Shown piece after piece: positions 1 through 47,735 of a stretch of DNA of 47,735 nt (the first letter of the stretch is position 1; every line of letters begins with the position of its first letter). Below the pieces are notes generated by a model. It saw nothing but the letters and a program-made list of their open reading frames with translations, made no database searches and was not told the origin of the DNA. Both the position numbers and the translations under genes were made by a program. This DNA comes from Planctomyces sp. SH-PL62 (GTDB lineage Bacteria > Planctomycetota > Planctomycetia > Planctomycetales > Planctomycetaceae): contig CAMDPX010000026.1 of the NCBI GenBank assembly GCA_945905295.1, forward strand, positions 1 to 47,735. Reading direction: 5' to 3'.

Positions 1-2282
1 GGGCTTTCGACGATCGCTTGGCCGAAATGGAATTGCCAGATGCGATTCGCGATCGAACGCCACGTCGTCGGGTGATCGGGGCGCGTGATCCATTTCGCGA
101 GAGCGGCTCGGCGGTCCCCTTCGCGATGCTCAGCCGGCAGCGAGAACTCGACCGGGACGTCTTTCAGAATCGGCAAGACTCCTGGCTTCGCGACCCCGCG
201 CGGTTGCAGCACGTTGCCGCGATGCAGGACTTGCACATCTCGCGGTTTGCCCTTGGTCGGTTGAAATCCGCCAGACGGCTCGAAGTCCGTCGCGGCGGCG
301 AGAACCATGCGGCCTTGAGGCAACGACGCGAGTTGTTGCTGCGCGGCTTTCAGGTCTTTGTCCAATTGCTCGCGGCGAGTCCGTCGTTCCGGCGTATTGA
401 TGCGGTCCAGAATCGCCTGATGTTGTTTCTGTATCTCAGCGAGTTGCGTGATCGCAGCGGTGTCTCCCGCTTGAGGCCAGATGCCGTCGGTCAAGTTCTT
501 CTTGCCCCACCGAGTCGGGGCTTCGATCGAGTCCAACGATGCGACTTCGGCCTTCAGCGCGGCGTTCTTGCCGTCAGCGGTCAGCACTTCGACTTCGGCC
601 AGCGCGAACATGAAGTCCTTCGTTCGTTCGCGCAGCTTCGGCACGGTGATGCGAACGAATCGAGCCTTCGTCCCTTTCGCGTTGATCGAAACCGGCACGA
701 GTCCGGGATTCGGAAAGTCCGTAGCCACAGGCGGCTCGCCAGTGGTTGGTGTTGCGTTGACGGAGATGACTGTTTGCGAATCGGGCACAGGCGAGCCGCC
801 TGTGGCTACGGTGAAACGCATCGGGAAACCGAAGCCTGCACCGATCCCGCCGAACTCGTCGTGGCAAGCGTGCAGCACGATGCGGTCGATCTCGACGACC
901 TGGCCGAGATCAATCTGCACCCACTTCGCCTTGTCGGGCGACGATTCAATCGCGCTGTGATAGCCGTACTCCGGCTTCTTCACGAGTGGCTGGGCTTTCG
1001 GCGTCAGCTCGCGAATCTCTTTCTCCAGCCGAGCGAACTCATCGCCGCCGGCAGTGCGAATCTCGGCATCCAGTGTCCCGATCTTCGATTGCAGGTCGCG
1101 CTGTTTTGCCAGCAGATCGCGGCGCTGCTGTTCGATCGACGGGTCGAGATCGTAGGGCCGTTCGGCACGATCGACGGCCGCGAAGACGGATTGCAGGCCG
1201 TAGTAATGCTGCTGCGTGAACGGGTCGAACTTGTGGTTGTGGCACTGAGCACACTGAATCGTCACGCTGCAAAACGTGTTGAGCGTCGCCGTGACCATCT
1301 CGTCCCGGTCGTTGTGCCGAGCCACTTTGCCGTCGATCTTCGATTCGGGAACCTCGACGTGCCCGATGAAATCCCACGGCCCGGCAGCGATGAAGCCGAG
1401 TCCGAGAATTCCGTCGGGAGTGCCGGGATACAACACGTCACCCGCAATCTGCTCTTTGACGAACCGGGCATACGGCTTGTCTTCATTGAACGAGCGAATG
1501 ACGTAATCGCGATACGGCCAGGCATTCGGCCGGAGCTTGTCCTTGTCATAGCCGCAGGTGTCGGCGTACCGCGCGACGTCGAGCCAATGTCGCCCCCAGC
1601 GCTCGCCGTAATGCGGCGACGCCAGCAGCCGATCGACAAGCCGCTCGTACGCGGCCGGATCGGGATCGTTCACAAACTCATCGATCTCATCCGGCCTCGG
1701 CGGTAATCCGGTGAGGTCATAAGTCAGACGCCGGATCAGCGTGCGACGGTCGGATTCGGGGGACGGAGTCAGTTTCATCTCATGCTGTTTGGCGAGAATG
1801 AACGCATCGACGGGATTCCGGATTTCAAATTTGAGATTTGAGATTTGAGATTTGAGACTTCCGACGTCCGGCACTGCCAGCCGCACGACCGGCTGGAAAG
1901 ACCACCAGTCGGTGTTCGTGACGACCGGATCCTCGATCCGAAATCCGTCCGGCCATTTCGCTCCGCCAGCAATCCACTGCTCGATCGCAGCGACTTCTTC
2001 GGATTTGAGTGGCTCGCCGTTCTTCGGCATTGCCGGGCGTTTGCCGTCTTGTGATTTCAAGACGGTGAGCAAGTGACTGTCGCTCGGTTTTCCGGGCTCG
2101 ACGAATCCGCTCTTGGATAACTCGTCGGTGGTTTGCAGCGCGAAGCTGCCTTTGTGATCGACGGAGTTGTGGCAACTCAGGCAGCGTTTCTGAATGACCG
2201 GGACGACACGGTCGCGAAACACGTCGTCGGCTTGCGCGGCGAGATTGAGAAATAAGACGAACAGAACCGCGCGGACTGACAT
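1..2282 (-). CDS. Secreted DUF1549/DUF1553 (PSD1-type) cytochrome-like protein, 3' end outside window
   Basis: Partial gene whose C-terminus lies beyond the window start. The N-terminus has a short signal peptide ending near AAQA, then a heme-type CLSCH motif about 35 residues in, as in planctomycetal cytochrome C-like domains. The DUF1549 signature CAQCHNHKFDP follows in the middle, then a discoidin/F5-8-like sugar-binding segment and the start of DUF1553. In this family the protein is exported and is usually encoded with a DUF1501 partner, here at 4036-5487. The substrate is unknown; a role in polysaccharide use is often proposed but is inference. Two repeats are translated inside it: the TTGAGAT repeat at 1821-1860 and a palindrome at 719-811. 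Start chosen at the ATG directly before the signal peptide. The plus strand here is open for 562 codons, but that reading has no family features. Confidence 0.9.
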   Translation of the reverse strand, partial: MSVRAVLFVLFLNLAAQADDVFRDRVVPVIQKRCLSCHNSVDHKGSFALQTTDELSKSGFVEPGKPSDSHLLTVLKSQDGKRPAMPKNGEPLKSEEVAAIEQWIAGGAKWPDGFRIEDPVVTNTDWWSFQPVVRLAVPDVGSLKSQISNLKFEIRNPVDAFILAKQHEMKLTPSPESDRRTLIRRLTYDLTGLPPRPDEIDEFVNDPDPAAYERLVDRLLASPHYGERWGRHWLDVARYADTCGYDKDKLRPNAWPYRDYVIRSFNEDKPYARFVKEQIAGDVLYPGTPDGILGLGFIAAGPWDFIGHVEVPESKIDGKVARHNDRDEMVTATLNTFCSVTIQCAQCHNHKFDPFTQQHYYGLQSVFAAVDRAERPYDLDPSIEQQRRDLLAKQRDLQSKIGTLDAEIRTAGGDEFARLEKEIRELTPKAQPLVKKPEYGYHSAIESSPDKAKWVQIDLGQVVEIDRIVLHACHDEFGGIGAGFGFPMRFTVATGGSPVPDSQTVISVNATPTTGEPPVATDFPNPGLVPVSINAKGTKARFVRITVPKLRERTKDFMFALAEVEVLTADGKNAALKAEVASLDSIEAPTRWGKKNLTDGIWPQAGDTAAITQLAEIQKQHQAILDRINTPERRTRREQLDKDLKAAQQQLASLPQGRMVLAAATDFEPSGGFQPTKGKPRDVQVLHRGNVLQPRGVAKPGVLPILKDVPVEFSLPAEHREGDRRAALAKWITRPDHPTTWRSIANRIWQFHFGQAIVES
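719..811. repeat. Palindromic element, family A, inside a CDS
   Basis: Arms CCGTAGCCACAGGCGGCTCG and its inverse (ending GTGGCTACGG) flank about 40 bases. Each arm contains its own small hairpin (ACAGGCG/CGCCTGT type). It is read in frame in the DUF1549/DUF1553 gene as TGGSPV ... TGEPPV. A half copy lies at 5514-5537. Confidence 0.8.
1821..1860. repeat. TTGAGAT short tandem repeat inside a CDS
   Basis: Four near-identical 7-9 base units of TTTGAGA type. On the minus strand they encode SLKSQISNLKSQIS-like residues between the cytochrome-like N-terminus and DUF1549. A related stretch sits in frame in asnB at 19194-19232. Confidence 0.75.
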
Positions 2283-2310
2283 GATCGGTCGAGCGTGTTG
2301 TGCGGTCCTT

Positions 2311-2332
2311 GGTTGGGCAGGAATGCCCAACC
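2311..2332. repeat. Short palindrome upstream of the DUF1549/DUF1553 gene
   Basis: GTTGGGCA / TGCCCAAC arms with a 4-base loop in the 5' leader of the gene starting at 2282. It is a single hairpin, the building block of the larger two-arm elements in this window. Confidence 0.6.
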
Positions 2333-2356
2333 TACGAACTGCGAGGGTTCGCCACG

Positions 2357-3232
2357 TCATTTCTTGCCTTTGTTGTTCGGCTTCTTGTTGTTCTTGTTGT
2401 TCTTGTTGTCGTTGGCCTTGTCGGCGGCTTCGGCCTGTTTGACCTGCTGTTGCTCGCGAGCCAGCTTGGCGGCGTCGGCGGCGATCTTGTCGCGGATGCG
2501 TTGCATCTTTTGGCCGGCGACTTCCGTGGCATCGGCGGCGGCTCGCATGGTTTGCAGAGCGGATTTGATCTCCGGATCGGCGTCGATCAGGTTGCGAAGT
2601 TTTGCTCGGAGTTGATTCACGCGGTCTTGAGCGTCCGCGAGTTTGGCTCGCGCAGTTTTCGCGGAGGAGTCCCCTTCAAGCGTGATCTGTTCGAGTTCGT
2701 TGGTCGCCAATTTGTCTTTGCTGGCCTGAGCGATCTCTTTGCGTTTCGCGTCAGCCGAGAGTCCCTCGTCCGCGCGGATTGCCTTCAATCGTGCTTCGGC
2801 TTCGGCCACCTTCTTCTCGGCGGCTTGATACTCGGGCTTGGCCTTGAGCGCCGTCAGCACGGGGGCAGCGGCCTCGTCATACTTTTTCTTGGCGGCGTCC
2901 TGTTCGGCCAGCGCCTTGTCGATGCCGGAGGTTTTTTCGTGCTTGGCCTCAATCCGCTTACGAGCCTCGTCCAATTTTTGGCGAGCGGCTTTCTCCTTGC
3001 CTTCGGTCTCGGCCAGCGCCTTCCGAGCGTCCTGCAAGTCTTTCTGATCGTCCTTCAATTTGTCTTGTGCCTGTTTGACGTCCTCTTTCTCGTTCTTGAT
3101 CTTCTGGTCGTCCTTCTTTTCCTGCGCAGCGTTGTTCTTGTTCTTGTTGTTCTTGTTGTCGGCCAGAGCGAAGGATGACAGCAGCGACAGGACCAACATC
3201 AGGCTCGATGCGTAATGCAGCCGATGAATCAT
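2357..3232 (-). CDS. Secreted Lys/Ala/Glu-rich coiled-coil protein
   Basis: 291 residues. A signal peptide (residues 1-23, ending FALA) is followed by an Asn/Lys-rich stretch (NKNNKNKNN). Next comes a long charged helix with heptad-like KDDQKxLQDARK spacing over most of the length, and a low-complexity Asn/Lys tail (NNKNNKNNKK). No enzyme domain is visible. The start is the second ATG of the frame (MIHRLHY), preceded by GGGAG at good spacing. It lies between the DUF1549/DUF1553 and DUF4058 genes on the same strand, so co-transcription is likely. A periplasmic spacer or surface protein is the most one can suggest. The Asn/Lys ends are coded by TTGTTGTTC-type repeats that could slip. Confidence 0.75.
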   Translation of the reverse strand: MIHRLHYASSLMLVLSLLSSFALADNKNNKNKNNAAQEKKDDQKIKNEKEDVKQAQDKLKDDQKDLQDARKALAETEGKEKAARQKLDEARKRIEAKHEKTSGIDKALAEQDAAKKKYDEAAAPVLTALKAKPEYQAAEKKVAEAEARLKAIRADEGLSADAKRKEIAQASKDKLATNELEQITLEGDSSAKTARAKLADAQDRVNQLRAKLRNLIDADPEIKSALQTMRAAADATEVAGQKMQRIRDKIAADAAKLAREQQQVKQAEAADKANDNKNNKNNKKPNNKGKK

Positions 3233-3280
3233 GAGGAAATCTCCCATCAACGATTTTCTTGGGAACGATGACAACGTTGA

Positions 3281-3994
3281 TCAGCCACCGGCGACAAGTC
3301 GCTCCCACGGATTGAACTCACAGGCTTGGCGGAATGCTACGGACAGATCAACGATGACTTGGCGAGTGGGTTCGATGGGCCAAGTCACTGTTGGAAGCGG
3401 GTCAGAGTTGTTCCAACCCCAACCTCGGTAACGACGGCGATCCGCATCATGGCAGACCGACCAAGCATTGCGATCGTACTCGGCGAGCCGTTCGGTGGCG
3501 TGCGGAACAAATCGATCTCCGCGTTGCAGCGCGTCGATCTCCAGCAGATTCACTCCCGCGTCTAAGTCGTGCTCACGCTTTCGCAGGTACTTGGACTTTT
3601 CCAACTCACCGAAGACCCCTTTGTAGGTGGGCGAGAGCAGCTCCGCAGCAGCCACGACCTGATTGTCCGGTACTCGTCGAATGACCAAACGGTATTGATG
3701 AAACAGCTCGCAAGGTTCATCCACTTCGACGACCGCCATCGTCGGCTGTCCAAAGCGGCTCATCGTGGTCAGGACTGGCTCCGACCGAGCGACCGCCAAA
3801 TCCGGAGCAACGGGAGTCAAGCGTTCGTTGTCGGACGGAGCAATCAACACCGCTTCCGATTCGACGAAGACCGAGAACTCTGCCGGCAGTTGCGGACGAA
3901 TCAATCCGCGAATCTGCAACAGCCAATCCTTGTGAAAGTACGCCCACAAGCGACCGGCTTCGATGCGTTCCAGCAGTTGATTGGCAGGGTGCAT
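3281..3994 (-). CDS. DUF4058 family protein
   Basis: 237 residues, no signal peptide. The sequence matches the DUF4058 pattern as I know it: an N-terminal FHKDWLLQIRGLI segment, then a VVEVDEPCE strand with a following ELLSPTYKG motif (the usual family form is E(L/V)LSPxNK), and HDLDAGVNLLEIDALQRGDR near the middle. The family is frequent in planctomycetes and cyanobacteria and is uncharacterised, with a nuclease-like fold suspected. The open frame runs upstream to 4561 inside the DUF1501 gene, but the family-like sequence begins at MHPANQLLE, so the ATG at 3994 is taken. It starts 41 bases after the DUF1501 stop, consistent with one operon. Confidence 0.8.
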   Translation of the reverse strand: MHPANQLLERIEAGRLWAYFHKDWLLQIRGLIRPQLPAEFSVFVESEAVLIAPSDNERLTPVAPDLAVARSEPVLTTMSRFGQPTMAVVEVDEPCELFHQYRLVIRRVPDNQVVAAAELLSPTYKGVFGELEKSKYLRKREHDLDAGVNLLEIDALQRGDRFVPHATERLAEYDRNAWSVCHDADRRRYRGWGWNNSDPLPTVTWPIEPTRQVIVDLSVAFRQACEFNPWERLVAGG

Positions 3995-4035
3995 TGTGGA
4001 TTCCACGTCTTTCGCCCACGCCGATGGCGTTGGGG

Positions 4036-5487
4036 TTAAACGACCTCTTCGATGACGTGGCCGTGGTCGAGGACGAACATTGGGCGGCCTTCTTTGTTGG
4101 CGACGCGCGATTCTTGATCGATTCCCAGCGAGTGATAAATCGTGGCCGCGATGTCGGCGGGGCCGAAGTGTTTCGTGATCGGATAGGCGGCTTGCTTGTC
4201 GCTGGCTCCGACGACCTGACCGACCTTCGTGCCGGCTCCGGTAAAGAAGATCGAGCCGCACGCGCCCCAATGATCTCGGCCGCCGTCTTTGTTGATCTTG
4301 GGCGTGCGACCGAACTCGGTGAGGAAGACGACCAGCGTGTCGTCGAGCAATCCGCGTTGCTTGAGATCGCTGATGAGCGCGGCGAACGCCTTGTCCATGC
4401 CAGCGACGTGATAGCCGCGCATCGCCATCTGGCTGATGTGCGGGAATTTCTGTTCGGGCACGTTGTGGTTGTCCCAGAGGTTGCCGTAGTCCGGGTCGTA
4501 GCCGTAATCGACCATGATGAATCGCGCGCCGGCTTCGACGAGCCGCGAAGCCATCAGGCATCGACCGCCGATCTTCGTGCGGCCGTAGGCGTCGCGCACG
4601 GCATCCGGTTCTTTGCGGATATCGAACGCGTCGCGAATTTTGCTGGAGGTCAGCAGGCCGAGCGCACTGTTGAAGTTGCCGTCCACCGCTTCGGCCAGTC
4701 GCTGTTGCTCGATGCTGCGCTGAGCTTGATCAAAGGTCTGCCGCAGAGCGACTCGGCGATCGAGTCGCGTGAGCGAAACGCCTTCCGGCATGTCGAGCAT
4801 CTTGGGACGCAGGTCTTCATCGCTGACCGGCGACGGGTTTGCCGATTTCTCACCGACCGTGAAGTCGGGCTGTTCCGGCTGCCCGCCGACGCAGAACGGA
4901 GCGTAGTGGTCTCCCAACCAACCGCCGACGAACAAGGGATATGGCGGCGGGCCCGGCCGAGTGATCCCCGGCACCGCGATGTAACCGGGCAAGCCATTTC
5001 GCGAGCCTTGCAGATGCCACACGAGCGCCCCGATGTTCGGCTCGGAGAAGAGCTGCGCCATCGTGACCTTGCGGCCGGAGAGCGTGTAAGCCTGGCTCAG
5101 CAGATGATCGTTGCTGTCGTGCGAGAAGCTGCGGACGATGGCCAGTTGATCGGCGATCTTCGCGAGGTTCGGGCACGCTTCGGCAAATTGCACGCCTGGA
5201 AGTTTCGTGTCGATCGCCGCCAGCGTTCCGCGAATCTCTTCGGGAGCTTCTGGTTTTGGATCGAACGATTCCAAATGAGTAACTCCTCCGCCCATCCAGA
5301 GGTAGACGACCGACTTGGCTTTGCCGAAGCTGGCGGCGCGAGTTTCATTGGCTGATGCAACGCTTCCCAATGCCGCGGGAACGAGAGTCGCGGCCACGCT
5401 GACGGAGCCGACACGCAAGACATCGCGGCGATTGACCAGCGAGTTTCCGGGGCCGAACAGCGGATCGAGGCGGGAAAGTTGTGGCAT
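4036..5487 (-). CDS. DUF1501 family secreted protein (sulfatase-like fold)
   Basis: 483 residues. A twin-arginine-like leader (NRRDVLRVGS, residues 19-28) precedes a hydrophobic segment, pointing to Tat export. The body has DUF1501 hallmarks: VYLWMGGGVTHLESFDPKPE, the SFSHDSNDH region, AGARFIMVDYGYDPDYGNLWDNH, VVFLTEFGRTPKIN and GRDHWGACGS. These carry the Asp/His ligands expected of an alkaline phosphatase/sulfatase-like fold. The pairing with a DUF1549/DUF1553 protein is a planctomycetal hallmark; the job of the pair is not established. It is the first gene of a likely minus-strand run of four. A long plus-strand open frame opposite is a codon-bias shadow. Confidence 0.92.
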   Translation of the reverse strand: MPQLSRLDPLFGPGNSLVNRRDVLRVGSVSVAATLVPAALGSVASANETRAASFGKAKSVVYLWMGGGVTHLESFDPKPEAPEEIRGTLAAIDTKLPGVQFAEACPNLAKIADQLAIVRSFSHDSNDHLLSQAYTLSGRKVTMAQLFSEPNIGALVWHLQGSRNGLPGYIAVPGITRPGPPPYPLFVGGWLGDHYAPFCVGGQPEQPDFTVGEKSANPSPVSDEDLRPKMLDMPEGVSLTRLDRRVALRQTFDQAQRSIEQQRLAEAVDGNFNSALGLLTSSKIRDAFDIRKEPDAVRDAYGRTKIGGRCLMASRLVEAGARFIMVDYGYDPDYGNLWDNHNVPEQKFPHISQMAMRGYHVAGMDKAFAALISDLKQRGLLDDTLVVFLTEFGRTPKINKDGGRDHWGACGSIFFTGAGTKVGQVVGASDKQAAYPITKHFGPADIAATIYHSLGIDQESRVANKEGRPMFVLDHGHVIEEVV

Positions 5488-5513
5488 AGCGTTGAGACCT
5501 CATCGGGCGGATG

Positions 5514-5537
5514 ACAGGCGAGCCGCCTGTGCTACGG
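5514..5537. repeat. Half copy of palindromic family A
   Basis: ACAGGCG followed by AGCCGCCTGTGCTACGG matches one arm of the 719-811 element and still folds as a mini-hairpin. It lies upstream of the DUF1501 gene, outside any CDS. Confidence 0.6.
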
Positions 5538-5614
5538 AAGATCGGCCATTGTGGCGGTGCGGCATTATGTCGCGTGAAACTCGGACCGGGCAAGCGGCAA
5601 AGATCCGATGAAGA

Positions 5615-5694
5615 GTCAGGCGAGCGGGGCGGCGTCAGCCCCCCGGTGCATTCATCACAGAACCGGGGGGCTGACGCCGCCCCGCTCGCCTGAC
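5615..5694. repeat. Large perfect palindrome, family B
   Basis: Two 33-base arms (beginning GTCAGGCGAGCGGGGCGGCG, ending with its inverse) are perfectly complementary around a 14-base loop. It sits between the DUF1501 and SGNH genes. A close relative lies at 26731-26806. Confidence 0.9.
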
Positions 5695-5712
5695 CGTCTC
5701 ACGAATGTGGTT

Positions 5713-6450
5713 CTACTTCTCGCCCATCAACTCCTTGAGCTTCGGCTCGGTCGCCTGCGCCCAGGTCGTGTAGCTCTTTTCGTTGAGGTGCAGCAGGTCG
5801 GGCATGACCTCTTTCGAGAGCGTGCCGTCTTCGTTCAAGAACTTGCCGCTGATGTCGAGGTAGTGGACCATCTCACCATCAGCCAGCTTGGCGATTTTCT
5901 CGTTCGCTCCGATGTTGACCTTGCGCTTGGCGTCATTGGCATCCGCCCCACGCGGGAAGATCGCCAACACCAGGATCTTGGTCTTCGGCAGTTTCGTGCG
6001 CAGCTTCTTGACGATCGCCTCGACCCCTTCGGCAATCTGGTCCGACGTATTCGTCCCGGAGTTGTTCGTGCCGATCATCAGCACGGCCGCCTTCGGAGAA
6101 ATGCCTTCGACATTGCCGTTGTCCAGCCGCCACAAGACGTGTTGAGTCCGGTCGCCGCCGATCCCCAGGTTCACGGCGTTGCGCGGCGCGTAGTACTTCT
6201 CCCACACGGCCTTGCCAGAACCTTCCCAGCCGTGCGTGATCGAGTCACCGATCAGCAACAGATCGACGTTTCCTTTCTTGACTCGTTCATTGAACGACTC
6301 GTGCCGTTTCATCCATGTCGCTTCGCGCGGCACGGGGACGATCGCATCGTTGGGCTTGTCTTGAGCCACCGAGATTGCGGCTGAGTTGGCCAGAGCGATC
6401 AATGTGGCAACCGCGAAACACCGAACCAAAAAACGATTACAGCGAAGCAT
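5713..6450 (-). CDS. Secreted SGNH/GDSL hydrolase
   Basis: 245 residues. Signal peptide (residues 1-29, ending SVAQ), then the SGNH blocks: IGDSITHGWEG with nucleophile Ser70, GGDRTQHVLWRL with the block II Gly, MIGTNNSG with the block III Asn, and DLLHLNEKSY carrying the C-terminal Asp/His. The pattern is close to PAF acetylhydrolase-like SGNH enzymes that deacetylate or de-esterify lipids or sugars; the true substrate is unknown. The start is the ATG with AAGGAG about 10 bases upstream. The open frame extends farther but only into the palindrome at 6482-6577. Its position between DUF1501 and the giant propeller protein suggests an extracytoplasmic degradation role (inference). Confidence 0.9.
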   Translation of the reverse strand: MLRCNRFLVRCFAVATLIALANSAAISVAQDKPNDAIVPVPREATWMKRHESFNERVKKGNVDLLLIGDSITHGWEGSGKAVWEKYYAPRNAVNLGIGGDRTQHVLWRLDNGNVEGISPKAAVLMIGTNNSGTNTSDQIAEGVEAIVKKLRTKLPKTKILVLAIFPRGADANDAKRKVNIGANEKIAKLADGEMVHYLDISGKFLNEDGTLSKEVMPDLLHLNEKSYTTWAQATEPKLKELMGEK

Positions 6451-6481
6451 GAGTGAATCTCCTTCAGGGGTGAGTGGCTCA

Positions 6482-6577
6482 GGGGTCGGGTGTGCGAATT
6501 TCAGAATTTGCCGCCAGCGTCTTTTCGACTTCCCAAACTGTTTGTCGGCAAATTCTGAAATTCGCACACCCGGCCCC
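6482..6577. repeat. Palindromic element, family C (GGGGTCGGG tips)
   Basis: 32-base arms starting GGGGTCGGGTGTGCGAATTT and ending with the inverse, one mismatch, about 32-base loop. It lies between the SGNH gene and the end of the giant propeller gene. Members at 31294-31396 and 45278-45377 share the tip but differ inside. Confidence 0.85.
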
Positions 6578-6591
6578 GCGTTCACCGAATC

Positions 6592-9500
6592 CTATCGACC
6601 GGCCGTTTGTTTTTCGCTGGTCAGGAACGAGATCAGGTCCACGAACTCATCGACGGTCAGCGTCTTCTCCAAACCGTCGGGCATGATGCTGCCTGCGTGA
6701 GCTTGCGACTCCTCGATGTCCGCCTTGAGCAGCGAGTGCTTCTTCCCCTGATTGTCGGCGAGCACCAATGCGTCCGCTGTCTCGGAGACCTTGAGCCCGC
6801 TGAGCACTCGGCCGTCTTGCATGGCGACCGTCTGCGATTGAAAGCCGGCGGCGATTGTGCGGCTGGGGTCCAGCAGTGATTCGATGATGTGGATGCGCGA
6901 GAAGCGACTGCCGATGCCGGTCAGTTCGGGACCGATTTTCTCACCTTGCTCGCCCAGTCGATGACACTTCAAGCAATTCGACTTTTCGACGGTGAGGAAC
7001 AGCTTCTTTCCGCGTTCAACGTTGCCCGTGCGCGACAACGCCGCTTCGATGAGCCGTTCGTGTTCCGCTTTGGAACTTTTTGTTCGGAACCGAGCGTGAA
7101 ATTCGGCGGCCGCATCGGGAGTGTTGCCAAGCTGAATGACCAACCGGTTCGTCCCTTTGGCCAACTCCACTTCGCAGCGATCGGAATCCGGCTGGAAGCG
7201 GTGCGGTTCGGCGCGAGTCAAAACCGATTTGCCGTTCAGCCACACACGCAGCGGAGCGTTGCTCGACAGCAAAAACTGAGCGCTGGCTGGATCGGAGACT
7301 TTGAACTCAGAAAAGGCCACCCACTCTCCATGAATCTTCCCGTCCGTGCGCAGTCGCGACTCGGGACCGACTCCGAACAGGTGAGTCCATTGCGCGGTCC
7401 CCGTGTCGGCGTTCTTCACGGATCGGGAGTCGTCTCCCAAAAACTCGACGACTGCGGATGCCGTGTTCGGTGGCAAGGGGCCGACAACGTCCCAAGCGGC
7501 CAGGATGCCGCTCGCTCCCTGAAGTTCGCGAACGGAGAGATCCAACTCCGTCTGTCGTTCGACGGTGAACCCTTCCCTCCGCGACCACGATGACAGCATT
7601 TGAATCGCCAAATTCAACACCTCGCTTGATGAGTTGCGCGTCGCGATCTTCGTGACGGCCTGGGCCTGGACGTCGTCCCCTTCGCCGAGTTCCGCGAGGC
7701 ATTTCAAAGCGCTGAGCTGTGTCGTTCGATCCGACAGTGAAGCGACGGCCAGCGGGACCACGCGCGGTTCGCGCAGTTGCCGCAAGGCGTCGAGACTCGC
7801 GCGACGGGCGTCCGGGTTCTCGTGGTCGTTGCGAGCCATTCGGATCAGGCCCGGAATCGCCGCGCTGACTTCGAGTTGCCCCGCTGCCGTCGCGGCGGCA
7901 CGGCGAACGTCTGAGTCTTTGTCGAAGAGGCCATCCACAATGGCGACACCTCCGTCGGCGACGTGCAGCAATCCAATGGTCTCGAACGCCGCCGCACGCG
8001 CTGCCGCAGAACTTGACCGAGTGCCTCCCTGTAGCACGAGCGAGAGCGTTTGACTGACCTCGTTCTTGGCAAGCCATGTTCCATCGGCGCGCCGCCCCAA
8101 TTCACGCAGCACGTCGGCCAGCAACTCATCGTTCGCAAGCGGCGTCGTCAGCGGCAGCAACCGTCCTTCGCGTCCCTCGCCGAGCGATTCGCACCACATC
8201 TTCAAGGCCGTTTGTCGCAAGCTCGTAAGCTGCCGAGCATCCATCATCAAAGCGTGCAGTGTGCCTCGCCGATCCTCGGCCGGGTGCGTTCGCAGGGCAT
8301 CGAGAACAGCGGAAATCTTCTCGGGATCGTCTTCGTCTTTGAGCCACGCCGACAGTGTCTCCAGCTTGGTCGGAATCTTCTCACGCTGCATTCGTTTGAG
8401 CACTTCCAATCGCACGGCCTTGTCCGAGTCGGCCAGCAGCCGATCCAAGGCTTGTTCGATCAACTCAGTCTTCTCCCATTCCACGGTGTTCGCCGGACGC
8501 GGTGCGGGACGGAAGCCCCAATAGACCCACTGAGCCGGCGGCTTCCGATGCACGCGACTCAAGAGGTCTGCGTACTCGCGCCGGCGAGTGGGGTCGGTTT
8601 CCGTTCGCAGTCGGCCTTCCAAACCATTGACGATCTCCGGGGCCGGTTGATTGGCGATCGCCCGTAGCGCGACTTCGCGCAACCCAAATAGACGGGGCGG
8701 TCTTAAGCTCGGATCTTGGCCGAGCGGAGGAGTTGGCGGTCGATGCGCACGGACTTCGAGCAAGCGCAACACTGCCGGCCAATCGCCACAGCGACGCAAC
8801 GCTTGTTGAGCGGCGTGTGCGGCCGCCGCGTTCATCCACCGGATGTTTTGCGACATCCAAAGTGGAGTCTCGGTCCACTTCATTCGCCCCAGTGCGATGA
8901 AGATCTCCAGTGGAGCGATCGTTGACCGCGTATGGTCAAGCCTGCCCAATCGCTTCGCGACATTCACAACCCCCGATCCGGAATCGAGCCGATGTTCAAC
9001 CAACACCGGATCATGCAAATCAGCCAACGCCCGAATGGCCTGCCGTTGAATGCGGACTTCTTCGTAGGACACAATTTCTTCGTGGGACATAGCGAGCTCG
9101 AACAACTCATCGGTTGCCCGCGAACCGAGCACATGCGCGAGAATCCACACGAAGTGCATGCGCCCTTGCAGATTGAGTTTCGCCTTTCGCAGCAACTGCA
9201 AAACACCGCCAGGATCATCACGGCCATGCCGCTCAATTTCGAGTTGAGCTTCCAGCCGTTCGTAGTAGCTGTCCGAGTTCAACCGCTTGGCCCAACCGGC
9301 GACGTCGTGGGGCACGTTTTCATCGTGCCCGGTTTTCACGGGCACGTTGGAAACGTGCCCCACATACTGCACTCGATAAATCCTCGCGCGGCCGCGCTTC
9401 GGACGTTGCCCGTCCGCCCAATCGGCGATCAGCATTGAGCCGTCGCGATCGACCACAAGGTCCGTCGGCTTGAAGCCGTAGGGGTCGTTCTCCGCACCAG

Positions 9501-10503
9501 ACGCGAACTCGATCTCCTTCACCGGCGAGAACGCTTTGCCGGGTGACTCCGGTGAGTACCGCATGACCGCTCGGCCCCATTCGCAGAAGTAGAGACCGCG
9601 ATACTCCGCCGGGAACTGCGTCTCACGGTAATAGACTCCGCCGGCCGACGAGCCGAGTCCGAGATCGGCCAGCGGCGCGAGCGCCTCGTCCGGTCGCTCG
9701 TCGTAGAGATAGGGATAACCGTGATCGGCTCCGAAGAAGCTTTGGCAGACGCGGATCTTGTAGTTGCCGCCGTCGTTCTCGTTGTCGCGCGTGTAGACGT
9801 TGAGATCGTCATCGAGCGCCACGTCGTAGATGTTCCGCAATCCGGTCGAGAAGACATGCAAGTCGCGTCCATCAGGCCGGCACCTCAAGATGCCTCCGCC
9901 ATTGAGCACCAACAGATCCCCCTCCGGTCGAACGACATCGCAGCCGCGATCTCCCAATGCCAAGTACAACCAGCCGTCATGGCCAGCGACGATGCCGTTG
10001 GAGTTGTGCAGCCGCACTTTGTCCTCTTCCGGGCCGAGACCGAAACCTTTGAAGAGATTCTTCCGCTCGTCGGCCACTCCGTCACCGTCGGTGTCGCGCA
10101 GCGCGGTGAGATACGGTGCGTGCATCACGAATACGGTCCCGTCGTGATACGTCAGCCCTTGAATCGAATTGAACCCATCCGCCCAAATCGGAGCGCGGTC
10201 GGCGTAGTCATCGCCGTCGCTGTCCTCGACCAGCCGAATCTCATCGCGCTGAATGATGTCGGTCGTACCCAGCCCGGTCATGTAATCGACCGCGACGAAC
10301 ATCGTATTGGCTCGTGGCCCCAGTGCGATGGATGACGGGTACTCAATCAACGGATCGCACGCGAAGAGCGTCGCTTTGAACCCCTCCGGCACCTTCAGCG
10401 GCGGAAAGCGTCTTTCCGTTTCTGGACCGGTCTGCGGTTCAGCGGCCGGCGATGCCGACCACAACAGGCTCCAACAACACACCACCGTAAGGAATCGTGA
10501 CAT
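6592..10503 (-). CDS. Giant secreted dehydrogenase-like propeller + HEAT repeats + heme domain protein
   Basis: 1303 residues with a signal peptide ending SPAAE. The N-terminal part (about 30-370) resembles the planctomycetal membrane-bound dehydrogenase propeller domain (FACDPLIEYPSSIALG, GLRNIYDVALDDDLNVYTRDNENDGG). The middle, about 400-950, is helical HEAT-type repeats. After a glycan-binding-like beta segment, the C-terminal planctomycetal heme domain has NCLKCH (Cys1177, Cys1180, His1181) and the usual GPELTGIGSRF and ESLLDPSRTIAAG motifs. It probably oxidises a sugar or alcohol in the periplasm with electron transfer to its own heme; this is inferred. A palindrome at 9307-9363 is translated in frame at about residues 381-399, at the end of the propeller. 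The start is the second ATG of the frame, with GGAG nine bases upstream. Confidence 0.9.
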   Translation of the reverse strand: MSRFLTVVCCWSLLWSASPAAEPQTGPETERRFPPLKVPEGFKATLFACDPLIEYPSSIALGPRANTMFVAVDYMTGLGTTDIIQRDEIRLVEDSDGDDYADRAPIWADGFNSIQGLTYHDGTVFVMHAPYLTALRDTDGDGVADERKNLFKGFGLGPEEDKVRLHNSNGIVAGHDGWLYLALGDRGCDVVRPEGDLLVLNGGGILRCRPDGRDLHVFSTGLRNIYDVALDDDLNVYTRDNENDGGNYKIRVCQSFFGADHGYPYLYDERPDEALAPLADLGLGSSAGGVYYRETQFPAEYRGLYFCEWGRAVMRYSPESPGKAFSPVKEIEFASGAENDPYGFKPTDLVVDRDGSMLIADWADGQRPKRGRARIYRVQYVGHVSNVPVKTGHDENVPHDVAGWAKRLNSDSYYERLEAQLEIERHGRDDPGGVLQLLRKAKLNLQGRMHFVWILAHVLGSRATDELFELAMSHEEIVSYEEVRIQRQAIRALADLHDPVLVEHRLDSGSGVVNVAKRLGRLDHTRSTIAPLEIFIALGRMKWTETPLWMSQNIRWMNAAAAHAAQQALRRCGDWPAVLRLLEVRAHRPPTPPLGQDPSLRPPRLFGLREVALRAIANQPAPEIVNGLEGRLRTETDPTRRREYADLLSRVHRKPPAQWVYWGFRPAPRPANTVEWEKTELIEQALDRLLADSDKAVRLEVLKRMQREKIPTKLETLSAWLKDEDDPEKISAVLDALRTHPAEDRRGTLHALMMDARQLTSLRQTALKMWCESLGEGREGRLLPLTTPLANDELLADVLRELGRRADGTWLAKNEVSQTLSLVLQGGTRSSSAAARAAAFETIGLLHVADGGVAIVDGLFDKDSDVRRAAATAAGQLEVSAAIPGLIRMARNDHENPDARRASLDALRQLREPRVVPLAVASLSDRTTQLSALKCLAELGEGDDVQAQAVTKIATRNSSSEVLNLAIQMLSSWSRREGFTVERQTELDLSVRELQGASGILAAWDVVGPLPPNTASAVVEFLGDDSRSVKNADTGTAQWTHLFGVGPESRLRTDGKIHGEWVAFSEFKVSDPASAQFLLSSNAPLRVWLNGKSVLTRAEPHRFQPDSDRCEVELAKGTNRLVIQLGNTPDAAAEFHARFRTKSSKAEHERLIEAALSRTGNVERGKKLFLTVEKSNCLKCHRLGEQGEKIGPELTGIGSRFSRIHIIESLLDPSRTIAAGFQSQTVAMQDGRVLSGLKVSETADALVLADNQGKKHSLLKADIEESQAHAGSIMPDGLEKTLTVDEFVDLISFLTSEKQTAGR
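9307..9363. repeat. Palindromic element, family G, inside a CDS
   Basis: Arms GTGGGGCACGTTTTCATCGT(GCCC) and its near inverse; each arm is itself a hairpin (GGGCACG/CGTGCCC). It is translated as VGHVSNVPV...ENVPHDV in the giant propeller protein. The intergenic copy at 28921-28982 differs by compensatory changes. Confidence 0.85.
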
Positions 10504-10517
10504 GCTGAATTCTCCAA

Positions 10518-10700
10518 ACACGCTGTGTCTTCCGCCAAGCTCGGCCAGATGCCAGCGGCGAACTCTTACGCACCTGGATCGCGTTCTTCAAGAAGACGCA
10601 AAAGTTCTTGGAGAAGACGCACCTCCGCCAACGCAAAGACTTGCTCAAGACCGAATGCCACCGCATGGGCCTCGCCCCGTGCTTGGAATTGACCGAGTAA
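10518..10700 (+). pseudogene. Possible 3' remnant of an unrecognised gene
   Basis: An open stretch without a start codon ends at TAA 10698-10700. It reads like a helical, basic protein tail (LRTWIAFFKKTQKFLEK, HLRQRKDLLK). It lies immediately upstream of the minus-strand propeller gene, in a 414-base stretch otherwise without a gene. It could be the end of a transposase or another truncated gene. I do not recognise the family, and chance cannot be ruled out. Confidence 0.25.
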
Positions 10701-10728
10701 TTGCTCGGCATTTGGCATTTGCGTTCGG

Positions 10729-10742
10729 CTCACTTAACTGTT
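10729..10742. repeat. 14-base direct repeat, left copy
   Basis: CTCACTTAACTGTT occurs here and again, exactly and in the same orientation, at 11666-11679. The two copies bracket the small genes at 10918-11665. Confidence 0.6.
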
Positions 10743-10917
10743 GGGAGACAAATCGACGCCACGACTTGCGTTGTTGCGACATGCTGGTGGCGCGACACTT
10801 TCGTATTTGTACTTTCTGGCCATCGTTCGATATTCGGCGGCTTGGCAAACTTCCCGTACGATGTGATATCGTCCGCTTCACCATCCCTGATCGACGATCG
10901 AGTGTTCGGGCTGATTC

Positions 10918-11130
10918 ATGCGCAAAAAGAAAAAGCCGGGGTTGAGCGGCAAAGAGTCCGCGGATGATGTGCCAAGTTGGGTCGACGGTGAGCAACCGCT
11001 GACGACGGAGACTGGGCGAGAATTTGCAAAGCGGTTGCTCGACGACAAGTATGGAGCGGAAAATTATCCCACCGGGCCAGGCAGCGAGTTCAGCAAAATC
11101 AAGAAGTGGGGCGACCGTGCGTTCGAGTGA
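10918..11130 (+). CDS. Small hypothetical protein, possible polymorphic-toxin-type tail domain
   Basis: 70 residues, basic at the start (MRKKKK). The second half carries GREFAKRLLDDKYGAENY then PTGPGSEFSKIKKWGDRAFE. From memory this resembles the C-terminal segment of some secreted or polymorphic toxin proteins, but that is a tentative recollection. No signal peptide or membrane segment. There is no strong ribosome binding site; the start is the only ATG near the 5' end. The next gene begins 18 bases after the stop, so the two form a likely pair. Confidence 0.6.
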   Translation: MRKKKKPGLSGKESADDVPSWVDGEQPLTTETGREFAKRLLDDKYGAENYPTGPGSEFSKIKKWGDRAFE

Positions 11131-11148
11131 CGGATCGGAGGATTAGCC

Positions 11149-11439
11149 ATGGCGACCGTTTTCGTGCTTCAACATGTGCATGCGATGGGGAATGACTCCG
11201 AGGATGCGAAATTCATTGGCGTGTACTCCTCGCGTCAGAAGGCCCAAGAGGCAGTGACGCGGTTCGCCAACTTGCCCGGCTTCGCGGACACTCCAGACGG
11301 GTTCCATATTGACGAGTATCGCATCGATCACGATCAGTGGACGGAAGGCTTCGTGACGGTCACTGAGGCGTCCCCATGTGGCAAACAGGAGGCCGAACAA
11401 GACGCTGCACCTGACCGGCGGGTCGTTTTGTCTTCCTAG
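11149..11439 (+). CDS. DUF7336-like small protein
   Basis: 96 residues beginning MATVFVLQHVH, followed by KFIGVYSSRQKAQEAVTRF and GFHIDEYRIDHDQWTEGF. This is the pattern of DUF7336-type proteins of about 70-100 residues: a short beta strand, a helix that begins at S-R-x-x-A, and a terminal strand with Trp. Function is unknown; related small proteins often occur beside toxin-like genes, as possible immunity or regulatory partners (inference). GGAGG lies seven bases before the ATG. The last 20 residues look unrelated to the family and may be an extension. Confidence 0.7.
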   Translation: MATVFVLQHVHAMGNDSEDAKFIGVYSSRQKAQEAVTRFANLPGFADTPDGFHIDEYRIDHDQWTEGFVTVTEASPCGKQEAEQDAAPDRRVVLSS

Positions 11440-11497
11440 CGTTCAAGATTCGATAGTACTGTTCTGATGGAAACATCACTACTACCGAGGAGACCTC

Positions 11498-11665
11498 ATG
11501 GCTACCGTCGAGGCAAGTAGGCGAACGGCAGAAGAAAACATACCCGCCAATACAAGCCCGACGCGCCAGCGAGTGCATTCATTCGGAGTGTTGTGTGGGA
11601 TTCACTCGCTGGCGCGTCGGGCTTGTATTGGTACGTTTTCACCACCCGTATTAGGCCGCGCGTGA
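11498..11665 (+). CDS. Short ORF interrupted or built by a palindromic element
   Basis: 55 codons with a strong GAGGAG site before the ATG. The first 17 residues (MATVEASRRTAEENIPA) look like a normal gene start. The remainder is the translation of the palindrome at 11547-11631 (NTSPTRQRVHS ... HSLARRACIG). The simplest reading is a gene whose 5' end survives after the element landed in it, or a decoy frame. It stops directly before the second 14-base direct repeat. Confidence 0.35.
   Translation: MATVEASRRTAEENIPANTSPTRQRVHSFGVLCGIHSLARRACIGTFSPPVLGRA
11547..11631. repeat. Palindromic element, family D
   Basis: Arms CCAATACAAGCCCGACGCGC... and inverse ending TTGTATTGG, about 29 bases each, around a 27-base loop. 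The core AGCCCGACGCGCCAGCGAG recurs at 24213-24282. Confidence 0.85.
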
Positions 11666-11679
11666 CTCACTTAACTGTT
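11666..11679. repeat. 14-base direct repeat, right copy
   Basis: Exact copy of CTCACTTAACTGTT at 10729-10742, placed 20 bases before the TIR-DinB start codon. Confidence 0.6.
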
Positions 11680-11698
11680 CCGCCGGTGCGAGCATTCC

Positions 11699-12775
11699 AT
11701 GAAGCATGTGTTTATCAGTTACGTGGAAGAGGATGGCGACATCGCCCGTGCTATCGCCACGGGCCTGGAGCGAGCCGACTATTCGACATGGTACTACGAG
11801 CGCGACAGCGTCGCTGGTGCCAACTACTTGTTGCAAACCGGGGAAGCCATCGACCAGGCACCCGTGTTCCTCTTGCTGGTTTCGCCTGACTCGATCGGCT
11901 CACGTCAGGTTACAAGCGAAGTGATTCGCGCCTTCGAGTGCGGGAAGCCATTTCTGCCCGTACTCCGCAACCTCACTCATGCGGAGTTTCAACAACGTCA
12001 GCCAGTTTGGCGGCAGGCCGTCGGAGCGGCGGCCTCGGTCCGCATCCCTTCGGGAGGGGTTGTAGCTGTTCTGCCCAGCCTCCTTGCCGGGTTACGGAAC
12101 CTAATAAACATTGAACCAATTCACTCCGCCCAGAGAGGTATCGCAGCGGCAGGGAAAGGTGTGGGAACGAGGCCGGCTTCCCCCCGAGCGGCAGGATTGC
12201 AGCATCTGGCCAACGATGTGCGGAATCGGACGATTCAGTTGCTCCAGGCCGCCGCCCAGCATGAATTGACTTGGGTTCCAGGCGGCACCTCGAACCATCT
12301 GATCTGGCACGCTGGCCACGCCCTCTGGGTACAGGATGTGTTGTGCCTCAAACTGATAACGGGGTCGAGTGAACTGCCCGGAGGCTGGGAAGAGATGTTC
12401 AAGATGGGTTCACGTCCGGCCTCTTGGAGCGAGCCCTGGCCCGCGAAAGAGGAACTGCTAGTTCAACTGAAGGCTCAACTTCCCAGGCTCGTGCAACGGA
12501 TCGGCGACCTAAGTGAGGCCGAACTGGATCGCAAACCCCATTTCCCACATCCGGGTGACCGACGCAGCCTCTGGGAGAGTATCCTTCACGGCCTTCACGA
12601 CGAGGCCGCGCACCAAGGCGAAATGTACCTGCTGTTGAAGATGCAGCGGCTTGCGATGGCAGCTTCGTGGCAAAGGAGAACAGCCGAACTTCTATATGGC
12701 CCCACTCTGTCAACAGAGCGCACCGCGAACGCGGTGAGGAATTTTGGAAGTTTTGGTCCTCACGAATTTGGGTGA
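11699..12775 (+). CDS. TIR domain - DinB-like domain fusion protein
   Basis: 358 residues. Residues 1-130 form a TIR domain: MKHVFISYVEEDGDIARAIA, a WYYERDSVAG box, VFLLLVSPDS strand D, and Glu74 in SRQVTSEVIRAFE at the position of the NADase catalytic Glu. After a linker of about 30 residues, residues 165-330 fit a DinB/DUF664 four-helix bundle. Its candidate metal ligands are NHLIWHAGH (His200/204/207) and HDEAAHQGEMYLL near the C-terminus. No signal peptide. TIR domains in bacteria usually hydrolyse or modify NAD, often in antiphage defence; DinB proteins are metal-dependent and often thiol-linked. Their union suggests a sensor-effector protein, but function is inferred. Neighbours are small orphan genes and an IS110-type element, as in a defence or accessory island. 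Confidence 0.85.
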   Translation: MKHVFISYVEEDGDIARAIATGLERADYSTWYYERDSVAGANYLLQTGEAIDQAPVFLLLVSPDSIGSRQVTSEVIRAFECGKPFLPVLRNLTHAEFQQRQPVWRQAVGAAASVRIPSGGVVAVLPSLLAGLRNLINIEPIHSAQRGIAAAGKGVGTRPASPRAAGLQHLANDVRNRTIQLLQAAAQHELTWVPGGTSNHLIWHAGHALWVQDVLCLKLITGSSELPGGWEEMFKMGSRPASWSEPWPAKEELLVQLKAQLPRLVQRIGDLSEAELDRKPHFPHPGDRRSLWESILHGLHDEAAHQGEMYLLLKMQRLAMAASWQRRTAELLYGPTLSTERTANAVRNFGSFGPHEFG

Positions 12776-13487
12776 CAGATCACTGAGTTGGTTGTGGTTG
12801 CGGGTCGCGTACGGGGTGGCTTCTGCAAACGGTGTCGATTCGACCGGATCGCTCCGGTGCGACGCACCAAACATCTATTGAGGGTTCGGCCGAAGTGATC
12901 TCGCGATCAAGGCGGCTGTCCGAAAAGACCGGCGAGCCAATTCGCGCTCGCGTCGCTCAGGTGTTTCAGCCTTCGCCGCTTCTTCTCTTGAGTCGATTGT
13001 TCGTCAGTGCCTCCGGCACGGCGGATGGGAATCCGACGTGATCCAGCGCATTCACGCCCAGCGGCTCAGTGAGCAGTCGCGGTGATTCAGACTCTCCTAG
13101 AAACTCTTCCGTGCCTCGGCCTCCGGTGGATTCAAAAAGTGCGGGCTCACGGGATGATCCGTGTCCAGTTAGGCGGCACTCGGGGTGAGGGCGTCGCAGT
13201 CCAGAACTCTCAGGTCTCCATCTTCAAGGGATTGGGGAAAATCTAAAACCGGTCGGCGGCAGGTCGCCAATCAAAGCCAGGGGTTCCAGGTCTGTGGCAC
13301 ACGGAAGTTCGTAGACCGATCGCTCCGCGACCGGAAGACCGGTCACAACGCAATTCGATCAACGAGCGTCATCCGAGTCGTGGAACGATTCGGCGACAAT
13401 TCAAAAATCACTTCCGCAAGGTGCTCGCCTTTGAGCAACCCAGTTAGGCGTCCGGCTCACCCACCGCCGCCGGTGATTCCCGCGTGA
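12776..13487. other. 712-base stretch without a recognisable gene
   Basis: Short frames exist (for example 12832-13041 plus) but show no family features, no ribosome binding site and odd composition. The stretch lies between the TIR-DinB gene and the C-terminal end of the IS110-type transposase and is probably decayed or insertion-flanking sequence. I see no RNA gene or palindrome of the other families. Confidence 0.5.
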
Positions 13488-14531
13488 TCATTTCAAAAAA
13501 CGGGGTTCATCGAACGACTCCTTTCGTTTCAGCATCCAATAAACCGTGCGGCCCAGCCGCGCCGACAGAATCGAAATCGCTTTCGCTTTACCGTGTTTCT
13601 TCTCCAGCCGAGCCACATAACCCTTCGCCGCCGGATGTTCACGCAGCATCAGCAGCGCGGCTTCCGAGAACGCCCACCTTAAGTGCGCGTTGCCGATCTT
13701 GTTGCCGTGACCCGCCGTCTTCTTCCCGGCCGACTCGTGCGAGCACTTCACCAGCCGGCAGTACGACACGAATTGCTGAACGCTGCCGTAGCGCCCGATG
13801 TCGTGGACTTCATACAAAATCACCATCGCCAGAATCGGCCCGATCCCTGGCACCGTCTGCAATCGCCCAAACGCCTGCGGGTCGTCGATCTTCGCGTGCT
13901 GAGTCAAATACAACTCGATGCCCCGAAGCTGCTCATCCAGATGCTCGGCGAACGCCAAGTCGGAACGCACTGCCCGCTGCACGCTCTCGTCCGCGAAGCG
14001 TTCGGCAATGCCGACTCGATTCGCGTGGTACGACAGCTTTTTCTCCGGAGCTGCGACGTTGTACTGCGTGAACGTGTTCGTCACATGCGCGATCGCCTGG
14101 CCCCGCAGTCGCACCAGCTTCATGCGTCGCCGCAACAGATCGCGCGTGGCACGCATCTCCTTCGGGTACACGAACGCCTGCGGCAACATCCCGCCCCGTA
14201 ACATCCGGGCGATCTTCTCCGAGTCGATCTTATCGCTCTTGGCCTTCCCCCCGTGGATCGCCTTCATGTACAGCGCGTGTCCCAGCACGAAGGCGATCCC
14301 TTCTTGGCGACACAAATCAGCCAGCCAGTACCACGCGAACAAACACTCGCAGCAGACGACGAGCCCCTCGCGATACGGCAGGATGAGCTTGAGAAACCGC
14401 CCCGGATCACACGGCAAATTGAGGTGCTCGCGAGTCACCCCCTGGGCATCGACCACGCACACGTGCATGGTTCTTGCGTGAAGATCAACACCGCAGTAGA
14501 ACGAGTGCGTCGCTTGATAAAACCTCATCAT
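13488..14531 (-). CDS. IS110 family transposase (DEDD/serine recombinase)
   Basis: 347 residues, full family length. The N-terminal RuvC-like DEDD domain has YCGVDLHARTMHV (first Asp), a VVCCECLFAWYWL segment (Glu) and KSDKIDSEKIARM (Asp pair). The C-terminal domain shows VPGIGPILAMVILYEV and GRYGSVQQFVSYCRLVKCSHESAGKK with the catalytic Ser region, then GNAHLRWAFSEAALLM. IS110 enzymes perform bridge-RNA-guided recombination of target and donor DNA. The start is taken at MMRFYQATHS; the frame continues upstream only through the non-coding leader. The gene appears intact, so the element may be active. Confidence 0.93.
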   Translation of the reverse strand: MMRFYQATHSFYCGVDLHARTMHVCVVDAQGVTREHLNLPCDPGRFLKLILPYREGLVVCCECLFAWYWLADLCRQEGIAFVLGHALYMKAIHGGKAKSDKIDSEKIARMLRGGMLPQAFVYPKEMRATRDLLRRRMKLVRLRGQAIAHVTNTFTQYNVAAPEKKLSYHANRVGIAERFADESVQRAVRSDLAFAEHLDEQLRGIELYLTQHAKIDDPQAFGRLQTVPGIGPILAMVILYEVHDIGRYGSVQQFVSYCRLVKCSHESAGKKTAGHGNKIGNAHLRWAFSEAALLMLREHPAAKGYVARLEKKHGKAKAISILSARLGRTVYWMLKRKESFDEPRFLK

Positions 14532-14700
14532 CGGTCTCCTGGAAGAAGAAGCGGTTGATCCCGTCCACAGCACTGGTCCCACACAGACCAGTCTGCGAGC
14601 CTTCCGGCATCGCGCTTAAACTTAGGACAGCCACCTCCATTCCTGGAGGCCATGATGAGTATCAGGGCCTTGGGCTGTAGCTCTTTTGTTTCTGGGCGGC
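14532..14700 (-). ncRNA. Candidate bridge RNA leader of the IS110-type element
   Basis: The leader just upstream of the transposase start holds two clean hairpins: CCTCC-ATTCCT-GGAGG at 14634-14649 and ACTGGTC...GACCAGT at 14572-14592. Unpaired segments lie between them. Position (between left end and CDS) and about 170-base size fit bridge RNAs of IS110-group elements. The guide loops were not resolved. Placement is inference from structure, not from a covariance model. Confidence 0.5.
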
Positions 14701-14737
14701 GGCGGCACACTGAACTCTTAGGCTGCGGAGATTTCAC

Positions 14738-15283
14738 TTGCGGAAGCGTTGGTTCACACTCTGTTCCGCCGTCTCGATGGTGCTGTGCGCGGTGACGCTG
14801 GCGCTTTGGGTTCGCAGCTACCATCTCGGCGACCAGGTTGGCTGGTACATCAATCGGTGGAATGCAGGTGAAGGACGGTTCGGAGCTATCGGGTTCGATT
14901 CAGATTCCGGTGGGATCGTCTTCTTCCTCCAGCGTCGGGAGTCACACTTAGACCTGCTCGATCCTGCCGACGCTGCGTTTCGGAGCACTAACCCACCACT
15001 CTGCGAGCCGTCATGGATCACGCATGACCCTTACGGCTACCCATACATGACAGATTATTCCGGAACGAGCGGGTTCGGTTTCGGGTATTTCGGAGGCCCC
15101 TCTGATCGCACCGAATTGCCAATGGTGTACCACGATCATTTCATCGTGATGCCGGGATGGTTGCCGTCGATCCTCGCTGCGGTTTTGCCGGCGTCGTGGT
15201 TCATTCGTTGGCGACGCCATCGATCAACTCGCAAGCCAGATGGCGGAGGGTTGGTTGCGGCATCTGGCGGGGAACCAGTTTGA
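14738..15283 (+). CDS. Hypothetical planctomycetal membrane protein
   Basis: 181 residues. It starts with TTG at 14738, supported by a GGAG five to eight bases upstream and the lack of a better start. An N-terminal transmembrane segment (residues 5-26, CSAVSMVLCAVTLALWV) follows MRKRW. A loop rich in aromatic and Gly residues (SGFGFGYFGG) comes next, then a second hydrophobic segment near residue 140 (LPSILAAVLPASWFI) and a basic RWRRHR tail. This arrangement (short first helix ending LWVRSY, second helix before RRRR) recurs in planctomycete proteins of unknown function. It lies between the IS110-type leader and the methyltransferase, with no obvious link to either. Confidence 0.7.
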   Translation: MRKRWFTLCSAVSMVLCAVTLALWVRSYHLGDQVGWYINRWNAGEGRFGAIGFDSDSGGIVFFLQRRESHLDLLDPADAAFRSTNPPLCEPSWITHDPYGYPYMTDYSGTSGFGFGYFGGPSDRTELPMVYHDHFIVMPGWLPSILAAVLPASWFIRWRRHRSTRKPDGGGLVAASGGEPV

Positions 15284-15384
15284 AAGCCTGTCCGCCGGAG
15301 CGAATCCGGCCCGCGCCGAGCGCGAGCGTCCTAATCCGAGAGGCATGATTGACGGGACCGACGCGATTTCGACAATGCGAATCC

Positions 15385-16389
15385 ATGACCACGCAACATC
15401 GTGCCCCCCGAAACCGAACCGTCACTCTCGAAGATGATGAGATTCGTTCGTTTCATTCGCGGTTGATTCAGCTCGAAAGACCGCAGACGGTCAACACGCT
15501 GGTTGGCCGCACGATTTGCCAGGATCTCTTCCAGGCACTGCCGCATTTGCCCGATTCGTTCGTTGACTTGCTGATCGCCGATCCGCCCTACAACCTCGAT
15601 AAATCGTTCAACGGCCAGACCTTCAAGGCGCGGTCACAGGATGACTATGAGGCGTGGTTGGAGTCGTGGCTCGTTCCACTCCGTCGGATTCTGAAACCGA
15701 CAGCTTCGGTTTACCTCTGCGGCGATTGGCGTTCTTCCGCCGCCATTCAGCGTGTGGCCGAGCGGCATTTCATCGTCCAGAATCGAATTACTTGGGAGCG
15801 AGAAAAGGGACGCGGCGCACTCACGAACTGGAAGAACTGTTCCGAAGACATTTGGTTCCTGACGGCTTCGCGGCAATACACCTTCAACGTCGATGCGGTG
15901 AAGCTCAAGCGGCGCGTGATTGCTCCGTACAAGGATGCGAATGGCGATCCGAAGGATTGGGAGCAGACGGAAGGCGGAAACTACCGCGTCACACACACCT
16001 CGAATTTGTGGACCGACATCTCGGTCCCGTTCTGGTCGATGCCGGAAAACACCGATCATCCGACTCAAAAACCGGAAAAGCTCATCGCCAAATTGTTGCT
16101 GGCCAGTTCGCAGCCGAACGATGTCGTGTTTGATCCGTTCCTGGGTTCGGGGACGACATCGGTGGTCGCCAAGAAGCTGGGCCGGCAGTTCGTCGGCGTC
16201 GAGATCGACGAGCACTTCTGTTGCTTGGCCGAGAAGCGGCTCGCGATGGCCAGTCGCGACGACTCGATCCAGGGTTATCACGACGGGCTGTTTTGGGAGC
16301 GGAACAGCTTGAGCCAACAACGGAAGTCGGCCAAGGTTTCGTCGCAGCAACAGAGTCTCGTGCTCTTCGATCGGGAGCACGTCGGATGA
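15385..16389 (+). CDS. Site-specific DNA methyltransferase (N4/N6 type, beta-class order)
   Basis: 334 residues. The catalytic motif DPPY is at residues 66-69 (IADPPYNLDKSFNG) and the SAM-binding motif DPFLGSGTT at 250-258, followed by VGVEIDEHF. The order, catalytic motif before the SAM motif, is that of beta-class amino-methyltransferases (PF01555). DPPY fits N6-adenine or N4-cytosine; the target sequence cannot be read. The ATG at 15385 is preferred over a TTG at 15349. The stop overlaps the next gene's ATG (ATGA), so the two are translationally coupled. It is either part of a restriction-modification locus with an unusual partner or an orphan epigenetic methylase. Confidence 0.92.
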   Translation: MTTQHRAPRNRTVTLEDDEIRSFHSRLIQLERPQTVNTLVGRTICQDLFQALPHLPDSFVDLLIADPPYNLDKSFNGQTFKARSQDDYEAWLESWLVPLRRILKPTASVYLCGDWRSSAAIQRVAERHFIVQNRITWEREKGRGALTNWKNCSEDIWFLTASRQYTFNVDAVKLKRRVIAPYKDANGDPKDWEQTEGGNYRVTHTSNLWTDISVPFWSMPENTDHPTQKPEKLIAKLLLASSQPNDVVFDPFLGSGTTSVVAKKLGRQFVGVEIDEHFCCLAEKRLAMASRDDSIQGYHDGLFWERNSLSQQRKSAKVSSQQQSLVLFDREHVG

Positions 16390-16697
16390 AGAGCACGTTG
16401 TTCGACAGCGACCGATATCTCGCGGTGCAAAACAAGGTCATCGAAAACGTCACGTTCGCGCCGATCGAATTCCTCGGATGGGATTGCCTCACGATCGGCG
16501 CGCTGGGCTGGGGACAAATCCAGATCGCCAATTCGAATCGCGTCACCTTGAATCCGCGATACTCCCGCCGGAAGTGGATCATCGAACTGTGCGACACACT
16601 CCTTGAGTTCTACCCAAAAGAGATTGCGAAGATCGACAAACGCATGGCTCATTTTCAGAAGATTCGCGATCAATGGGAACAACGTGTGGAGGCATAA
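16386..16697 (+). CDS. Small unknown protein coupled to the methyltransferase
   Basis: 103 residues, no signal peptide. Start overlaps the methyltransferase stop (ATGA) and its own stop overlaps the next ATG (TAATG), so it is the middle of a tightly coupled trio. Visible pieces are VIENVTFAPIEFLGWDCLTIGALGWGQIQI (beta-rich), RVTLNPRYSRRKWIIEL, and a charged C-terminal helix (EIAKIDKRMAHFQKIRDQWEQ). It does not match a restriction fold I know. The position suggests a partner of the methyltransferase, such as a specificity or cleavage factor, but no catalytic motif is evident. Confidence 0.75.
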   Translation: MKSTLFDSDRYLAVQNKVIENVTFAPIEFLGWDCLTIGALGWGQIQIANSNRVTLNPRYSRRKWIIELCDTLLEFYPKEIAKIDKRMAHFQKIRDQWEQRVEA

Positions 16698-17731
16698 TGT
16701 CGGAGCGCAAAGTGACGCCGAAGGCCAAGCGCAAGTCTCGTGTCGGCGGGGCGCTCAAGCCTGCGGCCAAGGCCACGAAGACCGCGACCGCAGGCACGAA
16801 GGCCAAGTCCCCTCCAAAGGCAGGCGCGGACGCGCCCGCTTCCCAGCTCAGCGACCAGCGGAGCCGAGACCTGACGGGATGGCGCGAGGAGACACTGGCC
16901 CGCATGCGGGCGCTGATCCTGGAAGCCGACCACGAGATGATCGAGGAGCGGAAATGGAGGAAGCCGTCGAATGCGATGGCGGGGGTTCCGGTCTGGTCAC
17001 ACCACGGGATCGTCTGCACCGGCGAGACGTACGCGAAGGTCGTGAAGCTCACGTTCGCGCGGGGAGCCAGCCTCCCCGACCCATCGCGACTCTTCAATTC
17101 CAGCTTGGAAGGGAACACGCGCAGGGCGATCGACATCCACGAAGGAGAGCAGATCGACGCGAGGGCGTTCAAGACGCTCGTGAAGGCCGCTGTTTCCCAA
17201 AATACTATGCCAAGAGTTCCTGGCAGCGATCAGCCGGAACGCGCTAGCGTCCGGTTCGAGCCAGACCGAACCGGGGCTAGCGCCCGACGGCTGATTAAGA
17301 AGAAAGCGAAATCAGGTGCGAGTCAGGCCCCGCCGGTGAAACTTCTTTCCGGCGGCAACCCTCAGATCGCGAAGGCCGATGGCGACGCTCCCGTGCAGGC
17401 TTACATCGCGGCCATGCCGAGTTGGAAACGGGACGTCGGCCGCCGCCTCGACGCGCTCATCGTGCGCACCGTCCCCGGCGTGAGCAAAGCCGTGAGGTGG
17501 AACTCCCCCTTCTATGGCATCGAGGGCCAAGGCTGGTTCCTCGGCTTCCATACCTTCACGAACTTCGTCAAGGTGAGCTTCTTCCGAGGCACGTCTCTGC
17601 GCCCCGTTCCCCCCGGAGGCACGGGCAAGGAAGGTCGCTGGATCGACATCCACGAAGACGATCTCGACGAGTCGCAGATGGCGACGTGGATCCGGCAGGC
17701 GGCCGCCCTGCCCGGCTGGGGCAAGTCGTAG
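16697..17731 (+). CDS. Tandem DUF1801 protein joined across a palindromic element
   Basis: 344 residues. After a Lys/Ala-rich tail-like N-terminus, residues 58-168 are one DUF1801 domain (WRKPSNAMAGVPVWSHHGIVCTG, AKVVKLTFARG). Residues 228-344 are a second (VSKAVRWNSPFYGIEGQGW, FVKVSFFRGTSL, RWIDIHEDDLDE). Between them, residues 178-200 are the translation of a family F palindrome (PERASVRF...TGASARRLI). DUF1801 proteins (YdhG-like) are small single-domain proteins of unclear role, so this double form probably arose when two neighbouring genes became one frame through the element. The ATG overlaps the previous stop (TAATG) with GGAGG seven bases upstream. Confidence 0.85.
   Translation: MSERKVTPKAKRKSRVGGALKPAAKATKTATAGTKAKSPPKAGADAPASQLSDQRSRDLTGWREETLARMRALILEADHEMIEERKWRKPSNAMAGVPVWSHHGIVCTGETYAKVVKLTFARGASLPDPSRLFNSSLEGNTRRAIDIHEGEQIDARAFKTLVKAAVSQNTMPRVPGSDQPERASVRFEPDRTGASARRLIKKKAKSGASQAPPVKLLSGGNPQIAKADGDAPVQAYIAAMPSWKRDVGRRLDALIVRTVPGVSKAVRWNSPFYGIEGQGWFLGFHTFTNFVKVSFFRGTSLRPVPPGGTGKEGRWIDIHEDDLDESQMATWIRQAAALPGWGKS
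17229..17295. repeat. Palindromic element, family F, inside a CDS
   Basis: ATCAGCCGGAACGCGCTAGC... with a nearly inverse right arm CGAACCGGGGCTAGCGCCCG... . The left arm matches the intergenic copy at 43667-43741 (27-base perfect arms). It joins two DUF1801 domains in frame. Confidence 0.8.
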
Positions 17732-17951
17732 GCGGCGAAGCCGCATGTCTGTCGCCGTCATCGCTCCGCGTGACGAGTCGTATTTTGGAAGAATCGCGAA
17801 TTCGGCGATGGTGTCTTTGGTGCTGCCAAGAATCCGTGCGAACAACGATCGCAACGATGCTCGGCAATGAATGGAAACCGTCGGTCGTGCCGAACTCACG
17901 GCGACAATGTGGCACGGCATCATGCCTGTCAGCCCGGCCGCGAACAGACGC

Positions 17952-20009
<2,058 letters not shown>

Positions 20010-20044
20010 GATGGTGGCTCCCCCAATAGTCGCCGGCACACTCC

Positions 20045-20180
20045 GAGGCTGTGAAAGAATTGGTAGCTGAACTCGCCAAAGTTCAGTTTTCTCGGCGAAT
20101 TCTGAAGTCTGGCGACTTCAGCTACCCAAAACTTCACAGGCTCTCCGTGTGCCGTTGGCCGAGGTCATCGGCACACGGAG
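20045..20180. repeat. Composite palindrome upstream of asnB
   Basis: Outer arms GAGGCTGTGAAAGAATTGGT... and its inverse contain mini-hairpins CTGAACT...AGTTCAG and CTGAAGTC...GACTTCAG, i.e. the two arms differ compensatorily. A further perfect 12-base pair CTCCGTGTGCCG/CGGCACACGGAG lies at 20143-20180. It occupies the region between asnB and the small gene at 20351. Confidence 0.75.
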
Positions 20181-20350
20181 TATGCTGACGACGATTTGCT
20201 GCAGCATCTCCGCAAGGCGGAAGATAGCGGTGAGAAAGGGCGTGACAAATCGAAATTGCGTGGGTAAGGTCACGGTCGCAAATCACTCGGCCCGTTCGCG
20301 GCCGGATTCTCAGGCATTCGCCTCATCTCGGAAGAAAAAGGAGCCTAGCC

Positions 20351-20596
20351 ATGACCGACAACTCTCGCGCGGATTGGTTTCGTCACATCGAACAAGTGTT
20401 GCGATCGAAGCATTACACCTGGATCGCCGAGGGATTGGCGGGAGCTCCCGTGGACGAGGCATTGATCGCGATCACGACGGACCTGATGCACATCTGCCAT
20501 CGATCCGGTTTGTCGTGGGAAGATCTGGCCGCTCGCAGTCAGCAATTGTGTGAACGGGAAGAAGCGGATCTGCGACCGACGTCTCACGCGGCGTGA
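20351..20596 (+). CDS. Small helical protein of unknown function
   Basis: 81 residues: MTDNSRADWFRHIEQVL, then a helix with GLAGAPVDEALIAITTDLMHI and LSWEDLAARSQQLCEREE. No signal peptide or membrane segment. AAGGAG lies about seven bases before the ATG, so expression is plausible. It lies between asnB (divergent) and zwf (convergent). I do not recognise the family. The mix of acidic and aromatic residues fits a short three-helix protein, perhaps an adapter. Confidence 0.6.
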   Translation: MTDNSRADWFRHIEQVLRSKHYTWIAEGLAGAPVDEALIAITTDLMHICHRSGLSWEDLAARSQQLCEREEADLRPTSHAA

Positions 20597-20674
20597 AACC
20601 TCCGCCAATGGTCCTCCCGTTGGAATCATCACGCAGTGAAATCGCAGATGTATTGAGCGCGAATTCAAAAGAAA

Positions 20675-20734
20675 GGCTCTCCGCCATTCGTGTTGAGGAA
20701 CGCGATCGCGTTTCAACATGGTTGGCGGAGAGCC
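20675..20734. terminator. Candidate bidirectional terminator between convergent genes
   Basis: GGCTCTCCGCC...GGCGGAGAGCC stems with a centre containing CGCGATCGCG, T-rich after the right arm (GTGGTTTTT) and A-rich before the left (CAAAAGAAA). It lies between the small gene ending 20596 (plus) and zwf ending 20760 (minus). Confidence 0.55.
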
Positions 20735-20759
20735 CGTGGTTTTTCATCGAGCCGTTGGA

Positions 20760-22340
20760 TTAGTGCTTCTTATGCATTTCGGCAGACGTGGGTTTACGCC
20801 AACTGCGGCCCGTCGAGCCGAGGAGTTGATCGGCTTTGTCCGGTCCCCAACTACCGGCGGCATACGGCTCCGGACGAATCGTTTGTGATTCCCAGTATTC
20901 GAGAACCGGTGTGACAAACTTCCAAGCTTCTTCGAGTTCGTCGCTGCGTGTGAACAACGTCGAGTCGCCTCGCAGGACATCCAGCAGCAACCGTTCGTAA
21001 GCTTCGGGCAGCTCACCACCGAAGGCATCTTCGAATTGGAAGTTCATCGTCACGGGATGAATTTGATACTGCATTCCTGGCCGCTTCGTGGAAACAGACA
21101 ACAAAATCGCTTCGTTGGGCTGAATGCGGAAGACGAGTGAGTTCGACTGCGCCGAGACGAACTGACACATATCGCCTTCGCATTCCACCGTGGAGAACAA
21201 GTGCATGGGCGGGTGCTTGAACTGGATGGCGATCTCGGAAACGCGTTCCGGGAAACGCTTGCCCGTGCGGAGATAGAACGGCACTCCGGCCCAGCGCCAG
21301 TTATCGATCAACACTTTCATCGCGACGTATGTCTCGCGATTGGAATCGGGAGCAATACGCTCCTCTTGCAAGTAACCAGGCGCTGGCTTGCCATTGATCT
21401 CCGAGGCGACGTATTGGCCAGGGATGGCCCATTCGCTGATCGGCCGGCCTCCAGTCGAAAACGCCTTCAGAACCTTGAGCTTCTCATCGCGAATGGCGTC
21501 CGCTTCAAAGCGGGCGGGGGGTTCCATCGCAATCAAGCAGAGCAACTGCAACACATGGTTTTGCAACACATCGCGCAGAGCGCCCGATTTGTCGTAGTAG
21601 CCGCCGCGCCCCGCTTCGATCCCCTGGGATTCGGCGACGGTGATCTGCACATGATCAACGTGATTGCGATTCAGCAGCGGTTCGAAGATCGAGTTGCCGC
21701 AGCGGAACAACAAGATGTTCTGCACGGTCTCTTTGCCGAGGTAATGGTCGATGCGATAGATCTGGTCTTCGCGGAGTTGTTTGCTGAGCGACTGGCTGAG
21801 TAGACGGGACGAGTTCAAATCGCGTCCGAATGGCTTTTCAAAAACGATTCGCAATTTGCGAGGTGATTCGGCGGAAGGAATCATGTCCGCTTTGCCGAGC
21901 GCGTCGACGGCGGACAAAAACAATTTCGGGTCTGTTGCCATGTAAATCACACGAGTGACACCCACGCCTTGTTGGCGCTCGATTTTTTCAACCGAGTCGC
22001 GCAACGGACCGAAATCGGCTCCTTCTTCCAGATTCGAAGCGACATAGAACAACCGTTTTGAGAAAGTTTCCCATTCCGCCTCGGTAATTCCTCCTTTGAT
22101 ATTCTTGGAGAGCGCGATCTTCATTTCGGCTCGGAAAGAATCATCGGTCTTTTCGCGACGAGCAACGCCAATGATGGGGACATTCGGCGGCAGAAACTCC
22201 TTCTTTTGAAGCATGAAAAGAGCCGGGATCAATTTTCGAGCGGTCAGGTCACCTGACGCGCCAAAGATCATGATCGCGGAGTCTTTCAGTCCGGAAGTAG
22301 ACACACCAGTGACAACGGGAGACGTGACCGGGTTCGACAT
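20760..22340 (-). CDS. zwf: Glucose-6-phosphate 1-dehydrogenase
   Basis: 526 residues. The NADP-binding motif GASGDLTARK is at 27-36, EKPFG at 168-172 and the active-site segment RIDHYLGKE at 196-204, all hallmarks of the family. The C-terminal part has the substrate-domain pattern (RTGKRFPERVSEIAIQF, PNEAILLSVSTKRPGMQ). It catalyses the first oxidative step of the pentose phosphate pathway, giving NADPH. Start at MSNPVTSPV with AAGGA upstream; the frame runs 51 codons farther without family features. The gene is transcribed away from rpsR, and no 6-phosphogluconolactonase gene is adjacent, so it stands alone. Confidence 0.97.
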   Translation of the reverse strand: MSNPVTSPVVTGVSTSGLKDSAIMIFGASGDLTARKLIPALFMLQKKEFLPPNVPIIGVARREKTDDSFRAEMKIALSKNIKGGITEAEWETFSKRLFYVASNLEEGADFGPLRDSVEKIERQQGVGVTRVIYMATDPKLFLSAVDALGKADMIPSAESPRKLRIVFEKPFGRDLNSSRLLSQSLSKQLREDQIYRIDHYLGKETVQNILLFRCGNSIFEPLLNRNHVDHVQITVAESQGIEAGRGGYYDKSGALRDVLQNHVLQLLCLIAMEPPARFEADAIRDEKLKVLKAFSTGGRPISEWAIPGQYVASEINGKPAPGYLQEERIAPDSNRETYVAMKVLIDNWRWAGVPFYLRTGKRFPERVSEIAIQFKHPPMHLFSTVECEGDMCQFVSAQSNSLVFRIQPNEAILLSVSTKRPGMQYQIHPVTMNFQFEDAFGGELPEAYERLLLDVLRGDSTLFTRSDELEEAWKFVTPVLEYWESQTIRPEPYAAGSWGPDKADQLLGSTGRSWRKPTSAEMHKKH

Positions 22341-22452
22341 GGTTGCTTCCTTGGCAAGTTGGATGGGTTGAAACTCGCTTGGGACGGCATCATACTCCGG
22401 CCCTTCTTTCCTGGACACTGTCGCGAGAACTTGGTCCGTAGAGGTGCGTTTG

Positions 22453-22737
22453 ATGACGAGGATGACGACAACGGATATTAAAAAGCGCCGCAAGAAAAAG
22501 GCGCGTCTGAAGAAAAAACTAGTTTGCCGGTTCTGCCCGGACGGATGCGATAGCCCGCCGCGGCCGGTTTACGTCGACTACAAAGACCTCAAGACGCTGC
22601 GTCTCATGGTCAGTCGGACGTCCACGATTATCGGACGTCGCCGCACCGGAAGTTGTGCGAAGTATCAAAGAGCCGTCAAGGAGGCCGTGCTGCGGGCTCG
22701 CTTCATGGCGTTGCTGCCGTACGTTCCGGAAGAATAA
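22453..22737 (+). CDS. rpsR: 30S ribosomal protein S18, Cys-rich type
   Basis: 94 residues. The core [39 protein letters not shown] and [10 protein letters not shown] is typical of S18, which binds 16S rRNA with S6. The basic N-terminus has Cys25, Cys28 and Cys32 (CRFCPDGC), with Cys68 later, so this is the Cys-containing (zinc-binding) form of S18. The start is ATG 22453, though GTG 22444 and ATG 22462 are also possible. rpsR stands without rpsF or rplI, and is followed 98 bases later by the TPR/alpha-CTD gene, so a shared transcript is plausible. Confidence 0.95.
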
Positions 22738-22834
22738 CCGCAGCGGCCTGACCGTTTGCAAAATTGGCTTGTCCAAATCTTTGCGGGAGAGGATTGCTTG
22801 TCACCTCGCCCGCGTTCTTTATTGGTGAGCACTT

Positions 22835-24199
22835 ATGTCTACATCGCCGATCCCGAAACGCGGAGCCGACGTCCTGGCTCCTCGGCCCTTGATTGAAGTC
22901 CGCCAAGTTTTGATGGAGTCCAACCCATTCGGGCCTGAGCAGGTTAAACAGCTCCGCTCGGCTGTGGCTGGCACGCAAGTGGGCGACGTCCGGCAAGTGC
23001 TCGCCGAGCTCTTGAACCAAGTACTGGATGGGGACGCCTCAAAGCGGAACCATTTGGCGCTGGGAATCGCCAGCTATTTGATGGCTCGACATGTCCAGGC
23101 GGTCGAGTACCTTTCCAAGGTGCATGGTGATGCAACCGCATCGTTCTACTTCGCGCAGTCATTGGTTTCGCTGGGGCGATTTGACGACGCAGCGGACAAT
23201 TTTCAAAAAGCCGGCGAATACGGCTGGGACGGCGTCGAATGCACGCTGCTTCGTGCGGGAGCAATCCGGCAGGCCGGCCGGCTGGAGGATGCCGAACAGC
23301 TCATCCGCAGCACCGCGCGCCAAGGAGCGACTCGCGCCGAATACTCGTTCCAAATGGGCTGCATTCTCGCGGAGCGCAGTGATACGTTCGGAGCAATCGA
23401 ATACTTCGAGCGGGCCGTGGATATGGACCCGCACCACACGGGTGCGTTGTTTCGGCTCGCCAATTTGAATAACCAACTCGGCAATGACGACGACGCGATC
23501 AAGTTGTTCGAGCGGTCGCTGTCTCGTCCGCCGTTCTTTTTGGGTTCGCTCATCAACCTTGGTCTGATGTACGAGGACCAGGAGATGTATCCCGCCGCCG
23601 CGTTCTGCTTCCGCCGCGCGTTGGAGTTCGATCCGACCAACGAACGTGCGCGGCTGTATCTCAAAGACACCGAAGCTGCCGGCGACATGTTCTTTGATGA
23701 AGACACGGCACGTCGCAATCGCGAACTGGAAGCGGTCCTGACAGTGCCGATCTCGGACTTCGAGTTGTCCGCCCGCAGCCGCAACTGCCTGGACCGAGCC
23801 GGCATTCATACGCTGGGCGATCTGACCCGTGTGACCGAAGCTGAGTTGCTCTCGAACAAAAACTTCGGCGAAACCTCGCTGAAGGAAGTTCGCGACATGA
23901 TGGGCTCGAAGGGACTGACCGTTGGCCAATCGCTGGCGAACGCGAAACCCGCTGCCGTGACTTTCGTCCGCGAAGATCTCGCTCCGGAAGTCCGGGCGAA
24001 GATGGAGATGACCGTCGCGGACCTCAACCTCACCGTGCGTTCGCGAAAGTGCCTTTCCCGCTTGGGGATCACCACCCTCGGCGAGTTGGTCTCGAAATCT
24101 GCCGACGAACTGCTGACGGTGCGAAACTTCGGCGTGACATCGCTTAACGAGATCCGCCAAAAGCTGGGCGATCTGACGATGTCGCTGCGCAACGAATAG
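22835..24199 (+). CDS. TPR protein with two RNA polymerase alpha-CTD-like domains
   Basis: 454 residues. Residues about 60-290 are TPR-like helix pairs (SFYFAQSLVSLGRFDDAADNF, EYSFQMGCILAERSDTFGAIEYF, GALFRLANLNNQLGNDDDAIKLF). Residues 304-363 and 390-450 each match the alpha C-terminal domain: DFELSARSRNCLDRAGIHTL and NFGETSLKEV in the first, DLNLTVRSRKCLSRLGITTL and NFGVTSLNEI in the second. The Arg equivalent to the UP-element contact (R265 in E. coli alpha) is kept in both; the Asn (N268) is kept in the first but is Lys in the second. The domains suggest DNA or sigma-factor contacts, while the TPRs would bind a protein. It may act in transcription near rpsR; this is inferred. Confidence 0.85.
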   Translation: MSTSPIPKRGADVLAPRPLIEVRQVLMESNPFGPEQVKQLRSAVAGTQVGDVRQVLAELLNQVLDGDASKRNHLALGIASYLMARHVQAVEYLSKVHGDATASFYFAQSLVSLGRFDDAADNFQKAGEYGWDGVECTLLRAGAIRQAGRLEDAEQLIRSTARQGATRAEYSFQMGCILAERSDTFGAIEYFERAVDMDPHHTGALFRLANLNNQLGNDDDAIKLFERSLSRPPFFLGSLINLGLMYEDQEMYPAAAFCFRRALEFDPTNERARLYLKDTEAAGDMFFDEDTARRNRELEAVLTVPISDFELSARSRNCLDRAGIHTLGDLTRVTEAELLSNKNFGETSLKEVRDMMGSKGLTVGQSLANAKPAAVTFVREDLAPEVRAKMEMTVADLNLTVRSRKCLSRLGITTLGELVSKSADELLTVRNFGVTSLNEIRQKLGDLTMSLRNE

Positions 24200-24212
24200 T
24201 GCGGAGACAAAA

Positions 24213-24282
24213 ACAGCCCGACGTGTCAGCGAGGGATTCGGAGATCACCACAACTCCGAATTTCTCGTCGGCGAGTCGGGCT
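24213..24282. repeat. Palindromic element, family D
   Basis: CAGCCCGACGTGTCAGCGAG...CTCCGAAT/CTCGTCGGCGAGTCGGGCTG with a short loop. It sits 14 bases after the TPR gene stop and just before the end of the convergent DUF1501 gene, where it may also terminate transcription. Confidence 0.8.
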
Positions 24283-24290
24283 GATTTCGT

Positions 24291-25763
24291 TTAGGCGAGG
24301 ATCTTACTGACAACTTCGCCGGCAACATCGGTCAGGCGGAAGTCGCGGCCGTTGTAGCGGTACGTCAGCTTCTTGTGATCCAGGCCAAGCAGGTGCAGGA
24401 CCGTCGCGTGCAGGTCATTGACATGCACCTTGTCGATCGCGGCTTTGAGACCGACATCATCAGTTTCGCCGTAGCTGGTGCCGCCCTTCACTCCGCCACC
24501 GGCGAACCAGTAAGTGAAGGCGTGCGGGTTGTGATCGCGGCCGGTGCCCCCTTTTTGCACGATTGGTAGCCGACCGAATTCGCCGCCCCATACGACGAGC
24601 GTGTCGTTCAGCAATCCGCGTTGAGCCAGGTCATCCAACAGCGCGGCGATCGGTTGATCGGTTTCCTGTGCGAAGCCGGTGTGATTCTGAGCGATGTTGG
24701 CGTGGCCGTCCCAGCTTCGTTCGTTTTCCATGCCGCCGGAGTAAATCTGCACGAAGCGGACACCGCGCTCGACCATCCGCCGAGCGATCAGGCATTGTTT
24801 GGCAAAGTGCTCGCACTTCTTGTTGTCGACGCCGTACTGCTTCTGGATGTGTTCCGGTTCTTTCTCAATGGCGAGCGCCTCGGGCGCGGCTGACTGCATC
24901 CGGTACGCCAACTCGAAGCTCTCGATCCGTGCGGCGAGTTCCAGTTCTTCGGGTTTTGCTTGCAACTGTTTTCGATTGAGCCGCGCCAGCAAATCGAGCT
25001 GTGCTCGCTGCTGGATGTCGGTCATCTCGGCCGGGCGTTTGAGGTTGTCGATCGGCTCGCCTTGCGGCTTCAGCCATGTTCCTTGGAAGACGCTTGGCAG
25101 AAAGCCCGCTCCCCAATTTTGCGAGTAGCCTTTCGGCAGTCCTCGGCCGAGCGGATCGGACATCACGACGAACGCCGGCAGGTTCTGACTTTCCGAGCCA
25201 AGCCCGTAAGTCACCCAACTGCCGACACAAGGAAAGCCCATGCGCGGCATCCCCGAATTGATCATGAACAATGCCGGACTGTGATTGTTCGACTCGGTCC
25301 AGCACGAGTGGATGAACGCCATCTTGTCGACGTGTTTCGACAAATTCGGAAAGATCTCGCTGACCCAAGTGCCGCTCTCGCCGTGCTGCGCCCATTGGAA
25401 CGGGGACTTCATCAGCGGACCGACCTGGCCGGTGAAGAAGCCGGTGTTCTTGTCGAACCCTTCCAACTCTTGTCCGTCTCGTTTTGCGAGTGCGGGCCGA
25501 TAATTCCAGGTATCGACTTGGCTTGGCCCACCGTTCATGAAGAGCCAAATCACCGACTTGGCTCGCGCGGTGAAATGTGGTTGCGCCGGAGCCAGTGGAT
25601 TCAACTTGCGATCTGTCGCCGCAGCTCCAAATGCTGAATCCGTCAACAACCCTTCATCCGCGAGCAGTGCGGCGAGTCCCAGCATCCCCGCTCCGCCGCC
25701 ACAGCGAGCAAGAAGTCGGCGACGACTGGTTTGAACCAAACCGTCGGAGTTAACGTCGTGCAT
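24291..25763 (-). CDS. DUF1501 family secreted protein, second copy
   Basis: 490 residues. Twin-arginine leader SRRRLLARCGG (residues 13-23) with a following hydrophobic stretch. Typical motifs: SVIWLFMNGGPSQVDTWNYRP, IHSCWTESNNHSPALFMINSG, RGVRFVQIYSGGMENERSWDGH, VVWGGEFGRLPIVQ and GRDHNPHAF. It resembles the first copy in overall plan but is quite divergent and has the longer DTWNYRP form usual for DUF1501 proteins paired with DUF1549/DUF1553. No such partner is adjacent here. Two ATGs lie close together; the second (25763) is favoured, with GGAGG seven bases upstream. The two secreted DUF1501 proteins probably serve different substrates (inference). Confidence 0.92.
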   Translation of the reverse strand: MHDVNSDGLVQTSRRRLLARCGGGAGMLGLAALLADEGLLTDSAFGAAATDRKLNPLAPAQPHFTARAKSVIWLFMNGGPSQVDTWNYRPALAKRDGQELEGFDKNTGFFTGQVGPLMKSPFQWAQHGESGTWVSEIFPNLSKHVDKMAFIHSCWTESNNHSPALFMINSGMPRMGFPCVGSWVTYGLGSESQNLPAFVVMSDPLGRGLPKGYSQNWGAGFLPSVFQGTWLKPQGEPIDNLKRPAEMTDIQQRAQLDLLARLNRKQLQAKPEELELAARIESFELAYRMQSAAPEALAIEKEPEHIQKQYGVDNKKCEHFAKQCLIARRMVERGVRFVQIYSGGMENERSWDGHANIAQNHTGFAQETDQPIAALLDDLAQRGLLNDTLVVWGGEFGRLPIVQKGGTGRDHNPHAFTYWFAGGGVKGGTSYGETDDVGLKAAIDKVHVNDLHATVLHLLGLDHKKLTYRYNGRDFRLTDVAGEVVSKILA

Positions 25764-25784
25764 GGTCATCCTCCAAGACTGAAT

Positions 25785-25970
25785 TCACACAATGGAAATG
25801 TCCAACTGCTGGCAAATCCGCCGAGCGGTGAATTCAAGAATCTCACGATGGCGAGGAACTGCTGTCTGCCGGCCATTCCCCGCGTTTTCCCAAATGGAAT
25901 GGTCGCCACCCTCGCGAACAAATTGACAACCGTGCTTTCGCAGATGCTTCAAGAGGTCTTTGCGTTTCAT
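25785..25970 (-). CDS. hicA: HicA-type mRNA interferase toxin
   Basis: 61 residues: MKRKDLLKHLRKHGCQFVREGGDHSIW with the conserved His24, then VPRHREI and LEFTARRICQQLDIS. This is the HicA double-stranded-RNA-binding-like fold, which cleaves mRNA. It follows the hicB-like gene with a 4-base ATGA overlap, antitoxin first, as in some HicAB loci. It lies between the DUF1501 and SET genes. Confidence 0.88.
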   Translation of the reverse strand: MKRKDLLKHLRKHGCQFVREGGDHSIWENAGNGRQTAVPRHREILEFTARRICQQLDISIV

Positions 25971-26251
25971 GCCGTGACCGCCTCGGCGACGAGCGTGACC
26001 CGCGACGAGGCATTCAGCAACAAATGGATTGGCTCCTCGAGGTCCGCTTCCGAATCGGTGACGTTAGGGTCGGGAGTCGGCAGCGCCTTGCCTTGCAGCC
26101 ACCGTGTTTCCGCGATGTCGACCAACGCGCCGGATAATAGGCGGCGGGCCTCATCCAAGTCCCGGCCACAGGTGATCGCTCCTGGAAAGTCCAGCACTTC
26201 CGCATGAACTCCGCCATCGACGAACTTGAACATCGCTGTGTAGGTCAGCAT
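25967..26251 (-). CDS. hicB: HicB-type antitoxin, short form
   Basis: 94 residues beginning MLTYTAMFKFVDGGVHAEVLDFPGAITCGRD, the HicB partial RNase H-like fold, with DEARRLLSGALVDIAE. No C-terminal helix-turn-helix or ribbon-helix-helix is visible, so it may not autoregulate as larger HicBs do. ATGA overlap with hicA supports a pair. It neutralises the HicA nuclease (family knowledge). Confidence 0.8.
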   Translation of the reverse strand: MLTYTAMFKFVDGGVHAEVLDFPGAITCGRDLDEARRLLSGALVDIAETRWLQGKALPTPDPNVTDSEADLEEPIHLLLNASSRVTLVAEAVTA

Positions 26252-26301
26252 GGATGAATCTCCTCCAAACTAACTAAGCCCAGCCATCGGCCGACAACAG
26301 C

Positions 26302-26688
26302 CTACAGCACTTCGAACTCCATCGGCGAACGAATATCCGGCTCACCGTTGTAGTTGATCGTGATTTCCTCGCCCGGCTGAATGTCTTTCACGGCCGTGAA
26401 GACTTTCGTACGTTGGCTGTGGTCGTCGTAGCGAGCGTTCGGCGAGTACGAATGGTTGTAGATCGAGCCGTACCCCAGCGCCAGGGCAACCGTGCCTTTA
26501 CCCCACTCGAAGGCGTAGTGGTAAAGCGTCGAAAAGCCCTCTTCAGATTCGAGGTCTTTTTCCGAGAAGACGAGCATCGGCACACGCTCGACGACCGTCC
26601 CTTCAGGAATGAACTGACGAGCAAACACGCCGCGGCCTCGACCAGGAGAGCGGCGAACTTCAATAAGGTCCGTGGGGATCAATCGCAT
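26302..26688 (-). CDS. SET domain protein (putative lysine methyltransferase)
   Basis: 128 residues. SET motifs: GRGVFARQFIPEGTVVERVP (residues 18-37), NHSYSPNARYDD at 78-89 and GEEITINYNG at 106-115, with the conserved Asn and Tyr of SAM and lysine binding. Compact SET domain without pre- or post-SET cysteines. Bacterial SET proteins may methylate ribosomal or DNA-binding proteins; the substrate here is unknown. Start at the ATG before RLIPTDLIE; no clear ribosome binding site, and farther upstream the frame only reads through the palindrome at 26731-26806. Confidence 0.82.
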   Translation of the reverse strand: MRLIPTDLIEVRRSPGRGRGVFARQFIPEGTVVERVPMLVFSEKDLESEEGFSTLYHYAFEWGKGTVALALGYGSIYNHSYSPNARYDDHSQRTKVFTAVKDIQPGEEITINYNGEPDIRSPMEFEVL

Positions 26689-26730
26689 GGAGATGTTGAG
26701 ACTTTTGAAGAGGTGAAGGTAAGTGAAACT

Positions 26731-26806
26731 TGGCGAGCGGGGTGGCATCAGCCCCCCCCGGTCACGTGGCGAACGCACCGGGGGGCTGACGCCACCCCGC
26801 TCGCCG
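26731..26806. repeat. Palindromic element, family B
   Basis: TGGCGAGCGGGGTGGCATCA... with inverse ending CCACCCCGCTCGCCGA. It is the same family as 5615-5694: GGCGAGCGGGG core, CATCAG versus CGTCAG, and a longer C-run. It lies between the SET and PQQ lipoprotein genes. Confidence 0.9.
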
Positions 26807-26825
26807 ACAATTGACGATCGTGGAC

Positions 26826-28904
26826 TTAATCGGACTCGGCCGAAACCGGCATCGGTTTCTCGACCTTGCTCTTCGTGCCGGGCTTGATGCAGAAGAGTTG
26901 GTTACGATTGGCGATGAACAGCATGTTGTTGGCGACGATCGGCGTCGTGAAGACCGCACCACCGCAGTTGTTCACTTCGACCATGCCGATTTCCGAGAGC
27001 TGGCCGTTGAGCGGGAACAGTTCCGGTTTGCCGTCCTTCATTTTGACCATGCCGTCCTTGCCCTTCATTTCCTTCATGGCCACGTGCGGGTCTGCGGATA
27101 AGCCAAAGATCGAGATATCGCCGTCTTCGTCGCTGATGTAGACGCGGTCTTCGACGATCAGCGGCGAGGCCCAGGAAGCGGACAGCATGTCGTGGGTCCA
27201 GTGAGCCTTGCCGGTCTTCACGTCAAGGCAGTGGAACAGGCCGCTGAAGTCCGCGATAAACAGCAAATCGTTTTTGATCGCAACGGTGCCGCAAGTGCGG
27301 TGCATCGTTTGCGAGAACTCGCCTTTGGGCACCTTCTTCCCTTCGCGGCGGAGCTTTTCTTCGTCATCTCGGGAAAGCTGCGGATTGTTGCCCATGTAGT
27401 GCCAGACAGCGGCCGAGTTCGCGTTTTCCTTTTCGATGTCCCCCAGGTCAGCTTCGAGTGCCTTGATTCGCTTGTGCGCGATCGGCTTCGAAGGATCGGC
27501 GGAATTGACCACGATCGTGGGGCTGACGTCACCTCGTTTGGTCGGATCGATACACCACAGATGGCCGACCCCTTCGCCGTGTTCCGGGTCTTCGCCAACG
27601 GCGATGTAAACCAAACCGTCATACACGACCGGTGTAGCAATCAGATGATTGCGGGTCGCTCGACCACCCAGCATGTAGACCGAGTCCTTCGGGTTGCAGT
27701 CGAATTTCCAAAGCAGTTTCGACTTACCGTTCTCCCCCTTGGGATCGAACGAGTACAGCCAGCCGTCGCCACCTGCGAACAGGACTTGCTCTTGGCCGCC
27801 GAGCACTGCGTAGCCAGGCGAACTCCATTGGCCGTGCAGGACGTTCTCACCGGGTGAGTTGTCGGTCCACAGAACTTCGCCCGTGTGCATATTCATGGCG
27901 ACAAAGCTCGGAGCGTGAGCCTGCGGCAGAATCAGATGGGCTTCATCCACGCCATTCGACGTGTTCACGAAGAGCGTGTCGCCGGCGAAGGTCACGCTAC
28001 ACGAGCACATGTTGTGCTGGAATACGCCCAGCTTGCTCATCATGTCGAACTTCCAGACGACGTCGGCTTCGTGCTGCTCGTCCCAGACGACGTCGGGCTT
28101 GTCCGGTTTCTCCGCTTTGAAGGGACCGTCGTTCTCACCGTCGCGGAAGCCTTCCGCGTCGAGGCAGACGACTTCGCCTCGGCTGGTCACGTACCAAACT
28201 CGGTCGCCCACAATTAGCGGGGCCGAGCAGATGCCTTGATTGGGCCAGTCGTTCACGCGGCCAGCCGGCAACTTCTCGCTGGAGTGCTGCCAAAGGAACT
28301 CGCCCGTCTCTTCGTCGAAACAAATCAAGCAGCCGAGATCGACCCGACTCGGATACCGCTTCATGTACCCGGTGCCGTTATTCGTGCCGACATAGACCTT
28401 GCCGTTGGCGACGATCGGGTTGCCGTAGGTTTCCGAACCGAGCATCGCAGACCATTTGATGTTCTCTCCGGTCTCGACGTCCCATTCGGTGGCGATGCCT
28501 TTGCCTTCGGGGACGTTGTTGCGGAAGTGGCTGCCGCCAAATTGGGGCCAGTCTCCCGGCTTGACCTTCATGGTTTGGATGACCTTCAACGATTCGGCCG
28601 TCGGGTCGTACGCACTAGCAGCGGCCGCAGCCTTTGGAGCGAGTGCGACTTCGTTGTCACTCGCCTTCGGGGGAACGGCCTTGGCAGCACCATCTTCCTT
28701 GGGTTTGTCTTCATCAGCTTTCGCGGGTTCAGAGTCTTCTTTCTTCACTTCCGGTTCGGTATTCCCGGAGGGGGCTTCGGGAGTCTCCGAGCTTGAGCCG
28801 AGATCAATTTTCGGAGCCGGCTTGGGCATCGGGGCATCGCCGCCGCAACCAATTAGCGTGGCGCTGAAGAACGCCAGCGCGGTGAGATTCCAAAACAATT
28901 TCAT
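26826..28904 (-). CDS. PQQ-type beta-propeller lipoprotein
   Basis: 692 residues. Lipobox LIGC puts lipid on Cys20. A Pro/Glu/Lys/Ala-rich flexible segment (about 25-100) follows, then a PQQ-like propeller with WPQFGGSHFRNNVPEG near 125 and repeated VWKFD, GEVLWTDNSPG and VYIAVGED blades. No metal- or PQQ-binding set is certain, so an outer-membrane scaffold or BamB-like function is as likely as redox enzymology. Start ATG at 28904 with AAGGA upstream. Upstream lies the family G palindrome at 28921-28982; the next upstream gene encodes another propeller protein, which may be in one operon. Confidence 0.88.
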   Translation of the reverse strand: MKLFWNLTALAFFSATLIGCGGDAPMPKPAPKIDLGSSSETPEAPSGNTEPEVKKEDSEPAKADEDKPKEDGAAKAVPPKASDNEVALAPKAAAAASAYDPTAESLKVIQTMKVKPGDWPQFGGSHFRNNVPEGKGIATEWDVETGENIKWSAMLGSETYGNPIVANGKVYVGTNNGTGYMKRYPSRVDLGCLICFDEETGEFLWQHSSEKLPAGRVNDWPNQGICSAPLIVGDRVWYVTSRGEVVCLDAEGFRDGENDGPFKAEKPDKPDVVWDEQHEADVVWKFDMMSKLGVFQHNMCSCSVTFAGDTLFVNTSNGVDEAHLILPQAHAPSFVAMNMHTGEVLWTDNSPGENVLHGQWSSPGYAVLGGQEQVLFAGGDGWLYSFDPKGENGKSKLLWKFDCNPKDSVYMLGGRATRNHLIATPVVYDGLVYIAVGEDPEHGEGVGHLWCIDPTKRGDVSPTIVVNSADPSKPIAHKRIKALEADLGDIEKENANSAAVWHYMGNNPQLSRDDEEKLRREGKKVPKGEFSQTMHRTCGTVAIKNDLLFIADFSGLFHCLDVKTGKAHWTHDMLSASWASPLIVEDRVYISDEDGDISIFGLSADPHVAMKEMKGKDGMVKMKDGKPELFPLNGQLSEIGMVEVNNCGGAVFTTPIVANNMLFIANRNQLFCIKPGTKSKVEKPMPVSAESD

Positions 28905-28920
28905 GGCGAATTCCTTCATT

Positions 28921-28982
28921 CGTGGGGCAGGTTTTCAACCTGCCCGGACTCAAGCTCGGGCAGGTTGAAAACCTGCCCCACG
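28921..28982. repeat. Palindromic element, family G
   Basis: Arms CGTGGGGCAGGTTTTCAACC(TGCCCG) and its exact inverse (26 bases each); each arm is itself a hairpin (GGGCAGG/CCTGCCC). Relative to 9307-9363 the bases that differ do so in paired positions. Confidence 0.9.
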
Positions 28983-28986
28983 GCGG

Positions 28987-31212
28987 TCACTTGTTCGGTG
29001 TCACGCTGATGTTGTCGATGAAAATCTCCGCATCGCTGGCGTTGCCAAACAAGCCGGGGCTGCCGTTCTTGTTTGGAGTCAGGTCGGCCGCCTCGATAGT
29101 CCAGTCGCTCGGTTCAGACTCCCCTTTGGGCCAGACCTTGCCGCGGAGGATGACGCGATCGTCCTTATTCTCGGATTGGAATTTGAGCGTGTACGACTTG
29201 TTGGGTTCCCATGCGAATTTGATCGTCTTGGCGAATCGCAACTCGACGCGCGAAACCCAAGAGCGAACTTGCAACTGCTGTTTCGCCCCCATCAACGCCA
29301 GCGTGTAGCGCTGATTGACGAGGCCCATATCGCCGAACTTGCCGTTTTTGATATCCGACTTGTAGTCGGCCTGAATCGTGTAGTCGTGCAGTTCGGGCTG
29401 TCCCATCCAGAGTTGGCTACGAGTCCCCTTCGGGATCGTCGTGATCTTTACGAGAGCGGAATCGCCATCGACTTCTCGCACTTGATGACGATTGCGTGCT
29501 CCGATCCAAGTGATGGGGACTTGCTTGTCGGAGATATCGAACTTCCACGGCAGCGGCGGCAGGATGCGCACGCGAGCGACCGGCGATTTGATCCCCTCGA
29601 CTTCAGCCGCAATCTTCGCGGCGACATGCCCCGCGTCAGACTTGGGAGCGGAATACTTGCCGGCGTCGTCGATCGAGCCGGCTCCTTCGACGCTGAACTT
29701 CGCGTCCTTCGGAGCCGCGAGTCGTTGACCTTTCGCGTTGAAGGCCGTGACCGAAAACGCGGCGTCTTTGGCGGAAGTCATCAGCAACTCGACCGGGCTG
29801 ACTTGCACCTGCGCGACCTTCTGATCGCTCTTCGCGTCGACTTCTTGTGGAGCGGGCGGGATCGGATCAGCGGCGGGTTTCCAGTCTTTGTTGCCGATGC
29901 AGTACATCGCTTCCAGCGTCGTGATAAACACCTTGCCGTGCGAGATGATCGGCGAGCCGATGAGTTCGCCTTCCAGACGCTCTTCACTGAGTTTTGTGAC
30001 GCCGCCTGCGCTCGGCTGGAGAATGTGAAACTTGCCGTATTCGCTGGCGTAAATTTTTCCGTCGCCATAGACGATGCTGGAGAACATGATGCGGCCGAGC
30101 GAATACGGCCGCTTGGTGATTTCCTTGCCGGTCTTGGCGTCAATCACATAGAGCTTGCCGCCGTCGTCGACGTAATAGACTCGGCCGTCGATGAACAGCG
30201 GCGCGCTGCGGCCGATCGTCCGAGCGGGGAGTTCCCACACCAGCGATTTCTTGTCGGTGATGTCCCCTTCGCCGGTGGCCTTGAACGCGAACACGGCTCC
30301 GAGCACGGCTTGATTCTTAAACATCTGCTCGGCGTGACCGCAGTAGACGACGCCGTTGACGACGATCGGCGGCGTATTGATGCCGCGCGTTGACGCGTCG
30401 TAGCGGAAGATGATTTTTCCGGTGCGTGGCTGAATCGCATAGACCGATCCGTCGCCAGCACCCGTGACGATCGCGGCTTGGCCGTCGATGACCGTCACGA
30501 ACGGCGTGCTGTAGGTCGTGTCTTCCGGACGCAGCTTGGTGCTTTGAATCCACACCGCCTCGCCGGTCGCTTTGTTGAACGCGACATAGCGGTGAGCCGG
30601 AACCGCGTACTCATCCCAGCCGGTCATCACACCGCTGAGGATCAACAAGTCTTCAAACACGATCGGGAAATTCGTGCGGCCTCCGTAGGTGCTGAGGATG
30701 CCGTATTCCTCCATCAGCGAACGTTCCCAAATCGTCTTGCCGGTCTCGCCGTCGATGCACTTGCAGACGCCGCACAGCCCTTGCAGAAAGATGTGCCCGG
30801 TCGCCGGGTCGCCGACCACGCTCGACCAACCGACTCGTTCGGCGGGCGAGTCAGTGAGAAAAATGTTGTGGACGTTCTCCCACAAAATTTTGCCGGTGTT
30901 GATGTCGGCGCAGACGACTTTCTCCCCTTCTTTCGTGGTTTCCGGCTCATAGCGGCAGACGGTGTAGAGCTTGCCGTTGAGCACAATCGGCGTGGAACGG
31001 CTACCGAGCGCTTCGCTCTTCCAAAGCTCACCGCCGAGCGTCCAGGAGTCCGGCAGATTCTTCTCACGGGAGACGCCGGTCCCTTCCGGGCCGCGCCAGT
31101 TGGGCCAGTCGTGCGGGTCAGCTTTCTTGCCGTCCGCCGCGACGCACAACGAGACTCCAATCAGCGACACCGCCAACGAGAAACAAAGACGAAACGCAAC
31201 TCGCAACATCAT
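28987..31212 (-). CDS. Secreted PQQ-type beta-propeller protein with C-terminal LamG-like domain
   Basis: 741 residues. Signal peptide ending VAAD, then WPNWRGPEGTGVSREKNLPDSW, the typical start of planctomycetal PQQ-like proteins. Propeller blades run to about residue 440 (VYAIQPRTGKIIFRYD, LVWELPARTIGRSAPLFIDGRVYYVDDGG). A linker with an Ig-like beta strand pattern (FSVTAFNAKGQRL) follows, then a C-terminal LamG/DUF1080-like lectin region (QPELHDYTIQADYKSD, ADLTPNKNGSPGLFGNASDAEIFID). Likely carbohydrate-related and extracytoplasmic; catalysis is not evident. ATG with AAGGA upstream. It is followed 82 bases later by the lipoprotein propeller gene. Confidence 0.88.
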   Translation of the reverse strand: MMLRVAFRLCFSLAVSLIGVSLCVAADGKKADPHDWPNWRGPEGTGVSREKNLPDSWTLGGELWKSEALGSRSTPIVLNGKLYTVCRYEPETTKEGEKVVCADINTGKILWENVHNIFLTDSPAERVGWSSVVGDPATGHIFLQGLCGVCKCIDGETGKTIWERSLMEEYGILSTYGGRTNFPIVFEDLLILSGVMTGWDEYAVPAHRYVAFNKATGEAVWIQSTKLRPEDTTYSTPFVTVIDGQAAIVTGAGDGSVYAIQPRTGKIIFRYDASTRGINTPPIVVNGVVYCGHAEQMFKNQAVLGAVFAFKATGEGDITDKKSLVWELPARTIGRSAPLFIDGRVYYVDDGGKLYVIDAKTGKEITKRPYSLGRIMFSSIVYGDGKIYASEYGKFHILQPSAGGVTKLSEERLEGELIGSPIISHGKVFITTLEAMYCIGNKDWKPAADPIPPAPQEVDAKSDQKVAQVQVSPVELLMTSAKDAAFSVTAFNAKGQRLAAPKDAKFSVEGAGSIDDAGKYSAPKSDAGHVAAKIAAEVEGIKSPVARVRILPPLPWKFDISDKQVPITWIGARNRHQVREVDGDSALVKITTIPKGTRSQLWMGQPELHDYTIQADYKSDIKNGKFGDMGLVNQRYTLALMGAKQQLQVRSWVSRVELRFAKTIKFAWEPNKSYTLKFQSENKDDRVILRGKVWPKGESEPSDWTIEAADLTPNKNGSPGLFGNASDAEIFIDNISVTPNK

Positions 31213-31293
31213 GGGAATTCCTTGAACAGCAGCGGCGAGGCGGGAGTGTTAGTAGGGGGGCGAAACGATACCGAGCCGCCGAAACGTGCGGAA

Positions 31294-31396
31294 GGGGTCG
31301 GGAGTCTTTTTCAGGTCGGCCGAATGGCCACTCACCGCGGGAATGTGATTCGTTTTCATCAAGCGCGACGCCGACCTGAAAAGGACTCCCGACCCC
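31294..31396. repeat. Palindromic element, family C (GGGGTCGGG tips)
   Basis: GGGGTCGGGAGTCTTTTTCA... and inverse, 27-base arms with one mismatch. Same tip as 6482-6577 and 45278-45377. It lies between the divergent propeller and lipoyl-carrier genes. Confidence 0.85.
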
Positions 31397-31498
31397 GTAA
31401 CGTCGCCAGTCAGAGAAGCGCTGCTTGCAAGATGTCGTGTCGCCCGGTTTACTGCTCTCCTCCGCACAGATCATTCCCGCCCTCACACAGCCTCGCCG

Positions 31499-31951
31499 AT
31501 GTCTGACCTCACCTTCATGATGGGCAAGTTCGAGGCCCGTATTCCCACCGATCGGGTTTATTCGGACAACCATCTCTGGCTGCAAGCGGACGGCGAGCCG
31601 GGCCGCTACCGAGTCGGCTTCACCGCATACTCGGTGCGGCTCTTGCAAGACGTTTACTTTTTGGAGTGGTCGATCGACGCGCACTCGGCCGTGTCCAAGA
31701 AGCAGGAGATCGGCGAGATCGAAAGTTCGAAAGCGGTCTCGACGCTGTACGCTCCAGCCGAAGGGACGATCCTGGACTTCAACGAACGATTGCTCGACGA
31801 TCCTTCCGCGATCAACACCGACGGCTATGGCAAAGGATTTCTGTTTTCGATGCAAACCGACACGGCTTTTCTGACGGCTGCGGAGTACGTCGAGCATCTC
31901 GCCGCCGGCTGGGACAAGACCGAGAAGCTGATCAAGGGACAGTACAACTGA
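31499..31951 (+). CDS. GcvH-like lipoyl carrier protein
   Basis: 150 residues, a GcvH-fold lipoyl domain: [32 protein letters not shown] and [20 protein letters not shown], with lipoylated Lys78. Standard GcvH shuttles aminomethyl groups of glycine cleavage; no gcvT or gcvP is adjacent, and the next gene is a ferredoxin. Lipoyl carriers of this type occur with iron-sulfur proteins elsewhere, for instance in sulfur metabolism (family knowledge), so a role other than glycine cleavage is plausible. It is the first gene of a plus-strand run that ends with the prenyl synthase. Confidence 0.88.
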
Positions 31952-31959
31952 AGGAGGGA

Positions 31960-32025
31960 TTAGGGGCTGGGGGTTAGGGGTTAGCAACAGCGAAGCGACC
32001 CTAACCCCTAGTCCCCAGCCCCTAA
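31960..32025. repeat. Palindrome between lipoyl carrier and ferredoxin genes
   Basis: TTAGGGGCTGGGGGTTAGGG and its near inverse (CTAACCCCTAGTCCCCAGCC) around about 17 bases. It ends five bases before the ferredoxin start, and a short copy fills the leader. Confidence 0.75.
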
Positions 32026-32030
32026 CCCCT

Positions 32031-33143
32031 ATGCGAAAACTCACCGTCGTCATCTCGCAAGCGCAGGGCAAGAACCCGGCGAAACAGCAGCTCGAAGAAG
32101 AGCTGGTGACGGCGTTGTCGTCTGACGAGAACGTCGAAGTCGCGCTGGTGCCGAATTTGTACGACCTCTCGGCCGAGCATTCCGGGACACAGTTCTTGCG
32201 GTCGATCCCTGGCGATGTGGTCGTGCTCTCGTGGCTGTATCCACGAGGAGCTCGCTGGATTTTGGATCGCCAGAACGTTCGCGGCCACGAAGGTGTGTCA
32301 CTGCTGGAATCGAAGTCGGAGGAGGAGATCGACGAGGACGCGCCGGCAAAGAAAAACGGCAACGGGCGACATGGGCACGGCGACCCGAAGACTCCGTCCG
32401 GAAACGGAAACGGCAATGGCAACGGGCACAGCGAAGTAGTCGATGTGCGACCGGTGCCGAATCGCAAAATTTATTGCCTCGACCTGCGAGATCATTCGGA
32501 CGCGAAAGTGTATCTCGACGAGATTCGCCGCATCGCGAATGAGTCGTCGATGCCGCTGGTTGATTTCTTCAGCTTCCTCAAGACGCAGCCGCAGTCCGAG
32601 CGATTGGAAAAATATCTGCGGCCGCTGGACCTATTGGCCGAGCAGAAATCCGCAACGAGTCTCGACGACGATGACGACGTCCCCGCGAACGGCGAGGTCG
32701 TGCGGCGGCGGTGGTATCCGGTGATCGATTACAGCCGCTGCACGAATTGCATGGAGTGCATCGATTTTTGTTTGTTCGGCGTCTATGGGCTCGACCAGCA
32801 AGGCTCGATCCTGGTCGAGCTACAAGACAACTGCAAAAAAGGCTGCCCCGCGTGCAGCCGAGTCTGTCCCGCCAATGCAATCGTCTTCCCCGGCCACAAG
32901 ACTCCCGCGATCGCCGGAGCCGACGGAGAAGTCGGCGACGTGAAGATCGACTTGTCGAAACTGTTCGGTGCTCCGTCGGCGGTCGAACTCGCCGCACGCG
33001 AGCGTGACGTCGAACTCGTCCGCGACGGCCGAGACACCGTCGGTCTGACGATCGGCATTCCGAAACGCCTCAAAGACAAACCGAAGAAGCCGCGTGACGA
33101 GTTGGATGACCTGATTGATTCGCTCGACGCGCTGGAGCTGTAA
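32031..33143 (+). CDS. Ferredoxin-type protein with two [4Fe-4S] motifs
   Basis: 370 residues. Residues 1-95 have no known motif. A Gly/Asn/His repeat linker ([11 protein letters not shown]) sits at about 115-135. The C-terminal half carries Cys237/240/243/247 ([11 protein letters not shown]) and Cys268/272/275/279 ([12 protein letters not shown]), ligands for two [4Fe-4S] clusters. It probably transfers electrons to a redox enzyme in the same run, perhaps through the lipoyl carrier; no oxidoreductase is adjacent. The start ATG directly follows the palindrome at 31960-32025, and its ribosome binding site is not evident. Confidence 0.88.
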
Positions 33144-33226
33144 CGGGAGGGCGAGGCTCCTGCCGAGCCGCAGAGGCCATCGACACCAATTCCCGGTAGC
33201 GGCTCGGCAGGAGCCTCACCCTCCCG
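33144..33226. repeat. Palindrome between ferredoxin and cyclase genes
   Basis: CGGGAGGGCGAGGCTCCTGC... and its near-perfect inverse, 28-base arms around a 27-base loop. It starts at the first base after the ferredoxin stop and ends 11 bases before the cyclase ATG. Confidence 0.85.
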
Positions 33227-33237
33227 AACGCCGCGCT

Positions 33238-35505
33238 ATGAGCAGTGACATCACCCCCGAACGCATCCGCTGCGCCTACGAAACCGCGAAGGTCGCTTTG
33301 CTGGCGGAGATGGTGAGTGAGCCGGTCGCGGCGGATGATCCCGTTCAGAAGTTGCTCGACACGCCGGTCAGCGAGATGCGGCATTGGGTCGGTGAGCTAT
33401 CCACCTCAGCGCTCTCAACGGCGACGGCGGTCATGGCGTTGGAGCAGATGCGGCGGCAGTACGTCTCCGCGGGACGAGTTGTGCCTGAGGCGTGGAATCG
33501 GTTGATTCATGGCGGCATTGAATGGCTGATCGCTCATCAAAACAAAGACGGTGGCTGGGGCGATACGGTCAAGAGCATCAGTAACATCTCGACGACGATG
33601 CTGTGCCATGCGGTGTTGCATACCGTAGGCCAGGCTTTCCAGCCTGACCCCGATCGCGCGGTTGACGCAGACCTGAAACTTGACGCTCCAACGTGCGATC
33701 GGGTCAGGCTGGAAAGCCTGACCTACGCCGCTGCCTACATCGACCGCGCCGGTGGCGTAAAAGCTGTCATTGCACGCTACGGAAAGGACCGCACGTTTTC
33801 AGTGCCGATCCTCACGCACTGCGCGCTCGCCGGACTCGTCGATTGGGACGACGTCATCTCGCTGCCGTTTGAGCTCGCCTGTATCCCCGCGCGGTTTTAC
33901 GCGGCGGTGAGGTTGCCGGTCGTGAGTTACGCGCTGCCGGCGTTGATTGCGATTGGGCAAGTGCGGTTTCATTTTCGTCCGTCGTGGAATCCGCTGCGGC
34001 GCTGGCTGCAACGCTGGGCGAAGCCAGCCAGCTTGCGCGTGCTGGAACGGATCCAGCCTCCCAACGGCGGGTTCTTGGAAGCGACTCCGCTGACGAGCTT
34101 CGTCACCATGAGCCTCGCCGCGATGGGATTGATTGATCACCCGGTGACACAGCGCGGCATCGAGTTCATCGTGGCGTCGGCACGCGCTAGTAGTGACCCG
34201 ATTCATCGGGTCGAAGGCGCGGCGGAGAATGATGCCGAACCGCGACCGCATGAATGCGGTCACTACGAGCGCGTCTCCTGGCCGATCGACACGAACCTCG
34301 CGACGTGGGTGACGACTCTGTCGATCAACGCCTTGGGGGACGACGTGCCGCTCGACGCCCGCCCCGGCCTGCGAGCCTGGCTGCTCCGCCAGCAATACCG
34401 AGTCGTCCACCCCTACACCAACGCCGCCTCCGGCGGCTGGGCCTGGACCGACCTCCCCGGCGGAGTCCCCGATGGCGACGACACACCGGGTGCGATGCTG
34501 GCGCTGATGAAGATGAGCGGGGTAAAAATCAAACACGACGGCGGTGTTTCCGGAGGAACTTGGAAAAGTGAAGCCGCTTTGAATCGAGCAATGGAAGCGG
34601 ACGTCGTTGATGCGACAAAGTCCGACGATCTTCAAAGAGTCGCGAGTGTCGATGCGAACGCACTATTTGCCGCCGCTTCGTGGCTGATCGCGCTCCAAAA
34701 TCGTGACGGCGGTATTCCCACATTTTGTCGGGGCTGGGGCACATTGCCGTTTGATCGCAGTTCGCCCGATCTCACTGCACACGTTATTCGCGCGCAACGA
34801 ACTGTCATGGAATTGTCCGCCGGACGCTGGGATGAGCAACGCACGAGAGCCGATTGGCACGGCATTCGGCGAATTGAGTTCATTGATCTCATTGCGAATG
34901 TCGGAAACGGCCTCCGGTTTCTCGAAAAAGCTCAACGCCCCGACGGCTCCTGGCTGCCGTTGTGGTTTGGGAATCAGCAGGCTCCGAACGACGAGAATCC
35001 GACGTACGGAACGGCAAAGGTGTTGGCGGCGTTTCAGGCGTTGGGGCGGATGTCGGACGAGTCGGCCGTGCGCGGCGCGAGGTGGCTCGTCGAGAACCAA
35101 AACCCCGACGGCGGCTGGGGCGCGGGATTGGGAACTCCGTCGAGCATCGAGGAAACCGCGCTGGCACTCGAAGCGTTATTGGGACAACGTAGCCATCACG
35201 CTCCGCTTGATGAGCCGAGCGCGGAGACAGCGCGGAATGACGATCAAACGTCGATCTTGCCATCGGAGCGGCAGGGCCGTTCGGCTCCTCACGCGGAGCG
35301 TGAGGGCTACGTTGAAGGCGACGAAACCGCCATTTCGCTCGGATTATCCTGGTTAATCGCTCGCGTCGAAGACGGTCGATTCCGTGAACCTTCCCCCATC
35401 GGTTTCTATTTCGCCAAGTTATGGTATTTTGAGGCCCTGTATCCGCTGATCTTCACCGTCGCGGCGCTCCGCAAAGCGGTCGGTGTTGAGGGGAGAGGAC
35501 CATGA
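33238..35505 (+). CDS. Class II terpene cyclase, squalene-hopene cyclase-like (prenyltransferase/squalene oxidase repeats)
   Basis: 755 residues. The class II acid motif DxDD is at 412-415 (PDGDDTPGAM), as in squalene-hopene and tetraprenyl-curcumene cyclases. QW-type repeats recur: QNKDGGWGDT, QNRDGGIPTF, QRPDGSWLPLW and QNPDGGWG, plus WGTLPFDRSSPDLTAH. Unlike canonical hopene cyclases it is followed by a polyprenyl synthase, so its substrate may be a C35 or other polyprenyl chain rather than squalene. Three palindromic elements (33624-33727, 34183-34273, 35187-35313) are translated in frame. The stop overlaps the next gene's ATG (ATGA). The chosen start is the ATG after the palindrome at 33144-33226; the open frame upstream reads through that repeat. 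Confidence 0.88.
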   Translation: MSSDITPERIRCAYETAKVALLAEMVSEPVAADDPVQKLLDTPVSEMRHWVGELSTSALSTATAVMALEQMRRQYVSAGRVVPEAWNRLIHGGIEWLIAHQNKDGGWGDTVKSISNISTTMLCHAVLHTVGQAFQPDPDRAVDADLKLDAPTCDRVRLESLTYAAAYIDRAGGVKAVIARYGKDRTFSVPILTHCALAGLVDWDDVISLPFELACIPARFYAAVRLPVVSYALPALIAIGQVRFHFRPSWNPLRRWLQRWAKPASLRVLERIQPPNGGFLEATPLTSFVTMSLAAMGLIDHPVTQRGIEFIVASARASSDPIHRVEGAAENDAEPRPHECGHYERVSWPIDTNLATWVTTLSINALGDDVPLDARPGLRAWLLRQQYRVVHPYTNAASGGWAWTDLPGGVPDGDDTPGAMLALMKMSGVKIKHDGGVSGGTWKSEAALNRAMEADVVDATKSDDLQRVASVDANALFAAASWLIALQNRDGGIPTFCRGWGTLPFDRSSPDLTAHVIRAQRTVMELSAGRWDEQRTRADWHGIRRIEFIDLIANVGNGLRFLEKAQRPDGSWLPLWFGNQQAPNDENPTYGTAKVLAAFQALGRMSDESAVRGARWLVENQNPDGGWGAGLGTPSSIEETALALEALLGQRSHHAPLDEPSAETARNDDQTSILPSERQGRSAPHAEREGYVEGDETAISLGLSWLIARVEDGRFREPSPIGFYFAKLWYFEALYPLIFTVAALRKAVGVEGRGP
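33624..33727. repeat. Palindromic element inside the cyclase gene, family H
   Basis: CGTAGGCCAGGCTTTCCAGC... and inverse, 33-base arms. Each arm carries the mini-hairpin CAGGCT...AGCCTG. It is translated as VGQAFQPD...RVRLESLTYA about 130 residues after the start. Confidence 0.85.
34183..34273. repeat. Palindromic element, family E, inside the cyclase gene
   Basis: CGCGCTAGTAGTGACCCGAT... and its near inverse. Tip hairpins are CCCGAT/ATCGGG in the left arm and CCGCAT/ATGCGG in the right. Related to 39959-40045. Translated in frame as ASSDPIHRVEG...HECGHYER. Confidence 0.85.
35187..35313. repeat. Palindromic element inside the cyclase gene, family I
   Basis: AACGTAGCCATCACGCTCCG... and the inverse TCGGCTCCTCACGCGGAGCG..., 33-base arms separated by about 60 bases. 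Each arm contains a CACGC...GCGTG-type hairpin. Translated as SHHAPLDEPSAE...APHAEREGYVEG near the C-terminus. Confidence 0.8.
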
Positions 35506-35762
35506 AGAAGAAAGTCGTCGCCCTGATTGTGAGCGGTGTCGTCCTTCTGGGGCTTGGCGTTGCGGCAATCGCGACCGGACTCAACGCCAAGCCGCAAGTC
35601 ATTTGCGTCATGCAGAATCCCACGACCGGCGAGCGGGTCGAGATGTTCGAAGAGATTTGGTTCAAAGTGCCGGCCAATTACGACGAGAAGAAGCACATCG
35701 AATCGTGGAAGGCAGAGCAACGCGGTCGGGGTTACACTGTCGAAGTCGCAACCGAGAAGTGA
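35502..35762 (+). CDS. Small membrane-anchored protein
   Basis: 86 residues. The N-terminal transmembrane helix (KKKVVALIVSGVVLLGLGVAAIATGL, quoted here in two parts: KKKVVALIVSGVVLLG and LGVAAIATGL) is followed by a soluble domain with WFKVPANYDEKKHIESWKAE. ATGA overlap with the cyclase stop shows translational coupling. Unknown family. It may anchor or modulate the cyclase at the membrane, where class II cyclases act (inference). Confidence 0.7.
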   Translation: MKKKVVALIVSGVVLLGLGVAAIATGLNAKPQVICVMQNPTTGERVEMFEEIWFKVPANYDEKKHIESWKAEQRGRGYTVEVATEK

Positions 35763-35796
35763 GTCGAATGACACCGGGAATACTCAGGACGACATC

Positions 35797-36027
35797 ATGA
35801 CCGAAGCCCACTTTGACCAATTGCTCACGGAATTACGCGACCAGCAGCCGTTTCGGATTTTCACGGTGACACTTCTCAGTGGCCGGCGTTTTGAAGTCGA
35901 TCACCCACACGCCTTGCTTGTTCGCGAGGGGGTAGCCGTGTTTCTGGCACCTGGCGGTATCCCGATCTACTTCGATCATGACAGCGTGAACGAGGTCATT
36001 CACGCGGGTGCCAATACCGACGTCTAA
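35797..36027 (+). CDS. Small hypothetical protein, planctomycetal QPFR-type
   Basis: 76 residues: MTEAHFDQLLTELRDQQPFRIFTVTLLSGRRFEVDHPHALL, then REGVAVFLAPGG. This resembles a small planctomycete family with a QPFRPFT-like segment and a conserved HP; its function is unknown. Start ATG at 35797; the frame is open upstream into the preceding gene, but family-like sequence starts here. It is part of the same run. Confidence 0.6.
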   Translation: MTEAHFDQLLTELRDQQPFRIFTVTLLSGRRFEVDHPHALLVREGVAVFLAPGGIPIYFDHDSVNEVIHAGANTDV

Positions 36028-36094
36028 CCTTGCGGATCCCTTTCGGAATCAACGATCGAAACGAACGGGCCTCGCCCGCGATTGAGAGTCAACA

Positions 36095-38095
36095 ATGTCG
36101 ATTGCCACAACGTCCTTGCACGAGCCTGAAGAGCGATTGGTTGAGCACACATCGCTTGCCCAGCCGCATTCGCCTGTTGAACGGCGAAACGGGGACGCTG
36201 CGACGCATCGGCGGACGTCCGACATCCAAGACGATGACGACGAACCGATGCCGAAGCGGAAGAAAATTCGCTCAAGCACATCGCATCTCAAGATCGTGCC
36301 GGAGACGTTGGAGCTGCGCGAACTCGTCAAAGCGAAGGCGCAGCAGTTTGCGGAGAAGCTCGATCACTCGAAGCCGTTCAGCAAGAGTCAGCTTCAAGTC
36401 TGGGCAATGCAGTTGCTCGGTGAGATGTCGCTGCCAGAGAAGTACAGCGGGTTCGCGGCGGTGCTGATCGGCAACTTCTTTTGGCGTCGGCAATTCCTGG
36501 CGACGCCGTTCGAGCGGCGGATGCTGTTGTTGCCGCACTGCCTGAAGCACGCTGAGGGCTGCCCGGCTGAGTACACCGAATTCGGGCTCGACTGCGAGCG
36601 CTGCGGAGCTTGCACGATCGCCGACTACAAAGTGCGGGCCGAGCAACTCGGTTACAAAGTGCTTGTCGCCGAAGGCTCGCCGATCGTGCTGAAGATCATC
36701 GTCGGCGGATATGTCGATGCGATTCTGGGAGTTGCGTGCCTGAACGTGCTGGAGAAGGCGATCGACAAAGTCCTGATCGCGGGCGTGCCGAGCTATGCCG
36801 TGCCGCTGCACTCCGGCGATTGCCACAACACGTCTCTCGACGAGTCGTGGATTTGGGAAGTGCTCGACAAGTACGAGCCGATGCCGGATCAGCGTCTGAC
36901 CGGATATGTCTCGGTGATGCGTGCCGCCAATCGTCTGTTCGACGAGCACTTCGATCGCCTGCTGCCGCGAGTCCGCAGCAAGACACCGGAAGCGGCCGCG
37001 ACCCCGCTCGGTAAGACCGAAGATATTTCTTACGACTGGTTGCGCAATGGCGGCAAACGCTTTCGACCGTTTATCACGCTGGCCGCCTACGACGCCGCGA
37101 CCGGTGGCTCGTGTCTGAAGAATTTCGACTCCAGCTCGCAACCGTTCGAGTTCCCCGACTCGGTCGCGCGCGTGGCGATGTCGATCGAAGCGTTCCACAA
37201 AGCATCGTTGGTTCACGACGACATCGAAGACGACGACCTCTTCCGTTATGGCCGCGAGACCCTGCACCGCACACACGGCCTCGGCCCGGCGATCAATGTG
37301 GGCGATCATCTGATCGGGTTGGGATATAAGTTGATCGCCGCCTCTCGTAGCTCAGGCGGCCCGCCTGAGTCCGCAGTCGCGGCAGAACAAAACGGGCACG
37401 CGGGCCGCGTACCCCACGATGTCGCGTGCGACGTTCTCGAACGCATGGCTGCCGCCCACATCAAGCTCTGCGACGGTCAAGGCGCGGAGATGTTCTGGCA
37501 ACAGAATCCGACGCTCGACTTCACACCGCTCGACGCTCTGCAAATCTACGCGCTCAAAACTTCGCCTGCGTTTGAGGCGGCGTTGTATGCCGGGCTGCGC
37601 ATGGCCGGTTCGGTCGAGAAGTACGAAACGCTGATCGGCCCGTTCTGTCGTCACGTCGGCATCGGGTTCCAAATCCTCAATGACTTGAAGGATTGGCGCG
37701 GCGACAACGACAACAAGATGGTCGCTGGCCAGGACGCGCTTGCCCTGCGGCCGACGTTGATGATGGCTCTCGCGTGGCAGGCCGCCAGCGCCGAGCAGCG
37801 TCAACTCATGGAACGCTGCTACTTCGACCGCGAAGAGCAAGACGCCATTCGCCTCGCGCGCCTCCGCCGCTTGTATGAGGAACTCGGCGTCTTCGAGAAA
37901 GCCGAACGCCTGATCGAGAAGTCGCGTGACCGAGCCGAACTGCTCGCCGACGATGTTGAGTCCGACGAGATTCGACAACTCTTGTACTTCCTCGTGGACA
38001 CCGTCATGGCCGACGAGCAAGACAAAGACCCGCGCGACTCGATGCCCAAGCCATCGCCAATGCTCGTGTCGCTTCCGGTGACAACCGGAGCCTAA
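36095..38095 (+). CDS. DUF116 - polyprenyl synthase fusion protein
   Basis: 666 residues. After about 90 variable residues, residues 130-270 are a DUF116 domain with Cys149, Cys156 and CERCGAC (Cys167/170/173), a potential iron-sulfur or zinc site. From about residue 300 the sequence is a polyprenyl synthase: [24 protein letters not shown] with DDxxD Asp375-Asp379, [12 protein letters not shown] and a second Asp-rich region LNDLKDW (Asn529, Asp530, Asp533) in which the first Asp is Asn. Polyprenyl synthases condense IPP with allylic diphosphates to make long-chain isoprenoids. Two short palindromes are translated at 37347-37418. Fusion to DUF116 and the upstream cyclase suggest a dedicated isoprenoid product. 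Confidence 0.86.
37347..37418. repeat. Two adjacent mini-palindromes inside the prenyl synthase gene
   Basis: CTCAGGCGG/CCGCCTGAG and GGGCACGCGG/CCGCGTACCC hairpins, sharing a GCGGCCCGC-type core in opposite sense. They encode about 24 residues (GGPPESAV...GRVPHD) between the helix after the first Asp-rich motif and the next helix. Confidence 0.65.
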
Positions 38096-38108
38096 GGAGG
38101 ACGCCGCG

Positions 38109-38423
38109 ATGAAGACGACCGTCAGCGACAACGGACAGATCACGCTCCCGTCAACACTGCGCCGAAAGGATCACATTCGTGCCGGGCAACAGTTTGAGAT
38201 TCAACGGCTGAAGGCTGGTGAATACTTGCTGAAGCAGAAGCCCGAATCGCCACCGTCGGCGAATAACAAAAATCTTGTGGATTGGCTTTTGGCCTGCCCG
38301 GAGAAGGGTTGGTTCCAACCGATGGAGTCTGAATCCACCGATACGCTCTTCCGAGAGGATCTCTTTTCCGAAGAGCCTCAACCTCGTCGAAAGAAGTCGC
38401 GTAAGGCGAAAACAAAAACCTAG
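38109..38423 (+). CDS. AbrB/SpoVT-type antitoxin
   Basis: 104 residues. MKTTVSDNGQITLPSTLRRK is the swapped-hairpin AbrB (MazE/VapB-like) DNA-binding fold. The C-terminal part (WLLACPEKGWF, then basic KKSRKAK) would bind the toxin. Strong AAGGAGG before the start. It lies 13 bases after the prenyl synthase and 8 bases before the PIN gene. Likely autoregulatory with its partner (family knowledge). Confidence 0.85.
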   Translation: MKTTVSDNGQITLPSTLRRKDHIRAGQQFEIQRLKAGEYLLKQKPESPPSANNKNLVDWLLACPEKGWFQPMESESTDTLFREDLFSEEPQPRRKKSRKAKTKT

Positions 38424-38431
38424 GCGCGGCC

Positions 38432-38854
38432 ATGCTCTATCTGGTCGATAGCAATGTGCTCAGCGAAGCGACTCGTCCGCTGCCCAATCTCCGAGTGATC
38501 GACTGGCTGCGCGAAAACGAGCCGGAATTGGCCATCAGCCCAGTCGTGCTTGGCGAAATTGAGTACGGAATCCTGATTCTGCCGCCCGGTCGCCGGAAAG
38601 ATCGACTCCTGCTCTGGTTCGCGAATCGAGTCCAGTCCCTGCAAATCGTTTCGTTCGACGCGCCGGTCGCATCCGAATGGGCACGGATGATGGCGGGGTT
38701 GAAAGCGAAGGGACTGTCAATGGCCGTCAAAGACAGTTTGATCGCCGCAACGGCGCGAGCACATCGTCTGACCGTCGTGACTCGAAACACCTCCGACTTC
38801 CGTCACGCGGGTGTGCCGCTGTTGAATCCCTTTGACGAACCGGTCGCGGAGTGA
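38432..38854 (+). CDS. vapC: PIN domain ribonuclease toxin (VapC type)
   Basis: 140 residues. PIN active-site acids: Asp6 (LVDSNVLSE), Glu42/Glu44 (GEIEYG), Asp101 (AVKDSLIA) and Asp122 (TSDF), the usual quartet. VapC toxins cleave tRNA or rRNA. Paired with the AbrB-like gene upstream. Confidence 0.9.
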   Translation: MLYLVDSNVLSEATRPLPNLRVIDWLRENEPELAISPVVLGEIEYGILILPPGRRKDRLLLWFANRVQSLQIVSFDAPVASEWARMMAGLKAKGLSMAVKDSLIAATARAHRLTVVTRNTSDFRHAGVPLLNPFDEPVAE

Positions 38855-39025
38855 TCGCATCACTGACAGTGCGGCATTGCTCCCATTTGGGCCAGTTCCC
38901 ATACTCCCGCCGCTTTGAATCCGCGTTGACTCGTTGAGCATTTCGGCGCGCCGCACGCACCGAAATCGCCGACGGATTTGATCTCGCTTTGCACATCTCT
39001 CACCGAGTTTGGAAGGAGTCTTCTG

Positions 39026-39958
39026 ATGCCGATTTTCAACGACAACTCCGAGTCGATTGGCCGCACGCCGCTGGTTCGCATCAATCGCTTGACCGCAGGA
39101 CTGAAGGCGACGGTGCTCGCCAAGATCGAGGGCCGCAATCCGGCTTACAGCGTCAAGTGCCGGATCGGCGCGGCCATGATTTGGGATGCCGAGAAGCGCG
39201 GCGTGCTCAAGCCTGGCATGCAGGTTGTCGAACCGACCAGCGGCAATACCGGCATCGCATTGGCTTACGTTTGCGCGGCGCGCGGTTATCCGCTGACGCT
39301 GACGATGCCAGAGACCATGTCGCTCGAACGACGCATGATGCTCAAGGCGTATGGGGCCACGCTCATCCTGACTCCGGGTGCGGAAGGGATGAAGGGGGCG
39401 ATTGCTCGCGCGGAAGAATTGTCGAAGCAACCGGGCTTTTTCATTCCGCAGCAATTCAAGAATCCGGCCAATCCGGAGATTCACTTCAAGACGACCGGCC
39501 CGGAGATTTTTGAAGACACCAACGGCAAGGTAGATATCTTCATTGCCGGCGTCGGCACGGGCGGCACGATCACCGGAGTTTCGCGATATCTCAAGAAGCA
39601 CAAAGGCATGACGATCAAGTCTATCGCCGTTGAGCCAACGGCCAGTCCGGTTCTCTCCGGCGGCAAGCCCGGTCCTCACAAGATTCAGGGCATCGGTGCC
39701 GGCTTCGTGCCCGACATTCTCGATATGACGCTGGTCGATGAGGTCGTGCAGGTCACGAACGAAGAGGCGATGGAGTTGGCTCCGCGCCTGGCCAAGGAAG
39801 AGGGGATCATCAGCGGCATCAGTTGCGGCGCGGCGATGGCGGCGGCGCTCAAGGTGGCGGCTCGGCCTGAGTCCGAAGGGAAGACGATTGTCGTCATCCT
39901 GCCCGACTCCGGCGAACGCTATCTCTCGACGCCGATGTTCGAGTACGCGAAAGCGTGA
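39026..39958 (+). CDS. cysK: Cysteine synthase
   Basis: 310 residues, very close to enterobacterial CysK. PLP Lys44 ([15 protein letters not shown]), [12 protein letters not shown] at the substrate loop, [15 protein letters not shown], and SGERYLST at the C-terminus. It makes cysteine from O-acetylserine and sulfide. Strong GGAAGGAG site before the ATG; the frame upstream is not family-like. Cysteine supply next to a ferredoxin and Fe-S run may be functional or chance. Immediately followed by the family E palindrome. Confidence 0.96.
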
Positions 39959-40045
39959 CGCGCTCGTAGTGACCCGATTGATCGGGTCGAAGAGCTTCGG
40001 TTTGTGTTGCTCAAAGACCCCATGAATGGGGTCACTACGAGCGCG
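39959..40045. repeat. Palindromic element, family E
   Basis: CGCGCTCGTAGTGACCCGAT... and its near inverse. Tip hairpins are CCCGAT/ATCGGG and CCCCAT/ATGGGG. It begins at the first base after the cysK stop. Related to 34183-34273 inside the cyclase gene. Confidence 0.9.
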
Positions 40046-40163
40046 AATGCCCGGTCCTTGCGACCGGGCTTTTCGTTTGCGGTCTGGCGGTGAGTCGTTG
40101 ATGATCCTCGGCCGTGTGTTTTGCACGGAGCGATTTGAATTACATCGGTCGGAGGCAATGGCG

Positions 40164-41462
40164 ATGCGACGACTTTTTTTTGTGCTGTCCGTTGGCTGTG
40201 TGTGTGCGGGTCTGTTCGGGGTGAAGAGCTTTGCCGATGACGCTGCTCCGCCGAAGTGGCTGCAATCCACGGCCTATGTCATCCCGAAATACACAGCGAC
40301 CGAAGGCGAAGGCTACTTCGCGATCATCGAAGGGCTGAATCGCCGGCTCTATATCGGCACACACGCGAATGGCGTGAACTCGTGGCTGGTCGAGTTCGAT
40401 CCGGCGACCAGCAAGATGAATGTCGTGGTGGATGCTCAGAAGGCGATCACCGTGCAAAGCACCGGCTTTGCGACGCAAGCGAAAATTCATTCGCGGAACA
40501 ACACCGGAGCGGTCACCGGAAAGATCTACTTCGCCACGAAGCAGGGCTATCCGGCGGCGAACGAATCGCGGCTGGCATATCCCGGTGGGCATCCGATGGC
40601 CTACGACCCGGCCACCGGCAAGACCGAGGTCTTCCCGATTCCGGTGCCACATCAAGGGATCATCAGCATCACGCCCGATGAAGCGCGAGGCGTCGCGTAC
40701 ATCTCGACCTGCTCGGACGAGCGGCCCATCGAGAGCACTCACTTTTTGGTGCTCGATTTGAAGACGCACAAGTACCGCGATCTGATGGACTGCCAGCACA
40801 TGTATGCGTTCGTGGTCGTCGATCATCTCGGCCGAGCCTATCACCCGATCCTTGGCGGAGATATCGCGCGGTACGACCCGGCAACCGGCAAGCTGGACCG
40901 GCTGAAGCAAACGATCGACGGGCAGCCTCCCACGAAAGAGAGTCATCTCGCCGATCCGGAAACTCATGCGATCAACTGGGACGTCTCGCCAGATGGCAAG
41001 ACGCTGTACTGCCTGCCGATGAGCACGAATCAACTTTATCGCTACGACCTCACGGCACCGGGCGACACTCTGGCCGGCAAGTCGCTCGGCCCGTTGATCC
41101 CCGGAGCGACGAGTACCGATTGCCGAGGCATGTGTGTCGGCCCCAGCGGTGCGGTGTGGGCCTCGGTCACGCAAGCGATCAACGGGATCAGTCAGCATCA
41201 CTTGATCCGCTATCGTTCTGGCGATGCGGCTCCGCGCGACTTGGGGCCGATTGCCGTGCGCAATCCGGACTTCACCGAGTTCAAAGATGCGAGTGGCAAA
41301 GACCTGCCGTTTCATGGTGGCTTCGGCAAGTTGGCGGACGGAACCTTCACGACGAAGTTTGTGACGATGGGGGTCTGCGAAGCTCGCGACGGCAGCGTTT
41401 ACACGCTGGTGCTGCATCCGTATTCGGTGCTGAAGCTGACGCCGGCGGACTTGCCGAAGTGA
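40164..41462 (+). CDS. Secreted beta-propeller protein (SMP-30 / virginiamycin B lyase-like)
   Basis: 432 residues. Signal peptide ending KSFADD near residue 24. Propeller-like repeats follow: ATEGEGYFAIIEGLNRRLYIGTH, GKIYFATKQGYP, GGHPMAYDPATGKTEVFPIP, INWDVSPDGKTLYCLPM and GMCVGPSGAVW. This is the six-blade pattern of SMP-30/YncE-like proteins; enzymatic function is not shown. Start chosen at MRRLFFVL, with GGAGG eight bases before; an ATG two codons upstream sits too close to the site. Confidence 0.85.
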   Translation: MRRLFFVLSVGCVCAGLFGVKSFADDAAPPKWLQSTAYVIPKYTATEGEGYFAIIEGLNRRLYIGTHANGVNSWLVEFDPATSKMNVVVDAQKAITVQSTGFATQAKIHSRNNTGAVTGKIYFATKQGYPAANESRLAYPGGHPMAYDPATGKTEVFPIPVPHQGIISITPDEARGVAYISTCSDERPIESTHFLVLDLKTHKYRDLMDCQHMYAFVVVDHLGRAYHPILGGDIARYDPATGKLDRLKQTIDGQPPTKESHLADPETHAINWDVSPDGKTLYCLPMSTNQLYRYDLTAPGDTLAGKSLGPLIPGATSTDCRGMCVGPSGAVWASVTQAINGISQHHLIRYRSGDAAPRDLGPIAVRNPDFTEFKDASGKDLPFHGGFGKLADGTFTTKFVTMGVCEARDGSVYTLVLHPYSVLKLTPADLPK

Positions 41463-41499
41463 CGCCGATGACGGGGCACACGCGATCCTGGCGGGCTTC

Positions 41500-41581
41500 G
41501 CACACGGATGCGAGCGGCGCACACGGATGAAGTCAAAGCGGACGTGCCGTTCATCCGTGTGTGCCGCTCGCATCCGTGTGC
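41500..41581. repeat. Palindrome with internal direct repeat
   Basis: GCACACGGATGCGAGCGGCG... and near-inverse arms, 32 bases with one mismatch. GCACACGGATG appears twice per arm. It lies between the propeller gene and the convergent membrane gene. Confidence 0.8.
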
Positions 41582-41714
41582 ATTGCAGCCATCGAAAAAC
41601 TTTCCGATCCGCCAATTGCGCATCAGGTTGCAGTTGAATCATGTTCGCAGTTCATCCGCGGATGAATTGCAATTCCATTGGTCTGAGGCGGATGTTCGGT
41701 GGAGTCGTTCGCCT

Positions 41715-42227
41715 TCATTGCCGCTTCACTGCGGCTCCGGTGGCCGATGTCAGCGTGGCGAGGTTCGCTTGAAACGCTTGATCGCCGTTGCCACGCCAGG
41801 CCAGCATCTTCTTGTCGCGAGCAGTCACGACCCACAGTTCCAACTCGCCGGCCATCCAGGGCCAGATCCATTGCATGATCCGGTCCATGACCCAATTGAA
41901 GCCCAGAAAAAACATCCAATCGACTGCCCCGATTCCTTTCCGATTCTCCGCTTCAATCTGCACGATGAACTTCAGTTTGCAACGTTCCGGTTTGCAGGGC
42001 ACGAACGCGACGAATAACTGAGTCTTCAAGTCCGTACCGACCACGCGCGAATCGCGGGCCGAACCAACCAGTGCCGCCATCATGGCCACTGCAAAGGGCT
42101 TCGCCACCCAGGATACCTCTGAGCTGAACAATGCCGGCAGGATCAGTACGCCGAACACGATCCAACGTTTCGTCCAATTCGGCAGCGGTCCCAACGGTCG
42201 GTCCATGCAGAGAGTCTCGTAAGTCAC
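41715..42227 (-). CDS. Small hypothetical membrane protein
   Basis: 170 residues. Start GTG at 42227 overlaps the upstream stop (GTGA), giving translational coupling; an ATG at 42206 is an alternative. Two hydrophobic segments (WIVFGVLILPALF, and VAKPFAVAMMAALVG soon after) are followed by a soluble domain ending in NGDQAFQANLATL. No family recognised. It likely works with the upstream Rossmann/membrane protein. Confidence 0.65.
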   Translation of the reverse strand: MTYETLCMDRPLGPLPNWTKRWIVFGVLILPALFSSEVSWVAKPFAVAMMAALVGSARDSRVVGTDLKTQLFVAFVPCKPERCKLKFIVQIEAENRKGIGAVDWMFFLGFNWVMDRIMQWIWPWMAGELELWVVTARDKKMLAWRGNGDQAFQANLATLTSATGAAVKRQ

Positions 42228-43609
42228 GACTTTCTTGGCGAGGTCGGCTTCGCCACCAGAATCAATCCCTGCAACACGAGGAACACCACCAGCGGAGCGA
42301 TCCAAGCCAGACGCAAAACTCGCATCAGCGTGTCCCAGCCGGTACTCACCGCCGCCGCGAGCAACGTGCGATGATCGGCGGCCTCGACGCCCAGGTTCGC
42401 CAAGTGTTCGACGATCTTGGCGCGGCGGTGTTGATCGAGATCCGAGTTCGGCGGATCGCTCGACGGTTCGAGATACACGGACTTCGGTTCGTCCTTCAAC
42501 CGCTCGGCCATGCGTTCGAGCCGAGTTTCAGCCTTCGGCGTCAGCACGGCGGCGTGCGATTCAAAGTCGGACTCTTGCAACATCAGGCCGGATGCTTCCG
42601 CATCGCGAACGGCTCGATCGCGTGACTCCAACAGCGATCCCAGGCCGAGCAACGCCAACATCAAGACCAGCGTCAGCATCAGCATGCCGCAGCCGATCGC
42701 CGTCATCTGCGTCTTGAACTGCTGCCGTTCGGACAAAATTTCGAAGTGCAGATCGATCGTCCGTCGCCGCCGCAGCGAACGCTTCGCGGCATCGAGCACA
42801 TCGAAGGCACGCACCGCGTCTGACCAAGTCGGAGCGTGCGGTGTCTTGGACGTGACGAACGCCGCGATCATCGCCGCCGGTCCAGCGGCATCGGTGGGGC
42901 ATTCCAGGATGATTGGTCCGCGATCGGTCTCGACGGTCAATCGCCACACGGCCACCGCGCCGCGTCGCGCCGTCCAGGTCGCGTCGGGCAAGTTGCTGCC
43001 AGCCAGAGTCAGCGTTGCTTGCGAGCAACCTTGCTCCGTCAGGCCAGAACGCTGCGCGGTGACTTGGTCATAGCGGCCTCCCAACCATTGCAGCAGGTCG
43101 ATGTCGTCGAGAGCAGCGGCGTCGATTTCGGCATCCGTCAGTCCTGATGTCGAGGATGACGGCGGAAGTTCTCGGTCCACTTGTAACCGCCGGATCGCTC
43201 CCAACTCACCGGCCGCGAGTTGCTGCGAGAGCGTGACCAGTTCCGGCACGAAACGCAGTGAGAATGCGGGCATCAATTCGACGTGCGAATCATCTCGGAT
43301 CAAAGACAACTCGTAGGCACACGCGGCTCCGAACGCGACGCGCGGCACGATCAGCAGTTGCTTGCCGGCCGAGGCCAAGAGCTTGGCGGCCGTTTGCACT
43401 TCGTCACTGTCTCCCGCAATGAGAATCGCCTCGACCGTTTGGTCGATCAGCAACTCTTCCCACGAGCACCGTAGGACCGACGACCATTCCGCGTGCGATG
43501 CGAGCAGACTTTCCGCCAAGGCGGCTTGGACCACACGATGCCCCGCTGCGGAGATTGCTTCGAGCAGCAGAACCGCGGCGGCATCGTCTCCGACAAGTGC
43601 AAACTTCAT
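42224..43609 (-). CDS. Gfo/Idh-like Rossmann protein with C-terminal membrane segments
   Basis: 461 residues. The N-terminus MKFALVGDDAAAVLLLEAIS is a dinucleotide-binding strand-loop-helix in a degraded form (GDDAAA instead of GxGxxG). Sequence resembling the Gfo/Idh/MocA second domain follows (RLQVDRELPP, ALDDIDLLQWLGG). Two transmembrane helices lie at about 308-330 (GCGMLMLTLVLMLALLGLG) and 430-455 (WIAPLVVFLVLQGLILV). Probably not a normal soluble oxidoreductase. No clear nucleotide-binding motif, so binding may be lost. Confidence 0.75.
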   Translation of the reverse strand: MKFALVGDDAAAVLLLEAISAAGHRVVQAALAESLLASHAEWSSVLRCSWEELLIDQTVEAILIAGDSDEVQTAAKLLASAGKQLLIVPRVAFGAACAYELSLIRDDSHVELMPAFSLRFVPELVTLSQQLAAGELGAIRRLQVDRELPPSSSTSGLTDAEIDAAALDDIDLLQWLGGRYDQVTAQRSGLTEQGCSQATLTLAGSNLPDATWTARRGAVAVWRLTVETDRGPIILECPTDAAGPAAMIAAFVTSKTPHAPTWSDAVRAFDVLDAAKRSLRRRRTIDLHFEILSERQQFKTQMTAIGCGMLMLTLVLMLALLGLGSLLESRDRAVRDAEASGLMLQESDFESHAAVLTPKAETRLERMAERLKDEPKSVYLEPSSDPPNSDLDQHRRAKIVEHLANLGVEAADHRTLLAAAVSTGWDTLMRVLRLAWIAPLVVFLVLQGLILVAKPTSPRKS

Positions 43610-43666
43610 GATGGCGGAGAGTAGCCGCCGTGTGTGATGTCGTCAGCCCAATGGCGTTCACTTTGA

Positions 43667-43741
43667 TGAGCCGGAACGCGCTAGCGTCCGGTTCGGCGAT
43701 AAGAATAAACGACAAACCGGACGCTAGCGCGTTCCGGCTCA
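43667..43741. repeat. Palindromic element, family F
   Basis: TGAGCCGGAACGCGCTAGCG... and exact inverse, 27-base arms around 21 bases. A copy inside the DUF1801 gene lies at 17229-17295. It is upstream of the divergent Rossmann gene and the first signal peptidase. Confidence 0.92.
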
Positions 43742-43795
43742 GCGTCGCCGACTTCCTCTTTGGCCAGACGCTTGCGGGCGGCTACAACTCCGCCG

Positions 43796-45265
43796 ATGTC
43801 TGCCGCTGAATGCCAACATGTGACTCCGACGCTGCACCGCGAAAGCGGTTTGCGGTATGTGATCGAGTCACTGGTGTCGCTGGCGTTGGCCGTGTGCCTG
43901 GTGCGGTCGTTCGTCGTCGAAGGGTACATCATCTCGACCGGTTCGATGGCTCCGTATCTGCTGGGTTTTCACAAACAAGTGGTTTGTCCCAACTGCCGGC
44001 TGCCGTTCGCGGTGGGTGTGCCCGTCGATTCCGACGCGGAGACGAACGGCCCCGTCGCGTGTCCGAATTGCGGACAAGCTCACATTGATCTCTCCTTCGT
44101 GCCGCGCAACGAAGGGGATCAACTGCTGGTTCAGAAATTCGCGTACCTGTTCCGCCGGCCGAAGCGCTGGGAAGTGGTCGTCTTTCAGAATCCCAATCAG
44201 CCGACTCAAGCGTATGTGAAGCGCGTCATCGGCCTGCCGGATGAAGAGGTGCAAGTCCGCGCGGGAGATCTCTGGATCAATGGCGAGCTGGCGCGGAAGA
44301 ATCTGGCCGAGCAGCGCAGCACGCGCATGGTTGTCTCTTCGTTGAAGTATCAATCGCAGAACGGTGCTGAACTCCGCTGGCAGGTGGAGGACGGATGGAA
44401 GCCGACCAGCGATGGGTTCGCATTCGATCCGGAATCGATCGCGTCAGGGCTTGATGATGCCGCGACTCAGATGTCGGTGACTTATCGTGGCGTGTTTCCG
44501 AAGCAATCCGGTTCCTCGTCGATGCCTGAGGCGGCACAACTCTGGCCGACGGATGAGTATGCCTACAACGGGCTGAACGAAGCGACGCAGCGGTATCGCG
44601 TGCGCGACTTGATGCTGGCGATGCAATTCGAACTGCACAGCGGGCGCGGTGCGATGACGTGGGCGCTGAGCGACGGGGCCCAGACCTTCGAGGTGGTCCT
44701 GGCGGCGGGCGAGCGAGAACTGCGGCTGTTCGTGGACGGCGTCGAAGAGCCGGAACTGCGAGTGAAGTTAAGCGGCTCGATGTGGCAGCGGAAACGGCTG
44801 GTCGAGATGTCGTTGTTCGACCGGCAGTTGCTGTTCGCGCTCGATGGTGAGGTGATTTATCAGCGGCCACTCGAACCGCTGGTCTTGCCGGCCAAGAATG
44901 GTGACGGCGCGGCGAAGAACTCTCCCCTGGAGGATTTCGGGCCGGTTCGATTCGGTGCGCAGAATCTGCATGTCTCGGTCAGCGACCTGACGCTGTATCG
45001 CGACGTGTATTACACGCGCGGCGACGGGCGGCACGGCGTCAACGAACCGTATCGGCTCAGCTCGGACGAATACTTTTTTCTGGGAGATAACAGCCCGGTC
45101 TCGCTCGACAGCCGCAGTTGGACGAACGCGATCGTGCGGGATCACATGCTGATCGGCAAGCCGTTTCTGGTGCATCTACCGTCTCGGCCGGGACGGGTGA
45201 AACTCGGTTCCGCCGAGTGGCATATCCGCGTTCCCGACTGGGGACGCATCCGATACATTCGCTAA
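43796..45265 (+). CDS. lepB: Signal peptidase I with zinc-ribbon and large insertion
   Basis: 489 residues. One transmembrane helix (residues 26-44), then catalytic Ser50 in ISTGSMAPYL and catalytic Lys142 in AYVKRVIGLPDEEV, with GDNSPVSLDSRSW near the C-terminus (box E). Between Ser and Lys lies a CxxC...CxxC zinc ribbon (Cys64/67/89/92). A beta-rich insert of about 230 residues, of LamG-like appearance, precedes the terminal box. Typical SPase I is about 250-300 residues. It releases exported proteins from the membrane. ATG at 43796; no clear ribosome binding site. A larger paralogue follows. Confidence 0.92.
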   Translation: MSAAECQHVTPTLHRESGLRYVIESLVSLALAVCLVRSFVVEGYIISTGSMAPYLLGFHKQVVCPNCRLPFAVGVPVDSDAETNGPVACPNCGQAHIDLSFVPRNEGDQLLVQKFAYLFRRPKRWEVVVFQNPNQPTQAYVKRVIGLPDEEVQVRAGDLWINGELARKNLAEQRSTRMVVSSLKYQSQNGAELRWQVEDGWKPTSDGFAFDPESIASGLDDAATQMSVTYRGVFPKQSGSSSMPEAAQLWPTDEYAYNGLNEATQRYRVRDLMLAMQFELHSGRGAMTWALSDGAQTFEVVLAAGERELRLFVDGVEEPELRVKLSGSMWQRKRLVEMSLFDRQLLFALDGEVIYQRPLEPLVLPAKNGDGAAKNSPLEDFGPVRFGAQNLHVSVSDLTLYRDVYYTRGDGRHGVNEPYRLSSDEYFFLGDNSPVSLDSRSWTNAIVRDHMLIGKPFLVHLPSRPGRVKLGSAEWHIRVPDWGRIRYIR

Positions 45266-45277
45266 CGTTCAAACTCA

Positions 45278-45377
45278 GGGGTCGGGTGTTCGGTTTTTCG
45301 GAATTGGCGGGAAGAACGCTCGGATTCCAAGTGATGCTCACCTCCCGCCAATTCCGAAAAATCGAACACCCGACCCC
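45278..45377. repeat. Palindromic element, family C (GGGGTCGGG tips)
   Basis: GGGGTCGGGTGTTCGGTTTT...and inverse, 34-base arms around 30 bases, between the two signal peptidase genes. Interior sequence is related to 6482-6577. Confidence 0.88.
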
Positions 45378-45413
45378 GGCCAATTCCACTTCCTACAGCC
45401 AGACTCTCCACGC

Positions 45414-47363
45414 ATGACCGCTCCATCCAATATCCCGCCGACGAATACCAAATCCGATGTGCCTGCCGCCGCTCCCAAAGCCGCGCCGCCCGCGCGCCAA
45501 GAGAGCGCTCGCGAGACGATCGAGTCCATCGCGGTCGCATTTCTGCTGGCGTTCTTGTTCCGCGCGTTCGAAGCCGAAGCGTTCGTGATTCCGACCGGCT
45601 CAATGGCCCCGACGTTGTATGGCCGGCACAAGGAAACGAACTGCAATCAGTGCGGGCATCTCATCACGATCGGTGCCAGCGAAGAGGTTGATGACAACGG
45701 CTATCTCAAGGGACGGCTGGAGTCTTCGCTCTGTCCGAATTGCCGAGCACCGAACTCCATCCGGAACGCGCCGGTGTTTCGCGGCGATCGGATCCTGGTC
45801 AACAAGTTTCCGTTTGAGCTGAAGGAACCGCGGCGCTGGGACGTCGTCGTCTTCAAGTACCCGGAGGAGCCGAAGACCAACTACATCAAGCGACTGGTCG
45901 GCCTGCCGAACGAAACGCTCATCATTCGCCAAGGGGATCTTTATCGAACGGAACCCGGAGGCGGTGAGACTCGCGTCGTGCGTAAGGCGGACCCGTACAA
46001 GCAGCGCGACGTTCAAATCCTGGTTCACGACAATGATTTTCCAGAGACGCCGTTGATCAAGAACGGCTGGCCGCATCGCTGGGCCGCCGTGGAACCGGCG
46101 GCGACCGATTCGGAAGCGATCGCGACCGGCAGCACGTCAACCACAGAGATCGCTGGTTGGAAAGAGACCAACGACGGCTGGCAGTCCTTGGAAAAGAAAC
46201 ACGCTTTTGCACTTCAGGGAGACGCGGCGAATGGACCTCGTCTGCAATGGCTGCGATATCGGCATTTCGTCCCCACACCGGAGGTCTGGCGAGCGGCGCT
46301 CAAGTCGGATGATGGGGACCGACTGAGTGACTTCGGCACGAATGGAGCCGCTGCGCTGAAACGGCCCAAGGCGCAGTTGGTTACCGATTTCTGTGGCTAC
46401 AACGCTTTCTCGGCGGCGCAGGACATTGATCTCGACAGCTATTTTTGGGTTGGTGATTTGTCGATTTCCTGTGACGTGCAGATCGACAAACTCAGTGAGA
46501 ATCCCGAACTGCTGCTGGAGCTCAACGAAGGGGTGCATCGCTTTCGCTGCCGGATCGATCCGAAAACCGGCGAAGCTCAGTTGCAGCGAATCGTGTGGCT
46601 GAATCAATCCGCAGAGGACGTGGAAGTGCTCGCGAAAGCAACCACTTCGGTCGTCGGCACCGGCCAGCATCGCATCGAGTTCGCCAACGTCGATCAACGG
46701 CTCAGTCTGTGGATTGATGGGAGCTTGATCGACTTCGGACCAAAGGCGGAATACACGCTCTCGGAGATCGAGAACCTCGGACCGCAAGAAGAGGATTTGA
46801 CGCCCGTCGGAATCGCGGCGCGCGGGATGAACGTGGAAGTCGCGCATCTGCAGATTCATCGCGACATCTACTATCGCAGCAGTCACGCGCTGGATTGGGG
46901 AGCCGATCAAGAAGAGTGGACTCCGTGCTCTTCGCATCAGCACCTGCGATCTCTGCTGACGGACCCGATTGCGTGGGGTGAGTCATACAAGGCGTGCAGC
47001 CACGAGGCGCGGTTCGACCTCGGTCCCGACGAGTTCATGATGCTGGGGGATAACAGCCCGCGCAGCAAAGACAGCCGCCTGTGGGGGAACGATCGCCGAG
47101 CGGAACATCGTCACGCGGTCCCTCGTTCTGCTCTGGTGGGCAAGGCGTTCTACATCTATTGGCCTCACGGCCAACCGTTCCTGAATGGCGGCGAGGGATA
47201 TGCCGTTTGGAATCACAAGCAATTCGAGACGAAGCGCCGACCAAACGGCCGAGCGGAGCAACATGCGGACGGTTCGCCCGTCATTGAAAAAGTGTCCACG
47301 GATTATCCCGACGTCCGCTTGCCGTTCTATCCGAACGTCGGCCGGATGCAGCGGATTCGCTGA
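45414..47363 (+). CDS. lepB: Signal peptidase I paralogue, enlarged
   Basis: 649 residues. Proline-rich cytoplasmic segment, transmembrane helix (about 38-52), Ser63 in PTGSMAPTLYG, Lys159 in NYIKRLVGLPNE, and LGDNSPRSKDSR near the end. A zinc-ribbon-like pair is present at Cys77/80 and Cys107/110. The insert before the terminal box is about 380 residues, with a LamG-like region (DIDLDSYFWVGDLSISCDV, HRIEFANVDQRLSLWIDGSLID). Both active residues are kept, so it should be active. The two copies share the architecture, so they arose by duplication with divergence of the insert. Confidence 0.92.
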   Translation: MTAPSNIPPTNTKSDVPAAAPKAAPPARQESARETIESIAVAFLLAFLFRAFEAEAFVIPTGSMAPTLYGRHKETNCNQCGHLITIGASEEVDDNGYLKGRLESSLCPNCRAPNSIRNAPVFRGDRILVNKFPFELKEPRRWDVVVFKYPEEPKTNYIKRLVGLPNETLIIRQGDLYRTEPGGGETRVVRKADPYKQRDVQILVHDNDFPETPLIKNGWPHRWAAVEPAATDSEAIATGSTSTTEIAGWKETNDGWQSLEKKHAFALQGDAANGPRLQWLRYRHFVPTPEVWRAALKSDDGDRLSDFGTNGAAALKRPKAQLVTDFCGYNAFSAAQDIDLDSYFWVGDLSISCDVQIDKLSENPELLLELNEGVHRFRCRIDPKTGEAQLQRIVWLNQSAEDVEVLAKATTSVVGTGQHRIEFANVDQRLSLWIDGSLIDFGPKAEYTLSEIENLGPQEEDLTPVGIAARGMNVEVAHLQIHRDIYYRSSHALDWGADQEEWTPCSSHQHLRSLLTDPIAWGESYKACSHEARFDLGPDEFMMLGDNSPRSKDSRLWGNDRRAEHRHAVPRSALVGKAFYIYWPHGQPFLNGGEGYAVWNHKQFETKRRPNGRAEQHADGSPVIEKVSTDYPDVRLPFYPNVGRMQRIR

Positions 47364-47408
47364 ATGATTTGAGTATTGAAATGGATGCGACCGGCATTTC
47401 GGTTTTGG

Positions 47409-47599
47409 CCCCAACGGGGACTGACTCGAAAGCCCAGGGCGACACCCTGGGTTAGTGCAAAACCAACAGGCAATAAGCCCCAACGGGGCGCAACTTTCAT
47501 CGCATCCGTGCAAGTTGCGCCCTTTCAGGGCTGAAGAATCTTTCTCGTTCGACCAACCCAGGGCGATGCCCTGGGCTTTCGAGTCACGCCCCGTTGGGC
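47409..47599. repeat. Nested palindromic element
   Basis: Outer arms CCCCAACGGGGACTGACTCG... and the inverse ending ACGCCCCGTTGGG carry hairpins CCCAGGG/CCCTGGG. An inner pair at 47476-47531 (AGCCCCAACGGGGCGCAACT) has a matching inverse. It fills the space after the second signal peptidase. Confidence 0.8.
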
Positions 47600-47616
47600 A
47601 ACGCCGTTAAGTATTT

Positions 47617-47735
47617 TTACATAGCGAGCGTTAGGTGCTGTTTGAGTTGGAGTTTGTGTTGTCGTGTGGCGGCGATGATGTTTGGTTTTCCGGCGTGAGG
47701 CTTGTCTTTGTTGTCGGGACGGTAGCGTGCTTGTT
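47617..47735 (-). CDS. C-terminal end of an unidentified gene, truncated by the window
   Basis: 39 codons ending ARYRPDNKDKPHAGKPNIIAATRQHKLQ then LKQHLTLAM before TAA. Basic and without stops up to the window edge. It could be a transposase tail, but I do not recognise it. Confidence 0.35.
   Translation of the reverse strand, partial: QARYRPDNKDKPHAGKPNIIAATRQHKLQLKQHLTLAM

What the first reader, a model, noticed from the sequence alone, without database searches (positions are those of the whole stretch)
1..47735. About twenty-five palindromic elements, at least six genes carrying them in frame
More than a dozen inverted-repeat families lie between genes (5615, 6482, 11547, 20045, 24213, 26731, 28921, 31294, 31960, 33144, 39959, 41500, 43667, 45278, 47409) and inside genes without breaking them (719, 9307, 17229, 19811, 33624, 34183, 35187, 37347). 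This resembles the Rickettsia palindromic elements known to insert in frame into genes (family knowledge), but with more families and density. Frame-neutral insertion suggests selected or constrained mobility.
Basis: partly seen in the sequence, partly recalled or inferred. Interest (0 to 1): 0.85.

Follow-up and report, generated by a model that had tools for sequence, protein, structure and literature searches.

The report
Mobile palindromes that decorate protein loops
A lake planctomycete genome is strewn with dozens of families of short, probably mobile DNA palindromes, many sitting in frame inside genes, where related species carry unrelated palindromes in the same protein loops; the elements resemble known REP/RAYT repeats but are unusually diverse and common inside genes.

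Summary
A strict finder gives 20 in the window against 0-1 in ten shuffles. Two arm families have 445 and 388 matches genome-wide, controls 0. Eight elements lie inside six open genes. In the sample plus window, 52 of 261 palindromes lie inside called genes.

Best reading: many families of REP/REPIN- and TIR-like mobile palindromes. Some have a Y1 (RAYT) transposase gene flanked by the same palindrome, and density tracks Y1 gene number across 12 genomes (rho 0.79). But only 53 of 257 palindromes match a Y1-flanking one. In-gene copies look like survivors: length differences are multiples of 3 in 106 of 121 coding and 51 of 167 intergenic comparisons, and the elements are not especially stop-free.

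The striking part: related genomes carry unrelated palindromes in the same protein loops (27 of 39 events share a site; about 3 expected at random in coding DNA). Limiting insertion to indel-tolerant stretches largely explains this (mean 20.8; 25.1 weighted), so targeting is not needed. One published precedent exists (recB, PMC3733652). New variant of a known kind.

The parts
719..811 (.). palindrome, GTAG-tagged (CAGGCGGCTCGCC arms), inside PSCyt2/PSD1 gene 3-2360(-)
   Evidence: z -11.9
5615..5694 (.). palindrome GGCGAGCGGGGcGGCGTCAGCC family, intergenic; arm at 47 other places in the own sample
6482..6577 (.). full-length palindrome GGGGTCGGGTGT..., intergenic; arm matches palindromes near the Y1 genes of L008/L009
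9307..9363 (.). palindrome GTGGGGCACGTTTTC, inside DUF7133/HEAT gene 6592-10521(-); arm family 445 matches genome-wide (up to 2 mismatches)
11547..11631 (.). palindrome AGCCCGACGCGCCAGCGAG family, intergenic
17229..17296 (.). palindrome AGCCGGAACGCGCTAGCGTCCGGTT family, inside gene 16697-17731(+) (DUF1801)
   Evidence: z -8.6
19811..19886 (.). 7-nt-repeat palindrome (GGGGTGA/GGGGCGA), inside asparagine synthase gene 17952-20039(-)
20034..20154 (.). imperfect palindrome with GTAGCTGAA core, overlaps the start of gene 17952-20039(-)
24207..24290 (.). palindrome AGCCCGACGTGTCAGCGAG, intergenic; related palindromes at the site in G129 and G139, others in L038 and L043
26732..26805 (.). palindrome GGCGAGCGGGG family, intergenic
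28921..28982 (.). palindrome GTGGGGCAGGTTTTC between two PQQ-repeat genes; same family in several relatives, unrelated palindrome at the same junction in G134 and G148
31294..31396 (.). full-length palindrome GGGGTCGGGAGTC, intergenic; same family flanks Y1 gene L007
31955..32030 (.). 7-nt-repeat palindrome (TTAGGGG) filling the space from a stop codon plus SD-like AGGAGG to the next ATG; several relatives have other repeat palindromes here
33144..33226 (.). palindrome CGGGAGGGCGAGGCTCC directly after a stop codon; G103, G134 and G148 have other palindromes here
33624..33727 (.). GTAGGyCAGGCTTTCC palindrome in frame in cyclase-like gene 33238-35505(+)
34182..34274 (.). GTAGTGACCCG palindrome in frame in the same gene; six palindrome families at this loop in own plus relatives, empty in three genomes
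35185..35314 (.). GTAGCCATCACGCTCCGC palindrome in frame in the same gene; five or six families at this loop, depending on the merging threshold
37345..37419 (.). degenerate GTAG/GTGG palindrome in frame in DUF116-polyprenyl synthase gene 36095-38095(+); palindromes of four families at this loop in relatives
   Evidence: z -1.6
39959..40045 (.). GTAGTGACCCG palindrome directly after a gene end
41500..41581 (.). palindrome with CACACGGATG direct repeats in each arm, intergenic
43667..43741 (.). palindrome AGCCGGAACGCGCTAGCGTCCGGTT, intergenic
45278..45377 (.). full-length palindrome GGGGTCGGGTGTTCGG, intergenic; same family flanks Y1 gene L009
47410..47598 (.). long palindrome CCCAGGGC...CCCAACGGGG; arm matches a palindrome beside a Y1 gene (L268)
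33238..35505 (+). squalene-hopene cyclase-like gene with three in-frame palindromes
36095..38095 (+). DUF116-polyprenyl synthase gene with one palindrome-derived loop

Best explanation
The elements are many parallel families of short mobile palindromes of the REP/REPIN and TIR kind. Two hairpin arms in inverted orientation, or one long palindrome, are spread through the genome by single-strand Y1 (RAYT/IS200-like) transposases. Shown: multi-copy families, presence/absence at orthologous sites, and Y1 genes flanked on both sides by the same palindrome for several families. Inferred: that those Y1 enzymes move the elements, and that families without a found partner move the same way. Insertion is not frame-aware. 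It reaches genes and spacers alike, and copies survive in genes only where the net length change is a multiple of 3, no stop is read and the protein loop tolerates extra residues. Because few loops tolerate this and insertion is frequent, the same loops are filled again and again, in different species, by unrelated palindromes. In detected pairs the arms change less than the spacer and less than the flanks, often in a coordinated way, which suggests copying from other family members or selection on the hairpin (inferred, and weakened by detection bias).
For: Families: 261 palindromes fall into 78 arm clusters, 33 with two or more members and 45 singletons. Genome-wide arm matches 445 and 388, backward-read controls 0. 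Tags: outer GT[AG]G 92 of 257 vs 4.5% of random 12-mers, GGGGTC 26 of 257 vs 0.14%. Y1 link: L007 (221 aa, HWH) has 87-nt GGGGTCGGGAGTC palindromes 19 nt before its start and 30 nt after its stop; L009, L263 and L272 are arranged alike with other palindromes; L322 lies between GTAGGACGGCC palindromes. Same-family palindromes on both sides by one fixed rule: 7 of 40 Y1 loci vs 11 of 4000 random places (L009 and L272 miss that rule). Density vs Y1 count in 12 genomes: Spearman 0.79, p 0.002. Selection after insertion: 106 of 121 coding vs 51 of 167 intergenic length differences are multiples of 3. Site reuse: 27 of 39 coding events share a site with an unrelated event; uniform coding null mean 3.2, max 10 of 500 draws; null on 94 indel-tolerant bins mean 20.8, max 30; indel-weighted mean 25.1 with 168 of 500 draws reaching 27. 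Looser merging of families gives 26 of 38 and the same picture. Arms: 91 same-family pairs at 34 sites diverge 6.4% in arms, 13.6% in flanks, 26.9% in spacers; both-arm changes 37 vs 5.5 expected.
Against: Only 53 of 257 palindromes (4 of 20 in the window) have an arm matching a Y1-flanking palindrome; for the commonest families (GTGGGGCAsGTT, GGCGAGCGGGG) none was found. Only 40 of the 91 Y1 matches in the genus were read at the DNA level, plus 12 partly overlapping loci. G114 has no Y1_Tnp match (only a C-terminal fragment like L007) yet 6 palindromes in 50 kb. G103 holds 185 GGGGTCGGGAGTC arms but its best-scoring relative of the L007 protein is 36% identical; G148 (152 arms) has one at 59% without GGGGTC palindromes beside it. 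At six of the 12 coding sites printed, where relatives look empty, the empty allele has 4-74 nt in place of the insert, so these are not clean insertions; at 32537 the replaced 74 nt are conserved in the eight other genomes. Against evenly drawn tolerant bins the site sharing is still borderline high (10 to 20 of 300 draws reach it). Genome size also correlates with density (0.61, p 0.035) and no phylogenetic correction was made. The arm-conservation figure requires detectable palindromes; without that filter, with unrelated sequence mixed in, arms 20.9%, flanks 15.4%, spacers 28.3%.
Confidence: 0.75

Rival explanations
1. Palindrome exchange: an existing palindrome (a hairpin or cruciform) is the preferred target, and one family replaces another at the same junction by recombination or template switching, so that loops act as docking sites.
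For: At 28921 several more distant relatives and the window share one family while G134 and G148 have an unrelated palindrome at the same junction. At 32537 a conserved 74-nt stretch is replaced by a 107-nt palindrome-bearing stretch in G122 and G139. At B2 39417 and B3 53593 the arms switch subfamily together while the spacer stays alike. Sharing is borderline above evenly drawn tolerant bins.
Against: At 34182 the junctions differ by up to about 17 nt between families (my reading) and three genomes have a short empty loop, which fits independent insertion. Site sharing does not exceed the indel-weighted tolerance null.
Confidence: 0.15
2. The inserted peptides are functional: loops are kept palindromic or varied because the protein benefits (diversified loops).
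For: Every allele printed for the four cyclase and prenyl synthase sites keeps frame; the same loops are used repeatedly.
Against: The encoded peptides are unrelated between species, spacers change fastest (26.9%), and the prenyl synthase loop is short in all eight aligned family members outside the genus and two within it. The loop model has pLDDT under 50.
Confidence: 0.07
3. The palindromes are maintained as RNA or DNA devices (terminators, mRNA stabilisers, structured ribosome-binding spacers) and the in-gene copies are by-products.
For: Intergenic copies lie close to gene 3' ends (median 21.5 nt vs 78.5 nt to 5' ends; 70 of 144 vs 30 of 152 within 20 nt). At 31955, by eye, at least six of the ten genomes printed have an SD-like motif, then an inverted repeat, then the start codon, with differing repeats.
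Against: Orientation of host gaps (co 98, div 27, conv 23) is close to that of all gaps of 80 nt or more (co 255, div 75, conv 50); 84 of 234 comparisons of an own palindrome with a relative are short or empty.
Confidence: 0.2

Closest known systems
GTAG-tagged REPs / REPINs and RAYT transposases (PMC3733652: abstract, section 15 and passages seen; PMC3116915 and PMC3686654: passages)
   Same: Outer GT[AG]G tag, hairpin arms in inverted pairs, high copy number, Y1 genes flanked by the same repeat, some copies in genes; PMC3733652 reports different REPs at about the same site of recB in two Xanthomonas species, and Planctomycetes among the hosts.
   Different: 33 multi-member arm clusters (78 with singletons) in one genome sample, 52 of 261 palindromes inside genes, site reuse by unrelated families at several loops, long non-GTAG palindromes and 7-nt-repeat palindromes side by side.
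TIRs of TIRYT transposases, consensus GGGGWSAS (PMC3733652, passages)
   Same: GGGGTC palindromes flank Y1 genes L007 and L009; GGGGTCAGG and GGGGACAG families fit the consensus.
   Different: The commonest type here is GGGGTCGG, which departs from the consensus at one base; copies inside genes are common.
Rickettsia palindromic elements (RPE)
   Same: Palindromes inserted in frame in many genes.
   Different: No CGTC tag excess; unrelated host; Y1 partner for some families. RPE sequences were not compared; general RPE facts are from PMC3733652 and recall.
Heptameric inverted repeats of Xanthomonas (and heptamer repeats of Nostoc; PMC4692102, passages)
   Same: 7-nt tandem units in two inverted arrays, as at 19811 and 31955.
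   Different: Other units (TTAGGGG, TTGGTCA, GGGGCGA); some inside genes here.
Enterobacterial RU/ERIC elements in genes (PMC2759123, passages)
   Same: Small mobile sequences with open frames fused into genes.
   Different: Three repeat-unit classes described there; not compared by sequence here.

Membership tests
REP/REPIN (GTAG) | 5' GT[AG]G tetranucleotide at the outer end of the arm | tested here: met
   92 of 257 sample palindromes vs 4.5% of random 12-mers; so met for about a third, not for the rest
REP/REPIN (GTAG) | high copy number, inverted pairs | tested here: met
   GTGGGGCAsGTTTyC: 222 forward + 223 reverse matches genome-wide (up to 2 mismatches), control 0
REP/REPIN (GTAG) | cognate RAYT flanked by the same REP | tested here: inconclusive
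   met for several families (L010, L011, L263, L322) but none found for the commonest ones
REP/REPIN (GTAG) | almost only extragenic | tested here: not met
   52 of 261 palindromes of all kinds lie at least 60 nt inside called genes; exact GTGGGGCA arms 8 in genes, 17 between
TIR/TIRYT palindromes | GGGGWSAS motif and position beside a Y1 gene | tested here: inconclusive
   outer GGGGWSAS in 7 of 257, GGGGTC in 26 of 257; L007 and L009 flanked by GGGGTCGG palindromes
Rickettsia palindromic elements | CGTC tag at one end (as in PMC3733652) | tested here: not met
   6 of 257 vs 7.4% of random 12-mers
Rickettsia palindromic elements | sequence kinship with RPE families | not tested
   no RPE sequences were fetched
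REP/REPIN and RAYT | enzymatic cleavage and movement by the Y1 protein | not testable with these tools
   needs biochemistry or population sequencing

The most novel reading that the evidence does not exclude
A standing palindrome is itself the docking site: unrelated palindrome families exchange for one another at fixed junctions, in spacers and in protein loops, replacing the old insert and part of the target. A genus-wide set of protein loops would thus be re-coded again and again by a pool of mobile hairpins, a loop-diversifying process made of transposable elements.
Probability: 0.12. Interest if true: 0.85.

Novelty: new variant of a known kind. Interest (0 to 1): 0.55.

Why it matters
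PMC3733652 describes REPs inside genes in several species, with most REPs outside genes. Here a whole genus offers orthologous loops with and without inserts, and with unrelated inserts, so one can measure insertion, loss and tolerance of new peptide segments in conserved enzymes. It also gives transposase-palindrome pairs (L007, L009, L263, L272, L322) for testing how REP-like elements move, which the abstract of PMC8266576 (seen in a search listing) calls poorly understood. The negative result matters as well: neither a frame preference of insertion nor special targeting is needed to explain the in-frame copies and the shared sites.

Tried and rejected
Rickettsia-type elements: rejected on the end tag. 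Frame-aware or stop-free design: rejected. Targeted reuse of sites: the uniform null is far exceeded, the indel-weighted null is not, and the evenly drawn tolerant null is borderline. Search for genes bounded by same-family palindromes in the sampled loci: 8 listed cases, one a Y1 gene (L263), the rest not recognisable as transposases by eye, so no partner was found for the commonest families. Length of in-gene elements modulo 3: no fixed value for GTAG types (15/9/15), 7 of 9 GGGGTC types are 1 mod 3; too few to infer a target duplication. Divergence without the palindrome filter was spoiled by forced alignment of unrelated inserts. Structure: the AlphaFold model of the prenyl synthase is weak (mean pLDDT 57.6, 18 sequences); it only places the insert (421-436, pLDDT under 50) between two helices. 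One protein search of the plasmid collection gave nothing. The 15 of 121 coding length differences that are not multiples of 3 sit mostly at two sites (6 at B4 16477-16615, 5 at W 34536-34662; the other four are single); at the first, the sequences printed show misplaced anchors. No tree was built, so events are counted by unrelated arms, not by phylogeny.
Full report
Setting. The window is contig C26 of an 8.6-Mb, 476-contig planctomycete genome, 57-61% G+C in 5-kb steps. The 80 kept relatives with named records are nearly all labelled planctomycete metagenome assemblies. Ten loci (L034-L043) are syntenic with parts of 17.8-39.2 kb of the window. The genus in the genome search has 12 genomes including this one.

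Observation. Of 23 positions, 21 are among the 25 inverted repeats shown by the repeat finder, and 22 fold beyond all of 60 shuffles each. The exception, 37345-37419, is degenerate in this genome although relatives have palindromes there that the finder detects. A strict finder gives 20 in the window, 0-1 in ten shuffles and 241 in an 838-kb own sample. These 261 elements fall into 78 arm clusters, 45 of them singletons. Single REP-like hairpins such as those near 2300 and 5510 come on top (seen; arms counted).

Location. With a simple codon-usage gene caller (607 genes, 87% coding), 158 of 261 palindromes are intergenic, 52 lie at least 60 nt inside a gene, 8 inside but nearer an end, and 43 overlap a gene end. 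A few in-gene cases have long loops and low scores and may be chance. Scaling the sample to the genome would give about 2,500 palindromes and some 500 inside genes; this is an extrapolation from the longest contigs. Intergenic copies hug gene 3' ends (median 21.5 nt, against 78.5 nt to 5' ends).

What they are. The outer end carries GT[AG]G in 92 of 257 and GGGGTC in 26 of 257, against 4.5% and 0.14% of random 12-mers; CGTC is below chance. Genome-wide, the GTGGGGCAsGTTTyC arm has 445 matches (up to 2 mismatches) and the GGGGTCGGGAGTC arm 388 (up to 1), with zero backward-read controls. The second family is large in the window's genome, G103 and G148 (388, 185, 152), small in six others (1 to 29) and absent in three, so families expand per lineage. 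A third kind has arms of tandem 7-nt units, as at 19811 and 31955; inverted heptamer arrays are reported in Xanthomonas (PMC4692102, passages).

Transposase link. The own genome has 13 matches to Y1_Tnp and the genus 91 in 11 of 12 genomes. Forty of these were read at the DNA level. L007 codes a 221-aa protein with an HWH motif and sits between two 87-nt GGGGTCGGGAGTC palindromes, 19 nt before the start and 30 nt after the stop. L009 lies between GGGGTCGGGTGT palindromes, the family of window 45278 (the right one overlaps the gene's end); L272 and L263 are arranged alike with other palindromes. L010 and L011 have GTAGGGTGGGACC and GTAGGTTGGGACTCC arms on both sides of the Y1 match, and L322 has GTAGGACGGCC palindromes. 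By one fixed rule, same-family palindromes on both sides occur at 7 of 40 Y1 loci and 11 of 4000 random places. Palindrome density over 12 genomes correlates with Y1 number (Spearman 0.79, p 0.002), without correction for kinship, and also with genome size (0.61, p 0.035). Against a complete account: only 53 of 257 palindromes match a Y1-flanking arm, G114 has palindromes but no Y1_Tnp match, and G103 has 185 arms of the L007 family but its best-scoring related protein is 36% identical.

In-gene copies and the genus. In the cyclase-like gene and the polyprenyl synthase gene, all printed alleles differ by multiples of 3 at the four sites examined. Over four blocks, 106 of 121 non-zero length differences at coding palindrome sites are multiples of 3, against 51 of 167 at intergenic ones. 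At 34182 own and relatives carry six palindrome families by the finder, plus a degenerate repeat in G056, and three genomes have a short empty loop. The prenyl synthase loop is short in the eight aligned family members outside the genus and in two inside it; the other eight genus sequences have longer, differing loops between the same conserved residues, in five of which the finder detects a palindrome. The best PDB match (1wy0) has a gap there.

Is the site sharing special? In four blocks I found 84 coding instances at 35 sites. Keeping arms of 18 nt or more (77 instances) and joining same-family copies gives 52 events; 39 lie where at least four relatives are covered, and 27 of these share a site with an unrelated event. 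Random coding positions give 3.2 on average (maximum 10 in 500). Positions drawn from 94 coding bins with an ordinary in-frame indel give 20.8 (maximum 30), and 25.1 when weighted by indel number, with 168 of 500 draws reaching 27. A rerun with looser joining gives 26 of 38 events; 10 to 20 of 300 evenly drawn and 84 to 98 of 300 weighted draws reach the observed value over four thresholds. So the sharing is largely accounted for by few loops being tolerant, with a borderline rest. PMC3733652 (section 15) already notes different REPs at about the same site of recB in two Xanthomonas species; I saw no report of the effect at scale in the listings of paper searches, which cover only open-licence papers.

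Details that do not fit simple insertion. At six of 12 coding sites printed, the empty allele has 4-74 nt in place of the insert; at 32537 the replaced stretch is conserved in eight other genomes. Among 91 same-family pairs at 34 sites, arms diverge 6.4%, flanks 13.6% and spacers 26.9%, and 37 arm positions changed on both sides against 5.5 expected, 28 of them complementary in both genomes. The first figure is biased by detection; without the filter, arms no longer come out lower than flanks, though that run mixed in unrelated inserts. Copying between family members, exchange of palindromes, or selection on the hairpin are all open.

Verdict. Real, abundant and mostly explained by known kinds of mobile palindrome with selection after insertion; unusual in diversity, in the share inside genes and in the repeated decoration of the same loops.

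Noticed in passing
window 31937-32045 and relatives: Between the stop codon of one gene and the ATG of the next, at least six of ten genomes have an SD-like motif, then inverted repeats of differing families, then the start codon; G148 has no spacer (TGAAATG). A hairpin-bridged ribosome-binding site is possible.
   Followed up: partly
window 38109-38854: MazE-like (just under the Pfam cut-off) and PIN-domain genes in tandem, probably a toxin-antitoxin pair.
   Followed up: no
window 11699-12775: One protein with a TIR domain and a DinB-like domain.
   Followed up: no
window 13488-14468: IS110-family transposase gene.
   Followed up: no
L009:1423-2406: The Y1 protein flanked by GGGGTCGGGTGT palindromes also has a DnaA-type helix-turn-helix domain (PF08299).
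   Followed up: no
window 1830-1860 and 19180-19237: Tandem TTTGAGA units without a strong palindrome, the second in a gene where G129 and L043 have a GTGGGGCACG-type palindrome.
   Followed up: no
L207:6663-6785: Long in-gene palindrome GCGCTCGGCGCGGGTCTCC; its stretch matches many places in G150, G134, G148 and others.
   Followed up: no
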